Shown here: positions 1-64,000 of the stretch, in pieces
How the letters are laid out: each line of letters opens with the position of its first letter
Position numbering within the stretch: the first letter of the stretch is position 1
DNA from: Betaproteobacteria bacterium HGW-Betaproteobacteria-4
GTDB taxonomy: Bacteria > Pseudomonadota > Gammaproteobacteria > Burkholderiales > Rhodocyclaceae
Reading direction: 5' to 3'
Assembly: GCA_002840785.1 (NCBI GenBank)
Contig: PHCH01000008.1
Span: 1 to 64,000 of the forward strand
DNA length: 64,000 nt
Made by a program: the position numbers and the translations under genes
Notes under the pieces: model-generated
The model's database searches: none
Told to the model about the DNA's origin: nothing
Seen by the model: only the letters and a program-made list of their open reading frames with translations

Positions 1-318
1 GCTGTCAATAAAGGCAGCGAGTTGGGACTTGGACAGTGCGCCAACCTTGGTTGCTTCGATGTTGCCGTTCTTGAAAATCATCAGCGTCGGGATGCCGCGA
101 ATGCCAAACTTGGCCGGAGTGGCCTGATTGTCATCAATGTTGACCTTGGCGACCTTGAGCTTGCCGGCGTATTCGGTGGCCACTTCGTCAAGGATCGGAG
201 CGATCATCTTGCAGGGGCCGCACCATTCGGCCCAGTAGTCGACGAGAACGGGCTGCTGCGATTGCAGCACTTCCGCTTCAAAAGTGTCGTCGGTTACGTA
301 ATGGATGTGCTCGCTCAT
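1..318 (-). CDS. trxA: thioredoxin 1 (3' end cut by window edge)
   Basis: Cytosolic thiol-disulfide oxidoreductase that reduces protein disulfides with electrons from thioredoxin reductase. The reverse strand reads [17 protein letters not shown] and continues as one thioredoxin fold. The redox motif WCGPCK is at about residues 32-37 and the cis-Pro loop GIPTLM at about residue 75. The visible 106 residues are almost the whole 108-109 residue family length; only the last few codons and the stop lie beyond position 1. The ATG at 318 is preceded by a GAGGCAACC ribosome site. The spacer from 319 to 418 must carry its promoter, since the next gene upstream (419-1021) is co-directional but unrelated in function. 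Confidence 0.96.
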
Positions 319-418
319 GGTTGCCTCATGGGATGGGTAAAACGAATCGGTGAATTGCGCCTTGGATGGCGCGTGAATGTTGCGTGATGCTAGCGAAAAA
401 AGAAGCGGTAGGGAAGCA

Positions 419-1021
419 TCAGTGTCCGGGTTTCAGCAGGTTGGCCAGTTCGACGGCTGTTTTTACCTGCATTTTGTCGAATAGATTGGCGCGGTGAACT
501 TCCACGGTGCGCATGCTGATGTTCAGTTCATCGGCGATTACCTTGTTGAATTTGCCAGCCAGTACCAGGTCCATGATTTGTCGCTCGCGGGTTGTCAGTG
601 TCGAAATTCGCGCGTTTACCGAGTCGACCGTAGCATTGGCTGCGCGCTGCCGGGCATCGAGGGCGATGGCCTCTTCGACGCGGCTGGCCAGATCGTTGTC
701 GTTGAACGGTTTCTCGAAAAAATCGAAGGCGCCCTTCTTGAGCGTGGCGACTGCCAGCGGGACGTCGCCATGGCCGGTCAGGAAGATGACCGGAAGTGTC
801 GATTCGCGGGCGACCAGCTGATCGAAGCAATCAAGCCCGCTCTGGCCGGACATGCGCATGTCGAGCACGACGCAGCCGGCCATGTCCTTGCTCCAGGCCG
901 CCAGAAAATTTTCCGCCGAGGCGTAGGCGGCACAGGGGATTCCGCGCGATTTGAGGAGCCAGGACAGGGCGTCGCGGATCGCTTCGTCGTCGTCGACCAG
1001 GTGGGCCAAGGGGATGCTCAT
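419..1021 (-). CDS. dctR: two-component response regulator, FixJ/DctR type (receiver + LuxR HTH)
   Basis: Probable transcriptional activator of the neighbouring TRAP transporter. The N-terminal receiver domain (about residues 5-120) shows the acidic cluster VDDDEA, the phospho-acceptor Asp in [12 protein letters not shown], the switch Thr in FLTGHGD and the conserved Lys in FEKPF. A linker leads to a LuxR-type helix-turn-helix (about 138-198) with [19 protein letters not shown] and SMRTVEVHR. The 200-residue length fits the FixJ/TtrR/DctR family. Its start overlaps the stop of the sensor-kinase gene (1018-3006) by 4 bp, so the two are translationally coupled. The symbol is inferred from context with dctPQM; the inducing ligand is not shown by the sequence. 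Confidence 0.85.
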
Positions 1022-3006
1022 GCGGCTTCCAAGGGTAGGGTGAAGCGAAATATCGTACCGCTGGCGATGGGCGACAGGGGGTTTTCCTCAACCCACAGAC
1101 GGCCACGATGGAATTCGATGATCGAGCGGCAGATCGACAGCCCGATGCCCATGCCTTCCTGCTTGGTGGTGAAGAAGGCGGTGAACAGTTTTTCGCGGAC
1201 ATCGGCGGGGATGCCGCTGCCTTGGTCGCTGACGCTGACCAGCAGTTCGCTGGCGCCGAGTTCGACGACGATGCGCAATACGCGCTTGGCTGCCGGGGTG
1301 GCAGCCATTGCCTCCATGCCGTTGCGGATCAGGTTGAGCAGTACTTGTTCCAGCATCAGCCGGTCGGCCGGGATGGGCGGTAGCGGCGGGATGTCGCACT
1401 CGATCCGGACCTGATGCTTGCGGGCTTCGGCTTCGATGAAGCCCAGGCAGTCTTCGATGACTTCGCCAAGTTGGCAGGGGGCTCGCTTCGGTTCGCTCTT
1501 GCGGACGAAATCGTGGACGCGGCGGATGATCTTGCCGGCGCGCTGCGCTTGCGCTGCGATTTTTTCCAAGGCGGGGAGAATGTCCTGGGGGACGGCCTGA
1601 CCGCTGCTCAGCAAATTCAGGCAGCCGGTGTTGTAGCTGGCGATGGCGGCCAGTGGCTGGTTGAGCTCGTGGGCCAGGGTCGAGGCCATTTCACCCATGG
1701 TGACGAGGCGCGAAGTGAATTGCAGTTGCTCCTGCTGCTGGCGGGCCAGCTCCTCGGCATGCTTGCGTTCTGTGATGTCGAGAACCGAGGCCATCCAGCC
1801 GGTGTGCTTGCCGTTTCCGTCGATCAGTTTTGCTTCGTAAACGAGGGCGTGAAAACGCTCGCCATTCTTGCGCATGAAAGTGATTTCAAAGCCGTCGAGC
1901 GGTGCTTTTCCGGCCAGCACGGTCTGGTGCATGGCGAAGGTTTCTTCCAGTTGTTCGGGAGCCCAGTAGGGCATCGGCGGGGTGTGGCCGACGAGCTCGC
2001 TGGCGCTGAAGCCGGTCATGGTGCAGAACGCCGGGTTGACGTAGATGACGCGACCTTCGAGATCGCGGGCGCGCATGCCGACCGTCAGTGAATCCTCCAT
2101 GGCGGCGCGGAAGGCGTGTTCGGCACGCAGCGCTTCCTCGGCCTGGGTGCGCTTTTTCATCAGGTCGCGAACCAGCCACAGGCTCAGGAAAACGCCGGCA
2201 CCAAGGAGAACGATGGCGGCGACGAGAAGGCGTTGCAGGGTGTTGTCCGGGCTGTGGTAACTGGTGACGCGCAGCAGCAGGCCTGCCCCCGGAGGGTCGA
2301 AGGGGATTTCGTAGCGCAGGTCGCTGTTGCCTTCTATGCGCGTCTTCGTGGCGTATTGGAGATCGTTGTCATCGACGATTTCCACCTTGTATTTTTCGGT
2401 AAACCACCAGGGCACCTGATTGGCCAGCAGGGTGTCGAGCGGATAGGCGGCGACCAGCATGCCGGAGACCCGTCGCTCGTGGAAAACGGGAACGTGCAAC
2501 TCGACAAAGGCGCGACCGCCTTCCAGGAAATAGGGAGCGCTGTACTGGCGTTTGCCCAGTCGGCTGGCTACGTCGAAAGCCTTGGCCGTAGCCGGTAGCG
2601 CGAAGTCGCTGCTGTCCGGTTCACTGCCGGCCGTGGGCAGGGCGTCGACAACCTGACGGCTGCGATCCAGCCAGAGAATCTGCGCAATGTCCGGCGAATT
2701 CTTGAGCATGTGTTCGGCCCGTACCCGGAACCGTTTCTGGCCGGCCTGCAGGTCGGCGATTTCCAGGGCCAATTGCTGCAGTTGTTCTTCGTTGCCATTC
2801 AGGTGGAAGCGCAGGTTCTGTTCCAGCCACAGCACGTCCTTGATCAGTGACGTGCGCTCCTCTTCCGCTTCGTTGCGGTGCAGCAGCCAGAGCAGGGCGA
2901 GCAGCGCGGCCAGCAGCAATACGATGCCCAGCTTGGGTACGGCGAGCAACCAGCCTAGCCGGCGCGAACTGCCCTGAGGATTCTGCTGAGGATGGTTCAT
3001 CGTCAA
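1018..3006 (-). CDS. dctS: membrane PAS sensor histidine kinase, DctS type
   Basis: Sensor half of the two-component pair next to the TRAP transporter. The 662 residues start with a membrane segment (about 28-43, VLLLAALLALLWLL). An extracytoplasmic sensing region follows to about residue 255, then a second membrane segment (LLVAAIVLLGAGVFLSL), a PAS domain (about 290-410, ending in VLDITERK) and a kinase core. The phospho-acceptor His is in STLAHELNQPLAAI; the N box is LLNLIRNGMEAM and the ATP lid motifs are SDQGSGIP and GMGIGLSICRSII. Domain order matches DctS/TodS-like kinases that pair with FixJ-type regulators. It is transcribed away from dctP across the shared control region 3007-3190. 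It probably senses C4-dicarboxylates, by analogy only. Confidence 0.85.
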   Translation of the reverse strand: MTMNHPQQNPQGSSRRLGWLLAVPKLGIVLLLAALLALLWLLHRNEAEEERTSLIKDVLWLEQNLRFHLNGNEEQLQQLALEIADLQAGQKRFRVRAEHMLKNSPDIAQILWLDRSRQVVDALPTAGSEPDSSDFALPATAKAFDVASRLGKRQYSAPYFLEGGRAFVELHVPVFHERRVSGMLVAAYPLDTLLANQVPWWFTEKYKVEIVDDNDLQYATKTRIEGNSDLRYEIPFDPPGAGLLLRVTSYHSPDNTLQRLLVAAIVLLGAGVFLSLWLVRDLMKKRTQAEEALRAEHAFRAAMEDSLTVGMRARDLEGRVIYVNPAFCTMTGFSASELVGHTPPMPYWAPEQLEETFAMHQTVLAGKAPLDGFEITFMRKNGERFHALVYEAKLIDGNGKHTGWMASVLDITERKHAEELARQQQEQLQFTSRLVTMGEMASTLAHELNQPLAAIASYNTGCLNLLSSGQAVPQDILPALEKIAAQAQRAGKIIRRVHDFVRKSEPKRAPCQLGEVIEDCLGFIEAEARKHQVRIECDIPPLPPIPADRLMLEQVLLNLIRNGMEAMAATPAAKRVLRIVVELGASELLVSVSDQGSGIPADVREKLFTAFFTTKQEGMGIGLSICRSIIEFHRGRLWVEENPLSPIASGTIFRFTLPLEAA

Positions 3007-3093
3007 AATGGTACACCACGTTTTTTCCAGGCGGGGAATTGTCGCCCCTTGCTACAGCGACAAGTGCAGTTGCCGACCGGGGCAATCCGATTA

Positions 3094-3170
3094 TGTGGAA
3101 ATCCACAATACGCAGAGGTTATCTCTGTCGTAATAATTTCACCCAATCGCAATTACCGATATTTGCGATT
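3094..3170. promoter_or_regulatory. three dyads in the dctS/dctP divergent control region
   Basis: The 184-bp spacer between the divergent dctSR and dctPQM units contains three perfect inverted repeats: TGTGGA-AA-TCCACA at 3094-3107, CAGAG-GTTAT-CTCTG at 3113-3127, and AATCGCAA, a 10-nt spacer and TTGCGATT at 3145-3170. The first has the size and symmetry of a dimeric regulator operator and could bind the DctR-like protein. The third sits just before the GGAGGAG ribosome site of dctP and could also form an RNA hairpin in the leader. No promoter could be assigned with confidence. The regulatory role is inference. Confidence 0.5.
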
Positions 3171-3190
3171 CATTCCTGGAGGAGAGAACA

Positions 3191-4090
3191 ATGAAAGTAT
3201 CCAAGCTTCTGATTGCCCTGTTTGCCGGTTCGCTGTCGCTGGCGGCCGGTGGCAAGGTCAAGGTCGAGGTTTATGCCAACTCGACGCTGTACAAGGACAA
3301 GGAAGAAATGGAAGCGCTGCAGCTCGGTGCTGTCCAGATGCTCGCGCCGTCGCTGGCCAAGTTCGGCCCGCTGGGCGTCAAGGACTTCGAAGTGTTCGAC
3401 CTGCCCTACATCTTTGATGGTTACGACGATCTGCACAAGGTTACCACCGGCCCGGTCGGTCAGAAGCTCCTCGCCAAGCTGGAACCCAAGGGCATCCGTG
3501 GCCTGGCTTTCTGGGACAACGGCTTCAAGTCTCTCTCGGCCAATACGCCGATCAACCAGCCGGCCGACCTGAAGGGCAAGAAGTTGCGTATTCAGTCGTC
3601 CAAGGTACTCGAGCAGCAAATGCGTGCCCTCGGCGCCTTGCCGCAAATGATGGCCTTCTCCGAGGTCTACCAGGCGCTGCAGACGGGTGTGGTCGATGGT
3701 ACCGAGAATCCGATTTCCAACCTCTATACCCAGAAAATGCACGAGGTGCAGAAGCATCTGAGCCTGACCGAGCACGGTTATCTGGGCTATGCCGTCATCG
3801 TCAACAAGAAGTTCTGGGACGGCCTGCCGGCTGACATCCGCAAGCAACTGGAAGAGGCCATGGTTCAATCGACCCGCTACGCCAACCAGATCGCCAAGGT
3901 TGAGAACGACACGGCCCTGGACAATGTCAAGAAGAGCGGTAAGACCCAGGTGCATGTGCTGACTGCCGCCGAGCGTAGCGCATTCAAGAAGGCGCTGGTG
4001 CCGGTGCACGAGAAAATGGAAAGCCGGATCGGCAAGGAAACCATCCAGGATGTCTACAAGGCTACCGGCTTCAATCCGGCCAAGCTCTGA
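3191..4090 (+). CDS. dctP: TRAP transporter solute-binding protein DctP, N-terminal part missing
   Basis: Periplasmic receptor that hands a carboxylate substrate to the DctQM membrane complex. The signal peptide MKVSKLLIALFAGSLSLAA joins directly to GGKVKVEVYANSTLYKDKEE. Relatives carry about 35 residues between these two points (first beta strand and first helix, typically IKFSH...TPKG...). The 299-residue length is correspondingly short of the usual 330 or so. The rest is intact: the APSLAKFG segment, the substrate-binding Arg region in KGKKLRIQSS, and DGTENPISNLYTQKMHEV. The join is in frame, so a product would be made but would lack part of lobe 1. A strong ribosome site, GGAGGAG, precedes the ATG. 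It is followed by a hairpin terminator/attenuator and then dctQ. Confidence 0.88.
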   Translation: MKVSKLLIALFAGSLSLAAGGKVKVEVYANSTLYKDKEEMEALQLGAVQMLAPSLAKFGPLGVKDFEVFDLPYIFDGYDDLHKVTTGPVGQKLLAKLEPKGIRGLAFWDNGFKSLSANTPINQPADLKGKKLRIQSSKVLEQQMRALGALPQMMAFSEVYQALQTGVVDGTENPISNLYTQKMHEVQKHLSLTEHGYLGYAVIVNKKFWDGLPADIRKQLEEAMVQSTRYANQIAKVENDTALDNVKKSGKTQVHVLTAAERSAFKKALVPVHEKMESRIGKETIQDVYKATGFNPAKL

Positions 4091-4122
4091 TTCGCAAGAA
4101 AAATCTGGTCTTTTAGTTCTGG

Positions 4123-4160
4123 AACGCCCGCTGTTGCCCATCGTGGCGGCGGGCGTTTTT
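4123..4160 (+). terminator. intercistronic hairpin with T-tract between dctP and dctQ
   Basis: AACGCCCGC at 4123-4131 pairs with GCGGGCGTT at 4149-4157 and is followed by a short T run. It lies after the dctP stop and before the dctQ ribosome site. Partial termination or 3'-end protection here would give more binding protein than membrane subunits, a common arrangement in binding-protein operons. Confidence 0.75.
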
Positions 4161-4175
4161 GCGAGGAGAGGGTAA

Positions 4176-4892
4176 ATGGCGAAAATTATTGACCGCCTGG
4201 AAGAAATAATCATCGGCTCATTGATGGCCGTGGCGACGATCATCGTCTTCGTTTCGGTGGTGCACCGCTACACCTCCGGCTTTGAAATCCCGGTTGTCCA
4301 GGATTGGCTGTTGTCGAAGGACATGGGCTGGTCGCAGGAACTGGCGATCATCCTGTTCGTCTGGATGGCCAAATTCGGTGCGGCGTATGGCGTGCGCACC
4401 GGCATTCACGTCGGGGTCGATCTGCTGATCAATCGGCTCAAGGACAAGCGGCGGGCGGCGATGATTCTTCTCGGTTTGTCCTGCGGTGTGCTGTTTACCC
4501 TGGTGATTGGCATATTTGGCGCTACCTTCGTCTGGGAAAACGGCATGGCCTACGTCACGCTGAATGCGCTCGGCATGGATGTTGGCGATCACTTCGAGGG
4601 GCCGACCACGCCCGATCTGGAATGGCCGACCTGGATGGTCTATTCCGCCGTGCCGCTCGGTTCCTTCCTGATGTGCTTCCGCTTTGTTCAGGTGATGATC
4701 AAGTTTGCCAATACTGGCGAGCTGCCATCGCATGACCATGGTCACGTCGAAGGTCTCGACGAAGGCGAAGTTCTGATTGTCGGCGAAGCCATCGAAATTG
4801 CCGAACAGCGGGAACACGCACATGGCGGCCTGAGCGAGAAGGAGTGGGAGAAGGGACATCCCACGGTCGACGACAAGAAAGAGGAGAAATAG
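4176..4892 (+). CDS. dctQ: TRAP transporter small membrane subunit DctQ
   Basis: Small integral subunit that joins the DctM channel and supports interaction with DctP in the inner membrane. Four hydrophobic segments are visible: IIIGSLMAVATIIVFVSVV, the ELAIILFVWMAKFGAAYG region, AAMILLGLSCGVLFTLVIG and WMVYSAVPLGSFLMCFRFV. The motif WSQELAIILFVWM is the conserved DctQ helix-2 signature. At 238 residues it is longer than most DctQ proteins because of a charged, His/Glu-rich cytoplasmic tail (about residues 185-238, beginning SHDHGHVEG), a type also seen in betaproteobacterial relatives. It is preceded by a GAGGAGAGG ribosome site and followed after 3 bp by dctM. Confidence 0.92.
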   Translation: MAKIIDRLEEIIIGSLMAVATIIVFVSVVHRYTSGFEIPVVQDWLLSKDMGWSQELAIILFVWMAKFGAAYGVRTGIHVGVDLLINRLKDKRRAAMILLGLSCGVLFTLVIGIFGATFVWENGMAYVTLNALGMDVGDHFEGPTTPDLEWPTWMVYSAVPLGSFLMCFRFVQVMIKFANTGELPSHDHGHVEGLDEGEVLIVGEAIEIAEQREHAHGGLSEKEWEKGHPTVDDKKEEK

Positions 4893-4895
4893 GCG

Positions 4896-6179
4896 ATGAG
4901 CGCACTGATTATCTTTGGTCTGCTGCTCACCCTCATGGTGGTCGGCATGCCGGTTGGCGTGGCGCTTGGCCTGACCGTGCTCGGCTTCATGTTTGCCTTT
5001 ACCGACACGCCGATTGCCTCGATTGCACTCAAGATGTTCACGGGCATCGAGAAATTCGAGATCATGGCCATTCCGTTCTTTATCCTGGCCGGCAACTTCC
5101 TGACCCATGGTGGCGTAGCGCGCCGCATGATCAACTTTGCTTCATCCATGGTCGGCCATCTGACCGGCGGTCTGGGGATGTCGGCGGTGCTTGCCTGTGC
5201 GCTGTTCGCGGCGGTTTCCGGTTCGTCGCCGGCGACCGTGGTAGCCATCGGCTCAATCCTGATTCCGGCGATGATCAAGCAGGGCTTCCCGCTGCGCTTC
5301 GGCGCCGGGGTGGTTGCCTCGGCCGGCGGTCTGGGTATCCTGATTCCGCCGTCCATCGTCATGGTGATGTATGCGGTGACCACCAATTCATCGGTTGGCG
5401 CCCTGTTCATGGCGGGTGTCATCCCCGGCTTCCTGCTGGCCCTGACCCTCGGCGTGACGACCTGGTGGCAGGCGCGCAAGGGTAACTATCCGCGCTTGCC
5501 CAAGGCCAGCTGGAAAGAGCGCTTTTACACCTTCCGGCAAGCTTTCTGGGGTTTGATGCTGATCGTCGTGGTCATGGGGGGGATCTATTCCGGCATGTTC
5601 ACCCCGACCGAAGCGGCGGCGATGTCTGCGGTCTACGCCTTCTTCATCGCGGTTTTCGTGTACAAGGATCTGACCTTCAAGCAGATTCCGAAGGTGCTGC
5701 TCGACTCGGCCAACATGAGCTCGATGCTGCTCTTCATCATCGCCAGCGCCATCCTGTTCTCCTTCATTCTGACCTCCGAGCAGATTCCGCAGGGCATCGC
5801 GGACTGGATCGTCGGCATGGGCATGGGCCAGGTCGGCTTCCTGGTCATGGTCAATATCCTGCTGCTGGTCGCCGGCAACTTCATGGAGCCGTCGTCGATC
5901 ATCCTGATCCTGGCGCCCATCCTGTTCCCGGTTGCCGTGGCCCTGGGTATCGATCCGGTCCATTTCGGCATCGTCATCACGGTCAACATGGAAATCGGCA
6001 TGATTACGCCGCCGGTCGGCCTCAACCTCTTCGTCGCCAGCGGCATCACCCGCGCCGGCATGTCGGAGATGACCGTGGCCGTGCTGCCGTGGCTGTACGC
6101 CATGCTGGTCTTCCTGATCTTCATTACCTACGTGCCGGAAGTTTCGCTCTGGTTGCCGCGAACGCTGGGCATGATGTAA
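4896..6179 (+). CDS. dctM: TRAP transporter large membrane subunit DctM
   Basis: The translocation subunit: a sodium- or proton-coupled carboxylate carrier of the inner membrane. The 427 residues form about 12 hydrophobic segments. Family features include GVALGLTVLGFMFA near the start, AIPFFILAGNFLTHGGVARR at about residue 68, the glycine-rich SAVLACALFAAVSGSSPATV, the GILIPPSIVMVMY re-entrant region, TPTEAAAMSAVYA, and GMITPPVGLNLFVASG near the end. Length and motif order are those of a complete DctM. It is the last gene of dctPQM; a strong terminator follows at 6199-6239. Confidence 0.95.
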   Translation: MSALIIFGLLLTLMVVGMPVGVALGLTVLGFMFAFTDTPIASIALKMFTGIEKFEIMAIPFFILAGNFLTHGGVARRMINFASSMVGHLTGGLGMSAVLACALFAAVSGSSPATVVAIGSILIPAMIKQGFPLRFGAGVVASAGGLGILIPPSIVMVMYAVTTNSSVGALFMAGVIPGFLLALTLGVTTWWQARKGNYPRLPKASWKERFYTFRQAFWGLMLIVVVMGGIYSGMFTPTEAAAMSAVYAFFIAVFVYKDLTFKQIPKVLLDSANMSSMLLFIIASAILFSFILTSEQIPQGIADWIVGMGMGQVGFLVMVNILLLVAGNFMEPSSIILILAPILFPVAVALGIDPVHFGIVITVNMEIGMITPPVGLNLFVASGITRAGMSEMTVAVLPWLYAMLVFLIFITYVPEVSLWLPRTLGMM

Positions 6180-6198
6180 CTCGTTTTGCTGCCAACAA

Positions 6199-6239
6199 AT
6201 GCCGCGCCCTGGATGTTCCGGGCGCGGCATTCTTTTTTC
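6199..6239 (+). terminator. rho-independent terminator of dctPQM
   Basis: AATGCCGCGCCC and GGGCGCGGCATT form a 12-bp stem with a loop of about 8-10 nt, followed directly by CTTTTTTCT. It lies 20 bp after the dctM stop codon. Confidence 0.92.
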
Positions 6240-6292
6240 TGGTAACGCGGGCTATGGCACAATCGGCCCCCTTGTCTGTCGGTTGGAACTCC

Positions 6293-6979
6293 ATGAAATT
6301 CGCCCTCTCCCTCGTTGGTCTTGTTTTGCTCGCGCTGATTCTCCCCTTCTTCCTGCCTGATGCCGGCAAGCAGGCAGGCGTCGATCCGAACATCAACCTG
6401 CCCTGGCAGATTGCGTTGGACGGGCAGGGCGGCAGCACGGTTTTCGGGCTGCAACCCGGGGTCAGTACGCTGGCCGATGTGCGCCGGCAACTGGGCGACG
6501 GGATCGATGTCGCAATCATCGCCGAGCCCAATGAAATGGGCATGCTGGAAGGCTATTACTCGCAGGTTGCGCTCGGTTTCGTGCTGGCCAAGGTGATTGT
6601 TACGGTCGACGCGAAAAATGAGCAAATTTCAGAAATGCGCGATCGCGCCCTCAAGGCCAAGCACATGGAAAGTACGACGCGCAAAATCACCCTGCATCCG
6701 GATGATCTGGTCGCAATCGAAAAGCTCCCGGTCAAGGCAATCAGTGTTGTGCCGGCGGTGAATCTCGATGAGGCGACGGTGATCCAGCGCTTCGGGCCGC
6801 CGGGCGAACGTCTCGTCGTTTCCGAGAAGCGCACCCATCTGCTTTACCCCGAGAAGGGTCTCGATGTCGTGGTCGATGGTGACGGCAAGGAACTGCTGCA
6901 ATATGTCGCGCCACGCAGTTTTGCCGACTTGCGCGAGCCGCTGAACAAGCCGGAAGGCGAGAAATCGCCAGCGCAGTGA
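6293..6979 (+). CDS. uncharacterised membrane-anchored or secreted protein
   Basis: 228 residues starting MKFALSLVGLVLLALILPFF, a single hydrophobic N-terminal segment that reads as a signal anchor or uncleaved signal peptide. The rest is soluble and mixed alpha/beta. It includes GLQPGVSTLADVRRQLGDG and, later, NLDEATVIQRFGPPGERL. The two segments look like a repeated 'pattern plus variable-threshold' motif seen in small lipoprotein-like periplasmic domains, but no family could be named. The ATG at 6293 was preferred over frames reaching further upstream because it gives the membrane segment at once and lies just past the dctM terminator. It stands alone between dctM and ndk. Function unknown. 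Confidence 0.75.
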   Translation: MKFALSLVGLVLLALILPFFLPDAGKQAGVDPNINLPWQIALDGQGGSTVFGLQPGVSTLADVRRQLGDGIDVAIIAEPNEMGMLEGYYSQVALGFVLAKVIVTVDAKNEQISEMRDRALKAKHMESTTRKITLHPDDLVAIEKLPVKAISVVPAVNLDEATVIQRFGPPGERLVVSEKRTHLLYPEKGLDVVVDGDGKELLQYVAPRSFADLREPLNKPEGEKSPAQ

Positions 6980-6981
6980 AT

Positions 6982-7022
6982 CGGGCGTTCAAGTTCCGAA
7001 TCTGCTAAAATCGCCCGTTTTT
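6982..7022 (+). terminator. possible terminator before ndk
   Basis: CGGGCG at 6982 can pair with CGCCCG at 7012-7017, followed by TTTTTC. The 24-nt loop is long, so this is a weak candidate. It lies just after the stop of the 228-residue gene and in the ndk leader. Confidence 0.4.
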
Positions 7023-7051
7023 CAACTGACTAGCTTTTGCGGAGCAATTAA

Positions 7052-7480
7052 ATGGCTATCGAACTCGCCCTCTCCATCATCAAACCTGACGCTGTTGCCA
7101 AGAACGTTATCGGCAAGATTTACTCCCGTTTCGAAACCAACGGTCTGAAGATCGTTGCCTCCAAGATGGTCTGGTTGTCCGAACAGGAAGCCGGCCAGTT
7201 CTACGCTGTGCACAAGGCACGCCCGTTCTTCAAGGATCTGGTTGCCTTCATGACCTCCGGTCCGGTCATGGTTCAAGTGCTCGAAGGCGAAAACGCCATC
7301 GCCAAGAACCGTGAACTGATGGGCGCCACCAACCCGAAGGAAGCCGCTGCCGGTACCATCCGCGCCGACTTCGCTGAATCGATCGACGCCAACGCCGTGC
7401 ACGGCTCTGATGCCCCGGAAACCGCCGCCGTGGAAGTTGCTTTCTTCTTCCCGGGCCTGAACGTCTACGCCGGCCGCTAA
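7052..7480 (+). CDS. ndk: nucleoside diphosphate kinase
   Basis: Transfers the gamma phosphate of ATP to nucleoside diphosphates through a phospho-histidine, balancing NTP and dNTP pools in the cytosol. The 142 residues begin [14 protein letters not shown], with the conserved substrate-binding Lys in IIKPDAV. They carry the [15 protein letters not shown] strand and the active-site His in [12 protein letters not shown] (about residue 118). Length and motifs are complete. It starts an uninterrupted series of co-directional genes; rlmN follows 10 bp downstream. Confidence 0.97.
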
Positions 7481-7490
7481 TCAAAACCGA

Positions 7491-8564
7491 ATGACCGTCA
7501 ATCTGCTGGATTTCGATGGCGAAAGCCTGACTGCCTGGTTTGCCGAGCAGGGCGAAAAGCCCTTCCGCGCCAAGCAGGTCTTGCGCTGGATCCATCGTTC
7601 CGGCGTGGCGGACTTCGATGCCATGACCGACATCGCCAAGAGCCTTCGCGAGAAGCTCAAGGCGACTGTCGTCTCCGACAAACTGTCGGACGATGGCACG
7701 CGCAAGTTCCTGATCGATGTCGGCAATGGCAATGCCGTCGAAACGGTGTTCATTCCCGAAGACGACCGCGGCACGCTGTGCATCTCCACGCAGGCCGGTT
7801 GCGCGCTCGACTGCGCCTTCTGCTCGACCGGCAAGCAGGGTTTCAACCGCAACCTCACGGTGGCGGAAATCATCGGCCAGCTCTGGCAGGCCAATCACGC
7901 ACTCGGTGCGGTCCACGGCGACGAACGGGTTATTTCCAATGTCGTCCTGATGGGCATGGGCGAGCCCCTCGCCAATTTCGACAATTCCGTTGCCGCCTTG
8001 AAGCTGATGCTCGACGACAACGCCTACGGGCTGTCCCGCCGACGGGTCACTGTATCCACCTCCGGCTTGGTGCCGGTGATGGATCGTCTGGGCGACGAAT
8101 GCCCGGTCGCCCTGGCGGTTTCCCTGCACGCACCGAACGACAAACTGCGCGATCAGATCGTACCGATCAACCAGAAATATCCGCTCAAAGAGCTGATGGC
8201 CGCCTGCCAGCGATACCTGGACAAGGCGCCGCGCGATTTCATCACCTTCGAGTACATCATGCTCGACGGCATCAATGACAGCGATGCCCACGCCCGCGAA
8301 CTGCTGGCGCTGGTCAAGCATGTCCATTGCAAATTCAACCTGATTCCCTTCAACCCCTTCCCCGGCTCGCCTTTCCGGCGTTCGTCGGCCGAGCGCGTGC
8401 GTCGCTTTGCCGAAATACTGATGCAGGCCGGCATCGTCACGACGACGCGCAAGACCCGCGGCGACGACATCGACGCGGCCTGTGGCCAGTTGGCCGGTCA
8501 GGTCAAGGACAAGACCCGACGGACTGCCGGACGAGTGATTCCCCTAGTGGAGGCAAGATCGTGA
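7491..8564 (+). CDS. rlmN: dual-specificity 23S rRNA/tRNA methyltransferase RlmN
   Basis: Radical-SAM enzyme that methylates C2 of A2503 in 23S rRNA and of A37 in certain tRNAs. The cluster motif is CALDCAFC (about residues 104-111), as expected for the CxxxCxxC class. SAM-binding glycines ([13 protein letters not shown]) and [17 protein letters not shown] near the C-terminus are typical of RlmN. The 357 residues are slightly short: the segment between REKLKATVV and [12 protein letters not shown] lacks about seven residues usually present there. This could be natural or a small deletion. Its stop overlaps the GTG start of the pilF-like gene by 4 bp, the usual rlmN-pilF junction in this group. 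Confidence 0.95.
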
Positions 8565-9361
8565 AAGTTTTTTCGCTGAAAAGCCGGGTTGCGAGCCTTT
8601 TCCTCGGTGTGTTCTGCGCCTTCTCTGTTCAGGCACAATACGACTTCAATCCCTCGGCAACCAGCCAGTCGAATGGTGCACCTGACCCAAGCAATCGGGC
8701 CAGGATACATACCGAGCTGGGGGCGATGTATTTCCAGGCGGGAAACCCCGGGGTGGCGCTTGATGAGCTGCGCATTGCCCTGAGTGCCGACTCCAGTTAC
8801 TTCCAAGCCTATAGCGTTCGTGGCCTGGTTCGGCTTTCGCTGAAAGAATACGCCAAGGCAGAAGAGGACTTTCGTCAGGCCTTGAGCATGGCGCCCAACG
8901 ACCCCGAGGTTAATAACAACTACGGCTGGTACCTTTGCGAGACGGGCAAGGAGCGGGAGTCCATCGCCTACTTCCTCAACGCCCTGAAGAGTCCCTTGTA
9001 CGAGACGCCTGACCGTGCCTACACCAACGCCGGTACCTGCGCTTTCAAAGCGGGTGATCTCGATGGTGCCCAGAATTACCTGCTCAAGGCCTTGCAACTT
9101 TCGCGAGATGGGGCCGTGCTGGCGCGTCTGCAACTGGCCAGGATTTTTTACCAGCGTGGCAACTTTGAAGAGTCGCGAATTTATCTGACCGAGTCACTGA
9201 AAATGATGGAGCCGCCAACGGCTGATGCTCTCTGGCTCGGTCTGCGTCTTGAGCGCAAGCAGGGTAACCGGGCTGCCGAAGCAGGCTATGCCTCGCAACT
9301 GCGCGGCCGCTATCCGACATCAGCGGAGTATCAGGAATTCCTAAAGGGTAATTTTGAATGA
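8561..9361 (+). CDS. pilF: type IV pilus biogenesis TPR protein PilF/PilW
   Basis: Pilotin-like TPR protein that helps assemble the PilQ secretin in the outer membrane. The GTG at 8561 gives [19 protein letters not shown] and then VQA-QYDFN, a cleavable signal peptide. No clear lipobox Cys sits at the cleavage point, unlike classical PilF lipoproteins; the Cys in GVFCAF is a poor match. Tandem tetratricopeptide repeats follow (about residues 50-250), for example [20 protein letters not shown] and [20 protein letters not shown]. Overlaps with rlmN upstream and with the rodZ-like gene downstream (ATGA) suggest one operon. Confidence 0.88.
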
Positions 9362-10278
9362 GTGAGCAGGTGAATATCCAGGACGTTGTTGCCGAAGAGG
9401 CCGTCGTGGAAGCCGGGCCGTCGGTCGGCGAGCAATTGCGTCTGGCGCGCGAGGCGCGCGGATTGGAACTGGCGGATATCGCCCAGACCCTCAAGCTTGG
9501 CCCGCGGCAGGTCGAGTCCCTGGAGGCCGGAGACTGGAAAGGTTTGCCGGGCAATACCTTCATTCGTGGATTTGTGCGCAACTATGCGCGGCTCATCCAG
9601 ATTGATCCGACGCCGCTCATGGCGCAACTCGACGAAGTGCTCGAAAAACCGGTCAGCAGCCTTGGCGTGTCCGACATGACGCCGGCAACCATGCCGCATT
9701 CCGGCAGTGTCGGTTCCCGGCGCAGCAAATTCGTTGTCTTGATCGGCGCCGGTTCGGTCGTCCTGGCCGCATTGGTGTATTTCCTTATTCCAGGTGATCT
9801 ATCGTCTCTTCGGGAAAGCACGCAATCCCTGCTCGATTCTCTGGCCAGGGGGAACGGCGAAGCTTCCATTTCGGCGCCCGCTGCGACTGTCGCAGAACCC
9901 GTTTTCCCGCCGGGCGCAACGCCCCAACAGGTGATGAATCCGCAAGTGTTGGAGCCGATGGAAGTACAAGCTCAGCCGGCCTTGCCTTCAGCGCCAGCGG
10001 TTAACCCGGATCAGCGCGAGCCGGCAGCGACGCCGGTTGACGTGCCGCAAATGCGTTTCCTGTTTGAGAAGGACTCCTGGCTTGAAGTTCGGGATCGTGA
10101 CAACAAGGTGGTCTTTTCCCAGCGACTGACTGCCGGCACTGAGCAGGCTCTGTCCGGTCAGGGACCATTCTCGGTAACGATTGGCTATGCGCCCGGTGTC
10201 CGCGTTTATTGGCACGGTGAGGCTGTAGACCTGGTGCCGCACACGCGTGGCGATGTCGCCCGTCTGGTTCTGGAGTAA
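9358..10278 (+). CDS. rodZ: RodZ-like cytoskeletal/cell-shape protein (HTH_25, TM, DUF4115)
   Basis: Bitopic inner-membrane protein expected to link MreB filaments to the wall-elongation machinery. An Xre-like helix-turn-helix lies at about residues 22-90 (GEQLRLAREARGLELADIA, then LPGNTFIRGFVRNYARL). One membrane segment (VVLIGAGSVVLAALVYFLI) is at about residue 125. A Pro/Ala-rich linker leads to a C-terminal DUF4115-type beta domain with MRFLFEKDSWLEVRDRDNKV. The domain order and 306-residue length are those of RodZ. It sits between pilF and ispG, a conserved position in betaproteobacteria, and overlaps pilF by 4 bp. Confidence 0.9.
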   Translation: MSEQVNIQDVVAEEAVVEAGPSVGEQLRLAREARGLELADIAQTLKLGPRQVESLEAGDWKGLPGNTFIRGFVRNYARLIQIDPTPLMAQLDEVLEKPVSSLGVSDMTPATMPHSGSVGSRRSKFVVLIGAGSVVLAALVYFLIPGDLSSLRESTQSLLDSLARGNGEASISAPAATVAEPVFPPGATPQQVMNPQVLEPMEVQAQPALPSAPAVNPDQREPAATPVDVPQMRFLFEKDSWLEVRDRDNKVVFSQRLTAGTEQALSGQGPFSVTIGYAPGVRVYWHGEAVDLVPHTRGDVARLVLE

Positions 10279-10281
10279 GTC

Positions 10282-11511
10282 GTGAGCGCAGTTGCCAAAC
10301 GCCGGACCCGCTCCTGTTTCGTCGGGCATGTGAAGCTGGGGGGCGATGCCCCGACGGTTATCCAGTCGATGACCAACACCGATACTGCCGACTACCTGGC
10401 CACAGCCCTGCAAACGGCTGAGCTGGCTCGGGCTGGTTCAGAGTTGGTGCGCATCACGGTGAATTCGCCGGAGGCCGCTGCCGCCGTACCGAAAATCCGC
10501 GAGCACCTCGACCGGATGAACTGCAATGTGCCGCTGATAGGTGATTTTCACTACAACGGCCATCGTCTGCTGACCGAACATCCTGCCTGCGCCGAGGCAC
10601 TGGCCAAGTACCGGATCAATCCGGGCAATGTCGGTTTCGGCAAGAAGAAGGACGAGCAGTTCGCCCAAATGGTCGAACTGGCCTGCAAGTACGATAAGCC
10701 GGTGCGCATCGGCGTCAATTGGGGCAGCCTCGATCAGGAATTGCTGGCTCGAATAATGGACGAAAATTCCGGTCGACCGCAGCCTTTGGATGCGACCGAG
10801 ATCATGCGCCACGCGATGGTTACCTCGGCGCTCGAGTCCGCCGCCAAGGCCGAGGAAGTTGGCCTTGACGGAGCCAAGATCATCCTGTCCTGCAAGGTCT
10901 CCAGCGTTCAGGATCTGATCGCCATTTATCGCGAGCTTTCGAGGCGCGCCGACTACGCGCTGCACCTCGGTTTGACCGAGGCGGGCATGGGGTCGAAGGG
11001 AATCGTCGCGTCGACCGCTGCGCTGTCCGTTTTGTTGCAGGAAGGCATCGGCGACACCATTCGCATTTCGCTGACCCCGGAGCCAGGTGGCTCGCGCACG
11101 CAGGAAGTCATCGTTGGTCAGGAGATCCTGCAAACGATGGGCCTGCGCGCCTTTACCCCGATGGTTGCGGCGTGTCCCGGCTGCGGACGGACGACCAGCA
11201 CCCTGTTTCAGGAACTGGCCGGTGAGGTGCAGGATTTCGTGCGCGCCAAGATGCCGGAATGGAAGCTACGCTACGACGGCGCGGAGAACATGACGCTGGC
11301 CGTCATGGGCTGTATCGTCAATGGCCCCGGCGAATCGAAGCACGCCAATATCGGTATTTCCCTGCCGGGGACCGGTGAGGCGCCATCGGCGCCAGTTTAC
11401 GAGGATGGCCAGAAGACCGTCACCCTCAAGGGCGAGAACATTGCCAACGAATTCAAGCAAATCATCGAGCGCTATGTCGAGCGCACTTACACCAAGAAAC
11501 TGAAGTCATGA
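10282..11511 (+). CDS. ispG: 4-hydroxy-3-methylbut-2-enyl diphosphate synthase
   Basis: Penultimate enzyme of the MEP isoprenoid pathway, a [4Fe-4S] protein converting MEcPP to HMBPP. A TIM-barrel domain fills most of the 409 residues ([15 protein letters not shown] near the N-terminus and [10 protein letters not shown] at about residue 145). The cluster ligands appear in [13 protein letters not shown] (two Cys) and [19 protein letters not shown] (third Cys plus the conserved Glu). The start is a GTG three bases after the rodZ stop. It overlaps hisS by 4 bp. Complete by length and motifs. Confidence 0.97.
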
Positions 11512-12797
11512 GTCAAACCTTGCAAGCCGTCCGCGGGATGAACGACATCCTGCCTGACGAAGCCGCGTTCTGGGAGCTGTTCGAAGACACCATCCGGTCG
11601 TGGCTGAAAGGCTACGGCTATCGCCCGATCCGCATGCCCATTGTCGAGCCGACGCCGCTTTTCAAGCGCGCCATCGGCGAAGTTACCGACATCGTCGAAA
11701 AGGAAATGTATTCCTTCATAGACGGCCTCAATGGCGAAGCACTGACCCTGCGCCCGGAGGGCACGGCCGGTTGCGTGCGTGCCGTCATCGAACACAATCT
11801 GGCTGCCCGCCAGACCCAGCGTCTTTACTACATTGGCCAGATGTTCCGCCATGAACGTCCGCAAAAGGGGCGTTACCGCCAGTTTCATCAGGTCGGTGTC
11901 GAATCCTTCGGTATGACCGGCCCGGATATCGATGCCGAAATGATCCTCATGGGCGCTCGCCTGTGGAACGACCTCGGGTTGGACGGCATAGAGCTGCAAC
12001 TCAACAGCCTTGGCCAGCCGGCCGAGCGTGCCCAGCATCGGGCAGCCTTGGTTACCTATTTCGAGGAAAACGCCGAGTTGCTTGACGAGGATTCCAGGCG
12101 TCGTCTGCGTACCAACCCGCTGCGCATTCTCGATACGAAGAATCCGGCTATGCAGGATCTGTGCGCTGGTGCCCCGAAGTTGATCGACTACCTCGGTGCC
12201 GAGTCGCTGGCCCACTTCGAAGGCGTCCAGCGCGTTTTGCGCGATGCCGGAATACCCTTCAAGATCAATCCGCGCCTGGTCCGTGGTCTGGACTATTACA
12301 ATCTCACCGTTTTTGAGTGGGTGACGGACAAGCTGGGAGCCCAAGGCACGGTCTGTGCCGGCGGTCGTTACGATGGTCTGGTCGAGCAGCTCGGCGGCAA
12401 GCCGACGCCAGCCTGCGGTTTTGCCATGGGCGTCGAGCGTTTGATTGCCTTGATCAAGGATTCGGGTGGTGAGCCGGCCGCACCGGTGCCCGATGTCTAT
12501 CTTGTGCATCAGGGGGAAGAAGCGGCTCGCCTTGCCTTCCGCGTCGCCGAAGGCCTGCGCGATCAGGGCATTGATGTGCTCCAGCACTGCGGTGGTGGCA
12601 GTTTCAAGTCGCAGATGAAGAAGGCCGATGGCAGCGGTGCGATCTTTGCCGTGATTATTGGCGATGACGAAGCGTCGACCGGCGAGGTCCAATTGAAGTC
12701 GCTGCGTCAGCCCGGCATCGAACAACGTAAACTGAAAGTCGATGAGTTGGCCGAGGCCATCATCGACCAAATTATTGATTCGGACGAAGAGGATTAA
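11508..12797 (+). CDS. hisS: histidyl-tRNA synthetase
   Basis: Class II aminoacyl-tRNA synthetase charging tRNA-His. Motif 1 lies in the first 90 residues ([17 protein letters not shown], then [14 protein letters not shown]) and motif 2 in [19 protein letters not shown]. The His-specific signatures [15 protein letters not shown] and [14 protein letters not shown] are present. A C-terminal anticodon-binding domain starts at about residue 325 (PDVYLVHQG). The 429-residue length is normal. It overlaps ispG by 4 bp and is followed after 5 bp by yfgM. Confidence 0.98.
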
Positions 12798-12802
12798 GCA
12801 GC

Positions 12803-13441
12803 ATGGCGCATTACGACCTCGAAGAGCAGGAACAGATTGATACCCTGAAGACCTGGTGGAAAATGTATGGCAACCTCGTGACGAGCGTGGTCGTTGCAGC
12901 CTCACTGGGGGTGGTCGGCTGGCAGGGCTGGAACTGGTATCAGCGCGGGCAGACAACCAAGGCTGCAGCCATTTATGCCGTGCTGGAGCAGGCGGCTGCG
13001 ATTGGTGATGCTCAGAAGGTCAAGTCAGCTGCCGGCGAGCTGGCCGAGAAATTTGGTGGCACCAGCTACGCGTCTCTTGGCGCTCTGCTGGCTGGCAAGC
13101 AGTCATTCGAAGGGGGCGACCTCAAGACTGCCAAGTCGCAATTCGGCTGGGTGGCGGAAAACGGCGAGGACGAGATCAGGGACTTGGCGCGTCTGCGCCT
13201 GGTAGCGGTCCATATCGACGAGCAAGCATACGAAGAAGCGCTGAAACAGCTTGATGCTGCCCATGCACCGGCTTTTGACGTGCGTTTTCAGGAGCTGAAA
13301 GGTGATGTTTTTGCTGCTCAGGGCAAAAAGCCCGAAGCGCGTTCGGCCTACAAGGCAGCCCTGGAAAAGATGACCGGCAAGCAGGGGGCGGGCCGCGAAC
13401 TGCTTCAACAGAAGCTCGATAACTTGGGTGAGGCTGTCTGA
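12803..13441 (+). CDS. yfgM: YfgM-like membrane-anchored TPR protein
   Basis: Inner-membrane protein with one N-terminal anchor and a periplasmic TPR-like domain; E. coli YfgM is an ancillary factor of the SecYEG translocon linked to periplasmic chaperones. The 212 residues start with the conserved YDLEEQEQIDTLKTWWKMYG, then a membrane segment (VTSVVVAASLGVVGWQGW), then alpha-helical repeats ending RELLQQKLDNLGEAV. Position between hisS and bamB is the conserved genomic location. Its stop codon overlaps the bamB start. Confidence 0.92.
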   Translation: MAHYDLEEQEQIDTLKTWWKMYGNLVTSVVVAASLGVVGWQGWNWYQRGQTTKAAAIYAVLEQAAAIGDAQKVKSAAGELAEKFGGTSYASLGALLAGKQSFEGGDLKTAKSQFGWVAENGEDEIRDLARLRLVAVHIDEQAYEEALKQLDAAHAPAFDVRFQELKGDVFAAQGKKPEARSAYKAALEKMTGKQGAGRELLQQKLDNLGEAV

Positions 13442-14601
13442 TGTCACGTCAACTTGCCGCCCTTCTTCTCGCCTCCGGCCTGTTTCTGGGAGGTTGTGCG
13501 ACGGTCTCCGATGCGATTGACTCGATCAATCCTTTTGCCAGTGCCGGACCCAAAATGGCTCCATTGGGGCAGCTGACTCCGACAGCCGAGGTCAAGACAG
13601 CATGGTCGGCCAGTGTCGGCAAGGCTGGAGATTACACCTTCGCCCCGGCCGTGGTAGGAAATGCTGTCTATGTGGCGAGCCGTAACGGGATGCTTGCCCG
13701 CCTCGAGGATGGCAAGGTCATCTGGAAAGTCGAGGTTGGTCAGCCGCTCTCGGCTGGGGTAGGGGCGAGCCGCAGCCTGATCGCTGTAGGTACCTCAAAA
13801 GGTGATGTGCTCGCGTTTGCAGCCGATGATGGCAAGGTTCTCTGGCAGTCCAAGGTCTCCAGCGAGGTGCTGGCGGCGCCGGTCGTCGGCGATGCTGGCG
13901 TCGCAGTGAAGAGCGGTGACAACCGGATTCATTTGCTTGATGCTGGGGATGGCGGGCGCAAATGGGTTTACCAACGGTCTACGCCTTCATTATCCGTGCG
14001 CAGTGCCGGTTCGCCAGTGTTTGCCGACCGCTATCTCTTTGTCGGATACCCCGGCGGCAAGCTCGTGGCGCTGGCGATACAAAATGGTGCGCCGGTCTGG
14101 GAAGGGGCTGTTGCCTTGCCCAAGGGAGCAACCGAACTTGACCGGGTGGCAGATATTGTTGCGCCACCCGTGATAGATGGCACTCTGATCTGTGCTGTCG
14201 CTTTCCAGGGGCGCGTTGCCTGCTTTGACATGGGGCAGGGCGGGGCGTTGGTCTGGTCGCGTGATTTGTCGTCAGTGGCCGGCTTGGTCATGGATAGCCG
14301 CTACCTGTTCGTTGCAGATGACAAGGGCGTTGTCCATGCGCTCGACCGTCAGTCCGGCAGCAGCCTGTGGAAGCAGGATAAACTCAAAAATCGTCGCCTC
14401 TCGGCCCCCGTTGTACAACGGGGATTGGTTGCCGTGGCCGATGCTGAGGGCATTGTTCACTTCCTTTCACGTGATGATGGCAGCTTTGCTGCACGTCAAA
14501 AAACCGATGGTACACCGGTTCGTGCACCACTTCAGATGCTCGGTAATGCTGTTCTGGTGCAAACCACCGGTGGTAGCGTTAGCGCAATCGAGGCTCAATG
14601 A
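13441..14601 (+). CDS. bamB: outer-membrane assembly lipoprotein BamB
   Basis: Beta-propeller lipoprotein of the BAM complex that folds outer-membrane proteins. The lipobox LFLGGCATV places the acylated Cys at about residue 19. The remaining residues form PQQ-like propeller blades with repeated patterns such as [32 protein letters not shown] and [17 protein letters not shown]. The family motif [20 protein letters not shown] is clear. At 386 residues it is full length. It overlaps der by 4 bp. Confidence 0.96.
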
Positions 14602-15929
14602 AACCTACGCTCGTTCTGGTTGGCCGGCCCAATGTCGGGAAATCCACACTTTTCAATCGCCTGACCAAGTCACGTGATGCCATCGTTGCCGATCTGCCTG
14701 GTCTGACGCGTGATCGTCACTATGGCCATGGAAAACTTGGCAAAAAGCCCCATCTGGTAGTCGATACAGGCGGTTTCGAGCCACTGGTCAAGGAGGGGAT
14801 TCTCCATGAAATGGCACGTCAGACCGAGCAGGCGATTGCCGAAGCCGACGCCATTATTTTTGTGGTCGATGGCCGTACCGGTCTGACGCCGCACGACAAG
14901 GAAATTGCCAACAAGCTGCGTCGTGTCGATTGTCCTGTGATTGTTGCGGTCAACAAGGCCGAAGGCATGAATACCGGGATGGTCGAGGCTGAATTTCATG
15001 AGCTTGGCCTTGGCGAACCCAATGCAATTTCGGCTGCCCATGGCGAGGGTGTGCGTGGCTTGGTCGAGTTGGCACTCGAAGATTTTCCCGAGCCTGAGGA
15101 CGATGAGTGGCATTCGGATGCCATCCGCGTTGCGATTGTCGGCCGTCCCAATGTCGGCAAGTCCACTCTGATCAATACTGTGCTTGGTGAGGAAAGAGTC
15201 ATTGCCTTTGATGCACCGGGGACAACCCGTGACTCGATTGAGATCGATTTCGAAAAAGCTGGCCGCAAGTACGTGCTCATTGACACGGCTGGCATGCGCA
15301 AGCGCGGCAAGGTGTTTGAATCGATCGAGAAATTCTCGGTAGTCAAGACGCTGCAAGCCATCGAGGACGCCAATGTCGTCATCCTGATGGTTGACGCGCA
15401 GGCAGACGTGTCAGACCAGGACGCGCATATCGCCGACTTCATCGTTCAGTCCGGTAAGGCGCTGGTTGTTGCGGTCAACAAATGGGATGGCCTCGATTCT
15501 TACGTTCGTGAGCAGACACGCCAGATATTGCAACGCAAGCTGCAGTTTCTCAGTTTTGCCAAGTTTCATTTCATTTCGGCCCGCGACAACATCGGTTTGG
15601 AATCATTGTTCCGTTCTGTTGACTCCGCCTACGCGGCAGCCATGGCCAAGATGACCACCCCGCGCCTGACCCGTGTACTGATCGATGCCGTCGCCAAGCA
15701 GGCGCCGGCCAAGCATGGCTTGTTTCGTCCCAAGCCGCGCTATGCTCACCAGGGCGGATCAAATCCGCCGATCATCGTTATCCATGGCAATGCGGTTGAC
15801 AAGATGACCGACAGCTATCGACGCTTCCTTGAACACACATTCCGTGAAGCCTTCAAATTGCAGGGAACGCCTTTGCGCATCCAGTGTGTTTCCGGGAAAA
15901 ATCCGTTTGCTGACAAAGACAAGAAATAA
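14598..15929 (+). CDS. der: ribosome-associated GTPase Der (EngA)
   Basis: Essential GTPase for 50S ribosomal subunit maturation, with two tandem G domains. Domain 1 has [14 protein letters not shown] and DLPGLTRDR, the switch DTGGFEPL and VNKAEG. Domain 2 (from about residue 175) has [38 protein letters not shown] and [11 protein letters not shown]-like C-terminal domain follows from about residue 350. The 443-residue length is normal. hfq, here broken, is the next gene in the usual der-hfq-hflX order. Confidence 0.98.
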
Positions 15930-16005
15930 TCTGCAAAATCTTTGGCAGCACTTTATAAATTTGGGTACATTAGGACCCTCATAACAATTACATGGAGTCC
16001 ACACC

Positions 16006-16087
16006 ATGAGTGGTCTACAAACATGCCATCTCAACGGTGGTCCCGGCGCGCCCGGTTAACCTCCAGCAGGAACAGGCAGCGGAATAA
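16006..16087 (+). pseudogene. hfq: hfq remnant: start and 3' end present, centre missing
   Basis: Hfq is the RNA chaperone that pairs small RNAs with mRNAs. Here ATGAGT at 16006, with a GGAG ribosome site, is followed at once by codons for VYKHAISTVVPARPVNLQQEQ and a TAA at 16085. Those residues are the Sm2 motif and tail of Hfq. Residues from about 3 to 52 (the Sm1 region and the YLVNGIKLQG core) are absent, about 150 bp. The first and last parts are in different frames, so only a 17-residue nonsense peptide would be made from the ATG. Position between der and hflX confirms identity. Assembly error is likely, because the junction is clean and both ends are unmutated. Confidence 0.9.
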
Positions 16088-16150
16088 TCGACTCCCGCCC
16101 AGCGACCGGCCTCGATGGCGGGTTCGCGTACATCTTTCCCGGAAATCCTC

Positions 16151-17305
16151 ATGACTGAACGACCTGCCGCCGGTGAACGTGCGGTGGTTGTTCAGCTTGA
16201 TTTTGGTCAGCCTGATCTTGAAGACAGGTTGGGCGAGGTTCGTTTGCTGGCAACGTCGGCAGGAGCTGTTGTCGTCGGCGAAGTTTTTGGCCGGCGCCAG
16301 AGTCCTGACCCCAAGACCTTTGTCGGCAAGGGCAAGGTCGATGAGATCGCGGCAATGGTTTCGGCTGGAGAAGCTGATCTGGTTATTTTCAACCACGAGC
16401 TTTCACCGGCGCAGGAACGTAATCTTGAGCGAACCCTCAAATGTCGGGTGATCGATCGGACCAGTCTGATTCTCGATATATTTGCCCTGCGCGCTTCAAG
16501 TGCGGAGGGCAAGTTGCAGGTTGAACTGGCTCAGCTCGAACATTTGTCGACGCGATTGGTTCGTGGTTGGACCCACCTCGAGCGGCAACGCGGCGGTATC
16601 GGCATGCGCGGTCCGGGTGAGAAGCAGTTGGAAACCGACCGCCGTCTCCTCGGTAATCGCGTCAAGCTACTGAAAGACCGGCTTGCGAAACTCTCGCGGC
16701 AACGCGGTGTTCAGCGCAAGGCGCGGATGCGTGGTGATGTCTTGAATGTTTCGCTGGTCGGCTATACCAATGCCGGAAAATCAACCTTATTCAATGCACT
16801 GACGCACGCCGGCGTTTTTGCTGCCGATCAATTGTTTGCCACACTCGACACGACTTCCCGCAAACTATGGGTCGAAGGAGCCGGAAATATCGTGATTTCC
16901 GATACCGTTGGCTTCATTCGTGATCTGCCTCACTCCTTGGTTGACGCTTTTCATGCAACGCTGGAAGTGGCAACTCATGCTGATCTGCTGTTGCATGTCG
17001 TAGATAGTGCAAGTCATGCTCGCGATGAACAGATCAGCGAAGTTGACAAGGTGCTCAGGGAAATTGGCGCTGACCGAGTCAGGCAATTGATCGTCTGGAA
17101 CAAGATAGATCTGACCGAAGCCCTGCCGGGCGTCGAGCGGAGTGAGTATGGTAATATCGCGCGCGTTCGAGTCAGTGCGCGCACTGGTGAGGGATTGGAT
17201 TTGCTGCGCCAATCCTTGGCCGAATATGCCCGAGCCAAAGCTGAAGCCCGTCAGAAGGCGATTGCCGAGGCTGAATATGAAGCACAACACGATTACATCA
17301 ACTGA
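16151..17305 (+). CDS. hflX: ribosome-rescue GTPase HflX
   Basis: GTPase that binds the 50S subunit and splits stalled ribosomes. The N-terminal HflX domain (about residues 20-180) includes DPKTFVGKGKVDEI, NHELSPAQERNLE and GERGGIGMRGPGEKQLE-like text (RGGIGMRGPGEKQLETDRR). The G domain has GYTNAGKSTLFNALTHAG, DTVGFIRDLPHSLV and NKIDLTE. The ATG at 16151 (MTERPAAGER) is preferred; upstream in-frame codons belong to the hfq-hflX spacer. At 384 residues it is full length. It lies between hfq and hflK as usual. Confidence 0.96.
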   Translation: MTERPAAGERAVVVQLDFGQPDLEDRLGEVRLLATSAGAVVVGEVFGRRQSPDPKTFVGKGKVDEIAAMVSAGEADLVIFNHELSPAQERNLERTLKCRVIDRTSLILDIFALRASSAEGKLQVELAQLEHLSTRLVRGWTHLERQRGGIGMRGPGEKQLETDRRLLGNRVKLLKDRLAKLSRQRGVQRKARMRGDVLNVSLVGYTNAGKSTLFNALTHAGVFAADQLFATLDTTSRKLWVEGAGNIVISDTVGFIRDLPHSLVDAFHATLEVATHADLLLHVVDSASHARDEQISEVDKVLREIGADRVRQLIVWNKIDLTEALPGVERSEYGNIARVRVSARTGEGLDLLRQSLAEYARAKAEARQKAIAEAEYEAQHDYIN

Positions 17306-17341
17306 ATCCCGACACCCATGATTCCGACCCTAGGTATTTTT

Positions 17342-18549
17342 ATGTCAATCAACGACCCGCAGTGGGCAAACTGACCGGAATGTTCGGAAAAAAAGGCGGC
17401 GGTGGCGGTAATGGCGGCGGTGATGGTCCGCGTATGCCGAACATCGACTTCAATCCGAAATTCGTCGGCGGTGGAGTTGGTTTGTTGATCGGGTTGGTGG
17501 CTGTGGTATGGCTAGCTTCCGGTTTTTACATCGTAGATGCCTCTCAGCGTGGCCTTGTCCTCCAGTTTGGCAGCTTCAAGGAGGCTACTGAGCCTGGCCT
17601 GCGCTGGCGTTTGCCTGCCCCGATCCAGTCTCACGAACTGGTCAATCTGACAGGTGTGCGTACCATCGAAATCGGCTATCGGGGCACTGAGCGCAACAAG
17701 GTGCTCAAGGAAGCGTTGATGCTCACCGATGACGAGAACATCGTCAATATCCAGTTCGCCGTTCAGTACATCCTGAAGGATCCGGTCGAATATCTATTCA
17801 ACAACCGTTATCCGGACGAAGCGGTGATGGGGGCAGCAGAGTCGGCTGTTCGCGAAATCGTCGGCAAGAGCAAGATGAACTTTGTGCTCTACGAAGGCCG
17901 CGAGCAGATCGCTACCGAGGCGGCTGAACTGATGCAGGGCATCCTCGATCGCTACAAGAGCGGCATCCTGATTTCCAAGGTGACCATGCAGAATGCCCAA
18001 CCGCCCGAACAGGTGCAGGCTGCTTTCGACGACGCGGTGAAGGCCGGACAGGATCGTGAACGGCAGAAAAATGAAGGTCAGGCCTACGCCAACGATGTGA
18101 TCCCGAAGGCCAAGGGTACAGCAGCGCGCCTGTTGGAAGAGGCCAATGGTTACAAGCAGCGCGTCATTTCGTCGGCGGATGGTGAAGCTTCGCGCTTCAA
18201 GCAGGTGCTCACCGAGTACGCAAAGGCCCCCGAAGTTACACGCCAGCGTATGTACCTTGAAACCATGCAACAAATTTACGCCAATACCAGCAAGGTCATG
18301 GTTGACGCCAAGGGACAGGGCAACCTGCTTTATCTGCCCCTCGACAAGTTGATGCAGTCGGCTGGCGGGGTGCCTGCCATGCAGGCAGCGCCGGAGGCTT
18401 CGCTTGCTCCATCGTCGGCAAGGGCTTCTGCGCCTCTGTCTTCAAACGCGCCACCGCAAGTGGAAGGCGCGCTGAATGTCGGTGGCGGTTCGTATTCTTC
18501 AAGTTCGCGCGATGGTTCGCTGCGTTCGCGTGATCGGGAGGTGCGTTGA
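17342..18549 (+). pseudogene. hflK: hflK with a frameshifting deletion near the 5' end
   Basis: HflK forms with HflC the SPFH-domain membrane complex that modulates FtsH proteolysis. The native start ATG at 17342 encodes MSINDPQWAN and then hits TGA. The text resumes in another frame with LTGMFGKKGGGGG, the known end of the N-terminal cytosolic region. About 20-25 codons (usually Gly-rich followed by PPDLxxLWRDFNxK) are missing. The remainder is complete: a membrane segment GVGLLIGLVAVVWLASGFYI, the SPFH domain, and a Ser-rich tail. An internal GTG at 17362 could give a 395-residue product lacking the first ~30 residues, but no ribosome site precedes it. Its stop overlaps the hflC start (TGATG). 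Confidence 0.85.
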
Positions 18550-19436
18550 TGAGTCCGCGTATCAATGTATTGGGGGCCATGGTTGCCACCGTTATAGTGG
18601 TGTTGACGATGTCGATTTTTACGGTCGACCAGCGTCAGTTTGCTGTCGTGTTTCAGTTGGGCGAAATGAAGCGCGCCATTACTGAGCCTGGCCTCTACTT
18701 CAAGTTCCCCATGGTTCAGAATGTGCGTTATTTCGAAAAGCGCATCATCACGCTCGATAACTCCGAACCGGAACGATTCATCACTTCTGAAAAGAAGAAT
18801 GTCCTGGTTGATTCCTACATCAAGTGGCGCATTGTCGATCCGCAGCTTTATTACATCTCGGTGGGGGGCGATGAGTCGCGCGCCAAGACGCGTCTGAATC
18901 AGACGGTCAACGCCGGGTTGCGCGAGGAATTCGGCAAGCGGACCGTACATGATGTGGTCTCCGGTGAGCGCGACCAGATCATGGAGCAGATGCGCGCCAA
19001 GGCAGATACGGACGCCCGCAAGATTGGCGTTGAGATTGTCGATGTCCGTTTGAAGCGCGTCGAGCTGCCGACTGAAGTAAGCGAAGCCGTTTATCGCCGG
19101 ATGGAAGCCGAGCGCAAGCGCGTGGCCAACGAGTTGCGTTCCGAAGGTTCTGCCGAGGCAGAAAAAATTCGCGCCGATGCGGATCGTCAGCGCGAAGTCA
19201 TCATCGCCGAAGCCTATCGTGACGCCCAGAAGATCAAGGGCGAGGGCGATGCCAAGGCGACCAGCACTTATGCCCAGGCTTTCGGTCAGAACCCCGAGTT
19301 CTACTCCTTCTACCGTAGCCTTGAAGCGTATCGTGGCAGCTTCAAGAGCAAGGGTGATGTACTGGTTGTCGAGCCGAATTCGGAGTTCTTCAAATACATG
19401 AAGAGCGGCGGACGTGGCAACGGCAAGGGTAAATGA
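18549..19436 (+). CDS. hflC: FtsH protease modulator HflC
   Basis: Partner of HflK in the inner-membrane SPFH complex that surrounds FtsH. Starts MSPRINVLGAMVATVIVVLT with one N-terminal membrane segment. Next comes an SPFH/Band 7 domain (VDQRQFAVVFQLGEMKRA, then LDNSEPERFITSEKKN) and a long coiled-coil with MEAERKRVANELRSEGSAEA and ADRQREVIIAEAYRDAQKIK. The C-terminal FYRSLEAYRGSF motif is typical. 295 residues, complete. The ATG is chosen because it overlaps the hflK stop by one base. Confidence 0.96.
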   Translation: MSPRINVLGAMVATVIVVLTMSIFTVDQRQFAVVFQLGEMKRAITEPGLYFKFPMVQNVRYFEKRIITLDNSEPERFITSEKKNVLVDSYIKWRIVDPQLYYISVGGDESRAKTRLNQTVNAGLREEFGKRTVHDVVSGERDQIMEQMRAKADTDARKIGVEIVDVRLKRVELPTEVSEAVYRRMEAERKRVANELRSEGSAEAEKIRADADRQREVIIAEAYRDAQKIKGEGDAKATSTYAQAFGQNPEFYSFYRSLEAYRGSFKSKGDVLVVEPNSEFFKYMKSGGRGNGKGK

Positions 19437-19618
19437 CGTCGACCATCGTTCTTGCCTTCGCGCTGATGTTGGTGCTCGAAGGGATCATGCCGTTCATCGC
19501 CCCGGCGGCCTGGCGTGAAACCTTCCGTCGCCTAATTCAATTTTCGGATGGGCAAATCCGCTTCGTCGGACTGACGTCGATGCTGATTGGCCTTATCCTT
19601 CTGATCGTTTTCTCATGA
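19433..19618 (+). CDS. DUF2065 small membrane protein
   Basis: 61-residue protein of the DUF2065 (YjeT-like) family with two hydrophobic segments: [20 protein letters not shown] and [18 protein letters not shown]. The sequence between them, [20 protein letters not shown], carries the family's conserved Arg/Gln positions. It overlaps hflC by 4 bp and hisZ by 4 bp, so it belongs to the hflKC-hisZ operon. The molecular function of the family is unknown; conserved linkage to hflC suggests a membrane role near HflKC. Confidence 0.9.
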
Positions 19619-20769
19619 ACTGGCTGTTACCTGAATACCTGGCCGATGCGCTGCCTGCCGAGGCAGCACGCATCGAGCGTTTGCGCCGTACTATCCTCGA
19701 CCACTTTCGCGGCCGAGGCTACGAACTGGTTACGCCGCCGATGCTGGAGTACCTGGAGTCGCTGCTTACCGGCGCTGGCCAGGATCTCATATTGCGGACG
19801 TTTAAACTGGTGGATCAGCTTTCTGGTCGGACCATGGGGGTTCGTGCCGACATCACGCCGCAGGCTGCACGTATCGATGCCCACTTGCTCAACCATCAGG
19901 GAGTGACTCGCCTGTGCTATTGCGGCAGTGTTTTGCACACCCTGCCAGCAACAATTTCTGCTGGTCGAGAGCCGATTCAGATTGGTGCCGAACTGTACGG
20001 ATATGGCGGAATCGAGGCTGATCTCGACGTTATCCGCTTGATGGCGGGCGCTTTTGAACAAATAAAGCTGCCGGTCAGCCGAATCGATCTTGGTCACGTT
20101 GGCATATTCCAGGCGCTGGCTGAGGCGGCCGGCTTGCCAAAGGAGGCAGAGGATACGGTTCTCAGTCTCCTGCAGGCCAAGGACGTGCCGGGATTGGCGG
20201 AGGCATGCGCCGATTTTCCGTCACCCTATCGCGAGGCCATGCAAAGCTTGCCGCTGCTTTACGGTGGCGCCGATGTCCTGGATCGCGCCGCGGCCGAGTT
20301 GCCCGCCCTGCCGGCGATTTCGCTGGCGCTCGATGGCCTGCGCCATGTGCTGGCCGGCGCTCCTGACCTGCCTTTTTCAATTGATCTTTCCGATCTGCGC
20401 GGCTACCACTATCACAACGGCGTTGTCTTTGCGGCCTATTGTCCGGACTACCCGGCAGCAATTGCCCTGGGTGGGCGTTACGACGGTGCTGGCAAGGCCT
20501 TCGGCCGCGCCCGACCGGCCACCGGTTTTTCAATGGATTTGCGCGAAGTGGCGCGCCTGGCACCTGCCGGCAAGTCGTGCGGGGCGATTCTCGCGCCGCA
20601 TGCCGGGCACGATGGCCGTCTCTCCGCACATATCAAGGCGCTCCGCGATCAAGGCGAAATTGTCGTCCAGTTGCTGCCAGGCGAAACGGCCTGTGAAGGC
20701 CCGGTTTGTGACCGGAAGCTGGCGTTGGTCGGCGAACACTGGATTATTGAAGCAATACAAGAGGACTAA
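19615..20769 (+). CDS. hisZ: ATP phosphoribosyltransferase regulatory subunit HisZ
   Basis: Regulatory subunit of the short-form HisG complex for the first step of histidine synthesis; a paralogue of HisS without aminoacylation. The 384 residues begin [20 protein letters not shown]. They have a class II synthetase fold with [33 protein letters not shown] and [20 protein letters not shown]. The anticodon-binding domain of HisS is absent, as expected. Position between hflC and purA is the standard betaproteobacterial location. It overlaps the DUF2065 gene by 4 bp. Confidence 0.95.
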
Positions 20770-20772
20770 GAA

Positions 20773-21952
20773 ATGGCCAAGAATGTCATCGTGGTAGGCA
20801 CCCAGTGGGGCGACGGGCATCGTGCGTGATGGGGTCGAGTGCTACATCGGCAACGGCGTCGTGCTGGATATTCATCACCTGCTGTCGGAAATCGCCGAAC
20901 TGGAAAAAGGCGGCATTGATGTTCGTTCGCGCCTGAAGATCAGTCCGGGATGTCCGCTGATCCTGCCCTACCACTCGGCCATCGACCAGGCTCGTGAAGG
21001 TGCCAAATCTGAAGACAAGAAGATCGGTACGACGGGAAAAGGCATTGGCCCAACCTATGAGGACAAGGTTTCACGTCGTGGCCTGCGCGTCTATGACCTG
21101 TTCCATCCGGAACGCTTCGCCGAGAAGCTGAAGGAGGTACTGGAGTACCACAATTTCGTGCTGACCCAGTATTTCAAGGCTCCTGCCGTCGATTTTCAGA
21201 AAGTCTACGATCAGGCGATGGCTGATGCCGAACAGATTAGGCCGATGGTGACGGATGTTTCGGCTGCGCTCTACGCCGCCAACAAGGCTGGCTTCAACCT
21301 GCTCTTCGAGGGCGCTCAGGGCACGCTGCTCGACATTGACCATGGCACCTATCCGTTCGTCACGTCGTCGAACTGTGTCGCCGGTCAGGCTGCAGCCGGT
21401 TCGGGCATTGGTCCGGGCATGCTGCATTACGTGCTGGGGATTACCAAGGCTTATTGCACGCGCGTCGGTGGTGGTCCCTTCCCGAGCGAACTGGATATTG
21501 AAACCGAAGGTGTGCCGGGCTACCAGATGTCACAGGTTGGTCGTGAATTCGGTACCGTTACGGGCCGCAAGCGTCGTTGCGGCTGGTTCGATGCTGCAGC
21601 GCTGCGTCGCTCGGGTCGCATCAATGGCCTGACCGGGCTGTGCATCACCAAACTGGATGTGCTCGATGGCCTCAAGGAGCTGAGCATCTGCACTGGCTAC
21701 AGGCTTGATGGAAAAGTTATCGACTTGCTGCCCATTGGCGCCGACGAGGTGGCTCGTTGCGAACCAATCTACGAAACGATGCCGGGCTGGAGCGGTACGA
21801 CCTTCGGCGTCAAGCGCTGGGAAGATCTGCCGGCCGAAGCGCGTGCCTATCTCGATCGCCTGGAGGTGTTGTGCGAGGTGCCGATCGCCATCGTGTCGAC
21901 CGGCCCGGAGCGTGACGAAACCATTCTCAAGCAGCACCCGTTCAATAACTGA
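20773..21952 (+). pseudogene. purA: adenylosuccinate synthetase gene with ~130 bp deleted near the 5' end
   Basis: PurA makes adenylosuccinate from IMP, Asp and GTP. The ATG at 20773 encodes [14 protein letters not shown]. Instead of the expected EGKGKIVD P-loop, the sequence jumps to the codons for [20 protein letters not shown], which align to about residue 59 of the E. coli enzyme. About 44 codons are absent, including the GTP-binding loop Lys and the catalytic His, and the two parts are out of frame by one base. From GTG 20822 the rest is intact ([51 protein letters not shown]). As written the gene cannot make active enzyme. Both sides are otherwise unmutated, so an assembly error or a very recent deletion is likely. 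Confidence 0.92.
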
Positions 21953-21963
21953 GCGAAAGCCGG

Positions 21964-22005
21964 ATTGCTACGGTCAACGGGCCTTTGGGGCCCGTTTTCA
22001 TTTTT
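21964..22005 (+). terminator. purA terminator joined to interspersed repeat copy R1
   Basis: The 15-nt core ATTGCTACGGTCAAC (21964-21978) is copy R1 of the interspersed repeat. Its last bases run into a perfect hairpin, AACGGGCC / GGCCCGTT (21976-21996), followed by TTCATTTTT. The hairpin terminates purA and may serve the convergent small gene at 22004 as well. Confidence 0.88.
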
Positions 22006-22357
22006 ACTGCGCCGGAACAGCTTGCCAGCCTTCCGGGCAGGCGTTGGTGTACGGATAGTATTGGCCAGACGAACCGCAGTAGTACCAAGTGCCGTAGTCG
22101 GCTCTTGGCATCGGGCGAGGTGGGGCGCTATAGACGGGAGCCGGTGCGTAGCTGTTCTGGGAGGCGACGGCAGCGCCAATGGCCAGGCCGGTGATGGCCA
22201 ACACGGCGGCCGGGCCAACCCAGCCGTGGGTGGCGCGATAACCATGGCCATGTCCATGGCCGTGTCCACCGCGATGGTGGCTCCAGTCAGCCCGGGCGGA
22301 GGTGGTCGCGGTCATGGCCAGTATGGCGGCGATAAACAAGGGGGTGATCTTTTTCAT
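22004..22357 (-). CDS. small secreted Gly/His-rich protein with C-terminal YYPY/CPxGW motif
   Basis: 117 residues with a clear Sec signal peptide (MKKITPLFIAAILAMTATTS, cleaved near ARA-DW). A run of Gly-His pairs follows (HRGGHGHGHGHGYR), then a hydrophobic stretch (WVGPAAVLAITGLAIGAAVA). The C-terminal segment is WYYCGSSGQYYPYTNACPEG followed by WQAVP. This last motif, with its two Cys, recurs at the end of many small beta- and gammaproteobacterial envelope proteins of unknown role. The His-rich repeat could bind metal ions; that is inference. It is convergent with purA and alone in its transcription unit. Confidence 0.85.
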   Translation of the reverse strand: MKKITPLFIAAILAMTATTSARADWSHHRGGHGHGHGHGYRATHGWVGPAAVLAITGLAIGAAVASQNSYAPAPVYSAPPRPMPRADYGTWYYCGSSGQYYPYTNACPEGWQAVPAQ

Positions 22358-22543
22358 GGTTCGGCTCGTAGTTGTCGTTTTGGTAAGCCGAATAACGCGC
22401 CAGGAGAGGGAGCGATGACCGCCGCTATGTACTCAAGTGTTAGGAATTGTTACCGCGGTACGGCGAGGCATGTGCTATGAGACAATGCGTTTGCGATTGG
22501 CAGTCGGCCGTGTTGGCAGATTGTCGAAGCCCGGCGGCAGAAA
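22358..22543. other. intergenic spacer without a recognised gene
   Basis: This 186-bp stretch separates the start of the small secreted-protein gene from the tRNA-Leu terminator. It should contain the promoter of the former. No convincing -35/-10 pair, operator or small gene was seen. Confidence 0.6.
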
Positions 22544-22573
22544 TGAAAAAAGGCCTTGTTTTAACAAGGCCTT
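22544..22573 (-). terminator. terminator of the tRNA-Leu gene
   Basis: On the reverse strand an 11-bp perfect stem (AAGGCCTTGTT with AACAAGGCCTT, 2-nt loop) is followed by seven T residues. It lies 13 bp beyond the CCA end of the tRNA fragment. Confidence 0.9.
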
Positions 22574-22586
22574 CTATCAAAATCGC

Positions 22587-22619
22587 TGGTGCCCAGGAAG
22601 GGACTCGAACCCCCACGGA
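22587..22619 (-). tRNA. tRNA-Leu 3' fragment (T arm, acceptor 3' strand and encoded CCA only)
   Basis: The reverse strand reads GGGGGTTCGAGTCCCTT followed by CCTGGGCACCA: a T arm, acceptor 3' strand and encoded CCA as found in bacterial tRNA-Leu with a 5' GCCCAGG acceptor strand. Everything upstream on that strand (variable arm, anticodon arm, D arm, acceptor 5' strand, about 52 nt) is missing. The sequence passes directly into rnr codons on the other strand. The anticodon is therefore unknown. The intact terminator beyond the 3' end shows that this was a genuine gene. Confidence 0.85.
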
Positions 22620-25055
22620 TCAAAAATTCGTCGTGCCGATCCCTTCTTTGAGCGTGAATTGGTTCGCTACGAGTTCCCGTTGCCTTCGCGTGAATATGTC
22701 TCGCAGGTCCTGGCTGACGAAGGTCGGCCTGTCGAGTTCAATGAACTGACCGAGTTGCTGGATATCACCAACACCGAACGCGAGATGTTCCAGCGTCGCC
22801 TGGGGGCCATGGAGCGTGAAGGTCAGCTCATGCGCAACCGCAAGGGGGCCTACATTCTGCCCGAACGGGCCAGCCTGACTCCGGGACGCATCCAGGGACA
22901 TCCGGATGGTTATGGCTTTTTGATTCCCGATGACGGCAGTGCCGACATCTTCCTCGATCAGCATCAGATGGGGAAAGTGCTGCATGGCGACCGGGCGCTG
23001 GTCCGCGTCACCGGCATAGACCGTAAGGGGCGTCCGGAGGGCGGCATTGTCGAAGTGACCGAGCGGGTCAATACGCGAATTGTCGGACGGGTTTTCGTCG
23101 AGCATGGTGTCGTTGTCGTGGCGCCGGAAAACAAGCGTATTTCGCAGGATATCCTGGTGCCGCCGCAGCCAAAGGCAAAGACCAAGCCGCAGTCCGGGCA
23201 GGTAGTGATGGTCGAGATCATCGAGCAACCGAGCAAGTTCTCGCAGCCGATTGGCAAGATTATCGAGGTGCTGGGTAACTATGCCGACCCGGGCATGGAG
23301 ATCGAAATTGCATTGCGCAAGCACGATCTGCCTTTCGAGTTTTCGAAGGCCGCGCTGGAAGAGAACAAGTCTTTGCCGGACAAGGTGACCAAGGCCGACC
23401 TCAAAGGCCGCGTCGATTTGCGCGACGTAGCGCTGGTTACCATCGACGGCGAGACGGCGCGCGACTTCGACGATGCGGTCTATTGCGAGAAGAAGGGCCG
23501 TGGCTGGCGGCTGATCGTGGCGATTGCCGACGTGTCGCATTACGTCAAGCCGGGCATGGCGCTTGACCGGGAAGCCGTGGAGCGTGGCAATTCGGTCTAT
23601 TTCCCGCGCCGGGTGATTCCGATGTTGCCCGAGAAGCTGTCGAACGGCATCTGTTCGCTGAATCCCGATGTCGAGCGCATGGCCATGGTGTGTGACATGG
23701 AGATCAGCTCGACCGGCAAGATCGGCAAATACAAATTCTATCCGGCGGTCTTCAAATCGCACGCGCGACTGACCTACAACCTCGTCTGGTCTTGGTTATC
23801 CGGTGAAAAAGTGCCGGAAACCGATGTTCACCGTAGCGTTCTGCCGCATGTACAGGATCTCTACAAGCTGTTTGCAGTCTTGCACAAGGCCCGCGGCCAG
23901 CGTGGGGCGATTGATTTCGAGACGACTGAAACCCAAATGCTGTTTAACGAGCAGGGCAAGATCGAAAATATCGTGCCGGTCGTGCGCAACGATGCGCACC
24001 GGATCATCGAGGAATGCATGCTGGCGGCCAACGTTTGTGCGTCTGCCTTCCTGGCCGAACACAAGCAGACCTGCCTGTACCGTATCCACGCTGCGCCGTC
24101 AGAGGAGAAGCTGGCCAACCTGCGTACCTTCCTCGGCGAATTCGGCCTGGCGCTGGGCGGTGGCGACGATCCGCGTGCCAAGGATTACGCCATCCTGCTC
24201 GAAAAGGTCAAGCAGCGCCCCGATTTCCAGTTGCTGCAGACGGTGATGCTGCGCTCGCTGCGCCAGGCCATGTACAGCCCGGACAATGTCGGCCACTTCG
24301 GTCTGGCCTACGAGCATTACACCCACTTCACCTCGCCGATCCGGCGCTACCCGGATCTGCTCGTGCATCGTGCCATCAAGGCCGTTCTGGCTGGCGAAAC
24401 CTACACGCCGGACCGCTCCTGGGACGACATCGGTTTGCAATGTTCGAGCACCGAGCGGCGGGCAGATGAGGCGACGCGCGATGTTGAGAACTGGCTGAAA
24501 ACCTTCTTCATGAAGGAGCGCATCGGCGAGGAGTTCGACGGGACGATTTCCGGGGTCACCGCCTTCGGTATCTTCGTGGCCCTCGATACGGTTTACATCG
24601 AAGGCCTGGTGCACGTTTCCGAGTTGGGGGCCGACTACTTCCAGTTCGACAACATCAAGCACCAGATGCTGGGCGAGCGGACCGGCGAGCGCTTCCGTCT
24701 GGGCGACCGGGTACGGGTCAAGCTGGTGCGGGCCGACCTCGAGTCGAACCGCATCGATTTTGTCCTGGCGGGTAGCGAGAAATCCTACGCCGGGAGAAGA
24801 ACGCTGCCGAAGTCGACCGTCAAGCCGGTGAGTCAGCGGCCCGCGGCCAAGCCGGTTGCGGTCAGGGCGCCGGTGCTGGCCAAGGTGCCGGCGAAGTCGG
24901 ATAAAACTGCCGCCAAGCCGGCTGTCAAAAAGTCAGTCGCCAAAAAAGCCGCGAAACCGGTAGCCAAAAAGCCTGTAGCCAAAAAATCGGCTGCGCCACG
25001 CAGCAAGACGGCGGCTGCCAAGCCGGTAAAAAAAGCCGCACCGAAAAAGCGCTGA
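22620..25055 (+). CDS. rnr: exoribonuclease R, 5' end lost at the tRNA-Leu junction
   Basis: 3'-5' exoribonuclease that degrades structured RNA. The recognisable protein begins SKIRRADPFFERELVRYEFP. Betaproteobacterial RNase R has only a few residues before this point, so perhaps 3-10 codons with the start and ribosome site are missing. The domains are in order: winged-helix (ELTELLDITNTEREMFQRRL), cold-shock domains (GYGFLIPDDGSADIFL), RNB nuclease with catalytic Asp cluster in DGETARDFDDAVY, and an S1 domain (SGVTAFGIFVALDTVYIEGL). A long Lys/Ala/Pro tail follows (repeats such as AKKPVAKK) that may bind RNA. The open frame continues upstream through the tRNA fragment only by chance. Confidence 0.93.
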   Translation, partial: SKIRRADPFFERELVRYEFPLPSREYVSQVLADEGRPVEFNELTELLDITNTEREMFQRRLGAMEREGQLMRNRKGAYILPERASLTPGRIQGHPDGYGFLIPDDGSADIFLDQHQMGKVLHGDRALVRVTGIDRKGRPEGGIVEVTERVNTRIVGRVFVEHGVVVVAPENKRISQDILVPPQPKAKTKPQSGQVVMVEIIEQPSKFSQPIGKIIEVLGNYADPGMEIEIALRKHDLPFEFSKAALEENKSLPDKVTKADLKGRVDLRDVALVTIDGETARDFDDAVYCEKKGRGWRLIVAIADVSHYVKPGMALDREAVERGNSVYFPRRVIPMLPEKLSNGICSLNPDVERMAMVCDMEISSTGKIGKYKFYPAVFKSHARLTYNLVWSWLSGEKVPETDVHRSVLPHVQDLYKLFAVLHKARGQRGAIDFETTETQMLFNEQGKIENIVPVVRNDAHRIIEECMLAANVCASAFLAEHKQTCLYRIHAAPSEEKLANLRTFLGEFGLALGGGDDPRAKDYAILLEKVKQRPDFQLLQTVMLRSLRQAMYSPDNVGHFGLAYEHYTHFTSPIRRYPDLLVHRAIKAVLAGETYTPDRSWDDIGLQCSSTERRADEATRDVENWLKTFFMKERIGEEFDGTISGVTAFGIFVALDTVYIEGLVHVSELGADYFQFDNIKHQMLGERTGERFRLGDRVRVKLVRADLESNRIDFVLAGSEKSYAGRRTLPKSTVKPVSQRPAAKPVAVRAPVLAKVPAKSDKTAAKPAVKKSVAKKAAKPVAKKPVAKKSAAPRSKTAAAKPVKKAAPKKR

Positions 25056-25070
25056 CCGGCGCTGTCGCGC

Positions 25071-25934
25071 TCAATGGTGGGTTGGGTCGAGCAGATCCGC
25101 CGCCTTGAGCGCGATGGCGGCAACGTGTTCCTCGTCGAGTCCCGGCAATTGTTCGGCCAGCCATTCCAGCGAGGCGCCCGGGATGAGCTCCTTGGCGGCG
25201 GCGATGTCGGCCGGAAGGGCGGGATCGTCGGGGCCGCTGCTGATGTGGCGGGCGGTGTCGACACAAAGACGGGAGAGGTTGGCGCGGGTATTGTCGATGC
25301 CCCGAATCAGCTGCGTGAGCAGTGACGGCAGGTGCCAGATCAGGGCGCATTTGAGTGTCATGTCCTTGAAGCGGAAGCCGCAGGTGTCAACCTGAGCCTG
25401 CAGCGAGCGCGGCGAACGTCCGGAACGCAGCGCCGCGAGCGCAGCCAGCGGCAATTCCCTGGCGAAGGACCAGAGCAGCAGTTCGCCGATTTCTGAAAGC
25501 AGGGCGGCCATCGCCACTTCGTCCGGCGAAATGTCGGCGCGCGCCGCTCCCCAGCGCAGGGCCAGACGGCTGGCCAGGTGGGCGCGGGCTTCGCATTCGG
25601 CGAGGCCGTGGTTCGATTCGTCCGTTTCCGGACAGTCGAGCATCAGTTTATGCACGGCGTCGGTGCCCAGTTGCATCACGGTACCAAGCGGATTGGTGGT
25701 TTCGTGTCCGAGACGCTGGGCGCGGTGGTTTTCCGCTTCGCGCAGCAGGCGCAGGCACAGAAAGGGGTCGGCGGCGGCGATGTCGGCCAGGTCGCAAGCC
25801 GCCAGCCGCTCGCCTTTCTCGGCTTCGAGTTCGAGCAGGCGCGCTTTGGAGCGCGGCATGCAGGGCAATTCCTGGCTGCTCAGGTAGGCTGCCCACTGAT
25901 CAACGCCCCAATGTTTCTGGTGTTCTGTCAGCAA
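25071..25934 (-). CDS. HDOD-domain signalling protein
   Basis: 287 residues with an HDOD domain, a catalytically silent relative of HD phosphohydrolases used in bacterial signalling. Visible parts: SQELPCMPRSKARLLELEAE near the start, AAADPFLCLRLLREAENHR (the region binding the groove), EVAMAALLSEIGELLLWSFA in the centre, and GASLEWLAEQLPGLDEEHVA near the end. The frame opens with TTG (GGGAACGTC-TTG). It is convergent with rnr and divergent from the hemerythrin-like gene. A clear paralogue lies at 50918-51799 with the same layout (EIAMAALLHDLVEILLWCFA, NDPALPDDY versus DDPALPADI). Target unknown. Confidence 0.82.
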   Translation of the reverse strand: MLTEHQKHWGVDQWAAYLSSQELPCMPRSKARLLELEAEKGERLAACDLADIAAADPFLCLRLLREAENHRAQRLGHETTNPLGTVMQLGTDAVHKLMLDCPETDESNHGLAECEARAHLASRLALRWGAARADISPDEVAMAALLSEIGELLLWSFARELPLAALAALRSGRSPRSLQAQVDTCGFRFKDMTLKCALIWHLPSLLTQLIRGIDNTRANLSRLCVDTARHISSGPDDPALPADIAAAKELIPGASLEWLAEQLPGLDEEHVAAIALKAADLLDPTHH

Positions 25935-26056
25935 GACGTTCCCTTCGTCGGTTCAATGGTTTGCGGCTGATTTTATTCCCAAAATTATAAATTACCGTAT
26001 CAATAACCCGGAGTCAGGCGGTAAAATGCCATTTTTCTAATACTTTCGGAATAGGG

Positions 26057-26620
26057 ATGACGAAGCAGCGGGTGGTTTCCAACCCTCACTTGGCAGGCCC
26101 CCCTGTCGATGTCGTGTCCGAAAGCACGGCCTATTGGCTGTCGAACGGCGATTTGCCGCCGGAGCTGATTACCGGCCACAAGCTGATCGATTCCGAGCAC
26201 CGTTTCCTGATTTCCGCCATCGCCAACCTGCGCCGGATTTGCATCGATCACATCAATTTGAAGGACTGCACGGGATGCAGTCATGATCGCCAGGCGCATT
26301 GCGAGATGGAGGTGGTGGCCATGCTCGGTGACGTTTTTGCCTTCATTCTCGACCATTTCAAGACCGAAGAAATGGTCATGCGCGATTCGCTGTTGCTGAT
26401 GGTCGACCGTGATGTTTGCGAGGCGCACATGGAAGACCATGCGGCGATTTCGTCTACCGTACAGAAGATTGTCTCGTCTCTCGATTCCGAACACGTCGTT
26501 TCGCGCATCCGCGAACTGGATGCACTGCTTGCCCGCTGGGAGACCAATCACATCGCGTTGCACGATTTGATCTTGTCGCGCTGGGTTGCCCGCGAGGATT
26601 CGCTGCTCAAGGATTGGTAA
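26057..26620 (+). CDS. hemerythrin-like protein with a Cys-rich insertion
   Basis: 187-residue cytosolic protein with the ligand pattern of bacteriohemerythrins: LIDSEHRFLISAIANL, DHFKTEEMVMRD, CEAHMEDHAAISS and WETNHIALHDLILSRW. These supply the His and Glu/Asp residues that bind a di-iron O2 site in the family. Between the first and second helices it carries DCTGCSHDRQAHCEME, a CxxC...H...C cluster absent from standard bacteriohemerythrins and able in principle to bind a metal or act as a thiol switch. A role in O2 or redox sensing is inference. It is monocistronic, divergent from the HDOD gene, with rlmB 70 bp downstream. Confidence 0.82.
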   Translation: MTKQRVVSNPHLAGPPVDVVSESTAYWLSNGDLPPELITGHKLIDSEHRFLISAIANLRRICIDHINLKDCTGCSHDRQAHCEMEVVAMLGDVFAFILDHFKTEEMVMRDSLLLMVDRDVCEAHMEDHAAISSTVQKIVSSLDSEHVVSRIRELDALLARWETNHIALHDLILSRWVAREDSLLKDW

Positions 26621-26690
26621 AAGCCTGCTCAATCTCCGGCCGTGGGCGCCGGCGCGGTAAAATTCACCATTCCGTTTTTCGAAAGCAGCC

Positions 26691-27422
26691 ATGTCCTCCC
26701 GCCTGATCTACGGTTTTCACGCCGTTACCGCCAAACTTCGCCATGACCCGGAGTCGGTCAAGGAGATCGTCATCGATGCCACCCGCCATGATGCGCGGGC
26801 CCGTGACCTTTTGGCGCACGCTGAACTGCAGGGGGTCAAGGTGATCGGCGCCGACGGCAAGCGGCTGGACGGCATGGCACCGGGTGCCAAACACCAGGGC
26901 GTGCTGGCCCGCATCGAGGGCGACCGCAAGCTGGCGCATCTCGACGATGTGCTTGATACGCTCGAAGAGCCGGCCTTCCTGCTCGTCCTCGACGGCATTA
27001 CCGACCCGCGCAACCTCGGCGCCTGTTTGCGCGTTGCCGATGCGGCCGGGGTGCATGCCGTCATCGCGCCGAAGGACAGGGCCGTCGGCCTGACCGACGT
27101 GGCGGCGAAGACGGCCTGCGGTGCTGCCGAGTCGGTGCCCTATGTGATGGTGACCAATCTGGCGCGGACGCTGCGCGAGTTGCAGGAGCGCGAGATCTGG
27201 GTGGTCGGTACGGCCGGCGAGGCCGAGAGCGATCTATACAGCGCCGAATGGCCGAAGGCGACGGCCTGGGTGCTCGGTGCCGAAGGCGAGGGGATGCGCC
27301 GCCTGACGCGCGAGAATTGCGATCAGCTGGTCAAGATTCCGATGCATGGCAGCGTTGAAAGCCTCAACGTCTCCGTGGCGGCCGGCGTCTGCCTGTTCGA
27401 GGCGCGGCGGCGCCTGGGCTAA
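26691..27422 (+). CDS. rlmB: 23S rRNA (guanosine-2'-O)-methyltransferase RlmB
   Basis: SpoU-family methyltransferase that modifies Gm2251 in the peptidyl-transferase centre. The N-terminal substrate-binding domain starts SSRLIYGFHAVTAKLRHDPE. The C-terminal trefoil-knot domain has motif 1 GITDPRNLGACLRVADAAGV, motif 2 WVLGAEGEGMRRLTRENCDQ and motif 3 IPMHGSVESLNVSVAAGVCL. 243 residues, complete. The usual rnr-rlmB neighbourhood is kept, although two unrelated genes are inserted between them here. Its last codon overlaps the 3' end of the convergent diguanylate cyclase gene by 4 bp. Confidence 0.96.
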   Translation: MSSRLIYGFHAVTAKLRHDPESVKEIVIDATRHDARARDLLAHAELQGVKVIGADGKRLDGMAPGAKHQGVLARIEGDRKLAHLDDVLDTLEEPAFLLVLDGITDPRNLGACLRVADAAGVHAVIAPKDRAVGLTDVAAKTACGAAESVPYVMVTNLARTLRELQEREIWVVGTAGEAESDLYSAEWPKATAWVLGAEGEGMRRLTRENCDQLVKIPMHGSVESLNVSVAAGVCLFEARRRLG

Positions 27423-28396
27423 GTCGATTCGGCCGCGACCGCGCAGTTGCGGCCGCTATCCTTGGCCCGGTAGAGAGCCGCATCAGCGGTGGCGATCAGG
27501 GTGTCCAGGCTGTTTCCGGGCGTTGGCACGAGGGCTGAAACGCCGAGACTGATCGTGACGTGCGGGGCGGTTGCCGAGTCGACGTGGGGAATGGCCAGGT
27601 CGCGAACGATCCGGCAGACGCGTTCGGCCACGGCCTGGGCGCCGGCCAGATCGGTGTTGGGCATGACGATGGCGAATTCCTCACCGCCGTAGCGTGCCGT
27701 CATGTCGGCCGGGCGGAAGACGGCGGCACCAATGGCGCCGGCCACGGCACGCAGGCATTCGTCGCCTTTCGGGTGGCCGTAGTGATCGTTGTAGCACTTG
27801 AAGTGGTCAACGTCGCCAAGGATGAAGGCCAGCGATGCGCCGGTGCGCTGGCCGCATTTCCATTCGAGTTCCAGCTTGTCGTCGAGCGAACGGCGATTGG
27901 CCAGGCCGGTCAGGCTGTCCCGCGTGGCGAGGTTTTGCAGCGCCATTTCGGCCAGTTTCTGGTCGGTCATGTCGCGCAGTGTCTGGACGACGGCGATCAG
28001 CTTGCCCTGGTCGTCGTAGATCGGCCCGGCATCGACGGCAAGGTAACGGCGCTCGCCCTTGACCGGCATGACGCACCAGTTTTCGGCGCGCAGGCCGAAG
28101 CCGAATTCGCCGGGACTGGTGTGGGCGGCATAAAGTTCGGCCAGCTTGTCATACTGGTCGAGGGCGATGAGGTCGGCCAGGCAGTGGCGGGATTCGTCGT
28201 AAAAGCCGCGCCAGTGGTCGCCGGTCCCCAGCATCTCGGCGGCGGGAATGCCGGTCAGGCGTTCGCAGGCATGATTCCAGATGGTCACCCGGCGCTCGGC
28301 GTCGAGCACGAAGGTGGGGACGACGAGATGCTGCATGAGGCGGACCGCCATGCTGTGTCCGTTGTCGCTGCCAAAAGTGGGCTTGCCGGAATCCAA
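27419..28396 (-). CDS. PAS-GGDEF diguanylate cyclase
   Basis: Cytosolic c-di-GMP synthase. The N-terminal PAS fold (about residues 20-150) includes TFVLDAERRVTIWNHACERL and ends QTLRDMTDQKLAEMAL. The GGDEF domain (about 160-320) has DSLTGLANRRSLDDKLELEW and the active-site motif RYGGEEFAIVMPNTD. The signature is GGEEF, an active variant. No clear RxxD inhibitory site was found five residues before it. No membrane segments. The signal sensed by the PAS domain is unknown. Overlaps rlmB by 4 bp, tail to tail. Confidence 0.92.
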   Translation of the reverse strand: MDSGKPTFGSDNGHSMAVRLMQHLVVPTFVLDAERRVTIWNHACERLTGIPAAEMLGTGDHWRGFYDESRHCLADLIALDQYDKLAELYAAHTSPGEFGFGLRAENWCVMPVKGERRYLAVDAGPIYDDQGKLIAVVQTLRDMTDQKLAEMALQNLATRDSLTGLANRRSLDDKLELEWKCGQRTGASLAFILGDVDHFKCYNDHYGHPKGDECLRAVAGAIGAAVFRPADMTARYGGEEFAIVMPNTDLAGAQAVAERVCRIVRDLAIPHVDSATAPHVTISLGVSALVPTPGNSLDTLIATADAALYRAKDSGRNCAVAAEST

Positions 28397-28536
28397 GGAT
28401 ATTCTCCAGGGCGAGGAAAAAAGCGCGTTCTCGTGGGGAAATGTTGCCGGCCGGAGTCTCGGCCGGTCTGTCGGAGGCGAGACCTTACGCGATGACTTTT
28501 ATCGTGTCAAAGCGGCGCCGGCGCGCTAGCGTCGGC

Positions 28537-28577
28537 GATTTCAATTTTTGCTCTTTTTTCCGGTTGACCGTAGCAAT
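28537..28577. repeat. interspersed repeat copy R2
   Basis: A 41-bp copy (GATTTCAATTTTTGCTC at the left, core GTTGACCGTAGCAAT at the right end). It lies 46 bp after the stop of the efflux outer-membrane gene. The A-rich orientation (ATTGCTAC first) runs with that gene's transcription. Confidence 0.85.
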
Positions 28578-28622
28578 GCAAGCCTGGCCGGAAACGTCCC
28601 CGCTGGCGCGGGGACGGGCGGG

Positions 28623-30035
28623 TCAGCCAGCCACCCAGCCGCCGCCAAGCGCCTTGAACAGATCGACCGCGGCCCCGAGCCGGCTCTTGCGGCTGGCCAG
28701 GTGGAGCAGTTGGGCGTTGTTCAGCGTACGCTGGGCGTCGAGCACATCCATGTAGCCGGAATAGCCCGACGCGTAGCGCTTTTGCGCCAGATCGAGGGCC
28801 CGTTGCGAGGCGCCGACCTGGGCCGACCAGGCGGCCTCTTCTTCGCTGTATTCGCGCAGGCCGACGATGGCGTCGTTGACCTCCTTGAAGGCGGTCTGCA
28901 CGGCTTTGCGGTAATTGGCCAGGGCTTCTTTTTGCAGGGCGCTGGCCTGATCGACCCGGGCGCCGGTGCGGCCGGCGTCGAAGATCGGCATGGTCAGGCC
29001 GGCGGCGGCCGACCAGATGCCGGCGCCGCCGGTAAACAGGTTGGACAGCGCCATGCTTTCGCTGCCGAACAGGCCGGTCAGGCTGATCGTCGGGTAGTAG
29101 GCGGCCTTGGCGACGCCGATGCGGGCGTTGGCGGCGACCAGTCTTTCCTCGGCCTGGCGGATGTCCGGGCGGGCTTCGAGCAGGGCCGAGGGCAGGCCGG
29201 CCGGCGGGGTGGGCGGCAGCGGCAGCTTGTCGAGGCCGGTGGCGCCGATCTTCAGGCCGGGCTGGCCGCTGAGCAGGCCGATCTGGCTTTCGGACAGGGC
29301 GCGCAGCCGGTGCAACTGGCTCCACTGGGCCTGGGCACCGCTCAGCGCGCTTTCGGCCTGGGCCAGTTCGAGGTCGGAGGCGCTGCCGGCGTTGAGCCGG
29401 GCCTGGACGATCTTGAGCGCTTGCTTGCGCGAGTCGAGCGTCTGCGCCGTGACGTCGAGCTGGCCGTCGAGGCTGCGCAGGTTGAGGTACTCGTTGGCGA
29501 CCTGGCCGACCAGCGCCAGGCGCAGGCTGTCGCGGCCGAAACGGCTGGCCAGGGCTTCGGCCCGGGCGGCTTCGTTGCTACGCCGGATGCGGCCCCAGAG
29601 GTCGAGCTCGTAGCTCAGGGTCGCGGCAACGCGGTTGCTGTCATATTCGGCGCCACCCTGTTTCCGGCCGTTGTAGGTTTCGCCGCTGCTCTTGCTGCGC
29701 CCGCTGCTGGCTTCCAGACCGAGGCGTGGCAAGTAGTCGGCGCCGGCTTCGCGGTTCGCCGCTTCGGCCGCTTCGAGGCGGGCGATGGCGGCTTGCAGGT
29801 CCTGATTGGCGGCGAGCGTCTGGTCGACCAGCGCGTTGAGCTCGGCGTCGCCGAACAGCGTCCACCACGTCGGATTGACCGGCACCTGCGCCGTGGCGAC
29901 GGCCGCAGCCGGTTCAGGCAGCGTCGACGCCGGGCGGAAGTAGTCCGGGCCGATGGCGCAGCCGCTCAGGGCGATTGCTACGGTCAACCCGAAAAAAGGG
30001 CGAAATTTGAAATGTTTCGGGGCGTGGGCGTGCAT
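28623..30035 (-). CDS. RND efflux outer-membrane lipoprotein (OprM/NodT family)
   Basis: Outer-membrane channel of the tripartite efflux pump encoded with the two upstream genes. 470 residues. A lipoprotein signal peptide ends LTVAIALSGC with the lipidated Cys at residue 26, then AIGPDYFRPA, typical of the OprM family. Two OEP repeats follow (DQTLAANQDLQAAIARLEAA; SALLEARPDIRQAEERLVAA). Codons 8-21 of the signal peptide are encoded by repeat copy R3, so the exporting segment FKFRPFFGLTVAIA is repeat-derived. It starts 1 bp after the RND transporter stop, so it is co-transcribed with the pump. Confidence 0.95.
   Translation of the reverse strand: MHAHAPKHFKFRPFFGLTVAIALSGCAIGPDYFRPASTLPEPAAAVATAQVPVNPTWWTLFGDAELNALVDQTLAANQDLQAAIARLEAAEAANREAGADYLPRLGLEASSGRSKSSGETYNGRKQGGAEYDSNRVAATLSYELDLWGRIRRSNEAARAEALASRFGRDSLRLALVGQVANEYLNLRSLDGQLDVTAQTLDSRKQALKIVQARLNAGSASDLELAQAESALSGAQAQWSQLHRLRALSESQIGLLSGQPGLKIGATGLDKLPLPPTPPAGLPSALLEARPDIRQAEERLVAANARIGVAKAAYYPTISLTGLFGSESMALSNLFTGGAGIWSAAAGLTMPIFDAGRTGARVDQASALQKEALANYRKAVQTAFKEVNDAIVGLREYSEEEAAWSAQVGASQRALDLAQKRYASGYSGYMDVLDAQRTLNNAQLLHLASRKSRLGAAVDLFKALGGGWVAG
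29974..30013. repeat. interspersed repeat copy R3, inside the OprM-like signal peptide
   Basis: ATTGCTACGGTCAAC on the plus strand followed by CCGAAAAAAGGGCGAAATTT and GAAAT. The whole copy lies inside the coding sequence of the outer-membrane factor, antisense to it. It encodes FKFRPFFGLTVAIA of the signal peptide. It is inverted relative to R2 at the other end of the same gene. Confidence 0.85.
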
Positions 30036-30036
30036 C

Positions 30037-33000
30037 TTAGTTTTCCTCCGACGAGTGGTCGGCAGCGTCGCCGGCCGGCCGCATCTGCTTGCCGCGCTCC
30101 AGCCAGCTGAAGAAGAGCGGGATGAATATGGTGGCGATGAAGGTCGCCGCGATCATGCCGGCAAAGACGCCGGTGCCCATCGACTGGCGGGCCGAGGCGC
30201 CGGCGCCGGTGGCCTTGACGAGCGGGAAGACGCCGAGCACGAAGGCCAGCGAGGTCATGATGATCGGGCGCAGACGCAGGCGGGCAGCCTCCAGCGCGGC
30301 GTCGACCGCGCTCATCCCCTCGGCGTATTTCTGGGCGGCGAACTCGACGATCAGGATGGCGTTTTTCGAGGCCAGGCCAATGAGCACGACGAGGCCGATC
30401 TGGAAGTAGATGTCGTTCGGCATGCCGCGCAGCCAGATCGCCGTCAGCGCGCCCATCAGGGCGAAAGGCACGGCCATGACGACGGCGACCGGCAGCGACC
30501 ATTTTTCATACTGGGCGGCAAGGATCAGGAAGACCATGATGATGGCGAAGCCGAAGGCCTGCAGCGATGAACCCGAGCTGCGTTTTTCCTGGAAGGCCTG
30601 GCCGGTCCACGAGATTTCGTAGCCGCTGGGCAGGCTGGCGGCGGCGACTTCCTCGACGATCTTGATGGCATCGCCCGAGCTGATGCCCGGCCGGCTGTCG
30701 CCCATCACCTTGGCGGCGACGAAACCGTTGAAACGCTCGACCTGTTCCGGGCCGACGATGCGCTTGATGGTGCTGACCGCCGAGAGCGGGATCATCGCGT
30801 TGCTCGTCGCGCTGCGCACATAGACCTTGCCGAGGTCGTCCGGCTGCATGCGGTAGCTGGCTTCGGCCTGCAGCTGGACGCGATAGACGCGGCCGGCCTT
30901 GTTGAAGTCATTGACGTAGAGCGCGCCCATGGTGCTTTGCAGCGTGCTGTAGATGTCGGCGAGGGGAATGCCGAGGGCGATCGCCTTCGGCTCGTCGACC
31001 TCGACGAAAAGCTGCGGCACGGTCGGCCGGAAGAAGGTGCTGATGCGGGTGAATTCCGGGTGCTTCTGGAGATCGGCAATGAAAGCCTGGACGACCTCGT
31101 TGAGCTTGCGCGTATCGCCGTCCACGCGGTTCTGGACATAGACCTCGAAGCCGCCGGCAGTGCCCAGGCCCATGATCGGCGGCGGGTTGAAGACGAGCGC
31201 CATGCCATCCGACTGCATCATGCCCATGCCCATGAACTTGCCGGCCAGATCCTGCGCCTTGCCTTCGCGCTCCGACCAGTCCTTGAGCGGAATGAAGATG
31301 GTGCCGGCGTTCGGCTTGTTGCCGCCACCGATCAGGTCGAAGCCGGAAACGACGAAGGTATGCTTGACGGCCGGGTCGCTGGCGACCATCCGGCGCATGT
31401 TCTCGCCGGTCGTTTGCGTGCGCTTGAGCGTCGCGCCATCGGGCAGCATGAGCGCCGAAATCAGGTAACCCTGGTCTTCGGCCGGCACGAAACTACCGGG
31501 AATGGTGCGAAAGAAGAAGAGCACCACGGCGATGACCAGCGCGAAGACGATGCCGCCGATGATGCCGTGCTTGAGCGTGAAGCCGACCGTCGTCGTGTAG
31601 GAACGGGTGAAACGCTCGAACAGGCGGTTGAACGGGATGAACAGCTTGTGCTCGGTATGCTGGGCCTTGAGCAGCAGGGCACACAGGGCTGGCGTCAGGG
31701 TCAGCGCGACGACGCCGGAAAGGACCACGGCGACGGCCACAGTCACCGCGAACTGCTTGTAGAGCTGGCCGGCGATGCCGCCGAGGAAGGCGACCGGCAC
31801 GAACACCGCGCAGAGGACGAGGACGATGGCGACCAGCGCCCCTTGAACCTGATGCATGGCCTTGATCGCCGCCTCCTTGGGCGACAGCTTTTCTTCGGCC
31901 ATCAGGCGCTCGACGTTCTCGAGCACGACGATGGCGTCATCGACCACGATGCCGATGGCCAGCACCATGGCAAACAGCGTCAGCGTGTTGATCGAAAAGC
32001 CGAACAGCCACAGCCCGGCGAAGGTGCCGATCAGTGAAATGGGCACGGCGACCATCGGGATCAAGGTAGCGCGCCAGCTCTGCAGGAAGATGTAAACGAC
32101 GGCCAGAACGAGCACCATGGCTTCGATCAGCGTCTTGACAACCTCGTTGATCGAGGCCGAGACGAAGCGCGTCGTATCGAAGGGAATGACGAATCCCATG
32201 CCCTCCGGGAACTTGGCCTTGAGCTCGTCCATGCGCTGGCGCACACGCTCGGCGACATCCAGCGCGTTGGCGCCGGTCTGCAGGAAAACGCCCATGGCGA
32301 TGGTCGGCTGGCCGTCGAGGCTGACCGACTGGTCGTAGCTGTAGGCACCGAGCTCGATGCGGGCAATGTCCTTGAGGCGTAGCAGGCCGCTCGGGCCGCT
32401 GGCGCGGATGACGATGTTGCCGAACTCCTCGGGCGTCAGCAGGCGGCCCTTGGCGGTCACCGTGTAAACCAGTTGCTGGTCGGCCGGAGCCGGTTCCTGG
32501 CCGATCTTGCCGGCCGCATTCTGGGCATTCTGCGCCCGGATGGCCGTTGCCACGTCGCTCGTCGTCAGGCCAAGCTGGGCCATGCGGTCGGGCTTGAGCC
32601 AGACACGCATCGAATAATCCTGGGCGCCGAAAATGGTCACGTCGCCAACACCCTTGAGACGCTTCAGTTCGTCCACGATGTTCAGACTGGCGTAGTTGGA
32701 CAGGAACAGCGTGTTGTACTTGCCCTCTTGCGAATCGAGAGCGACGACCTGCAGGATGTCGTTCGACCGCTTCTGGACGATCACGCCATTGCGCCGGACC
32801 TCTTCCGGCAAGCGCGGCTCGGCTGCTTTTACGCGGTTATTGACGTTGACCGCAGCCGTGTCGACATTGGTGCCGACATCGAAGGTTGCGGTGATCGTCA
32901 CCGCGCCGTTGGCCGAGGCTGACGAGGTGAAGTAGGAAAGATTCTCGACCCCGTTCAACTGCTCCTCGATCGGCGCAGCGACCGTCCTGGCCAGCGTTTC

Positions 33001-33162
33001 AGCCGAAGCACCCGGGTAGGTGGCGGTGATCAGCACGGTCGGCGGGGCGATCTGCGGATACTGCGCAATGGGCAGCACCTGCGCGGCAACCAGCCCGGCG
33101 ATGACGATGATGATCGAGATGACCGACGCGAAAATCGGCCGGTTGATGAAGAATTTTGACAT
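30037..33162 (-). CDS. RND multidrug efflux transporter (HAE1/AcrB family)
   Basis: Proton-driven inner-membrane pump of 1041 residues, the normal AcrB length. It starts MSKFFINRPIFASVISIIIV. It shows the 12-helix RND layout, with the helix 4 motif AIGIVVDDAIVVLENVERLM containing the paired Asp residues of proton relay, and the porter segments GANALDVAERVRQRMDELKA and FVVSGFDLIGGGNKPNAGTI. The C-terminal SLAFVLGVFPLVKATGAGAS is typical of MexB/AcrB. Middle gene of an efflux operon: the membrane-fusion protein is 9 bp upstream and the outer-membrane factor 1 bp downstream. Regulation is probably through the divergent TetR gene. Substrate range cannot be read from the sequence. Confidence 0.96.
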   Translation of the reverse strand: MSKFFINRPIFASVISIIIVIAGLVAAQVLPIAQYPQIAPPTVLITATYPGASAETLARTVAAPIEEQLNGVENLSYFTSSASANGAVTITATFDVGTNVDTAAVNVNNRVKAAEPRLPEEVRRNGVIVQKRSNDILQVVALDSQEGKYNTLFLSNYASLNIVDELKRLKGVGDVTIFGAQDYSMRVWLKPDRMAQLGLTTSDVATAIRAQNAQNAAGKIGQEPAPADQQLVYTVTAKGRLLTPEEFGNIVIRASGPSGLLRLKDIARIELGAYSYDQSVSLDGQPTIAMGVFLQTGANALDVAERVRQRMDELKAKFPEGMGFVIPFDTTRFVSASINEVVKTLIEAMVLVLAVVYIFLQSWRATLIPMVAVPISLIGTFAGLWLFGFSINTLTLFAMVLAIGIVVDDAIVVLENVERLMAEEKLSPKEAAIKAMHQVQGALVAIVLVLCAVFVPVAFLGGIAGQLYKQFAVTVAVAVVLSGVVALTLTPALCALLLKAQHTEHKLFIPFNRLFERFTRSYTTTVGFTLKHGIIGGIVFALVIAVVLFFFRTIPGSFVPAEDQGYLISALMLPDGATLKRTQTTGENMRRMVASDPAVKHTFVVSGFDLIGGGNKPNAGTIFIPLKDWSEREGKAQDLAGKFMGMGMMQSDGMALVFNPPPIMGLGTAGGFEVYVQNRVDGDTRKLNEVVQAFIADLQKHPEFTRISTFFRPTVPQLFVEVDEPKAIALGIPLADIYSTLQSTMGALYVNDFNKAGRVYRVQLQAEASYRMQPDDLGKVYVRSATSNAMIPLSAVSTIKRIVGPEQVERFNGFVAAKVMGDSRPGISSGDAIKIVEEVAAASLPSGYEISWTGQAFQEKRSSGSSLQAFGFAIIMVFLILAAQYEKWSLPVAVVMAVPFALMGALTAIWLRGMPNDIYFQIGLVVLIGLASKNAILIVEFAAQKYAEGMSAVDAALEAARLRLRPIIMTSLAFVLGVFPLVKATGAGASARQSMGTGVFAGMIAATFIATIFIPLFFSWLERGKQMRPAGDAADHSSEEN

Positions 33163-33171
33163 GGCCGCTCC

Positions 33172-34326
33172 TTAACCCTGCTTGGCCGGGGCCGCTGCAG
33201 CATCCTTGGCCGGCGCCGGCGCTCCCGGCATTTCGCCCGGGGCGTGCGGGGCAACCGGGGCGCCGGGGCGCAACTTCATGAGGTTGTCGACGATCACCTT
33301 GTCGCCGGCTTTCAGGCCACCGAGGATGACCCAGTCCTTGCCGTGCCATTCGCCAGCCTGGACCGGACGCGGCGCCACCTTGTCGCCTTCGCCGGCGAGC
33401 ATGACGATGGCCCCTTGCTCGGTCTGCACGACGGCCGATTGCGGCACCAGGAAAACCCCGTCGCGTTCGCCGGTGAGCAGGCGGATGCGCACGAACTGGC
33501 CGGGCAGCAAGCGGTTGTCGTGGTTGTCGAATTCGGCGCGCAGGGCCTGGGTGCCGAGCGTCGTATCGATGTTGCTGGCCAGGAAGTTGAGTTTGCCGGT
33601 TTTCGGATACACCGTGCCGTCGGCCAGGATCAATTCGATGCCGGTGATGTTCTTGTTGGTCAAACGGCCGCCGCTCAATTTGGCCAGATCGCTGTCGCCG
33701 AGGCTGAAGCGAACCCAGATCGGGTTGCTCTGGTAGATCGAGGTAAGCAGGCTGTCGGCGCCGGCCGAAATCAGGTTGCCTTCGGATTTGGCGGCGCGCC
33801 CGGTGGTGCCGGAAACCGGTGCGGTGACCGTCGTCCATGACAGGTTCAGCTCGGCCTGGCGCAGCACAGCCTGGGCGATGGCATTGGCCGAGACCGCGTC
33901 GTCGAATTCCTTCTGGCTGATTGCCTTGGCCTCGATCAGGCTCTTCAGGCGATTCAGTTCGCGGCTGGTCTGCTCGGCCTTGGCCTTGGCTTCGGCCAGG
34001 GCAATTTCATAGCTCGAACGGTCGATCTGGAACAGCGGCTGGCCGGCCTTGACTGCCTCGCCTTCCTGATACAGCCGCTTGACGAGGATGCCCGAGACGC
34101 GGGCGCGTACTTCGGTTTCACGGGCGCCTTCGGTCTGTGCCATGACTTCGACCGAGGTCGGTACCTTTTGCGGCTGCATGTCGAGGACGGTGACCGGCAG
34201 CGGACCCATCGGCGGGCCGCCGGCCGGCTTGTTGTCCGAGCAGCCGGCGAGCAGGGCGGTGCCGAGTACGGCTGCGCCAACAAGAGTCGAAAGGGTTGTA
34301 CGCCGCAGCAAGGTTCCGGAATTCAT
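33172..34326 (-). CDS. RND efflux membrane-fusion lipoprotein (AcrA/MexA family)
   Basis: Periplasmic adaptor linking the RND pump to the outer-membrane channel. The ATG at 34326 (MNSGTLLRRTTLSTLVGAAV) is chosen because it gives a lipoprotein signal ending TALLAGCSDN and has an AGGAG site; codons further upstream would add an improbable leader running through the operator. The 384 residues include the barrel/lipoyl parts (QTEGARETEVRARVSGILVK, then RLYQEGEAVKAGQPLFQIDR), an alpha hairpin (ELNRLKSLIEAKAISQKEFD) and a C-terminal PAKDAAAAPAKQG tail. First gene of the operon; the promoter overlaps the AcrR-type operator. Confidence 0.94.
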   Translation of the reverse strand: MNSGTLLRRTTLSTLVGAAVLGTALLAGCSDNKPAGGPPMGPLPVTVLDMQPQKVPTSVEVMAQTEGARETEVRARVSGILVKRLYQEGEAVKAGQPLFQIDRSSYEIALAEAKAKAEQTSRELNRLKSLIEAKAISQKEFDDAVSANAIAQAVLRQAELNLSWTTVTAPVSGTTGRAAKSEGNLISAGADSLLTSIYQSNPIWVRFSLGDSDLAKLSGGRLTNKNITGIELILADGTVYPKTGKLNFLASNIDTTLGTQALRAEFDNHDNRLLPGQFVRIRLLTGERDGVFLVPQSAVVQTEQGAIVMLAGEGDKVAPRPVQAGEWHGKDWVILGGLKAGDKVIVDNLMKLRPGAPVAPHAPGEMPGAPAPAKDAAAAPAKQG

Positions 34327-34363
34327 GGGGGGTACTCCTAAATTGGAAAAGTTTGCGCTATTA

Positions 34364-34385
34364 TATACAAACACGAATGTATGTA
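34364..34385. promoter_or_regulatory. AcrR-type operator in the efflux/TetR divergent promoter
   Basis: TATACAAACACGAATGTATG and the two following bases form an imperfect palindrome. The complement, TACATACATTCGTGTTTGTA, closely resembles the E. coli acrA operator (TACATACATT, a GTG-type centre, and ATGTATGTA). It lies 38 bp upstream of the membrane-fusion gene start and 79 bp before the TetR gene, where a repressor could block both promoters. Confidence 0.75.
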
Positions 34386-34463
34386 AATGTTTTGTGCGAT
34401 GATTGTGGTGGCTTGATATTGACAATGGCCCAGGCAGAAAATTGCCGGTGCAGAGGAGGCAAA

Positions 34464-35084
34464 ATGGTTAGAAAAACCAAGGAAGATGCGGAAAAAACCC
34501 GCCAGGACATCATTGAATCGGCGCGCGCGGTGTTTCACGAGTGCGGCGTCAGCCGGTCGACGCTGGACAAGATTGCCAAGGAAGCCGGCGTCACGCGCGG
34601 CGCCATTTATTGGCATTTCAAGGACAAGGCCGAGTTGTTCTTCGCCATGCGCGAAGATGTTTTTGCGCCCATGGTCGAACGGACCGACTCCCTGCTTTTC
34701 TCGGCCGCCTACGACAACCCGCTCGACGCCATCGAAGCTTCGCTGAAGGAGTTTTTCCGTGTGCTCGACGACTGCCCGGTGGTACGCGAAGTCTTCGAAA
34801 TCATGATTTCACGTTGCGAATACGTCGATGAGTTCGCCGCCGTCCAGGAAGAGGCCGGCCGCCCGGCTTACGAGTTTCTCGAAAAAATGGAGCGCTTCTA
34901 CCGCATGGCGGCGGACAAGGGCGCCTTGCGCCCGGGCCTCGATCCGGAAGCGATGGCGCGCGACACCTGGGCTTTCGTCAGCGGCCTGCTTCACCTCATG
35001 CTCGGTTGCCAGAAGGGCTCGGACCTCGACCTGCGGATTCCGGGGATGATCACGATGCACATGGCGCTGCGCCGCCGGAGTTGA
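34464..35084 (+). CDS. TetR-family efflux repressor (AcrR/TtgR-like)
   Basis: 206-residue regulator expected to repress the divergent RND operon and itself. The ATG at 34464 has the ribosome site GAGGAGGC. The N-terminal TetR helix-turn-helix (about residues 10-57) reads TRQDIIESARAVFHECGVSR and then VTRGAIYWHFKDKAELFFAM. The ligand-binding domain resembles TtgR/AcrR (TDSLLFSAAYDNPLDAIEAS; GLLHLMLGCQKGSDLDL). Close similarity of the neighbouring operator to the acrA site supports the AcrR-type assignment. Confidence 0.93.
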   Translation: MVRKTKEDAEKTRQDIIESARAVFHECGVSRSTLDKIAKEAGVTRGAIYWHFKDKAELFFAMREDVFAPMVERTDSLLFSAAYDNPLDAIEASLKEFFRVLDDCPVVREVFEIMISRCEYVDEFAAVQEEAGRPAYEFLEKMERFYRMAADKGALRPGLDPEAMARDTWAFVSGLLHLMLGCQKGSDLDLRIPGMITMHMALRRRS

Positions 35085-35186
35085 TCCGGTTTGCTGTTTC
35101 GTCGATGAATTTCGTTGATTTAGGTCTGGTGTACTGGGTGGCGTATTGCGTTATTGTGAATCCCTGAGTATTCAGGAGTTCTGCAT

Positions 35187-36764
35187 TTGGATGCCTTCGT
35201 TGCCTCTGCTACCGGTCGCACCATTCCGCGGATCGTTCGCGAACGTCGCTGGTGGTTGTTCCTGCTTGTTGTCTGGGGCGTCGCCGTCGGTTACTCGCTG
35301 AATTTGCAGATCGAGCAGGCGCGCCGGCAGGCGACCGCGGTGGCGATCGAAGGCGCCCGCAACATGTTCCGGATGGTGTTGCTGACCCGCAACTGGAACT
35401 CCAGTCATGGCGGCGTGTACGTGCCGGTGACGGAAACGACGCAGCCCAATCCCTACCTCGAACACCCGCGGCGCGATCTGATGACGACGGACGGTGTGGC
35501 CCTGACCATGATCAATCCGGCTTACATGACGCGCCTGATCGGCGAGACGGCCGAATCTGCATCGGGGGCGATCTTTCGCCTGAGCAGCCTGCGCCCGATC
35601 CGCCCGGGGAACGAGCCGGATGAGTGGGAGCGCCAGGCGTTGCTGGCATTTGAACAGGGCGAGAAGGAGCAAACCGGTGTGGAGCGCGGTCCGCACGGGG
35701 CGATGCTGCGCTACATGGCGCCGTTGCCGGTCAAGCGGAGTTGCCTGGATTGCCATGCCAAGCAGGGTTATCAGGTGGATGACATTCGCGGCGGCCTCAG
35801 CGTCTCGCAACGCTACGAGCCGATCGCGGCGGTGGTCGATGCCGGTGTGCGCAAGGCCCTGGTTTCGCACGGCATCGGCTTTGTCCTGGTGCTTGTTGCC
35901 GGCTGGCTCCTGCTCGAGGTTTTGCGGCGTCGCTGGTTTGATCTGGCCGGCAAGGTGGATGAGCTGGAGGCCTCGCAGAGCCAGTTGCTGCAGTCGGAGA
36001 AGATGGCTTCGATTGGCCAGTTGGCGGCCGGGGTGGCGCATGAAATCAACAATCCGGTCGGTTTCGTCAATTCCAATCTTGGGGCGCTCAAGAAATACAG
36101 CGAGCAGATGATCTCCCTGCTCGAGCGTTGCCGGAGCGGCCAGGCCGGCGAAGCCGATTTTGCCGCCATCGATTTCGATTACCTGAAGGGCGACCTGGGC
36201 GATTTGCTTGACGAGTCGCATGACGGGCTGGAGCGGGTCAAGAAGATCGTCGTCGATCTCAAGAATTATTCGCGCATCGACGAGTCGGCCTGGCAGGACG
36301 CCGACCTCAACAGCGGCATCGAAAGCACGCTCAACGTGGCCTGGAACGAGCTCAAGTACAAGGCCGATGTCGTCCGCGAACTGGGCGACTTGCCGCCGGT
36401 GCCGTGCGTTGCGGCGCAGATCAACCAGGTGGTGATGAATCTGCTGGTCAATGCGGTGCATGCCATCGAGACCCACGGCACGATCACGGTCCGCAGCGGC
36501 CACGATGACACCTGGGTGTGGATCGAGGTGGCCGATACCGGCAAGGGCATGACGCCGGCGGTCATGAAGCGGATTTTCGAGCCGTTCTACACCACCAAGC
36601 CGGTCGGCAAGGGCACCGGGCTGGGGCTTTCGCTGTCCTACGACATTGTCAGGAAGCATGACGGCCGGATCGAGGTGAGCAGCGAAGTCGGTGTCGGCAC
36701 GACCTTCCGCGTCATGCTGCCGGTGCGCGGCAGGAAGCCGGATGGCGCGGCCAGTCCGGATTAG
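35187..36764 (+). CDS. membrane sensor histidine kinase with haem-c DUF3365 (Tll0287-like) domain
   Basis: 525 residues. An N-terminal membrane segment (WWLFLLVVWGVAVGYSLNL) leads to a periplasmic DUF3365/Tll0287-like sensor domain (about 45-225). This holds a single c-type haem motif, SCLDCHAKQGY, near residue 190, and the family text LTMINPAYMTRLIGE. A second membrane segment follows (GIGFVLVLVAGWLLLEVL), then a coiled linker and the kinase core: MASIGQLAAGVAHEINNPVG with the phospho-His, NLLVNAVHAIETHG, and TGLGLSLSYDIVRKHDGRIE. The start is TTG at 35187, ten bases after AGGAG. A redox or gas (NO/O2) signal is likely from the haem; no response regulator is adjacent. Confidence 0.9.
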   Translation: MDAFVASATGRTIPRIVRERRWWLFLLVVWGVAVGYSLNLQIEQARRQATAVAIEGARNMFRMVLLTRNWNSSHGGVYVPVTETTQPNPYLEHPRRDLMTTDGVALTMINPAYMTRLIGETAESASGAIFRLSSLRPIRPGNEPDEWERQALLAFEQGEKEQTGVERGPHGAMLRYMAPLPVKRSCLDCHAKQGYQVDDIRGGLSVSQRYEPIAAVVDAGVRKALVSHGIGFVLVLVAGWLLLEVLRRRWFDLAGKVDELEASQSQLLQSEKMASIGQLAAGVAHEINNPVGFVNSNLGALKKYSEQMISLLERCRSGQAGEADFAAIDFDYLKGDLGDLLDESHDGLERVKKIVVDLKNYSRIDESAWQDADLNSGIESTLNVAWNELKYKADVVRELGDLPPVPCVAAQINQVVMNLLVNAVHAIETHGTITVRSGHDDTWVWIEVADTGKGMTPAVMKRIFEPFYTTKPVGKGTGLGLSLSYDIVRKHDGRIEVSSEVGVGTTFRVMLPVRGRKPDGAASPD

Positions 36765-36877
36765 CAGCCGCTAATCGCCTTGTCGCCTTGCGGGCGGGGG
36801 GACAAAATTCCTTGATCGTCATCTGGCGGCAATGCGCGTCGTCGACAATCGGGCACGACCAGATGAGGATGCCTGTC

Positions 36878-37141
36878 ATGACACCAAATGCCGCAGCGTG
36901 GCTGCGCGCCTATGTTCATTGGATGCGCCAGTTGCCGCAGGCGACGGGGAAGATGTTCGCCGCCCGTTCATCGCTCGGGCGCTCGGTCAAGATCGGGCTG
37001 TTTGGCGTCGGCGTGGTCCTCCCCCTGGGTTCGCTGATCTGGGCGCTGCTCTTCTGGCATGGCAACGGCGTTCTCCGGCGTGCCGTGCCGGTCGCGCTGG
37101 ACGATGCGCAGGCGCCGTTGCCCGGCGATGTCCAGGCTTGA
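36878..37141 (+). CDS. small single-pass membrane protein, unknown function
   Basis: 87 residues from the ATG at 36878 (MTPNAAAWLRAYVHWMRQLP), with GATGAGGA before it. The N-terminal half is basic and amphipathic. One membrane segment, IGLFGVGVVLPLGSLIWALL, sits at about residues 43-62, and a short tail ends LPGDVQA. No family recognised. It lies between the haem kinase and the convergent CorC-like gene; repeat copy R4 begins 5 bp after its stop. Confidence 0.6.
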   Translation: MTPNAAAWLRAYVHWMRQLPQATGKMFAARSSLGRSVKIGLFGVGVVLPLGSLIWALLFWHGNGVLRRAVPVALDDAQAPLPGDVQA

Positions 37142-37145
37142 GGCG

Positions 37146-37185
37146 ATTGCTACGGTCAACCCGGAAAAACGGCCGATTTTGAAAT
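37146..37185. repeat. interspersed repeat copy R4, overlapping the 3' end of the CorC-like gene
   Basis: ATTGCTACGGTCAAC followed by CCGGAAAAACGGCCGATTTT and GAAAT on the plus strand. On the reverse strand it supplies the last codons (ISKSAVFPG) and the TGA stop of the CorC-like protein. Confidence 0.85.
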
Positions 37186-38481
37186 TGCGCCGTCCGGTTC
37201 AGACGGCAGGCGGGTGACGAGCAACTGGTCGATGCGGTTGCGGTCGACGTCGATGACCTCGAACTTGCAGCCGTCGTGCACCACGCTGTCGGTGCGTTTG
37301 GGCAGCTTGCGCAGCATGTACATCATGAAGCCGGCGACGGTTTCGTACTGGCTGTCGTCCGGGAAAGGCGCCAGGTCGAGTTCGGTCTCGACATCGCCAA
37401 TCGGCGTCAGGCCGTCGATCAGCCACGAATCGGCATCGCGGCGGACGATCTGGGCTTCGTCGCTGTCGATCAGCGGGTCGCCGACCAGCGTGCTGGTCAG
37501 GTCGTTGAGGGTGATCAGGCCGACGATCAGCGCATACTCGTTGATGATCAGCGCAAAGTCCTCGCGGCCGGTGCGGAAGTGGCCGAGGATTTCCGACAGC
37601 GTCAGGGTGTCGGGCAGGATCAGGGCCGGATTGACCAGCGCAGGGTCGAGTCCCAGCGGCTGGCCGGCGATGATGCGGCTGAGCAGGTCCTTGGCGTCGA
37701 CGTAGCCGAGCGGCTGGTCGATCTCGTCGCGGCAGACCGGGTATTTCGAGTGCGGATGCGTTGCCAGCTTGGCGCGCAGGCTGGCTTCCTCCTCGTCCAC
37801 ATCAAGCCAGACGATCGCGTCGCGCGTGGTCATGGTCGAAGGTGCCGTCCGCGTGTCGAGTTCGAGCACGTTCTCGATCATCTGCTGCTCCTGCTCGGCG
37901 ACCACGCCGGCATCGGCCCCGGCCTGGGCGAGGGCGACGATGTCTTCGGCGGTGACGTCGTCCGGGCGCTTCTGGGGCAGGCCGAGCGCCGCCAGGATGC
38001 GGCTGGCAATGCCGTTGAAGGCCCAGATCAGCGGCGACAGCAGGCGGATGCACAGGGTCATCGGCCCGGCAATGCGCAACGCGATCCGCTCGGGGGCGAC
38101 GATGGCAATGCGCTTTGGCACGAGGTCGGCGAAGAGGATGAAAACCGAGGTGACGAGCAGGAAGGAGAGCACGGTAGCCAGTGTCCCGGCGGTCTCGGGG
38201 CTGGCAAAATGCGGGGCGAGCAGGGCAGCGAAGTGGGGCGCGTAGGCGCCTTCGCCGAGAATGCCGGCGAGGATGGCGACGGCGTTGAGGCCGATCTGGA
38301 TGGTCGTGAAGAAATGGCCGGGTTGCGCCTGCAAGGCCAGGGCCAGCTTCGCCCGCGCCTCGCCGTCGTCGGCCAGTTGTTGCAGCTTGAGCCGGCGGGC
38401 GGCGGCCAGGGCGATCTCGGACGTGGCGAAGAAGGCGCTGGCGGCGATCAGCAGCAGAATGATCAGGGTACTTTCGAGCAT
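37156..38481 (-). CDS. CorC/HlyC-type membrane protein (DUF21 + CBS pair + CorC domain)
   Basis: 441-residue inner-membrane protein of the CNNM/CorC family, associated with Mg2+/Co2+ efflux or resistance; often called 'hemolysin-like'. The N-terminal DUF21 domain has membrane segments (LIILLLIAASAFFATSEIAL, GTLATVLSFLLVTSVFILFA). A CBS pair follows (about 205-340; TTRDAIVWLDVDEEEASLRA, DDLTSTLVGDPLIDSDE) and a C-terminal CorC_HlyC domain (WLIDGLTPIGDVETELDL). The last nine residues, ISKSAVFPG, and the stop come from repeat R4 and are unlikely to be ancestral. Confidence 0.9.
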   Translation of the reverse strand: MLESTLIILLLIAASAFFATSEIALAAARRLKLQQLADDGEARAKLALALQAQPGHFFTTIQIGLNAVAILAGILGEGAYAPHFAALLAPHFASPETAGTLATVLSFLLVTSVFILFADLVPKRIAIVAPERIALRIAGPMTLCIRLLSPLIWAFNGIASRILAALGLPQKRPDDVTAEDIVALAQAGADAGVVAEQEQQMIENVLELDTRTAPSTMTTRDAIVWLDVDEEEASLRAKLATHPHSKYPVCRDEIDQPLGYVDAKDLLSRIIAGQPLGLDPALVNPALILPDTLTLSEILGHFRTGREDFALIINEYALIVGLITLNDLTSTLVGDPLIDSDEAQIVRRDADSWLIDGLTPIGDVETELDLAPFPDDSQYETVAGFMMYMLRKLPKRTDSVVHDGCKFEVIDVDRNRIDQLLVTRLPSEPDGAISKSAVFPG

Positions 38482-38610
38482 GCGGTGTCTCGGCTTATCC
38501 GGTCAGGGAATTATCGCCCTTGCCGTTCGCTTGCGGTGCACCTTCCGTCAAATGCCCATTTGCGCCCGGGTGCTGGTTTGATGGGCCAGCAGGGCCATCC
38601 GCCTGGCGCT

Positions 38611-39735
38611 TCAGACTTTCGTTTTTAGCGCATTTTCCGGGTTGACCGTAGCAAACCCGTGTGCGGCTGCGACGGCGGCGCAGGTGACTTTCCCTTGGTA
38701 GACATTGAGGCCATCGCGCAAATGGCGGTCGTCGAGCAGGGCCTGCCGCCAGCCTTTGTCGGCGATGGCCAGGACGAAGGGCAGGGTGGCGTTGTTCAGG
38801 GCGAAGGTCGAGGTGCGCGGCACGGCGCCGGGCATGTTGGCGACGCAGTAGTGGACGACGTCGTCGACGAGGTAGGTCGGCTCGGCATGGGTAGTCGGAC
38901 GGCTGCTCTCGAAACAGCCGCCCTGATCGATCGAGACATCGACCAGCACCGAGCCGGGGCGGAGCTGGCGGAGCTGTTCGCGGCGCAGCAGGTGCGGCGT
39001 CGTGGCGCCGGGAATCAGCGCGGCGCCGATGATCAGGTCGGCTTCGAGTAGGCTGCTTTCGATCGCTTCGCCAGTGGCCAGCAGCGTCTTGATCCGGTTG
39101 CCGAAATGCGCATCGAGCCAGCGCAGGCGGTCGAGCGAGCGGTTGATGACAGTCACCTCGGCGCCCATGCCGACGGCGATCATGGCCGCATTGGCGCCGA
39201 CCACACCGGCGCCGAGGATGACGACCTTGCCCGGGGTCACGCCCGGCACGCCGCCGAGCAGCACGCCGGAGCCGCCTTTGGGTTTTTCCAGGCAGGCCGC
39301 GCCGACCTGGACCGACATCCGGCCGGCGACTTCGCTCATCGGCGCCAGCAGCGGCAGGCGACCGCCGGCATCGCTGACCGTTTCGTAGGCGATGGCGGTC
39401 ACGCCGGAGGCCATGAGCAGTTCGGTCTGGCGACGGTCCGGCGCCAGGTGCAGGTAGGTGAACAGGGCCTGGTCCGGGCGCAGCAGACGACACTCTTCGG
39501 CTTGCGGTTCCTTGACCTTGACGATCAGGTCGGCCCGGGCAAAGACCTCGGCGGCGCTATCGGCCAGTTCCGCCCCGGCCGCCCGATAGAGTTCGTCGCT
39601 CAGCCCGATGGCCTGGCCGGCGCCCTGCTCGACGATGACCTGGTGACCGTGGGCGACGACTTCGCGGACGCTGCCCGGGGTCAGGCCAACCCGGTATTCG
39701 TGGTTCTTGATTTCCCTGGGAACGCCTATGCGCAT
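38611..39735 (-). CDS. ald: alanine dehydrogenase
   Basis: NAD-dependent interconversion of L-alanine and pyruvate plus ammonia. 374 residues. [20 protein letters not shown] opens the family signature; [10 protein letters not shown] carries the substrate Lys region; [20 protein letters not shown] is the NAD-binding Rossmann motif, followed by [26 protein letters not shown] and [20 protein letters not shown] are active-site segments. The C-terminus after [11 protein letters not shown] differs from relatives: [14 protein letters not shown] is encoded by repeat R5. The change lies beyond the catalytic core, so the enzyme is probably functional. It stands alone between two repeats. Confidence 0.95.
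38614..38655. repeat. interspersed repeat copy R5, encoding the alanine dehydrogenase C-terminus
   Basis: GACTTTCGTTTTTAGCGC, then CATTTTCCGG and core GTTGACCGTAGCAA on the plus strand. On the reverse strand it encodes the final residues [13 protein letters not shown] and the stop of alanine dehydrogenase. Confidence 0.85.
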
Positions 39736-39852
39736 GTTCTCTCCCTGTCGTGGCGGACGCTGGATTCAACCCCCTCATGATAGCGGTCGCGGCGACCCAT
39801 CCGAAAGGTGAAAAACGGGCTCATAATGAGCCGAAACAGCCGAGGAGAGATC

Positions 39853-40485
39853 ATGCACCGAGAACCGACCGGTCGAGACGACGAGATGATCCCTGAAGAG
39901 GGCGCGTCCTTTCGCGGCTTGATCCGCTACGAACAGCAGTTGCCAGTTCGCCAGGTGTCGTACTACCTGTGTGGCGACATCCACGAGCCGCAGTATTACA
40001 CTGAGCTGTTCTACACCCTGCGCTCGGCCGCCGAGACCGATCTGGTCTATATCCACCTCAATTCATCGGGCGGCGACTTCAATACCGGCCTGCAGATCAT
40101 CAACAACGTGCGGGCCTCGAATGCCCGGGTGGTGACCATCCTCGAGGCGCGGGCCTATTCGATGGCGGCCCTCATTTTCCTGTCCGGTGACGAACTCGTG
40201 GTGCACGACAACTGCCAGCTGATGTTCCACATCTATTCGGGGATTTTCGCCGGCAAGGGTAACGAACATCAGGCCGAAGTACTGGCCCTCGGCAACTGGT
40301 TCGAGAAGGTCATGAGCCGGCTCTGTTCGCCCTTCCTGACCGAAACGGAGATCGCCAACATCCTCAAAGGGGCCGATCTGTGGATGGATTCCGATGAAAT
40401 CCACCGGCGGCTGACGCGCATGCAGCGGGCCCGCAAGGCCAGCGAGCGCAAGAAGAAGGAAAAGTCCGCGCCGTCGGCCGGGTAA
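39853..40485 (+). CDS. orphan ClpP-like serine protease
   Basis: 210-residue homologue of the ClpP peptidase. The putative catalytic Ser is in ARAYSMAALIFLSG, the His in QLMFHIYSGIFAGKG, and an Asp in LKGADLWMDSDE aligns with the ClpP triad Asp. NSSGGDFNTGLQIINNV matches the ClpP substrate-groove region. It differs from housekeeping ClpP in lacking the usual N-terminal propeptide and in a basic, Lys-rich tail (RARKASERKKKEK). No ClpX, ClpA or trigger-factor gene is near. The ATG at 39853 is chosen for its CGAGGAGA ribosome site. It could work with a chromosomal Clp ATPase or alone. Confidence 0.85.
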   Translation: MHREPTGRDDEMIPEEGASFRGLIRYEQQLPVRQVSYYLCGDIHEPQYYTELFYTLRSAAETDLVYIHLNSSGGDFNTGLQIINNVRASNARVVTILEARAYSMAALIFLSGDELVVHDNCQLMFHIYSGIFAGKGNEHQAEVLALGNWFEKVMSRLCSPFLTETEIANILKGADLWMDSDEIHRRLTRMQRARKASERKKKEKSAPSAG

Positions 40486-40492
40486 GTTGGCC

Positions 40493-41386
40493 TCAGCCGG
40501 GGCCTGCCCGGTGCAGCTTCTGCCACATGCTGAAGCTGAAGAATCCCAGCCCGAGCCAGATCAGCCCGAAACTGACCAGCCGCTCGATCTGCAGCGGTTC
40601 GCCGAAAATCCAGATGGCCGTGGCGAACTGCATGGTCGGGTTGATGTACATGAGCATGCCGACAGTGGCCAGATCGAGGCGCTGGGTGGCCGCGGCAAAA
40701 GCCATGAGCGGCAGGGCGGTGATGATGCCGGCGCCGATCAGCCAGGCTGCGGTCGACGTGTCATGAGCGGCAAAAGCCAGGTGCCCGCTCTGCGCCATCC
40801 ATAGCGCGTAGATGCCGCACACCGGCAGCATGGCCAGGGTTTCCAGCCACAGGCCGGACAGCGCATCGACCGGCACCTGCTTGCGGACCAGGCCATAAGT
40901 GCCGAAGGTGACAGCGAGAAAGAGCGACACCCAGGGCAGGCTGCCGAGCGAAATCACCTCGTTGGCGAGACCGGCGACGGCGAGGCCGACCGAAATCCAT
41001 TCCAGCCGGTTGAGCTTTTCCTTGAGCACGACGAGGCCAAGCAGGACATTGACCAGCGGCGTCAGGAAATAGCCGAGGCTGGAGGCGACGACCTGTTGGT
41101 GGGCGACGGCCCACAGGAACATCAGCCAGTTGCTGCCGACCAGCAAGCCGGCGAGCGCCAGCATGGCCACCTGGCGCGGCCGGTGGAAAACAGCCAGCAC
41201 CTTGCCCCAGCTGCCGCGCAGGGTGAGCAGGAGACCGACGAAGACAAAGGCCCAGACGGCGCGATTGGACAGCACGTCCATCGGCGAAACGTGCGCCAGC
41301 TGGCGGAAGAAGAGCGGGAAGAAGCCCCAGATGCCGTAGGCGAGCAGGCCGAAGCCGATGCCGGCCAATTGGCTTTTCGGCTGCAC
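40493..41386 (-). CDS. rarD: RarD-type EamA transporter
   Basis: Ten-helix inner-membrane carrier of the drug/metabolite transporter superfamily; the RarD substrate is uncertain. The GTG at 41386 gives VQPKSQLAGIGFGLLAYGIW, and the next gene's stop is 4 bp upstream. The family signatures are GFFPLFFRQLAHVSPMDVLS and NWLMFLWAVAHQQVVASSLG, then YFLTPLVNVLLGLVVLKEKL. The second EamA half ends YINPTMQFATAIWIFGEPLQ. 297 residues, normal length. Convergent with the ClpP-like gene (7-bp spacer). Confidence 0.93.
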   Translation of the reverse strand: MQPKSQLAGIGFGLLAYGIWGFFPLFFRQLAHVSPMDVLSNRAVWAFVFVGLLLTLRGSWGKVLAVFHRPRQVAMLALAGLLVGSNWLMFLWAVAHQQVVASSLGYFLTPLVNVLLGLVVLKEKLNRLEWISVGLAVAGLANEVISLGSLPWVSLFLAVTFGTYGLVRKQVPVDALSGLWLETLAMLPVCGIYALWMAQSGHLAFAAHDTSTAAWLIGAGIITALPLMAFAAATQRLDLATVGMLMYINPTMQFATAIWIFGEPLQIERLVSFGLIWLGLGFFSFSMWQKLHRAGPG

Positions 41387-41390
41387 CGGT

Positions 41391-42167
41391 TCAGTCGCGC
41401 AGGAGCTGCAGCGCCGGCGAACGATAGTCGCGGCGGAAGAGCACGACCAGCACGACCATGGCGAAGGCGCCCAGGACGGCCGGGTTGAGCAGCCAGCCGG
41501 AGGCGGCGAGGCCGAAGTAGTAGGCGCGGATGCCGCGGTTGAAATCGTCGCCGGCCAGGTTGTTGGCGCCGGCGACGCGCTGGGCATAGGTGTCGATGCC
41601 CGGTTCGCCGGATTTGCCCAGGGGGGCGGCGCCGACGAGGATGGAAAGGAGGTTGAACTGGCGCAGCGACCAGGTGAATTTGAAATAGGCGAAGACAAAC
41701 GAACCGAGCAGCAGCATGAGTTTGACTTCGAGCAGCTCGCGGTTGCCGGCGCCGCCGAAAGGCAGTTCGCTGGTGAAACTGAGCAGCTTGTCGGAAGCGC
41801 CAAGCGCGGCGACGAGGCCGGCGATGATGTAGATCGTCGTGTTGGCGTAGAAGGAAACGCTGGTCACCAGATTGCCGATGAGTGTCGAATCGGTGACCCG
41901 AACGTCGCGTTCGAGCATGCGGTAGGCCCACTGCAGGCGGTAACGCTGGCTGGTCCGGATCAGCCCATTGGCGCCCGACTGGCTGTGTTCGGAATACCAG
42001 GCGTAACCGGCCCAGCTGGCAAAGAAAATGGCCAGGGAAATCCAGTCGACCGCGGAAAGATGGGGCAATGCATGCATCCATACATATTGCCATAGGCCTG
42101 GCGCTTGCGACATCGCCAAAATCCCCTGTTGCGGCGCAGGGCTTACCTGGCCTATGCTGAAAGTCAT
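41391..42167 (-). CDS. DUF599 membrane protein
   Basis: Inner-membrane protein of the DUF599 family: about four hydrophobic segments (DWISLAIFFASWAGYAWYSE, YANTTIYIIAGLVAALGAS, LMLLLGSFVFAYFKFTWSLR, AVLGAFAMVVLVVLF). Family motifs: MLERDVRVTDSTLIGNLVTS and ELPFGGAGNRELLEVKLMLL. The start is unsure; ATGs at 42167, 42113 and 42077 are all in frame, and the last leaves the first helix intact. It is followed after 4 bp by rarD, so the two are likely one operon. Function of the family unknown. Confidence 0.85.
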   Translation of the reverse strand: MTFSIGQVSPAPQQGILAMSQAPGLWQYVWMHALPHLSAVDWISLAIFFASWAGYAWYSEHSQSGANGLIRTSQRYRLQWAYRMLERDVRVTDSTLIGNLVTSVSFYANTTIYIIAGLVAALGASDKLLSFTSELPFGGAGNRELLEVKLMLLLGSFVFAYFKFTWSLRQFNLLSILVGAAPLGKSGEPGIDTYAQRVAGANNLAGDDFNRGIRAYYFGLAASGWLLNPAVLGAFAMVVLVVLFRRDYRSPALQLLRD

Positions 42168-42235
42168 AGTCTGGGCGTGTTGCCCGAATGCCGTCTCATT
42201 TTGTCGCCGCGAAGCATTTTCAGGGTGTTTGAACG

Positions 42236-43369
42236 ATGACCAGAATGCATCCGCTCACCTTGCGTTTCAACGATTCGGAAACCGAGCAAGCCTTCCTCCG
42301 CCAGCTCGTTCCGCGCCTGCGTCTGCAGGGCCGGGCGGCGATCGTGGTCGGTGTCATCGTCTATTTCGTCTATGGCGCGCTCGATCACCTGTTCGTGCCG
42401 CCCGACCAGCTCGGGGTGGTCTGGATCATCCGCCTGGCGGCGCTGGCGGTGCCGCTGACCGTCCTCGTCCTGACCTTCACCCTGTGGTTCGAAAAAGCCA
42501 ATCAGTGGCCACTGGCGCTGGTCGGTCTCTCGGCTTCGCTCGGCCTGATTTCCATGCTCTGGCATCTGCCGGTCGACAGCAGCGCCTACTATTACCCCGG
42601 CCTCATGCTGGCCACCTTCTATACCTACAACCTGGTCGGCGCCCGATTCATCCAGGCGCTCGGCATCAACGTTTTCGTGCTGCTCCTCTTCAACCTGCTC
42701 TTCGGCTTCGTGCGCGCCTATCCCGATCCGATGCTGCTCAGCGAGAACTTCTTCATGCTCTCGGCCAACCTGATCGGCGGGGCGGCCGGCTATCTGGTCG
42801 AATACCAGCGGCGCCAGCTCTTTTTGCGCGAACTGCAGCTCGACCGGGAGCGCCGCCTGCACCTCCAGCGCTCGCTGCACGACCGGCTGACCGGCCTGCC
42901 CAACCGCGACCTGCTCGACGATCGGCTGCGGCAGGCGCTGGCGCTGGCCCGGCGCGACTCAGAGCGACATGCCGGATTTTTCGTCGATCTCGATGGCTTC
43001 AAGAGCGTGAACGACCAACTCGGGCACGAAACGGGCGATGCGGTGCTGCGCGAAATCGCCCGCCGCCTGGTCGCCGCGACGCGGGAAACCGACACCATCT
43101 CGCGCCTCGGGGGCGACGAATTCTTCCTGCTCATCCACGACATCGGTTCCTGCGATGCCGCCGTCCATCTGGCTGAAAAGCTGATCCGGATCATCGAGGA
43201 ACCGATTGCCAACCAGCCCGACATGCCGCCCATCAGCGCCAGTATCGGCATCAGCCTGTTTCCCCAGATGGGGCTGGAAAATACGCCCGAGGCGATCATC
43301 CGCAGCGCCGACCAGGCCATGTACCGGGCCAAGGAAGCCGGCAAGCGGCGCTTTCATCTGGCCCAGTGA
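42236..43369 (+). CDS. membrane GGDEF diguanylate cyclase
   Basis: 377 residues. The N-terminal half has about six hydrophobic segments (AAIVVGVIVYFVYGALDHLF, VIWIIRLAALAVPLTVLVLT and others), a MASE-like membrane sensor. A short coiled linker (RRQLFLRELQLDRERRLHLQ) leads to the GGDEF domain, with DRLTGLPNRDLLDDRLRQAL and the active-site motif SRLGGDEFFLLIHDIG. The text between, FVDLDGFKSVNDQLGHETGD, is canonical. It should make c-di-GMP in response to an unknown membrane signal. Divergent from the DUF599 gene. Confidence 0.92.
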   Translation: MTRMHPLTLRFNDSETEQAFLRQLVPRLRLQGRAAIVVGVIVYFVYGALDHLFVPPDQLGVVWIIRLAALAVPLTVLVLTFTLWFEKANQWPLALVGLSASLGLISMLWHLPVDSSAYYYPGLMLATFYTYNLVGARFIQALGINVFVLLLFNLLFGFVRAYPDPMLLSENFFMLSANLIGGAAGYLVEYQRRQLFLRELQLDRERRLHLQRSLHDRLTGLPNRDLLDDRLRQALALARRDSERHAGFFVDLDGFKSVNDQLGHETGDAVLREIARRLVAATRETDTISRLGGDEFFLLIHDIGSCDAAVHLAEKLIRIIEEPIANQPDMPPISASIGISLFPQMGLENTPEAIIRSADQAMYRAKEAGKRRFHLAQ

Positions 43370-43431
43370 ACTGGCTGGTGGCGTTTGAATTCCTGTATCC
43401 TGCCAGCCTTTCAAAATCGTGGGGAACCGAC

Positions 43432-43746
43432 ATGGGACAGGCTAAAAATCGCGGCACGCAGGCCGAACGCATCGCCCAGGCGCAGGCCAAAATCGAATCG
43501 ACGCGCCCGGAAAAGCTGGTCTGCAACGGCTGCGGCGGCGACGTGACGACCATCAACCCGGTCAGTACGCGCGGCCTGCGCGGCATCGATGCCATCTGGG
43601 TCGGCCAGTGCGACTGCGGCCAGACCACCTTCGCCGCCTCCGGCGAGCCGAATGCCGTCGAAGCCTTCTTCTTCGCCCTCAGCGAAAACACCGAACTGAC
43701 GCTGGGCCGCCAGGAGAAGGACGGCGCCGGGCACGAAACGGCCTGA
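43432..43746 (+). CDS. small zinc-ribbon-like protein
   Basis: 104 residues from the ATG at 43432 (MGQAKNRGTQAERIAQAQAK), following a GGGGAACC ribosome site. The N-terminus is a basic helix. The centre carries two Cys pairs, LVCNGCGGDVTTI and VGQCDCGQTTFAA, spaced like a four-Cys zinc ribbon. No catalytic motif is seen. The MGQAKNRG opening recurs in small proteobacterial proteins of unknown role. Repeat R6 begins 5 bp after its stop. Confidence 0.7.
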   Translation: MGQAKNRGTQAERIAQAQAKIESTRPEKLVCNGCGGDVTTINPVSTRGLRGIDAIWVGQCDCGQTTFAASGEPNAVEAFFFALSENTELTLGRQEKDGAGHETA

Positions 43747-43750
43747 TCGG

Positions 43751-43790
43751 GATTTCATTTTTGACCGTTTTTTCCGGTTGACCGTAGAAG
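43751..43790. repeat. interspersed repeat copy R6
   Basis: GATTTCATTTTTGACCG followed by TTTTTTCCGGTTGACCGTAG on the plus strand. The last core bases differ (AAG in place of CAAT). TTGACCG occurs twice within this copy. It sits just after the zinc-ribbon gene. Confidence 0.82.
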
Positions 43791-43953
43791 GTCCGGTGGA
43801 CCGAAAGCCGGTTGATGGCGAACGACTTTTTTGCCCCGCACAGCATCCCCGGCGTCTCGATTTTGAGATGGCGCGTGCGGCTGAACGCTGCTAGTCTTGT
43901 TGAAACAGGTGCCTTGGCGCAAGGTCTGGGGAAAGTCTCGACAAGGAAATAAA

Positions 43954-45000
43954 GTGAAGACGGCTCAACGCTTTTTCCTGGGGTTTTTGGCTATTGTGGC
44001 CGGGCCGTGTTTTGCCCAGGGCGTCCTCCAGCAGCTTCCGCCAGGGCCGATTGGCCAGCCTGCAAAGACCGTTGTTTTCATTGCCTCCGACTACAGGAAC
44101 GGCGGGGTGATGGGCGTCTACCGCGGCTTCGAGGAGGCGGCACAAAAGCTCGGCTGGCAGATTCGTGTCGAGGATGGTGGCGGAATGAGGGCGACGCTGG
44201 CGGCGCGCTTGAAGCAAGTCGTTGCGACGCGACCACACGGAATTGTGATTGGCGGGTTTGATTCCGCTGACTTCGTCGAGGAAATTGCCGCCGCGAAGCG
44301 AAACCGGATTGTCCTGGTTGGCTGGCATGCAGCCAAAAATTCCGGGCCGACGACCGACCTGTTCGTCAATGTCTCGACCATACCCGTCGATGTGGCGCAC
44401 ATCGCGGCCGATTACGTGATCCGTGACGCCATGGCGAGCCAGAAGCAGGTGGGCGTCGTCATTTTCAACGACGAGCAGTTCGCGGTGGCCAACGCCAAGA
44501 CCGAGGCGATGAAAAAGGCCATCGAGGCGTGCCGGGGTTACACGGGCTGCAAAGTGCTGGCCGTCGAGAACGTATCGATCTCCGATGTGGCCGCCGAGAT
44601 TCCGGCAATCGTCCCCAGGCTTGTCGCGACCCATGGCGCGGCCTGGACATACAGCCTGGCCATCAATGACGTCTATTTCGACGAAATCAACTATCCGCTG
44701 GTCGCGGCCGGGCGGGCGGATATTGTCAATGTGTCGGCAGGGGACGGTTCAGACAAGGCGCTTGGCCGCATTCGCGCCGGCGTTTCGCGGCAGGCGGCCA
44801 CGGTGGCCGAGCCGATGAAAATGCAGGGCTACCAACTGGCCGACGAACTGAATCGCGCTTTTGCCGGAGCGCCGCCGAGCAACTATCAGTCGAAACCCAT
44901 TCTGGTTACCGCCGACTTGCTGAAATCCGCCGGCCGGGAGGGAATCGAGGCTGATAGAGGATTCGTGGCCGAGTATTCGGCGATCTGGGGCAGGAAATGA
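43954..45000 (+). CDS. periplasmic substrate-binding protein (type 1 fold) paired with a hybrid kinase
   Basis: 348 residues with a Sec signal peptide ([20 protein letters not shown], cut after AQG). The mature protein is a type 1 periplasmic binding protein of the sugar-binding/LuxP-TorT kind: [52 protein letters not shown] and [20 protein letters not shown]. The GTG at 43954 follows AAGGAAATAAA. No transporter genes are nearby. The next gene, 76 bp on, is a membrane hybrid kinase, so this protein is more likely a ligand receptor for signalling than for uptake. Ligand unknown. Confidence 0.83.
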
Positions 45001-45076
45001 AGGCGATTGCCCCGGTCGACGGCTGGCCATGTGCGGCAATGCCAGCGATGCCAGCCGTTCCTTGCCGGTGCCTGCC

Positions 45077-47359
45077 ATGACAACGCTGCGGAGTGCGGTT
45101 CTGGCGCTGCGAATCCTGTTCTGGGTCATGTTGACCAGTCTGGCCGTTTTCGCCCTGGCCACCACCTTCGGCTACGTCCACGAACGCGAGAAAGCCCTCC
45201 AGATGGCCCGTGCCAACGCACGGAGCGCGGTTGACCAAAGCCTCTCGGCAATCTCCATTTCTCTCTGGCAGTATGATGTTGCCGGTCTCAATGCCCTGCT
45301 CTCCGGCATGGTCCGCGCAGGCTCCCTGGTTCGCGTCGAGGTACTGGATCGCGACAAGGTTCTGAATCAGGAACGGGTGGTCGTCGATGTCAGACAACCC
45401 GGCTTCGCCGGTGCGGCTGACCAGATATGGACGCTGCCGGTCATCGCGCCGGACGGAAAGCAGACCATCGGTCATGTGCGCATTTCGGAGTCTTATGGTC
45501 AGGTCAATGCGCAGGTGGCCGAGACCTTGAAGACGCTGGTGATGATGGACCTGTTCAAGATAATCGGGCTGGCCCTGGTGCTGTTTGCCATTGTCTATCG
45601 GACGATAGTCCGGCCCCTGCATCAACTGGCGGCGGACGTCATTCTTCTGGGGCGTGCCAGGGATGCGCCAAAGCTCTCCATCGAGAGAAAGACGACAGGT
45701 TCTTCCAGTGACGAGATCGATATTCTGGTCGACGCCATCAACCGCTTTGTCGCTGAGCGCAGGCAGATTGAGCGGGATCTGCAGTCCATTCTCGACAATA
45801 TGCCGGCGATGATCGGCTACTGGGACAGGACGCTGCACAACCGGTTCGGCAACCACGCCTACGCCGAATGGTTCGGCATCAAGCCCGATCAGATGCGGGG
45901 CATGCATATCCGGGAGGTCATCGGAGAGCATTTGTACCAACTCAACCTGCCGAAAATGGAAGCGGCACTTCGCGGCGAACCGCAGACTTTCGAGCTGTCG
46001 ATCCTGCCGCCTGACGGCATGGCCTGGCGCCATGCGCAGAGCAACTACATTCCGGACATCCATGGCGATCTGGTCGACGGATTTTATGTCCTGGTCACCG
46101 ATATCACGTCTTTCAAGCTGGCCCAGCTTGAGATTGAGAGGAATCGCGACCATCTCGAAGAAGTCGTCACCGAGCGCACCGGGCAACTGGAAAAAGCGAA
46201 AGCGGCAGCCGAAGCCGCCAACGTTGCCAAGAGCAGTTTCCTCGCCAACATGAGCCATGAAATCCGGACGCCGCTCAATGCCATTGTCGGCATGGTGAGT
46301 TTGATCAGGCGCTCGGACATTGCGCCCGAGCAGATCGAGCGGCTCGACAAGATCGACACGGCAAGTCGGCATCTGCTTGAACTCATCAACGCCATACTCG
46401 ACCTGTCCAAGATCGAGGCCGGCAAGTTTTCCATCGATGAAGGCAGCGTCAGTGTCGCCAGTATCACCGCCAACGTCGCGTCGATTCTCAATGAACGGGT
46501 CAGGGAAAAAGGACTTGTGCTGCTGGTCGAAAATGAACCTCAGCCGAATTTCCTGCTGGGTGATGGCGCGAGGCTGCAACAGGCCCTGCTCAATTACGCC
46601 ACCAATGCGGTCAAATTCACCAGTACGGGGTGCGTAGTGCTGCGGAGCCGCGTGCTTGACGAGTCAGCCGACTCGGTCCTGCTTCGCTTCGAGGTTGAGG
46701 ATAGCGGCATCGGCATTCCGGCCGATGTGATTCCCCGGCTCTTCAACTCTTTCGAGCAGGCAGACAATACAACGACACGCAAATTCGGCGGCACCGGGCT
46801 TGGCCTGGCGATCACCAAGCGACTGGCGGAACAGATGGGCGGCGAGGTAGGCGTTGAAAGCACGCCGGGTCTGGGCAGCACTTTCTGGTTCACCGCCAGG
46901 CTCAAGAAAGGCTCGGGGGATGTTGCAACCGAAGCGGCCCAACCGGGCGCTCACGAGGCCCTGCTGCGCGAGCGCTTTGCCGGCCGGCCGGTATTGATCG
47001 TTGACGACGAGCCGGTCAATCGCGAAGTAGCCCAGGTGCTTCTTGAAGATGTCGGGCTGATCGTCGAGACCGCAGACGATGGCGCCAAGGCAATCGGCAT
47101 GGCCGAGGAAAAACCTTATGCCTTTATCCTCATGGATATGCAGATGCCCAATGTGGATGGATTGGAAGCGACAAGGCAGATACGAAAAACGCTGCGCCAC
47201 CGCGATACGCCGATTGTCGCGATGACCGCCAATGCCTTCGCCGAAGATCGGCAGAATTGCTTTGACGCCGGGATGAACGACTTTCTGACCAAACCATTCA
47301 ATCCCGACTCGCTGTATGCCATTTCGGCAAAGTGGCTGAGCCGGCATACCGGCCAATAA
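45077..47359 (+). CDS. hybrid sensor histidine kinase (HAMP-PAS-HisKA-HATPase-REC)
   Basis: 760 residues. Membrane segment 1 ([20 protein letters not shown]), a periplasmic region of about 130 residues, membrane segment 2 ([20 protein letters not shown]), HAMP, then PAS ([20 protein letters not shown]). HisKA has [16 protein letters not shown] with the phospho-His; HATPase has [15 protein letters not shown] and [20 protein letters not shown]. The C-terminal receiver has [20 protein letters not shown] and the Asp in [15 protein letters not shown]. No Hpt domain is present, so phosphotransfer needs a separate protein. It follows the periplasmic binding protein and probably reads it. Close paralogue of the kinase at 57461-59947. 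Confidence 0.92.
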
Positions 47360-47407
47360 ATTCGAGCCGGAGCGAACGGGTCGAGGAGGTTCCGCTCCCC
47401 TCCAGCC

Positions 47408-47980
47408 TCAACTCAGCCAGAGCTTTTTCCAGCCCTCGTGCCCGAGGCGCTCCATCGTTTCGATGTTGCGCTCGAAAATCGCTTCGGCATCGGGGAAGGC
47501 TGCCACGGCGCGGTCAATGCTGCTTTCGCGGAGCAGGTGCAGGGTCGGGTAGGGCGAGCGGTTGGTGAAATTGGCGATGTCGTCCGGCTCGCTGCCGGCA
47601 AACTCGTATTGCGGGTGCAGGCTGGCGATCTGGAAAACGCCCTCGTAACCGAGGTTGCGGATCAGCGCATCGACTTCGCCGAGGAAGAAATGGAAGTCGA
47701 GAAAATCGGTCATCGCCAGCGGGTGAATGAGCAGCGTGGTGTCCAGCTGTGCCGGGTCGGTGTCGACCATCAGCGTCAGTTCATGCTCCAGTTCGGCCAG
47801 CAATTCGTCGGGGGTGCTCGCCGCGGTCAGGGCGTAGCGGACCTGCTTTTTGACGAAGACGCTTTTGGCGAACGGGCAGAGGTTGAGGCCGATCACGGCG
47901 CGTTCCAGCCAGGTTTTCGTGCTGGCAATGATGTCCTCGCCGGCAGCGGCGTCAGGGTAGGGCTTGAGAAGTTCGGTCAT
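47408..47980 (-). CDS. DUF1415 family protein
   Basis: 190-residue cytosolic protein. The ATG at 47980 (MTELLKPYPDAAAGEDIIAS) is chosen as the first with family similarity. Conserved text: TWLERAVIGLNLCPFAKSVF with its Cys, LLIHPLAMTDFLDFHFFLGE, and FANFTNRSPYPTLHLLRE-type text (NFTNRSPYPTLHLLRESSID). These are DUF1415 signatures. The Cys and His positions suggest a binding or catalytic site, but the biochemical function is unknown. It stands alone, convergent with the hybrid kinase. Confidence 0.88.
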   Translation of the reverse strand: MTELLKPYPDAAAGEDIIASTKTWLERAVIGLNLCPFAKSVFVKKQVRYALTAASTPDELLAELEHELTLMVDTDPAQLDTTLLIHPLAMTDFLDFHFFLGEVDALIRNLGYEGVFQIASLHPQYEFAGSEPDDIANFTNRSPYPTLHLLRESSIDRAVAAFPDAEAIFERNIETMERLGHEGWKKLWLS

Positions 47981-48017
47981 GGTCGGTCTTGGATGGGCGG
48001 CGCCGGAGCTGCCCGTG

Positions 48018-48057
48018 GATTTCAAAATTGGCCAAAATTTCCGGTTGACCGTAGGAG
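48018..48057. repeat. interspersed repeat copy R7
   Basis: GATTTCAAAATTGGCCAAAA followed by TTTCCGGTTGACCGTAGG; the core's last bases are changed. It lies between the DUF1415 gene start and the stop of the DUF4124-like gene, about 54 bp after the latter. Confidence 0.8.
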
Positions 48058-48110
48058 TCAGAAAAATACCGGCAGAAAGCCGGATGGCGGGCGTTACCGA
48101 AACCGATTGC

Positions 48111-48677
48111 CTATTTTTTCAGCAGTGGCGCGGCAATTTTCGGCCCGTCGGCCGGCCCGCCCTTCGGTATCGGTTGCACCGGCTGCTGCGGATGGAAATG
48201 CGTGCCTTGCGGGTAGGCGGGGGCGACGATGGGAACGTTGGTCGGCGGCGGGCGGACCAGGTTGCGACAGGCCGCTTCGATTTGCATGCGCTGGCTGGCC
48301 TCGAGAACCATTTGCCCGACCTTGTGCAGGCATTCATCGGTATCGCCGTAGGCCGGCGGCGGGGGGCTGGCGTTGGCGGTCGGCAACGGCTGGCTGACGC
48401 CAGGCTGCCGCGCCCGTTCTGCCGCCTGGTCGGCGCGTTGCGCCGCCTCGCGCTTGGCGACGAAAGCGCGCATCCGTTCAACCTCGAGTTCGGCGGCCCG
48501 GCGGGCGGCTTCGGAAACGTATTCATCCGGGCGCACGGCGATCGTGCTGCTGCTCGTCGCGCAGGGCGCGTTGGCAATCTCGGTCTGCCCATTGGCCAGG
48601 CGGCATTTGTAGATTTCGGCGCCGGCCGGCGCTGGCAGTACGATCAGGGCGGCAATGGCGATAAATATTTTCAACAT
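48111..48677 (-). CDS. secreted DUF4124-like protein
   Basis: 188 residues from the ATG at 48677 (MLKIFIAIAALIVLPAPAGA), a clear Sec signal peptide. The mature start EIYKCRLANGQTEIANAPC resembles the DUF4124 beta-hairpin (IYKCxxxxGxxxxxxxPC). A coiled-coil of Ala/Arg/Glu residues follows (AARRAAELEVERMRAFVAKR) and a Pro-rich C-terminus with NLVRPPPTNVPIVAPAYPQG. Two further Cys (ECLHKVGQMV, ACRNL) may pair. Function unknown; envelope location likely. Divergent from the TonB-dependent receptor. Confidence 0.8.
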   Translation of the reverse strand: MLKIFIAIAALIVLPAPAGAEIYKCRLANGQTEIANAPCATSSSTIAVRPDEYVSEAARRAAELEVERMRAFVAKREAAQRADQAAERARQPGVSQPLPTANASPPPPAYGDTDECLHKVGQMVLEASQRMQIEAACRNLVRPPPTNVPIVAPAYPQGTHFHPQQPVQPIPKGGPADGPKIAAPLLKK

Positions 48678-48905
48678 GGCCGGATTATTCACCAAAAACG
48701 CGCTGCTGCCCATTTTCCCGGCCCCGTCAGGGGGGGCGCCGGGTGGTCGATGCGATCAGGCTATTTATTTGTATTTTTTGACAAAAACAGGAAATTGGAA
48801 AGCCTGCTCATCCATTCTGGAATTTTTAAAACTCCGTTAGAATGTCGGCCGCCCATGCGCTTCGCATGGCGCAATGGGTGTGGTGACACGGGGAATGTGG
48901 GCGGG

Positions 48906-50891
48906 ATGAAATCTGGCAGGTCGAATTTATTGAATGTGGCACTGTGCCTGTCCGTTTTTGCCGGCGCGACGCAAGCCGGGTCGGGTGTCGATCTGACGGA
49001 AATTCCCTTCGAGCAACTGATGCTGCGCGAGGCTGTGCCGGTGGCGCAGATCGCCCAGCAGGTCAGCGATGCACCGTCGGCCGTCAGCATCGTCACGGCG
49101 GCCGATATCCGCGCCTACGGCTACCGGACCCTGGCCGACGTGATCGGCAGCATGCGCGGCCTGACCACCACCTATGACCGGCGCTACCAGTATCTCGGCG
49201 GTCGCGGCTTCGGCGTGCCCGAGGATTACGCCGGCCGTATCATGCTGCTCATCGATGGCTACGCAACGCAGGACAGCCTGTTCAACCAGGCCTACATCGA
49301 CGAATCCGGCCTGCTCGACCTCGAACTCGTCGAGCGCGTCGAATACGTGCCGGGCACCGGCTCGGTGACCTACGGCAACAACGCCCTGCTCGGCATCATC
49401 AATGTGGTGACCAAGAAAGGGCGCGATTTCAACACTGCCCAGTTGTCCGCCGAGGTGTCCAGCCATGGCGGCCAGAAGCAGCGGGCAAGCTTCGGCAAGC
49501 GTTTCGACAACGGTGCCGACCTGCTGCTCTCCGCTTCGGCACTCGACGTCGATGGCCGCAACCTTTATTTCCCGGCCTATGACACCCCGGCCACCCATAA
49601 CGGCATCGCCGAAAACCAGGACGGCGAGACCAACAAGCGCTTTTTCGGGAAAATTGCCTATCAGGGCCTGAGCATCGAAGGCGCCTACGTCGACCGCAAG
49701 AAAATGCTGCCGACCAACCCGACCACGTCGACGGCGTTCAACACGCCGTTTTCCGTCCGTGACGAAAACGCATTCCTCAACCTGGCTTACCAGACAACGC
49801 CAAGTCCGGCCCTCAGTTCGCTCTCGCGGTTTTATACCGGCCAGTACGCCTACGATTCATCGCGCGAATTTGCCGACTACAGCCTCGACAACGAAAAATA
49901 CGGGCGGCGCGAATATCACGGCAGCTGGTGGGGCATCGACCAGAAATTTGTCGGCAACTGGTTTGTCGATCACACGATGGTCTTCGGCTTCGAGTTCCGC
50001 AACGACTACCGGCAGCAGTTCCGGCGGACCTATTTCTCACCGCAGTGGGCGACCGTTGAGTTGTTCAGCGATTCGCTGTCGCGGCGCACGGCCAGCCTCT
50101 ATCTGACCGACGAATATCGCATCAACGAACGCTGGTCGCTCAACCTCGGCGCCCGCCACGACGATGCCAGCGATCTTGCCGGCAACTGGAGCCCGCGTCT
50201 GGCCGTGATCTACAAGCCGACCCTGCAGACCACCCTGAAGGCTTCCTACAGCGAAGCCTTCCGCATGCCGCACGCCTACGAACGCTTTTCGTATGAAGCG
50301 GCGGCGGCCCCGGAATATGTGGCGGCGACCGAACTGGTGCTGCAGCACGAATTCAGCCGCGACACCCGCCTGACCGGCTCGCTGTACAGCTATCACCGGA
50401 GCGGTCAGCTGGTTTATAACGATGCGCTGGGCGACTACGTGGCGGATGGCAACAGCCGCACCCAGGGCCTGGAAATCGAGCTGGAGAGCCTGTGGGAAAG
50501 CGGCGTTCGTTCGCGCGGCAGCCTGGCCTGGCAGAATGCGCAGGATGTCGTTGGCAGCGAACTGATCAATTCGCCGCACGTGCTGGGCAAATTCAACCTC
50601 AGTTTTCCGCTCTTCGACGGCGCCCTGCGCAGCGGCCTCGAGGCCCAGTATCTCGGTTCCCGACTGACCATGGAACGGCGGCGGCTTGGCGGCGTGGCGC
50701 TGGCCAACCTGACCTTCTCGAGCCAGCGCAAATGGCATGGGCTGTCGGCCTCCTTCAGCATTCGCAACCTGTTCGACCGCGAATACGAAGTTGTTTCGCC
50801 TTTCGACTGGCGGCCCGACAGCGGCTTGCCGCAGGATTCGCTGCGCATGGACGGGCGCAGCTTCTGGTGCCAGCTTAACGTCGATCTCTGA
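48906..50891 (+). CDS. TonB-dependent outer-membrane receptor
   Basis: 661 residues from the ATG at 48906 with a signal peptide (LLNVALCLSVFAGATQAGSG). The opening DLTEIPFEQLMLREAVPVAQ is typical of a TonB-receptor subfamily whose substrates are poorly known. The plug domain runs to about residue 170 (DAPSAVSIVTAADIRAYGYR, ADVIGSMRGLTTTY, PGTGSVTYGNNALLGIINVV). The 22-strand barrel ends with an aromatic residue pattern, SFWCQLNVDL. Substrate is not deducible; no Fur-like site or cobalamin riboswitch was seen in the 48714-48905 spacer. It is convergent with an HDOD gene. Confidence 0.92.
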   Translation: MKSGRSNLLNVALCLSVFAGATQAGSGVDLTEIPFEQLMLREAVPVAQIAQQVSDAPSAVSIVTAADIRAYGYRTLADVIGSMRGLTTTYDRRYQYLGGRGFGVPEDYAGRIMLLIDGYATQDSLFNQAYIDESGLLDLELVERVEYVPGTGSVTYGNNALLGIINVVTKKGRDFNTAQLSAEVSSHGGQKQRASFGKRFDNGADLLLSASALDVDGRNLYFPAYDTPATHNGIAENQDGETNKRFFGKIAYQGLSIEGAYVDRKKMLPTNPTTSTAFNTPFSVRDENAFLNLAYQTTPSPALSSLSRFYTGQYAYDSSREFADYSLDNEKYGRREYHGSWWGIDQKFVGNWFVDHTMVFGFEFRNDYRQQFRRTYFSPQWATVELFSDSLSRRTASLYLTDEYRINERWSLNLGARHDDASDLAGNWSPRLAVIYKPTLQTTLKASYSEAFRMPHAYERFSYEAAAAPEYVAATELVLQHEFSRDTRLTGSLYSYHRSGQLVYNDALGDYVADGNSRTQGLEIELESLWESGVRSRGSLAWQNAQDVVGSELINSPHVLGKFNLSFPLFDGALRSGLEAQYLGSRLTMERRRLGGVALANLTFSSQRKWHGLSASFSIRNLFDREYEVVSPFDWRPDSGLPQDSLRMDGRSFWCQLNVDL

Positions 50892-50917
50892 TCGTTCGAG
50901 CCACGGCTCGGGGCCGG

Positions 50918-51799
50918 TCAGGAGGCCAGCGGATCGCCTTCCGCTTCGGCCTGGCGGGCGGCCAGGACCTGCTCCTCGGGGGCGCCGATGCGCTCGAGCA
51001 GATTGCTGTGGCCGATGTGCAGCAAGGCTTCGATCTCCCGATAATCGTCCGGCAGGGCCGGGTCGTTCCAGCCATTCGCCGAGTGCCGGGCGAGATCGAC
51101 CGCGAGCTTGACGTTCCTGACATTGGCCACCTCGGCATCGGCCGGGTTGAGCAGCGAACAGAGCAGTGGCGGCAGCCCCCAGTGGGTGATCAGTTCGACG
51201 GCGATTTCGTCGAGCGGGGCGCCGAAAACCTCCTGCTGGATCTGGCTGCTGCGCCGCCCCGGCTCGCTGGCCAGGCGCTCCTTGGCCCGGATGGCGAGGT
51301 TGGGGGCGAAACACCAGAGAAGGATTTCGACCAGATCGTGGAGCAGCGCCGCCATGGCGATTTCGTCGAAGCTCACGTTCTGGCGCAGCAAGGCCCAGTC
51401 GCGGGCCCATTGCGAAGCGGCGCGGGAACGGGCAATGACCTTGAGCAGGCCGAGCATGGCCTTCGGGTAGCCCTTGAGCTGCTGCTCGAGGATGGGCGGA
51501 TCCTGGATGCTGTCGTAGAAATTCTGCGTGCCGATCATCACCAGCGAGCGTTCGATGGTCGTGATGTCGGCCGACTGTCGGCGCGAGCGGTTGGCCTGCA
51601 TGTACTGAAACAGGCGCAGGGTCATGAGCGGGTCGTGGGCAATGACCGTGGCCAGCTTGCGGGTATTGATCGTGTTCGCCGTTTCGCGCAGTTCGGCGAG
51701 CTGGTGAACCGTGTGGCGGAGGACCGGGACTTCGATGCTCTTGAAGTGCTCAACCCAGGGGGCGACCCCGGGGAAGGGAAAATCGATCATCAAGGTCAT
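50918..51799 (-). CDS. HDOD-domain signalling protein
   Basis: 293 residues, HDOD domain: LRHTVHQLAELRETANTINT, VIAHDPLMTLRLFQYMQANR, TTIERSLVMIGTQNFYDSIQ and EIAMAALLHDLVEILLWCFA. It retains an HD-like dipeptide in LLHDLVE, unlike its paralogue at 25071-25934, where it is SEIGE. The dual-receiver gene is 20 bp upstream and co-directional, so the two probably act in one pathway. Output unknown. Confidence 0.85.
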   Translation of the reverse strand: MTLMIDFPFPGVAPWVEHFKSIEVPVLRHTVHQLAELRETANTINTRKLATVIAHDPLMTLRLFQYMQANRSRRQSADITTIERSLVMIGTQNFYDSIQDPPILEQQLKGYPKAMLGLLKVIARSRAASQWARDWALLRQNVSFDEIAMAALLHDLVEILLWCFAPNLAIRAKERLASEPGRRSSQIQQEVFGAPLDEIAVELITHWGLPPLLCSLLNPADAEVANVRNVKLAVDLARHSANGWNDPALPDDYREIEALLHIGHSNLLERIGAPEEQVLAARQAEAEGDPLAS

Positions 51800-51819
51800 G
51801 GCCGTAAACCTTTCTTCGC

Positions 51820-52659
51820 TCAGGCGTTGAACAGCTGTTTCAGGAATTTCTCGACATACGCCGGGCGCACCGGCTTGACGACGTAACCGCGGGCGCCGAG
51901 TCCGGCCGCTTGCTGGACGATGCTCCGCGAGGTGTCGCCGGTGACCATGACCACGGACGTTTTCGGGCTGGCCGCGACAATTTTGGGGAGCGCCTCGAGG
52001 CCGCCCAGGATGGGCATGTTGACGTCGAGAAAGAGCACGGTCGGCTGGTAGTTGGTAGCGGCACGGATGGCTTCCTCGCCATTCGCCGCCTGGCCGACGA
52101 CCTGCAGGCCGAGTTCGGTGAGCAGGCCCTTGAGCAGCAGGCGGATCGAGCTGTTGTCATCGGCGATGACGGCTGTCCGCTGGTGGCCCGCGGCTTTGCC
52201 GGCTTTCTCGGCGACCGGCAGCGGCGCCGGCGAATTGACGGCCGCTTCCGGCTGGCTTTCCGGCGAGGCCCGGCGACGGGTTTCGCGAACCTGCTGCAAC
52301 TCGTCGATCACCTGTTTCTGACCGAAGGGCTTGCGCAGAAAGCCGGCGGCGCCGGCATCGGCGGCTTGCGTCTCGATGCCCTGGCCTTCCGTCGCCGTGA
52401 TGAACAGCACGTCGATTTCCGGATGGTCCGAATTGATCTCACGCAAGATGTCGAGGCCATCCCGACCTGGCAACTGGTAGTCGAGACAGATAATCTGCGG
52501 CGACAGTGCGCGCACGGCTTCCATGACACCATTGCCATCTTCCAGCGCGCCCACCACCGCGTAGCCCTGGCTGGTCAGCAGGGCGCTCAGCAGGTCTCGC
52601 ATCGAGGCATTGTCATCAACAATCAGAACGCGCATTCGGAATTTCCCGGCAGTTTCCAT
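51820..52659 (-). CDS. response regulator with two receiver domains and no output domain
   Basis: About 279 residues. Receiver 1 (RVLIVDDNASMRDLLSALLT, phospho-Asp in IICLDYQLPGRDGLD, Lys in FLRKPF) and receiver 2 (TAVIADDNSSIRLLLKGLLT, phospho-Asp in LFLDVNMPILGGLE, Lys in YVVKPVRP) are joined by a Pro/Ala-rich linker. Both keep all phosphorylation residues. No DNA-binding or enzymatic domain follows. The start is unsure: ATG at 52659, or 52635 just before RVLIVDD. It lies upstream of the HDOD gene in one unit and may act as a phosphate sink or adaptor for it. Confidence 0.87.
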   Translation of the reverse strand: METAGKFRMRVLIVDDNASMRDLLSALLTSQGYAVVGALEDGNGVMEAVRALSPQIICLDYQLPGRDGLDILREINSDHPEIDVLFITATEGQGIETQAADAGAAGFLRKPFGQKQVIDELQQVRETRRRASPESQPEAAVNSPAPLPVAEKAGKAAGHQRTAVIADDNSSIRLLLKGLLTELGLQVVGQAANGEEAIRAATNYQPTVLFLDVNMPILGGLEALPKIVAASPKTSVVMVTGDTSRSIVQQAAGLGARGYVVKPVRPAYVEKFLKQLFNA

Positions 52660-52743
52660 GAATCCAGACAACGGGTGATCTGGGCAAATCGCTGGCGACG
52701 CTTATGTTAGCCGCGAAAAGGAAGAAATGGACAGAGCCAAATC

Positions 52744-52770
52744 AAAACGCCTCCAGGTCGGAGGCGTTTT
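52744..52770. terminator. bidirectional terminator after cysN
   Basis: AAAACGCCTCC and GGAGGCGTTTT form an 11-bp stem with a 5-nt loop, with A and T tracts on either side. It lies about 40 bp after the cysN stop. Confidence 0.9.
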
Positions 52771-52771
52771 C

Positions 52772-52806
52772 GATTTTGGCCGTTTTTTACGGTTGACCGT
52801 AGCAAT
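52772..52806. repeat. interspersed repeat copy R8
   Basis: GATTTTGGCCGTTTTTTACG joined to core GTTGACCGTAGCAAT on the plus strand. It sits between the cysN stop (3 bp away) and the cysN terminator, with the A-rich orientation co-directional with cysN. Confidence 0.85.
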
Positions 52807-52809
52807 GCC

Positions 52810-54084
52810 TTACAAAATCATCCCGGCGCCGACCGTGTTGTTATTGCTTTCATCGATGATGATGAAAGCGCCGGTTCCCCGGTTTTCCAGGTAGGGGTCG
52901 GCGAACAGCGGCTGGGCCAGCTTGAAGGTGACTTGGGCGATGTCGTTCATGGCCAGCTTTTCGGCCGGCACCTTTTCCAGTGTGTTCACGTCGAGGCGAT
53001 GGTCGATGGCGGCCAGCTTGGCTTTCGAGTCGCGCGTCGTGTGGCGGATCAGGTAGGTGCGGGCGCGGTCCATCGGGGCTTCGGCCATCCAGCAGACGGT
53101 GGCTTCGATCTGCTTGACGGCGGCTGGAACTTCGCTCGACTTGACGATCATGTCGCCGCGCGAGGTGTCGATTTCGTCGGCGAGCAGGATGGTGACGGAT
53201 TGCTCGGTGACCGCTTCGGGAATATTGACGCCGCCGATCTGGATGGCCTTGACCGTCGAGCTCAGGCCGCTGGGCAGCACGGTGACGGCGTCGCCGACTT
53301 TCAGGCTGCCGGCTTCGACGCGGCCCATGAAGCCGCGGTAGTCGTGCAGGTCGGGGTTGGCCGAATCCTGCGGGCGACAGACGTACTGGACCGGAAAACG
53401 GAATTTTTCGGTGTGCTCGGTGTGGGCGCCCGGCGTTTCTTCGAGGATTTCAAGCAGGGTCGGGCCGTCGTACCAGTTCAGGCTGTCACCGCGGTCGACG
53501 ATCATGTCGCCGTTGAGGGCCGAGAGCGGAATGAAGCGGACGTCCTCGATGCCGAGCTTGCCGGCGAATTCGAGGTAGTCGGCCTTGATCTTTTCGTAGG
53601 TGGCCTGCGAGTAATCGACGAGGTCCATCTTGTTGATTGCCACCAGCAGGTGCGGGATGCCGACCAGCGAAGCCAGTTTGGAGTGACGCCGGGTCTGGGT
53701 CAGGATGCCCTTGCGCGCATCGATCAGGATGATGGCGAGGTTGGCGGTGGACGCGGCGGTGACCATGTTGCGGGTGTACTGCTCGTGGCCCGGCGCGTCG
53801 GCGATGATGTACTTGCGGGTGCCGGTGGAGAAGTAGCGGTAGGCGACGTCGATGGTGATGCCCTGTTCGCGTTCGGCTTGCAGGCCGTCGGTGAGCAGCG
53901 AGAGGTCAACCGCGCCCATGCCGCGCTTTTCCGAGGTCTTGGTGATGGCGGAGAGCGTGTCAGCGAGGATGGTCTTGGTGTCGAACAGCAGACGCCCGAT
54001 CAGCGTGCTCTTGCCGTCATCGACGCTGCCGCAGGTCAGGAAGCGCAGCAGGCCGTGGTCTTCGTAGTTTTCGTTGGTGGACAT
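52810..54084 (-). CDS. cysN: sulfate adenylyltransferase GTPase subunit CysN
   Basis: Regulatory GTPase of ATP sulfurylase; GTP hydrolysis drives APS synthesis by CysD. 424 residues. G motifs: LTCGSVDDGKSTLIGRLLFD, the switch DAPGHEQYTRNMVTAAS, and AINKMDLVDY. An EF-Tu-like beta-barrel follows (GFMGRVEAGSLKVGDAVTVL) and the C-terminus is NNNTVGAGMIL. There is no fused CysC kinase. It is second in a cysDN operon, separated from cysD by an 87-bp spacer full of inverted GGATCGAG repeats. Confidence 0.97.
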   Translation of the reverse strand: MSTNENYEDHGLLRFLTCGSVDDGKSTLIGRLLFDTKTILADTLSAITKTSEKRGMGAVDLSLLTDGLQAEREQGITIDVAYRYFSTGTRKYIIADAPGHEQYTRNMVTAASTANLAIILIDARKGILTQTRRHSKLASLVGIPHLLVAINKMDLVDYSQATYEKIKADYLEFAGKLGIEDVRFIPLSALNGDMIVDRGDSLNWYDGPTLLEILEETPGAHTEHTEKFRFPVQYVCRPQDSANPDLHDYRGFMGRVEAGSLKVGDAVTVLPSGLSSTVKAIQIGGVNIPEAVTEQSVTILLADEIDTSRGDMIVKSSEVPAAVKQIEATVCWMAEAPMDRARTYLIRHTTRDSKAKLAAIDHRLDVNTLEKVPAEKLAMNDIAQVTFKLAQPLFADPYLENRGTGAFIIIDESNNNTVGAGMIL

Positions 54085-54097
54085 ATTGTTTTCCCGT

Positions 54098-54172
54098 GAG
54101 GATCGAGGATTCAGGATCGAGGATCGAGTGGGCCGCGGTTTTGCTAACAGCTCGATCCTAATAACTCGATCC
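54098..54172. repeat. GGATCGAG inverted-repeat cluster between cysD and cysN
   Basis: The 87-bp intercistronic spacer contains GGATCGAG three times (54100, 54114, 54121) and its complement CTCGATCC twice (54151, 54165). The last copy touches the cysD stop codon. The transcript can fold into several alternative strong stems. Possible roles are transcript stabilisation or differential expression of cysD and cysN. Confidence 0.75.
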
Positions 54173-55101
54173 TAGAAATATCCTTCTTTCTTGCGTTGTT
54201 CCATGGAGGCGTCGCTGGTCTGGTCGTCCAGACGGGTAGCGCCGCGCTCGGTGATGGTGGTGGTGGCTGTTTCGAAAACGATCTTGCTGACGTCGTCGGC
54301 ATCCGATTCGACCGGCGCCGTGCAGGAAATGTCGCCGACGGTGCGGAAACGGACCTGCAGGTCAATGATTTCTTCACCCGGCTTGGACGGATTGGCGACG
54401 CCGCCACCAACCAGCGGCACGTTGACCGGCACGATGGCGCCCTGGCGCATGGCGACCGGGCGGGTGTGGGCGAAGTAGATCGACGGCAGTTCGAGGCCTT
54501 CGCGCTCGATGTATTGCCAGACGTCCATTTCCGTCCAGTTTGAGATCGGGAAGGCGCGGATGTTCTCACCCTTGTGGCTGCGGGCGTTGTACAGGCTCCA
54601 CAGTTCCGGGCGCTGGTTCTTCGGGTCCCATTGGCCGAATTCGTCACGGAAGCTGAAGATGCGTTCCTTGGCTCTGGCCTTTTCCTCATCGCGACGGGCG
54701 CCGCCGATACAGGCGTCGAAACCGAATTCCTCGATGGCTTCGAGCAGGGTGACCGACTGGTGCTTGTTGCGCGATTCGCCTTCGTGCTTCAGAACGACGG
54801 TGCCGCGCTTCATCGAGTCTTCGACCGAGCGGACGATCAGCCGCTCACCGAGTTCGGCCGCGCGCTTGTCGCGGAAGGCGACGACTTCCTTGTAGTTGTG
54901 GCCGGTGTCGATGTGCATCAGCGGGAAGGGGAACTTGCCCGGGCGGAAGGCCTTTTCGGCCAGGCGCAGCATGCAGATCGAGTCCTTGCCGCCGGAAAAC
55001 AGCAGCACCGGGTTGGAACACTGGCCGGCCACTTCGCGCATGATGTGGATGGCTTCGGCTTCGAGCCAGTCGAGGTGAGAGAGGGTGGAACGTTGGGTCA
55101 T
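54172..55101 (-). CDS. cysD: sulfate adenylyltransferase subunit CysD
   Basis: Catalytic subunit of ATP sulfurylase that makes APS from sulfate and ATP. 309 residues from the ATG at 55101 (MTQRSTLSHLDWLEAEAIHI). The PP-loop motif is VLLFSGGKDSICMLRL. Other family text: HIDTGHNYKEVVAFRDKRAA, FDACIGGARRDEEKARAKER and RAFPISNWTEMDVWQYIERE. Complete. The spacer 55102-55304 lies between its start and the divergent sodC gene and must carry both promoters. Confidence 0.97.
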   Translation of the reverse strand: MTQRSTLSHLDWLEAEAIHIMREVAGQCSNPVLLFSGGKDSICMLRLAEKAFRPGKFPFPLMHIDTGHNYKEVVAFRDKRAAELGERLIVRSVEDSMKRGTVVLKHEGESRNKHQSVTLLEAIEEFGFDACIGGARRDEEKARAKERIFSFRDEFGQWDPKNQRPELWSLYNARSHKGENIRAFPISNWTEMDVWQYIEREGLELPSIYFAHTRPVAMRQGAIVPVNVPLVGGGVANPSKPGEEIIDLQVRFRTVGDISCTAPVESDADDVSKIVFETATTTITERGATRLDDQTSDASMEQRKKEGYF

Positions 55102-55304
55102 TGCTTGGGTAATCCGCGTGGATTGTCGAATGCTGCGCATTGTAGCAAAGCGCTTAATATTCTTTTAAGAACAAATGTACATTGCGTTATTTCAAAAAGA
55201 CATAAAGCGATGCGCGGAGTTCTTGAACCATCTTCACGGATGCTGGTCAGAATATGGATTTGGGATATTCTTCGGCCCGACTCGTCATTTTTCAGGAGCA
55301 GGTC

Positions 55305-55823
55305 ATGCAATTCCGTTTCGCCATCGCCTTGAGCGCCATTTCGCTTGCCTTGCTCGGGGCCTGTTCGACACCGATCGTCGGGGAGTCTGCCAAGGCTGAA
55401 TTGCTGGCCCTTTCGGGGAGTCGGGTGGCCGGCACGGTCAGTTTTTCCGAAACCGACGGTCGCCTGCGCGTCGTCGCCAACGTGACGGGGCTGACGCCGG
55501 GCGAACACGGTTTTCATGTGCATGAGGTGGGCGATTGCAGCGCACCGGACGGCGCCAGCGCGAAGGGGCATTTCAATCCGGGCGGTAATGCGCACGGCCA
55601 TTTCGCCAGCAGCGATCATCACGGTGGCGATCTGCCCAGCCTGATTGCCAATGCGCAGGGCGTCGCGCGATACATCGCCGAATTGCGCGGCCTGAGCTTG
55701 CACGGCCCGACCGGGGTGATCGGGCGCAGCGTCGTGATCCATGCCGATCCGGACGACTACCGCTCGCAGCCGGCTGGCAATTCGGGCCGGCGCGTTGCTT
55801 GCGGGGTGATCGTGGCGCACTGA
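55305..55823 (+). CDS. sodC: Cu/Zn superoxide dismutase, lipoprotein type
   Basis: Periplasmic or outer-membrane superoxide dismutase protecting against extracytoplasmic superoxide. 172 residues from the ATG at 55305, which follows CAGGAGCAGG. The signal peptide ends SLALLGACSTP, a lipobox with the Cys at residue 20. Metal ligands are visible: HGFHVHEVGDC (His-x-His), GHFNPGGNAHG, the zinc loop with SDHHGGDLP, and RSVVIHADPDDY. Two Cys (DC and ACGVIV) can form the conserved disulfide. Catalytic Arg in SGRRVACG. Complete. Confidence 0.96.
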   Translation: MQFRFAIALSAISLALLGACSTPIVGESAKAELLALSGSRVAGTVSFSETDGRLRVVANVTGLTPGEHGFHVHEVGDCSAPDGASAKGHFNPGGNAHGHFASSDHHGGDLPSLIANAQGVARYIAELRGLSLHGPTGVIGRSVVIHADPDDYRSQPAGNSGRRVACGVIVAH

Positions 55824-55839
55824 ATTCCGGCGCCGCGCG

Positions 55840-55880
55840 GATTTCATTTTTGCCTGTTTTTCCCGGTTGACCGTAGCAAT
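55840..55880. repeat. interspersed repeat copy R9
   Basis: GATTTCATTTTTGCCTG followed by TTTTTCCCGGTTGACCGTAG and CAAT on the plus strand. It lies in the 68-bp spacer between the convergent sodC and fumC genes, 12 bp from the fumC stop. Confidence 0.85.
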
Positions 55881-55891
55881 CGGTTTTGTCG

Positions 55892-57227
55892 CTACGGCGC
55901 CGGGCCGATCATCTCGCCCGGCACGACCCAGCGGTCGTAGTCTTCGAGCGAGACATGGCCGAGCGCCAGCGCCGCCTGCCTGAGCGTGGTGCCGTCGTGG
56001 CTGGCCAGTTTGGCGATTTCGGCCGCCTTGTCGTAGCCGATGTGCGGGGTCAGGGCGGTGACCAGCATGAGCGAGCGTTCCATGAGTTCGGCGATGCGTT
56101 TGCGGTGGGCGGTGATGCCGCGCACGCAATGGTGTTCGAAACTGGCCATGCCGTCGCCGAGCAGGCGCACGCTGTGCAGGAAGTTGTGGGCGATGACCGG
56201 CTTGTAGACATTGAGTTCGAAATTGCCGGAAGCGCCGGCGATGGTTATCGCCACGTCGTTGCCCATGACCTGGCAGCAAAGCATGGTGAGCGCTTCGCAC
56301 TGGGTCGGGTTGACCTTGCCGGGCATGATCGAACTGCCCGGCTCGTTTTCCGGGATGCCGATTTCGCCAAGCCCGGAGCGCGGCCCGGAAGCCAGCCAGC
56401 GGATATCGTTGGCGATTTTCATGAGGGCCACGGCCAGCGTCTTGAGGGCGCCGTGGGCGGCGACCAGGCCGTCGTGGGCGGCCAGTGCAGCGAACTTGTT
56501 GGCGGCGCTGGTGAACGGAATGCCGTTGCGCTCGGCCAGTTCAGCCGCGACACGGGCACCGAATTCGGGATGGGTGTTGAGCCCGGTGCCAACGGCGGTG
56601 CCGCCGACAGCGAGCGGGGTGAGCGCCGGCAGGCTGGCGGCGACGAGGCTTTCGGCGTGCTGCAACTGGGCGACGTAGCCGGAGAATTCCTGGCCGAGGG
56701 AGAGCGGCGTCGCGTCCTGCAGATGGGTGCGGCCGATCTTGATGATGTCGGCGAACTCGGCGGATTTGCTTGCCAGCGTCGCGGTCAGTCGGCGGAGGGC
56801 GGGCAATAAGCGGCGCTCGATGCCGATGGTGGCGGCGACGTGCATGGCGGTCGGGAAAATGTCGTTCGACGACTGGCCGAGGTTGACGTGATCGTTGGGA
56901 TGAACGAGGCGGGCGTGGCCGCGCTGGCCGCCCATCAACTCCGAGGCGCGGTTGGCCAGCACCTCGTTCATGTTCATGTTGTTCATTGGCAGCGAGAATG
57001 ATGGCTGCCGCGAACGGGGCCGGAAGCAGGCCGAGTTCGCGGTTGACCTTGGCGGCGCTCGCCTTGACCTGGGCCAGCGCGTGGATCAGTTCTTCCGGCA
57101 TGCGTTCGCCAGAAATGGCGAAATGCGCCAGCGAACGCTGGGTCTGGGCGCCCCACAGGCGGTCGGCGGCAACCTCGATGTCGCCGAAGGAATCCCTTTC
57201 CGGTCGGGTCTTGCCGATCGTCGTCAT
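55892..57227 (-). pseudogene. fumC: class II fumarase gene with a frameshifting internal deletion
   Basis: Fumarase C converts fumarate to malate in the TCA cycle. The native ATG at 57227 (MTTIGKTRPERDSFGDIEVA, with GAGGAG upstream) reads well to AAIILAAN at about position 56989. The sequence then resumes in another frame at [18 protein letters not shown]. About 22-25 codons are missing, which in relatives encode the segment ending in the substrate-binding signature GSGTQSNMN. The rest is intact, including [20 protein letters not shown] and the signature [16 protein letters not shown]. As written no full-length product is possible. Both parts are clean, so an assembly gap is the leading explanation. 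Confidence 0.9.
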
Positions 57228-57460
57228 GACCAACTCCTCGCCGGCCGCCGGCATTGCGGGCAATGCGCCAACGGCCTGACTGTTTGATGGGCTGGCCAGC
57301 CATAGGTTCGGACTGATTTGCTTTACCGTAGCCGAGCGACGCTCTATACAATTCTGGATTGGGAAAAGGATATGGCGGAGCGCAGCTTGAAATCGAAGGC
57401 GTCGAAAATCGTTGGAGTCGGCTCGGGCCGGAATGGCGTCAGCATCTGCGGGGGCAAGGT

Positions 57461-59947
57461 GTGAAGAGCCGTTCGCTACATCTCGTGGCTGCCCTGCTGG
57501 TGTTTTGCGGCCTGGCACTGGCTGCCTACTTTGCCGAGAAAATAAACCGCGAGCGATACGCTTCGGCCGAGCGCGCCGAGGTTCTGCATGGGCTGACCGT
57601 CGTGCGCGATGCGCTCGAAGGCAACCTCAACAGTGATATTCAGTTGGTGCGCGGCCTGATCGGCGTCATCGCCCTGGCTCCGGACATCGGCCAGACGCGT
57701 TTCGAGACGGCCGTCAAACCCCTGCTTTCCGGGCGTACTCAGCTGCGCAACATCGCTGCTGCGCCGGATATGGTGATCCGCTGGATGCATCCGCTGAAAG
57801 GCAACGAAAAAGCAATCGGGCTCGATTTTCGGACGACGCCGGATCAGGTCGCGGCCGCCGAGCAGGCCAGGGTGTCGCGCCAGATTGTCCTGGCCGGGCC
57901 GCTCAACCTTGTCCAGGGCGGCATCGGCCTGGTCGCCCGCTTGCCGGTCTATTTGCCCGACAGCAAAGGGGACGAGTATTTCTGGGGGCTGGTCAGCGCG
58001 GTGATCGACGTCGACAAACTGTTTGCCAACAGCGGGCTGTCCCAGGCGGACCTCCCGGTCGATATCGCCATTCGTGGCAAGGATGGCAAGGGCGCCGACG
58101 GCGAGGTGTTTTTTGGCCGCCCCGGGGTGTTCGCCGAAAATCCCGTTCTGGCAACGATCTACCTGCCGCAGGGTACCTGGCAGGTTGCCGCGACGCCACG
58201 CGGCGGCTGGAAAGCGGAACCCGGCAACCTGGCGTGGCTGCGCCTCGGGTTTGTCCTGATCGCGCTCATGGTCACCGGCGCCCTCGCCCTGCTCTGGCGT
58301 GCCTTCGAACGCGCTTCACGCGCGACGGAGAGGGCGGAGGCGGCGCGCCGCCGTCTGTCGGCCAGCCTTGAAAACACGCCCAATGTGGCTGTTCAGTGGT
58401 TTGATGCCCGGGGGCGGGTCATTTACTGGAACCCGGCATCCGAAAAACTCTACGGATGGCGCTCGGAAGAGGCGCTGGGCCTGACTCTCGGGCAACTGGT
58501 TTTCAAGGGCGACGAGGGCGCGCAGTGCCTGAAGGAACTGGCCGAGGTGGCATCCAGCGGCTACTCGCTGGCGCCCACCGAGTATCTGGTGCGAACCCGC
58601 AGCGGCGAGCCGCGCTGGGTGGAGTCGACCGCTTTCGTCATCCCTGGCGAGGGTGATTCGCCGCAGATCCTGGTCTGCATGGATGTCGATATTTCGGCCC
58701 GTGTCCGCAACGAAGGCGAGCTGCGCCAGTACCGCCAGCATCTCGAAGAACTGGTCGCCCGCCGCACCGCCGAGCTGGCTGTGGCCAAGGAGGCGGCGGA
58801 GGCGGCCAACGTGGCGAAGAGTGCTTTCCTGGCCAACATGTCGCACGAGATCCGGACGCCGCTCAACGCCATCACCGGCATGGCCCACCTGATCCGGCGC
58901 AGCGGCCTGGCACCCGAGCAGATGGTGCGCCTCGACCGGCTGGAGCTGGCCGGCGAACACCTGCTGGAAATCATCAATGCCGTTCTCGACCTCTCCAAGA
59001 TCGAGGCCGGCAAATTCACGCTCGAGGAAATGCCGCTCAAGGTCGGCTGCCTTCTCGGCAATGTTGCCTCGATCATGGGCGATCGTGCCCAGGCCAAGCA
59101 TCTTGTCCTCCACACCGAGCCGGTGCCCGCCTTGCCGCCGCTGGTCGGCGATGCGACCCGGCTGCAGCAGGCCTTGCTCAACTACGTGACCAACGCCATC
59201 AAATTCACCGAGAGCGGCGCCATCACCCTGCGCGCCACCGTGGTCGAGGCCGATGCCGACAGCGTCGCGCTGCGTTTCGAGGTCGAGGACACCGGGATCG
59301 GCATTGCCGAGGACGATCTCGGGCGCTTGTTCAGTGCCTTCGAGCAGGCCGACAATTCGACGACGCGCAAATATGGCGGCACCGGCCTGGGCCTGGCCAT
59401 CACGCGCAAACTGGCCAAGCTCATGGGGGGCGATGCCGGGGCGACCAGCCAGGCCGGGCAGGGCAGCACTTTCTGGCTGACCGCCCGCCTGCGGAAGGTG
59501 GTCGAACGCCCCGGTCCGGCCGCTGCCGGGTTCGACGAAAACGCCGCCGAAGCCTTGCGGCGCAACTATCCGGCCAGCCGCATCCTGCTCGTCGAGGACG
59601 AGCCGATCAACCAGGAAATTGCCCTCGCCATGCTTGACGACGTCGGGCTGGTCGTCGATGTCGCCGACAACGGCATGGTAGCCCTCGACAAGTTCGGCCG
59701 CGAAAGCTACGACCTGATCCTGATGGACATGCAGATGCCGCAGATGGACGGCCTGACCGCAACGCGACAGATTCGCGCCCTGCCGCAGGGCGGCACCATC
59801 CCCATCCTGGCCATGACGGCCAACGCCTTCGCCGAGGACAAGGCACGCTGCCTTGAAGTCGGCATGAACGACTTCATCGCCAAGCCGGTCGATCCGGGCC
59901 GGCTCTACGCGATGGTGTTGAAATGGTTGAGCCGGGCGGAAGGCTAG
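57461..59947 (+). CDS. hybrid sensor histidine kinase (CHASE-like sensor, PAS, HisKA, HATPase, REC)
   Basis: 828 residues from the GTG at 57461 ([20 protein letters not shown]). Membrane segment 1 is followed by a CHASE-like extracytoplasmic domain (about 40-260; [32 protein letters not shown]), membrane segment 2 ([20 protein letters not shown]) and a PAS domain ([20 protein letters not shown]). HisKA has [16 protein letters not shown]; HATPase has [20 protein letters not shown]; the C-terminal receiver has [20 protein letters not shown] and [13 protein letters not shown]. No Hpt domain. The kinase half is a close paralogue of the one at 45077-47359. No cognate partner nearby. Confidence 0.92.
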
Positions 59948-60057
59948 GCACAGCGCTGTCGGGGCTAAACCCCCTGGAAGGGGATGGAGTGGCTATTCAT
60001 GCGATTGCCCTGAACGGCAGTCCATGTCGGGCGCGGTAGCCAGTTTATTATGACGGC

Positions 60058-62322
60058 ATGCGCCTGAACATTCTCGCCTTCGCCGCCGGCATCCTCGGTC
60101 TGCAGATGCAGCCGGAACTGCCCGGCTGGGCGCTGTGGGCGATTGCCGGCGGATTTCTCGTGCTGCCGCGTGTGCGCTGGTCGGGCTGGCCGGTTCGCGG
60201 GCTGGCGCTGTTGGGTTGCCTGGCGCTCGGCGTCGCCTGGGGCGGCTGGCGGGCCGAAAGCCGGCTGGCCGATCAGCTCGGCGCCGACTGGGAAGGGCGC
60301 GATGTCGAGGTGGTCGGCGTCGTCGCCGGTTTGCCGCAGGATTTCAGCAACGGGATACGTTTCGAATTTGACGTAAATTCCCGGTTGACCGTGGGATCGG
60401 TCGTTCCCGGGCGGATCATGCTCTCGTGGTACCACAGCCGGCGCGACGAGGCGCAGCTGGAGCGGCGGACGGTGCGCCCGGGAGAGCGCTGGCGTTTTAC
60501 GGTGCGCCTGAAGCGGCCGCACGGCAACGCCAATCCGGGGGGCTTCGATTACGAAGCCTGGCTGCTCGAACGCAATATCCGGGCAAGCGGCTACATCCGT
60601 CCGAACCCGCCGCAACGGCTCAACGACATGGTCTGGCAGCCGGCTTACGCCTTCGAACGGATGCGCCACGCCATCCGCGACTCGTTTGCCCGGCTATTGC
60701 CGGAAGCCGACTATCCGTGGGGCGGGGTGCTCGTGGCGCTGGTCATCGGCGACCAGAAGGCGATTCAGGGCGATCTGTGGACGACCTTTAACCGAACCGG
60801 AACGACGCACCTCATGTCGATTTCCGGCCTGCATGTGACGATGGTTGCCGCCCTTTTCGGCTGGCTCGTCAATGTTGGCTGGCGGCGTGCGCCGGCCCTG
60901 GCCCTGCGCCTGCCGGCGCAAAAGGCCGGGCTGCTCGCGGCAGGTCTGGCCGCTTTCGCCTATGCCTTGCTGGCCGGCTTTGCCGTGCCCGCCCAGCGCA
61001 CGCTGTACATGTTGCTGGTTGCCGCTGCGGCGATGCTCTCGGGGCGTATCGTGGCGCCGAGCCGGATCCTTTGCCTGGCGCTGCTTGTCGTTCTCCTTGT
61101 CGATCCGTGGGCGGTGCTGGCGGCCGGCTTCTGGCTGTCCTTCGGTGCCGTCGGCGCGCTGCTTTACATCAGCTCGGCGACCGTCGGCGAGGCCGCCGGC
61201 TGGCCGGCGAAATTCCGCGCCTGGGGCGTCGTGCAGTGGGCCGCGACGCTCGCCTCGCTACCTGTCCTGCTCCTCGTCTTCCAGCAATTCTCGCTGGTCT
61301 CGCCGCTGGCCAATGCGCTGGCCATTCCGGTCATCAGCTTCATCGTCACGCCGCTCGCCCTGGACTGGCTCATGGTTTTCCTGACCTGGTGTGCCGGATG
61401 GCCGGTCTGGCTGGCGCCGGCGCCACCCCTTTGGGCTGTCCTGGCGGCCGGCCTCGGCGCGGCCATCTGCCTCTTGCCGCGCGGCTTGCCCGGGCGCTGG
61501 CTGGGGGCGATCCTGTTCGTGCCGACGCTGTTCTGGCCGGTCGCCAAGCCGCCCGAGGGCGAGGCCTGGATCAGCGTGCTCGATGTCGGGCAGGGGCTGG
61601 CCAGCGTCATTCGGACGCGCGAACACACCCTGATCTACGACCCCGGCCCGCTCTACAGCGCCGAATCTGATGCCGGGCAGCGCGTTGTCGTCCCTTATCT
61701 GCGCGGGCAGGGGATCGGTCACGTCGACAAGCTCATGGTGACTCACCGCGACGCCGATCATGCCGGCGGAACGGCATCGGTGCTGGCGGCGCTGACGGTC
61801 GATGAGGTCGTCTCGTCGGTCGTCGGGATCGACGGGCAACCGTGCACCGCTGGCCAGCGCTGGGTTTGGGATGGCGTCGTTTTCGAGGTGCTGCATCCGC
61901 TGGCCGAGGCTTATGCCGGGGCCAGCAAGTCGAATCATCTATCCTGCGTGTTGCGCGTCGAAGCGGGTGGCCATCGCCTGCTGTTTACGTCGGATATCGA
62001 AGCACCCGACGAGGCAGCCTTGCTCCGGCGCTATCCGGACGGGCTGGCGGCCGATGTCCTGCTCGTTCCTCACCATGGCTCGAAGACGTCGTCGACGCCG
62101 GCTTTCCTGCAGGCAGTCGGGGCGCGCCGGGCGGTCATCCCGGTCGGCTATCGCAACCGTTTCGGGCACCCCAAGGCCGAAGTGCTGGCCCGCTACGAAG
62201 CCATGGGTGCGGAAATCTGGCGAACCGATCGCGATGGCGCCGTGCGCATCAGCCTTGCGGCGGGCGGTATCGCCTTGGCCGGCTGGCGGCATGAACATCG
62301 CCGCTACTGGCATGGCCGGTGA
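60058..62322 (+). CDS. comEC: DNA internalisation/competence protein ComEC/Rec2
   Basis: Inner-membrane channel for single-stranded DNA during natural transformation. 754 residues. DUF4131 N-terminal region with membrane segments (MRLNILAFAAGILGLQ, LALLGCLALGVAWGGW), an OB-like segment, the competence domain with many helices (GTTHLMSISGLHVTMVAALF, FAVPAQRTLYMLLVAAAAML), and a C-terminal metallo-beta-lactamase-like domain (MVTHRDADHAGGTASVL, LLVPHHGSKTSSTPAFL). Residues 102-113 are encoded by a diverged copy of the interspersed repeat. With pilF it indicates that type IV pilus-linked DNA uptake is possible. Confidence 0.93.
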   Translation: MRLNILAFAAGILGLQMQPELPGWALWAIAGGFLVLPRVRWSGWPVRGLALLGCLALGVAWGGWRAESRLADQLGADWEGRDVEVVGVVAGLPQDFSNGIRFEFDVNSRLTVGSVVPGRIMLSWYHSRRDEAQLERRTVRPGERWRFTVRLKRPHGNANPGGFDYEAWLLERNIRASGYIRPNPPQRLNDMVWQPAYAFERMRHAIRDSFARLLPEADYPWGGVLVALVIGDQKAIQGDLWTTFNRTGTTHLMSISGLHVTMVAALFGWLVNVGWRRAPALALRLPAQKAGLLAAGLAAFAYALLAGFAVPAQRTLYMLLVAAAAMLSGRIVAPSRILCLALLVVLLVDPWAVLAAGFWLSFGAVGALLYISSATVGEAAGWPAKFRAWGVVQWAATLASLPVLLLVFQQFSLVSPLANALAIPVISFIVTPLALDWLMVFLTWCAGWPVWLAPAPPLWAVLAAGLGAAICLLPRGLPGRWLGAILFVPTLFWPVAKPPEGEAWISVLDVGQGLASVIRTREHTLIYDPGPLYSAESDAGQRVVVPYLRGQGIGHVDKLMVTHRDADHAGGTASVLAALTVDEVVSSVVGIDGQPCTAGQRWVWDGVVFEVLHPLAEAYAGASKSNHLSCVLRVEAGGHRLLFTSDIEAPDEAALLRRYPDGLAADVLLVPHHGSKTSSTPAFLQAVGARRAVIPVGYRNRFGHPKAEVLARYEAMGAEIWRTDRDGAVRISLAAGGIALAGWRHEHRRYWHGR
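60361..60393. repeat. diverged interspersed repeat copy R10 inside comEC
   Basis: TTCGAATTTGACGTAAATTC followed by CCGGTTGACCGTG. Thirteen consecutive bases (CCCGGTTGACCGT) match copy R9 exactly and the left part aligns with R7. It lies in frame inside comEC at about codons 102-112, in the variable N-terminal region. Less certain than the other copies. Confidence 0.55.
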
Positions 62323-62346
62323 TACATTTGAACCGGAGGAGAAAAG

Positions 62347-63201
62347 ATGCAATTCAAACAACAGATCGTGCAATGCCTCGGGCCGTCTGGGCTGCACCGG
62401 ATGGCTTACACCGAGTGGGGCGCCCGCGACAATCCGCGCGTCCTCGTCTGCGTCCATGGCCTGACCCGCAACGGCCGCGATTTCGATGCGCTGGCCGAGG
62501 CCATGTCGGGCCACTACCGGGTGATTTGTCCGGATGTCGTCGGCCGCGGTCAGAGTGGCCATCTGCGCGACCCGGCGGGCTACGTCATTCCGCAATACGT
62601 TGGCGACATGGTGACGCTGATTGCCCGCCTCAATGTCGAAACCGTGCATTGGGTCGGTACCTCGATGGGTGGCCTGATCGGCATGGGGCTGGCGGCCCAG
62701 GAAGGGACGCCGATCCACAAGATGGTGCTCAACGATGTCGGGCCGGTGATCACCGCCGAATCGTTGCAGCGCATCGGTGCCTATGTTGGTACCGATCCGG
62801 ACTGGGCGACTTTCGAGGAGGCGCTGGCCTTCGTCAAATTCGTCAGTGAGCCCTTCGGCGCGCTGACCGAGGCGCAGTGGTATCACCTGACCGAAACCGG
62901 CGTTGTCCAGGGCAGCGACGGCCGCTGGCGCTTCCGTTACGACCCGCGCATCGCCGAGCCGTTCCGGGCTGCCTTTGCCGACAAGGATGTCGACCTCTGG
63001 CCGCTCTACGAGCAGATCAAGTGCCCGACGCTGGTCATTCGCGGCGCCGAGTCGGACCTGTTGACCCGCGACACCTGGCAAAAAATGGCTTCCTGCGGTC
63101 CACGGGCAAAACTGGCCGAAATCGAAGGCGTCGGCCATGCCCCGATGTTCCAGTCGGAAGACCAGATTGCCGTAGTTCGCGATTTCCTGCTGAGCGCATG
63201 A
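62347..63201 (+). CDS. alpha/beta hydrolase
   Basis: 284-residue cytosolic alpha/beta hydrolase. The nucleophile elbow is GTSMGGLIG (Ser). The oxyanion strand is LVCVHGLTRNGRDFDALAEA. The catalytic Asp is probably in LVIRGAESDLLTRD and the His in IEGVGHAPMFQSEDQIAVVR. The ribosome site GGAGGAGAAAAG precedes the ATG. Its stop overlaps the next hydrolase start by 4 bp. Substrate unknown. Confidence 0.88.
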   Translation: MQFKQQIVQCLGPSGLHRMAYTEWGARDNPRVLVCVHGLTRNGRDFDALAEAMSGHYRVICPDVVGRGQSGHLRDPAGYVIPQYVGDMVTLIARLNVETVHWVGTSMGGLIGMGLAAQEGTPIHKMVLNDVGPVITAESLQRIGAYVGTDPDWATFEEALAFVKFVSEPFGALTEAQWYHLTETGVVQGSDGRWRFRYDPRIAEPFRAAFADKDVDLWPLYEQIKCPTLVIRGAESDLLTRDTWQKMASCGPRAKLAEIEGVGHAPMFQSEDQIAVVRDFLLSA

Positions 63202-63959
63202 AGCACGTCGTTGTTCACGGGCTGAAGCTCGAATATCGCGATTTCCCTGCCGCCGCCGATGGCCGGCCAACCCTGTTGATGCTCCACGAAGGCCTCGGTT
63301 GCGTCAGCATGTGGCGGCATTTTCCGGAAAAGCTGGCCGCGGCGACCGGTTGCCGGCTGATCGTCTGGTCGCGCGCCGGCTACGGTGGTTCCGAGCCCTA
63401 TGCCGAAGCGCGCACGCCGCGCTACATGCATCGCGAGGGTGAGGAAATGCTGCCGGCGCTGGTCGCTGCGCTGGGCGTCGAACGGCCCCTGCTCATCGGC
63501 CACAGCGACGGCGGCAGCATCGCGCTGATCTTCGCCGGCGCCTTCCCCGAGATGCCACTCGGCGTTGCCGTCATGGCGCCGCACGAGTTTGTCGAAGAGA
63601 TCACGCTGGCTGGCATCCGCGAGGCCAGGACGGCTTGGCAGACGACCGATCTGCCGAAAAAGCTGGCGCGCTACCACCACGCGCAGACCGAACGCGTTTT
63701 CAGCGACTGGAACGACACCTGGCTGTCGCCGGCTTTCCGCGACTGGAACATCGAGGGTTATCTGCCGAAGATTCGCTGCCCGGTGCTCGCCATCCAGGGC
63801 GCCGACGACGAATACGCGACGATGCGCCAGATCGACGTCATCGCCGAACAGGTGCCCGGCACCCAGTTGCTCAAGCTCGCCGACTGCGGCCACTCGCCGC
63901 ACCGCGATCAGGAAGACGCCGTGCTGGCGGCCCTAACGGCTTTCGTCGGCCGGTTCTGA
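63198..63959 (+). CDS. alpha/beta hydrolase
   Basis: 253 residues from the ATG at 63198, overlapping the previous hydrolase stop (ATGA). Nucleophile elbow GHSDGGSIALIFAG (Ser); oxyanion strand LLMLHEGLGCVSMWRHFPEK; likely catalytic Asp in IQGADDEYATM and His in LADCGHSPHRDQED. HEGLGCVSMW is a pattern shared with MhpC-like and pimeloyl-ester-type hydrolases, but the substrate cannot be assigned. Two adjacent, translationally coupled but not closely similar hydrolases suggest sequential steps on one ester or ring-cleavage product. Confidence 0.88.
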   Translation: MKHVVVHGLKLEYRDFPAAADGRPTLLMLHEGLGCVSMWRHFPEKLAAATGCRLIVWSRAGYGGSEPYAEARTPRYMHREGEEMLPALVAALGVERPLLIGHSDGGSIALIFAGAFPEMPLGVAVMAPHEFVEEITLAGIREARTAWQTTDLPKKLARYHHAQTERVFSDWNDTWLSPAFRDWNIEGYLPKIRCPVLAIQGADDEYATMRQIDVIAEQVPGTQLLKLADCGHSPHRDQEDAVLAALTAFVGRF

Positions 63960-64000
63960 TTCCGGCTGTTTCGCCGCGCCCTTCTCGAGCCAGCGCAGTA
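63933..64000 (-). CDS. possible 3' end of the next gene (partial)
   Basis: On the reverse strand the last bases of the window read LRWLEKGAAKQPESEPADES and one Arg before a TAG at 63935-63933, overlapping the hydrolase 3' end by 27 bp. Composition looks protein-like (charged C-terminal tail), but only 21 codons are visible and no family can be named. Confidence 0.3.
   Translation of the reverse strand, partial: LRWLEKGAAKQPESEPADESR

Follow-up and report, generated by a model that had tools for sequence, protein, structure and literature searches.

The window, which is the whole 64-kb stretch of DNA analysed, contains a family of interspersed repeats of about 40 bp. It also contains comEC/rec2 (60058..62322, plus strand), the gene for the DNA-import channel of natural transformation, as one open frame of 754 amino acid residues that matches TIGR00361 with 363.4 bits with its neighbours in frame. 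All ten repeat copies listed by an earlier sequence-only reading are present, and each is placed by a weight matrix made from 76 genomic copies. The first (21963..22003, plus strand, 23.3 bits) begins 11 bp past the purA stop codon and consists of the core only, followed by an ordinary terminator-like GGGCC/GGCCC hairpin and a T run where the A/T tracts would be. This core is also found in the related genomes G336 and G310 and is altered in G305 and G281. A full intergenic copy downstream of an OEP efflux gene (28538..28578, minus strand, 67.0 bits) has orthologous copies in G336, G310, G335 and G305 and a partial one in G281. Another full copy (29973..30013, plus strand, 67.1 bits) runs antisense to the OEP efflux gene and is located within its 5' end, which resembles a signal peptide. 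It does not lie past a stop codon, the position described earlier for most copies.

The full copy at 37145..37185 (plus strand, 61.9 bits) lies at a convergent gene end and overlaps the 3' end of a CNNM/CorC-like gene, and the copy at 38616..38656 (minus strand, 50.3 bits) lies at the 3' end of an AlaDH/PNT-like gene. At 43752..43792 (minus strand, 46.0 bits) full tracts accompany the core variant CTACGGTCAACC, with an orthologue in G310. Downstream of a DUF4124 gene there is a full copy whose tracts read AAATTT (48019..48059, minus strand, 53.8 bits). The identity of this motif to G335, G305 and G347 is 0.90-0.93, while that of the flanks is 0.50-0.53; this copy is absent in G281. Two further full copies are found 3 bp past the cysN stop codon, ahead of a terminator-like hairpin (52767..52807, minus strand, 64.8 bits), and 11 bp past the fumC stop codon (55841..55881, minus strand, 66.4 bits). 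A diverged copy lies inside comEC, antisense to the gene (60359..60399, minus strand, 25.8 bits), and G335 and G322 also have motif copies in their comEC regions. The earlier statement that the first 21.9 kb are free of the repeat holds for good copies. However, weaker ones occur there at 598..638 (minus strand, 20.8 bits), at 6595..6635 (plus strand, 34.4 bits, diverged, with an orthologue in G305) and at 10747-10787 (14.7 bits, under the 20-bit limit of the orthologue comparison). Neither these nor a weak copy at 63088..63128 (plus strand, 24.7 bits) had been listed before.

In the full unit of about 40 bp, ATTGCTACGGTCAACCGG is followed by two A/T tracts spaced by one helical turn and then by GAAAT. 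The tracts are centred at about +21 and +32, their centres being about 11 apart, and AAAAAA, AAATTT or TTTTT are interchangeable within them. The information in the alignment drops off at about +40. The copies exceed chance, as had been supposed: a 15-mer allowing up to three mismatches gives 19 matches in the 64-kb window against 1.04 expected, a number reached in none of 100 shuffles, and the reversed window has no match to the weight matrix of at least 14 bits. The family also proved to be genome-wide. The 4.07-Mb genome of the window contains 162 exact copies of the 15-base core (71 and 91 on the two strands) and none in the reversed control; a looser core gives 413 copies (control 1), a density of about 0.1 per kb. 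The one-mismatch 15-mers of this genome number 232, approximately five per one-mismatch neighbour. In USS, perfect cores outnumber those with a single mismatch; for the 15-mer they do not (162 versus 232). For the 12-mer ACGGTCAACCGG, the perfect and one-mismatch counts, taken over contiguous DNA that is orthologous to the window, are 9 and 3 in G305, 8 and 4 in G335, 8 and 5 in G347, 7 and 4 in G310, 6 and 6 in G336, 5 and 5 in the window and 1 and 5 in G281. The perfect form is thus at least as frequent in six of the seven genomes, with no perfect match in the reversed controls. The 10-mer CGGTCAACCG showed no such excess in the seven genomes (window 6 and 17; reversed control 2 and 11). Among the literature matches listed, in part the best 10-25 of up to 485, no title describes the repeat, and the 15-mer sequences have 0 occurrences in the 10 papers listed of 13 in one of these listings.

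The gene context was assessed, on crude gene calls, for the 76 of the 162 copies that were fetched with sufficient flank. Thirty-two of these (42%) lie inside genes, 15 in the sense and 17 in the antisense orientation. The 44 intergenic copies comprise 16 between convergent genes, 15 in tandem with the upstream gene running with the motif, 9 in tandem against it and 4 between divergent genes. Co-directionality with an upstream stop codon is therefore correct for 31 of the 44 intergenic copies. However, it is partly an effect of convergent genes, since 16 of the 44 have such neighbours and the tandem copies are split 15 versus 9 (p=0.31), and 32 of the 76 copies are in genes. The two strands are used near-equally in six genomes, for example 158/158 in the one-contig genome G305. 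No replichore skew was found in G305, where the 100 plus-strand copies among those listed, of 158 (63%), span 61.7% of the chromosome; this rules against a polarised motif of replication or segregation. When three consensus forms of the repeat were folded as RNA, the z-scores were close to 0, and Rfam has no match at the gathering threshold in the window at 20-64 kb.

Copies that are present in relatives occupy the same sites and differ by substitution. In 30 of 35 orthologue pairs, which are not independent of each other, identity is higher in the motif than in the flanks, and in 29 of the 35 the motif is gap-free. This comparison used the 20-bit limit, and for three copies of the window no orthologue was mapped. 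There were 37 pairs before the sign test; those of copy 37145 with G335 and with G305 were dropped because about 1.3 kb of extra sequence spoiled the mapping. At the cysN site, 10 of 22 aligned relatives have a dialect variant of the motif in the corresponding position, two of these variants being diverged. The motif is missing in the other 12, and in most of these the spacer is shorter, so that an insertion or deletion may have taken place there. Six of the 32 known coding copies were compared with PDB homologues, and all five with a homologue over the motif align without a matching insertion: the motif peptide has no gaps in SerC, GltX and DNA ligase, one residue in a flavoprotein and two to four in RibD. 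Clean empty sites with target duplication were not seen in the relatives compared. If the absences at the cysN site are set aside, these alignments suggest that copies arise by point mutation and not by insertion. Presence at the same places in relatives, which the sequence-only reading had counted against its own proposal, is seen inside the genus. What is conserved there, however, is a dispersed DNA motif that is maintained, rather than a coding sequence or a terminator.

In the genus, 42 of 76 genomes have at least 20 copies in related dialects, while 9 of 285 genomes of the family outside the genus have one or two; the profile searches applied stricter filters and scored up to about 84 (genus) and up to about 21 (family) candidates in each genome, which makes high counts floors and may have lost weak matches. 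Among one-contig genomes of the genus, G305 and G335 have the motif and G297 and G312 have none or one copy. The CTACGG dialect accounts for 10 of 14 matrix matches in the window and 10 of 11 in G336, and CCACGG for 9 of 13 in G305, 7 of 12 in G347, 6 of 13 in G335 and 4 of 12 in G310, the matrix leaning towards CTACGG because it was built from CTACGG copies. G310 is mixed, and the dialects are therefore not clean. Other dialects are TGCCACGGTCGACCG in G147, which is palindromic (fully so in part of the copies) and flanked on either side by A/T tracts, and TGCTGCGGTCGACCG in G302, which contains GCGGT and also CTG in another context than in DUS. With G310 as a mixed case, the genus has clade-specific dialects.

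The uptake machinery found in the host comprises comEC (in the window), comEA, 19 prepilin-type matches and a ComP_DUS pilin. Competence genes and pilins occur in motif-poor genomes too. The ComP_DUS pilin is present in 70 of the 76 genomes of the genus; its family does not track the motif, and although G000 and G336 have a dialect in common, their ComP_DUS pilins are no more than 35% identical. A heuristic scan of three motif-rich versus three motif-poor genomes gave no pilin limited to the motif-rich ones. Two long inserts in comEC, in two genomes, have no motif match in about 77 kb between the comEC pieces, while their flanks have 17 in about 69 kb. The motif load did not differ between genomes with intact (56) and split (10) comEC, with p=0.26 and 0.99; 10 unclear genomes were left out.

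We propose that the repeat is probably a DNA-uptake signal, a tag of 'self' DNA. Such a signal would be a short double-stranded tag on outside DNA, and a protein at the cell surface that belongs to the type IV pilus/competence machinery would read it. This receptor, probably a minor pilin, would bind the CGGTYGACCG core and the A/T tracts would aid bending of the DNA into the secretin. Tagged fragments would be taken up and recombined more often, a bias that could generate and maintain hundreds of near-consensus copies and let the consensus drift with receptor specificity. The features speaking for an uptake signal are over-representation, strand symmetry, genic and intergenic copies, copies that keep their sites and change by substitution, conservation that exceeds that of the flanks, the core with two A/T tracts, dialects in one genus, the two motif-free inserts and a host that has ComEC, ComEA and prepilins. 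Against it stand the competence genes and pilins of motif-poor genomes, a motif load indifferent to split comEC, the lack of a pilin that tracks the motif in the genomes compared, the mixed G310 and the palindromic G147 dialect. The 15-mer and 10-mer counts, the 12 relatives without the cysN-site copy, the even split of orientations inside genes and the low density also count against it.

As the main rival, the repeat could be the site at which an abundant cytoplasmic protein of the nucleoid, segregation or repair binds DNA, which appears possible but rather unlikely. The protein would probably bind as a dimer to the near-palindrome CGGTYGACCG, A-tracts would aid bending, and the dialects would reflect co-evolution with the protein. 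The near-dyad core and the conservation in place above the flanks are consistent with this, and absence from the two comEC inserts would follow as well. The palindrome of G147, with its tracts on both sides, suits a dimeric intracellular protein better than it does known USS or DUS. However, neither a strand bias (six genomes) nor a replichore bias (G305) was seen, and several shifts of consensus in one genus would be easier to explain by uptake-biased recombination than by numerous sites changing independently.

An RNA-level element of 3' ends (a terminator, a stability element or an sRNA target in 3' UTRs) would account for the 31 of 44 intergenic copies that follow a gene in the same direction and for those directly before a terminator-like hairpin (cysN, purA). 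Nevertheless, the earlier suggestion of a 3'-end element is very improbable, because 42% of the examined copies are inside genes in both orientations, the tandem copies are not significantly oriented, A/T interchange occurs in the tracts, and neither an RNA fold nor an Rfam match in the window at 20-64 kb was found. An operator or promoter of a global regulator is even harder to accept: TTGACC resembles a -35 box and one weak promoter-like match (9/12) begins at the core near cysN, but divergent gene pairs flank only 4 of the 76 copies, and 32 are located inside genes. Least credible is a mobile repeat (MITE, REP or another non-autonomous element), also suggested earlier, to which high copy number, strong consensus, genus restriction and the missing cysN-site copies, which make it slightly more likely, would be suited, since same-site copies in relatives differ by substitutions and are better kept than their flanks, five coding copies have no matching insertion, the A/T tracts vary freely and the information fades at about +40.

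Returning to the uptake signal, it seems fairly likely, though somewhat less so than the signal itself, that Rhodocyclaceae-like betaproteobacteria are a third family with an independently evolved self-DNA uptake signal. Its several dialects, one of them palindromic, would split species into preferential exchange groups, and comEC would have been repeatedly broken by mobile elements. The best named relatives of CysN are those of a Rhodocyclaceae bacterium (80%), Denitromonas (79%) and Azoarcus (77%), which suggests a Rhodocyclaceae-like host. If the reading is true, a third case, its core being unrelated to the other two, would show convergent evolution and offer an independent dialect set against which receptors could be sought. 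It would also suggest active natural transformation in a group of bacteria which, judging from the lineage, are environmental.

It is useful to compare the repeat with known systems. REP/BIME repeats are dispersed and often lie between convergent genes; the present repeat is dispersed too, and 16 of its 44 intergenic copies are convergent. It differs in having no stable hairpin, in the 32 of 76 copies in genes and in same-place copies with dialect differences in relatives. The DUS of Neisseriaceae are not known to have such A/T tracts, and a further difference is that their receptor, ComP, is known. In the available text of PMC3630211, DUS share with the repeat a high copy number, lineage dialects and both intragenic and intergenic copies, and form inverted pairs near gene ends; one inverted pair of the repeat was seen (G338, L271). 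The same text describes DUS as 10-12-mers with a CTG inner core, while our consensus has no CTG on either strand. According to the available part of PMC2346458, uptake sequences already known show a preferred orientation when they lie inside reading frames, unlike the 15 versus 17 found here. The density of the repeat is well below that implied by the genome totals of 1,465 USS cores and 1,892 DUS cores in the accessible portion of PMC7811141. The USS of Pasteurellaceae differ in their core, AAGTGCGGT/ACAAGCGGT, which is unrelated to CGGTYGACCG; our own core has no inner GCGG, and the GCGGT of the G302 dialect is taken for a coincidence with the USS core. The repeat is also sparser and has one palindromic dialect and a betaproteobacterium-like host. 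The architecture is similar: the Hin-type USS has two A/T segments centred 12 apart, and in both cases a core is accompanied on one side by two A/T tracts about one turn apart (PMC1626085, available text). The many copies on both strands, genic and intergenic, the origin by substitution and the clade-specific types are likewise shared, as far as the available text of PMC1626085 and PMC7811141 goes. We propose, as the best reading, an uptake signal in a third family, convergent with the USS of Pasteurellaceae and the DUS of Neisseriaceae.

All ten copies of the repeat that the sequence-only reading had placed between 21964 and 60393 are present and were recovered by a position matrix built from 76 genomic copies; its statement that the first 21.9 kb hold none is true of strong copies only, as three weaker matrix matches lie there. 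These are among four further window matches of 14.7-34.4 bits, while the reversed window gave no match of 14 bits or more with this matrix. With up to three mismatches, the 15-mer core is matched 19 times in the window against 1.04 expected. Over all 174 contigs of the genome (4,072,373 bases), the exact 15-mer is present 162 times and the reversed pattern not once. Elsewhere in the window, about 94 bp at 54064-54174, between two conserved blocks, have no counterpart in the relative G336; matches to many further relatives are interrupted at this point too. A 297-bp repeat (46145-46441 and 58733-59029, 72% identical) is part of a series of matches with a 12.6-kb separation that look like two paralogous putative sensor-kinase genes.

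The anatomy of the motif was derived from 76 of the 162 genomic copies, including those of the window. It consists of ATTGCTACGGTCAAC CGG followed by a first A/T tract (about +19 to +23), then GGCC, another A/T tract (about +30 to +34) and GAAAT; information extends from the core to about +40. About 11 bp separate the centres of the two tracts. Within them A and T swap freely (AAAAAA, AAATTT, TTTTT), which is what a role for DNA shape would predict. RNA folding of three consensus forms scored no better than shuffles, and Rfam gave no match at the gathering threshold in window 20-64 kb.

The spelling of the motif varies among species as dialects. Just past the cysN stop codon the window copy reads GTTGACCGTAGCAAT; 10 of the 22 relatives aligned at this site carry a copy (for example GTTGACCGTGGGAAT, GTCGACCGTAGCAAG and GTTGACCGCAGGAGT), diverged in two of them, and the other 12 have none, most having a shorter spacer and a few the remnant GTCGACCG. 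Among matrix matches in contiguous stretches, CTACGG is found in 10 of 14 in the window and 10 of 11 in G336, and CCACGG in 9 of 13 in G305, 7 of 12 in G347, 6 of 13 in G335 and 4 of 12 in G310, which is mixed. In G331 the outer part is variable in five copies picked by the T tract and GGTYGACC. The core of G147 (21 copies) is TGCCACGGTCGACCG, flanked on either side by A/T tracts and palindromic in some of the copies; its palindromic 20-bp form TGCCACGGTCGACCGTGGCA is seen, for example, at locus L132 after cysN, and at L395. G302 (19 copies) has the core TGCTGCGGTCGACCG and weaker tracts. At locus L271 of G338, two copies point towards one another across a 6-nt gap.

The exact own-species core occurs in 8 of 297 family genomes; seven, the own genome among them, belong to the genus. 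A sequence model from the 76 copies matches 66 of the 76 genus genomes (E<=0.001); at most about 84 candidates were scored per genome, so high counts are to be read as "at least". The looser core CGGTYGACCGYRGSA is found 413 times in the own genome, 411 in G336, 348 in G305, 334 in G310, 287 in both G315 and G335, 283 in G347 and not at all in six genomes; reversed controls gave 0-3 copies per genome. By model or looser core, 42 of the 76 genus genomes have 20 or more copies. Beyond the genus, where 21 candidates were scored per genome, one or two model matches occur in 9 of 285 family genomes. Two in G079, of another genus, lie 2.7 kb apart (C150:38771-38800 and 41448-41485) and may stem from DNA transfer out of the motif-rich genus.

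The gene for the DNA-import channel of natural transformation, comEC, lies within the window (60058-62322, TIGR00361 match) and contains a diverged motif copy. ComEA passes its cut-off in 11 of the 12 genomes tested, including the own one, the match in G281 being weaker; the own genome has 19 prepilin-type matches and one ComP_DUS pilin. These genes do not discriminate, because motif-poor relatives have them too. The own genome and G336 share a dialect and are 93-94% identical over window 51500-56500, yet their ComP_DUS pilins (C106:65800-77500, L320, and G336:C7:183000-190500, L329) are only 35% identical, which argues against this pilin as the specificity factor. The pilin-like frames beside it show weak or no match between the two genomes. 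Replacement of the ComP_DUS-type pilin and its neighbouring frames by transfer is suggested for this pair.

By this evidence the motif would work like the uptake signal sequence (USS) of Pasteurellaceae, and most of its features visible in sequence agree with known uptake signals. The best rival explanation is that it is the site of a chromosomal DNA-binding protein, a reading that the palindromic dialect and the missing receptor keep viable.

In 10 of the 76 genus genomes comEC is split, its pieces lying on one contig at distances of about 2 to 64 kb: G335 (C1:2720418-2763735), G322 (C33:109617-143311), G297, G342, G201, G333, G359, G358, G303 and G337. The breaks cluster near model positions 145-166 and 590, and mobile elements of the genus appear to integrate preferentially in comEC. 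The stretches separating the pieces in G335 and G322 (about 77 kb in total), presumably foreign DNA, contain no matrix match of 18 bits or more; their flanks (about 69 kb fetched) contain 17. A large serine recombinase is located at one end of the G322 stretch, its start.

Of 37 orthologue pairs, two were dropped as misaligned; in the remaining 35, which are not independent, the motif is free of gaps in 29, and its identity is higher than that of the 60-bp flanks in 30 and lower in five. The copy at 48019 is 90-93% identical in three relatives, with flanks of 50-53%, and is absent from G281. Redfield et al. (PMC1626085) ruled out an origin of USS by insertion with a gap test on coding copies. 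The same test was tried on 6 of the 32 proteins with coding copies, five being usable and one having no PDB homologue. Against PDB homologues, the 14-residue motif peptide aligns gap-free in SerC, GltX and DNA ligase, with one gap in a flavoprotein and with two to four in RibD. For the five coding copies the test excludes the insertion of a 40-bp element, an exclusion that does not extend to the relatives without the cysN-site copy.

Crude in-house gene calls place 32 of the 76 copies within genes, 15 of them sense and 17 antisense. Of the 44 intergenic copies, 16 lie between convergent genes, 4 between divergent ones and the rest between tandem genes, in 15 cases with the upstream gene read along the motif and in 9 against it; this tandem orientation bias is not significant (p=0.31). 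The motif is common between genes, yet it is not the 3'-end element proposed earlier as a possibility, because 32 of 76 copies are intragenic, in both orientations, and tandem orientation shows no significant bias. A conserved motif half occurs 158 times per strand in G305 (one contig), and 127/126, 123/112, 51/66, 3/4 and 146/142 times in five further genomes. The first 100 listed plus-strand copies of G305 (63% of those on that strand) stretch over 61.7% of the chromosome, with a CV of 0.96 for their spacing; there is therefore no replichore polarity in G305. Where coding copies are antisense (loci L008, L022, L030 and window 29973-30013), the encoded protein has a hydrophobic, signal-peptide-like LTVA[MI] stretch close to its N-terminus.

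The USS hallmark, an excess of perfect cores, is only partly seen. Perfect 15-mers number 162 in the own genome and one-mismatch forms 232, which puts the perfect form at about 31 times the mean count per one-mismatch neighbour, yet not above the sum of all neighbours. Over the window and the stretches orthologous to it, perfect 12-mers are at least as numerous as one-mismatch forms in six of seven genomes (the exception is G281, 1/5). With 10-mers the one-mismatch forms prevail in each of the seven, much of this being background as judged by the reversed control. The motif further differs from known uptake signals in its unrelated core, its palindromic dialect and its lower density. According to a 2025 paper (PMC12616744), discrimination of this kind is known from the Pasteurellacean and Neisserial families alone. 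By its sequence, the motif belongs to neither the Pasteurellacean USS nor the DNA uptake sequence (DUS) of Neisseriaceae.
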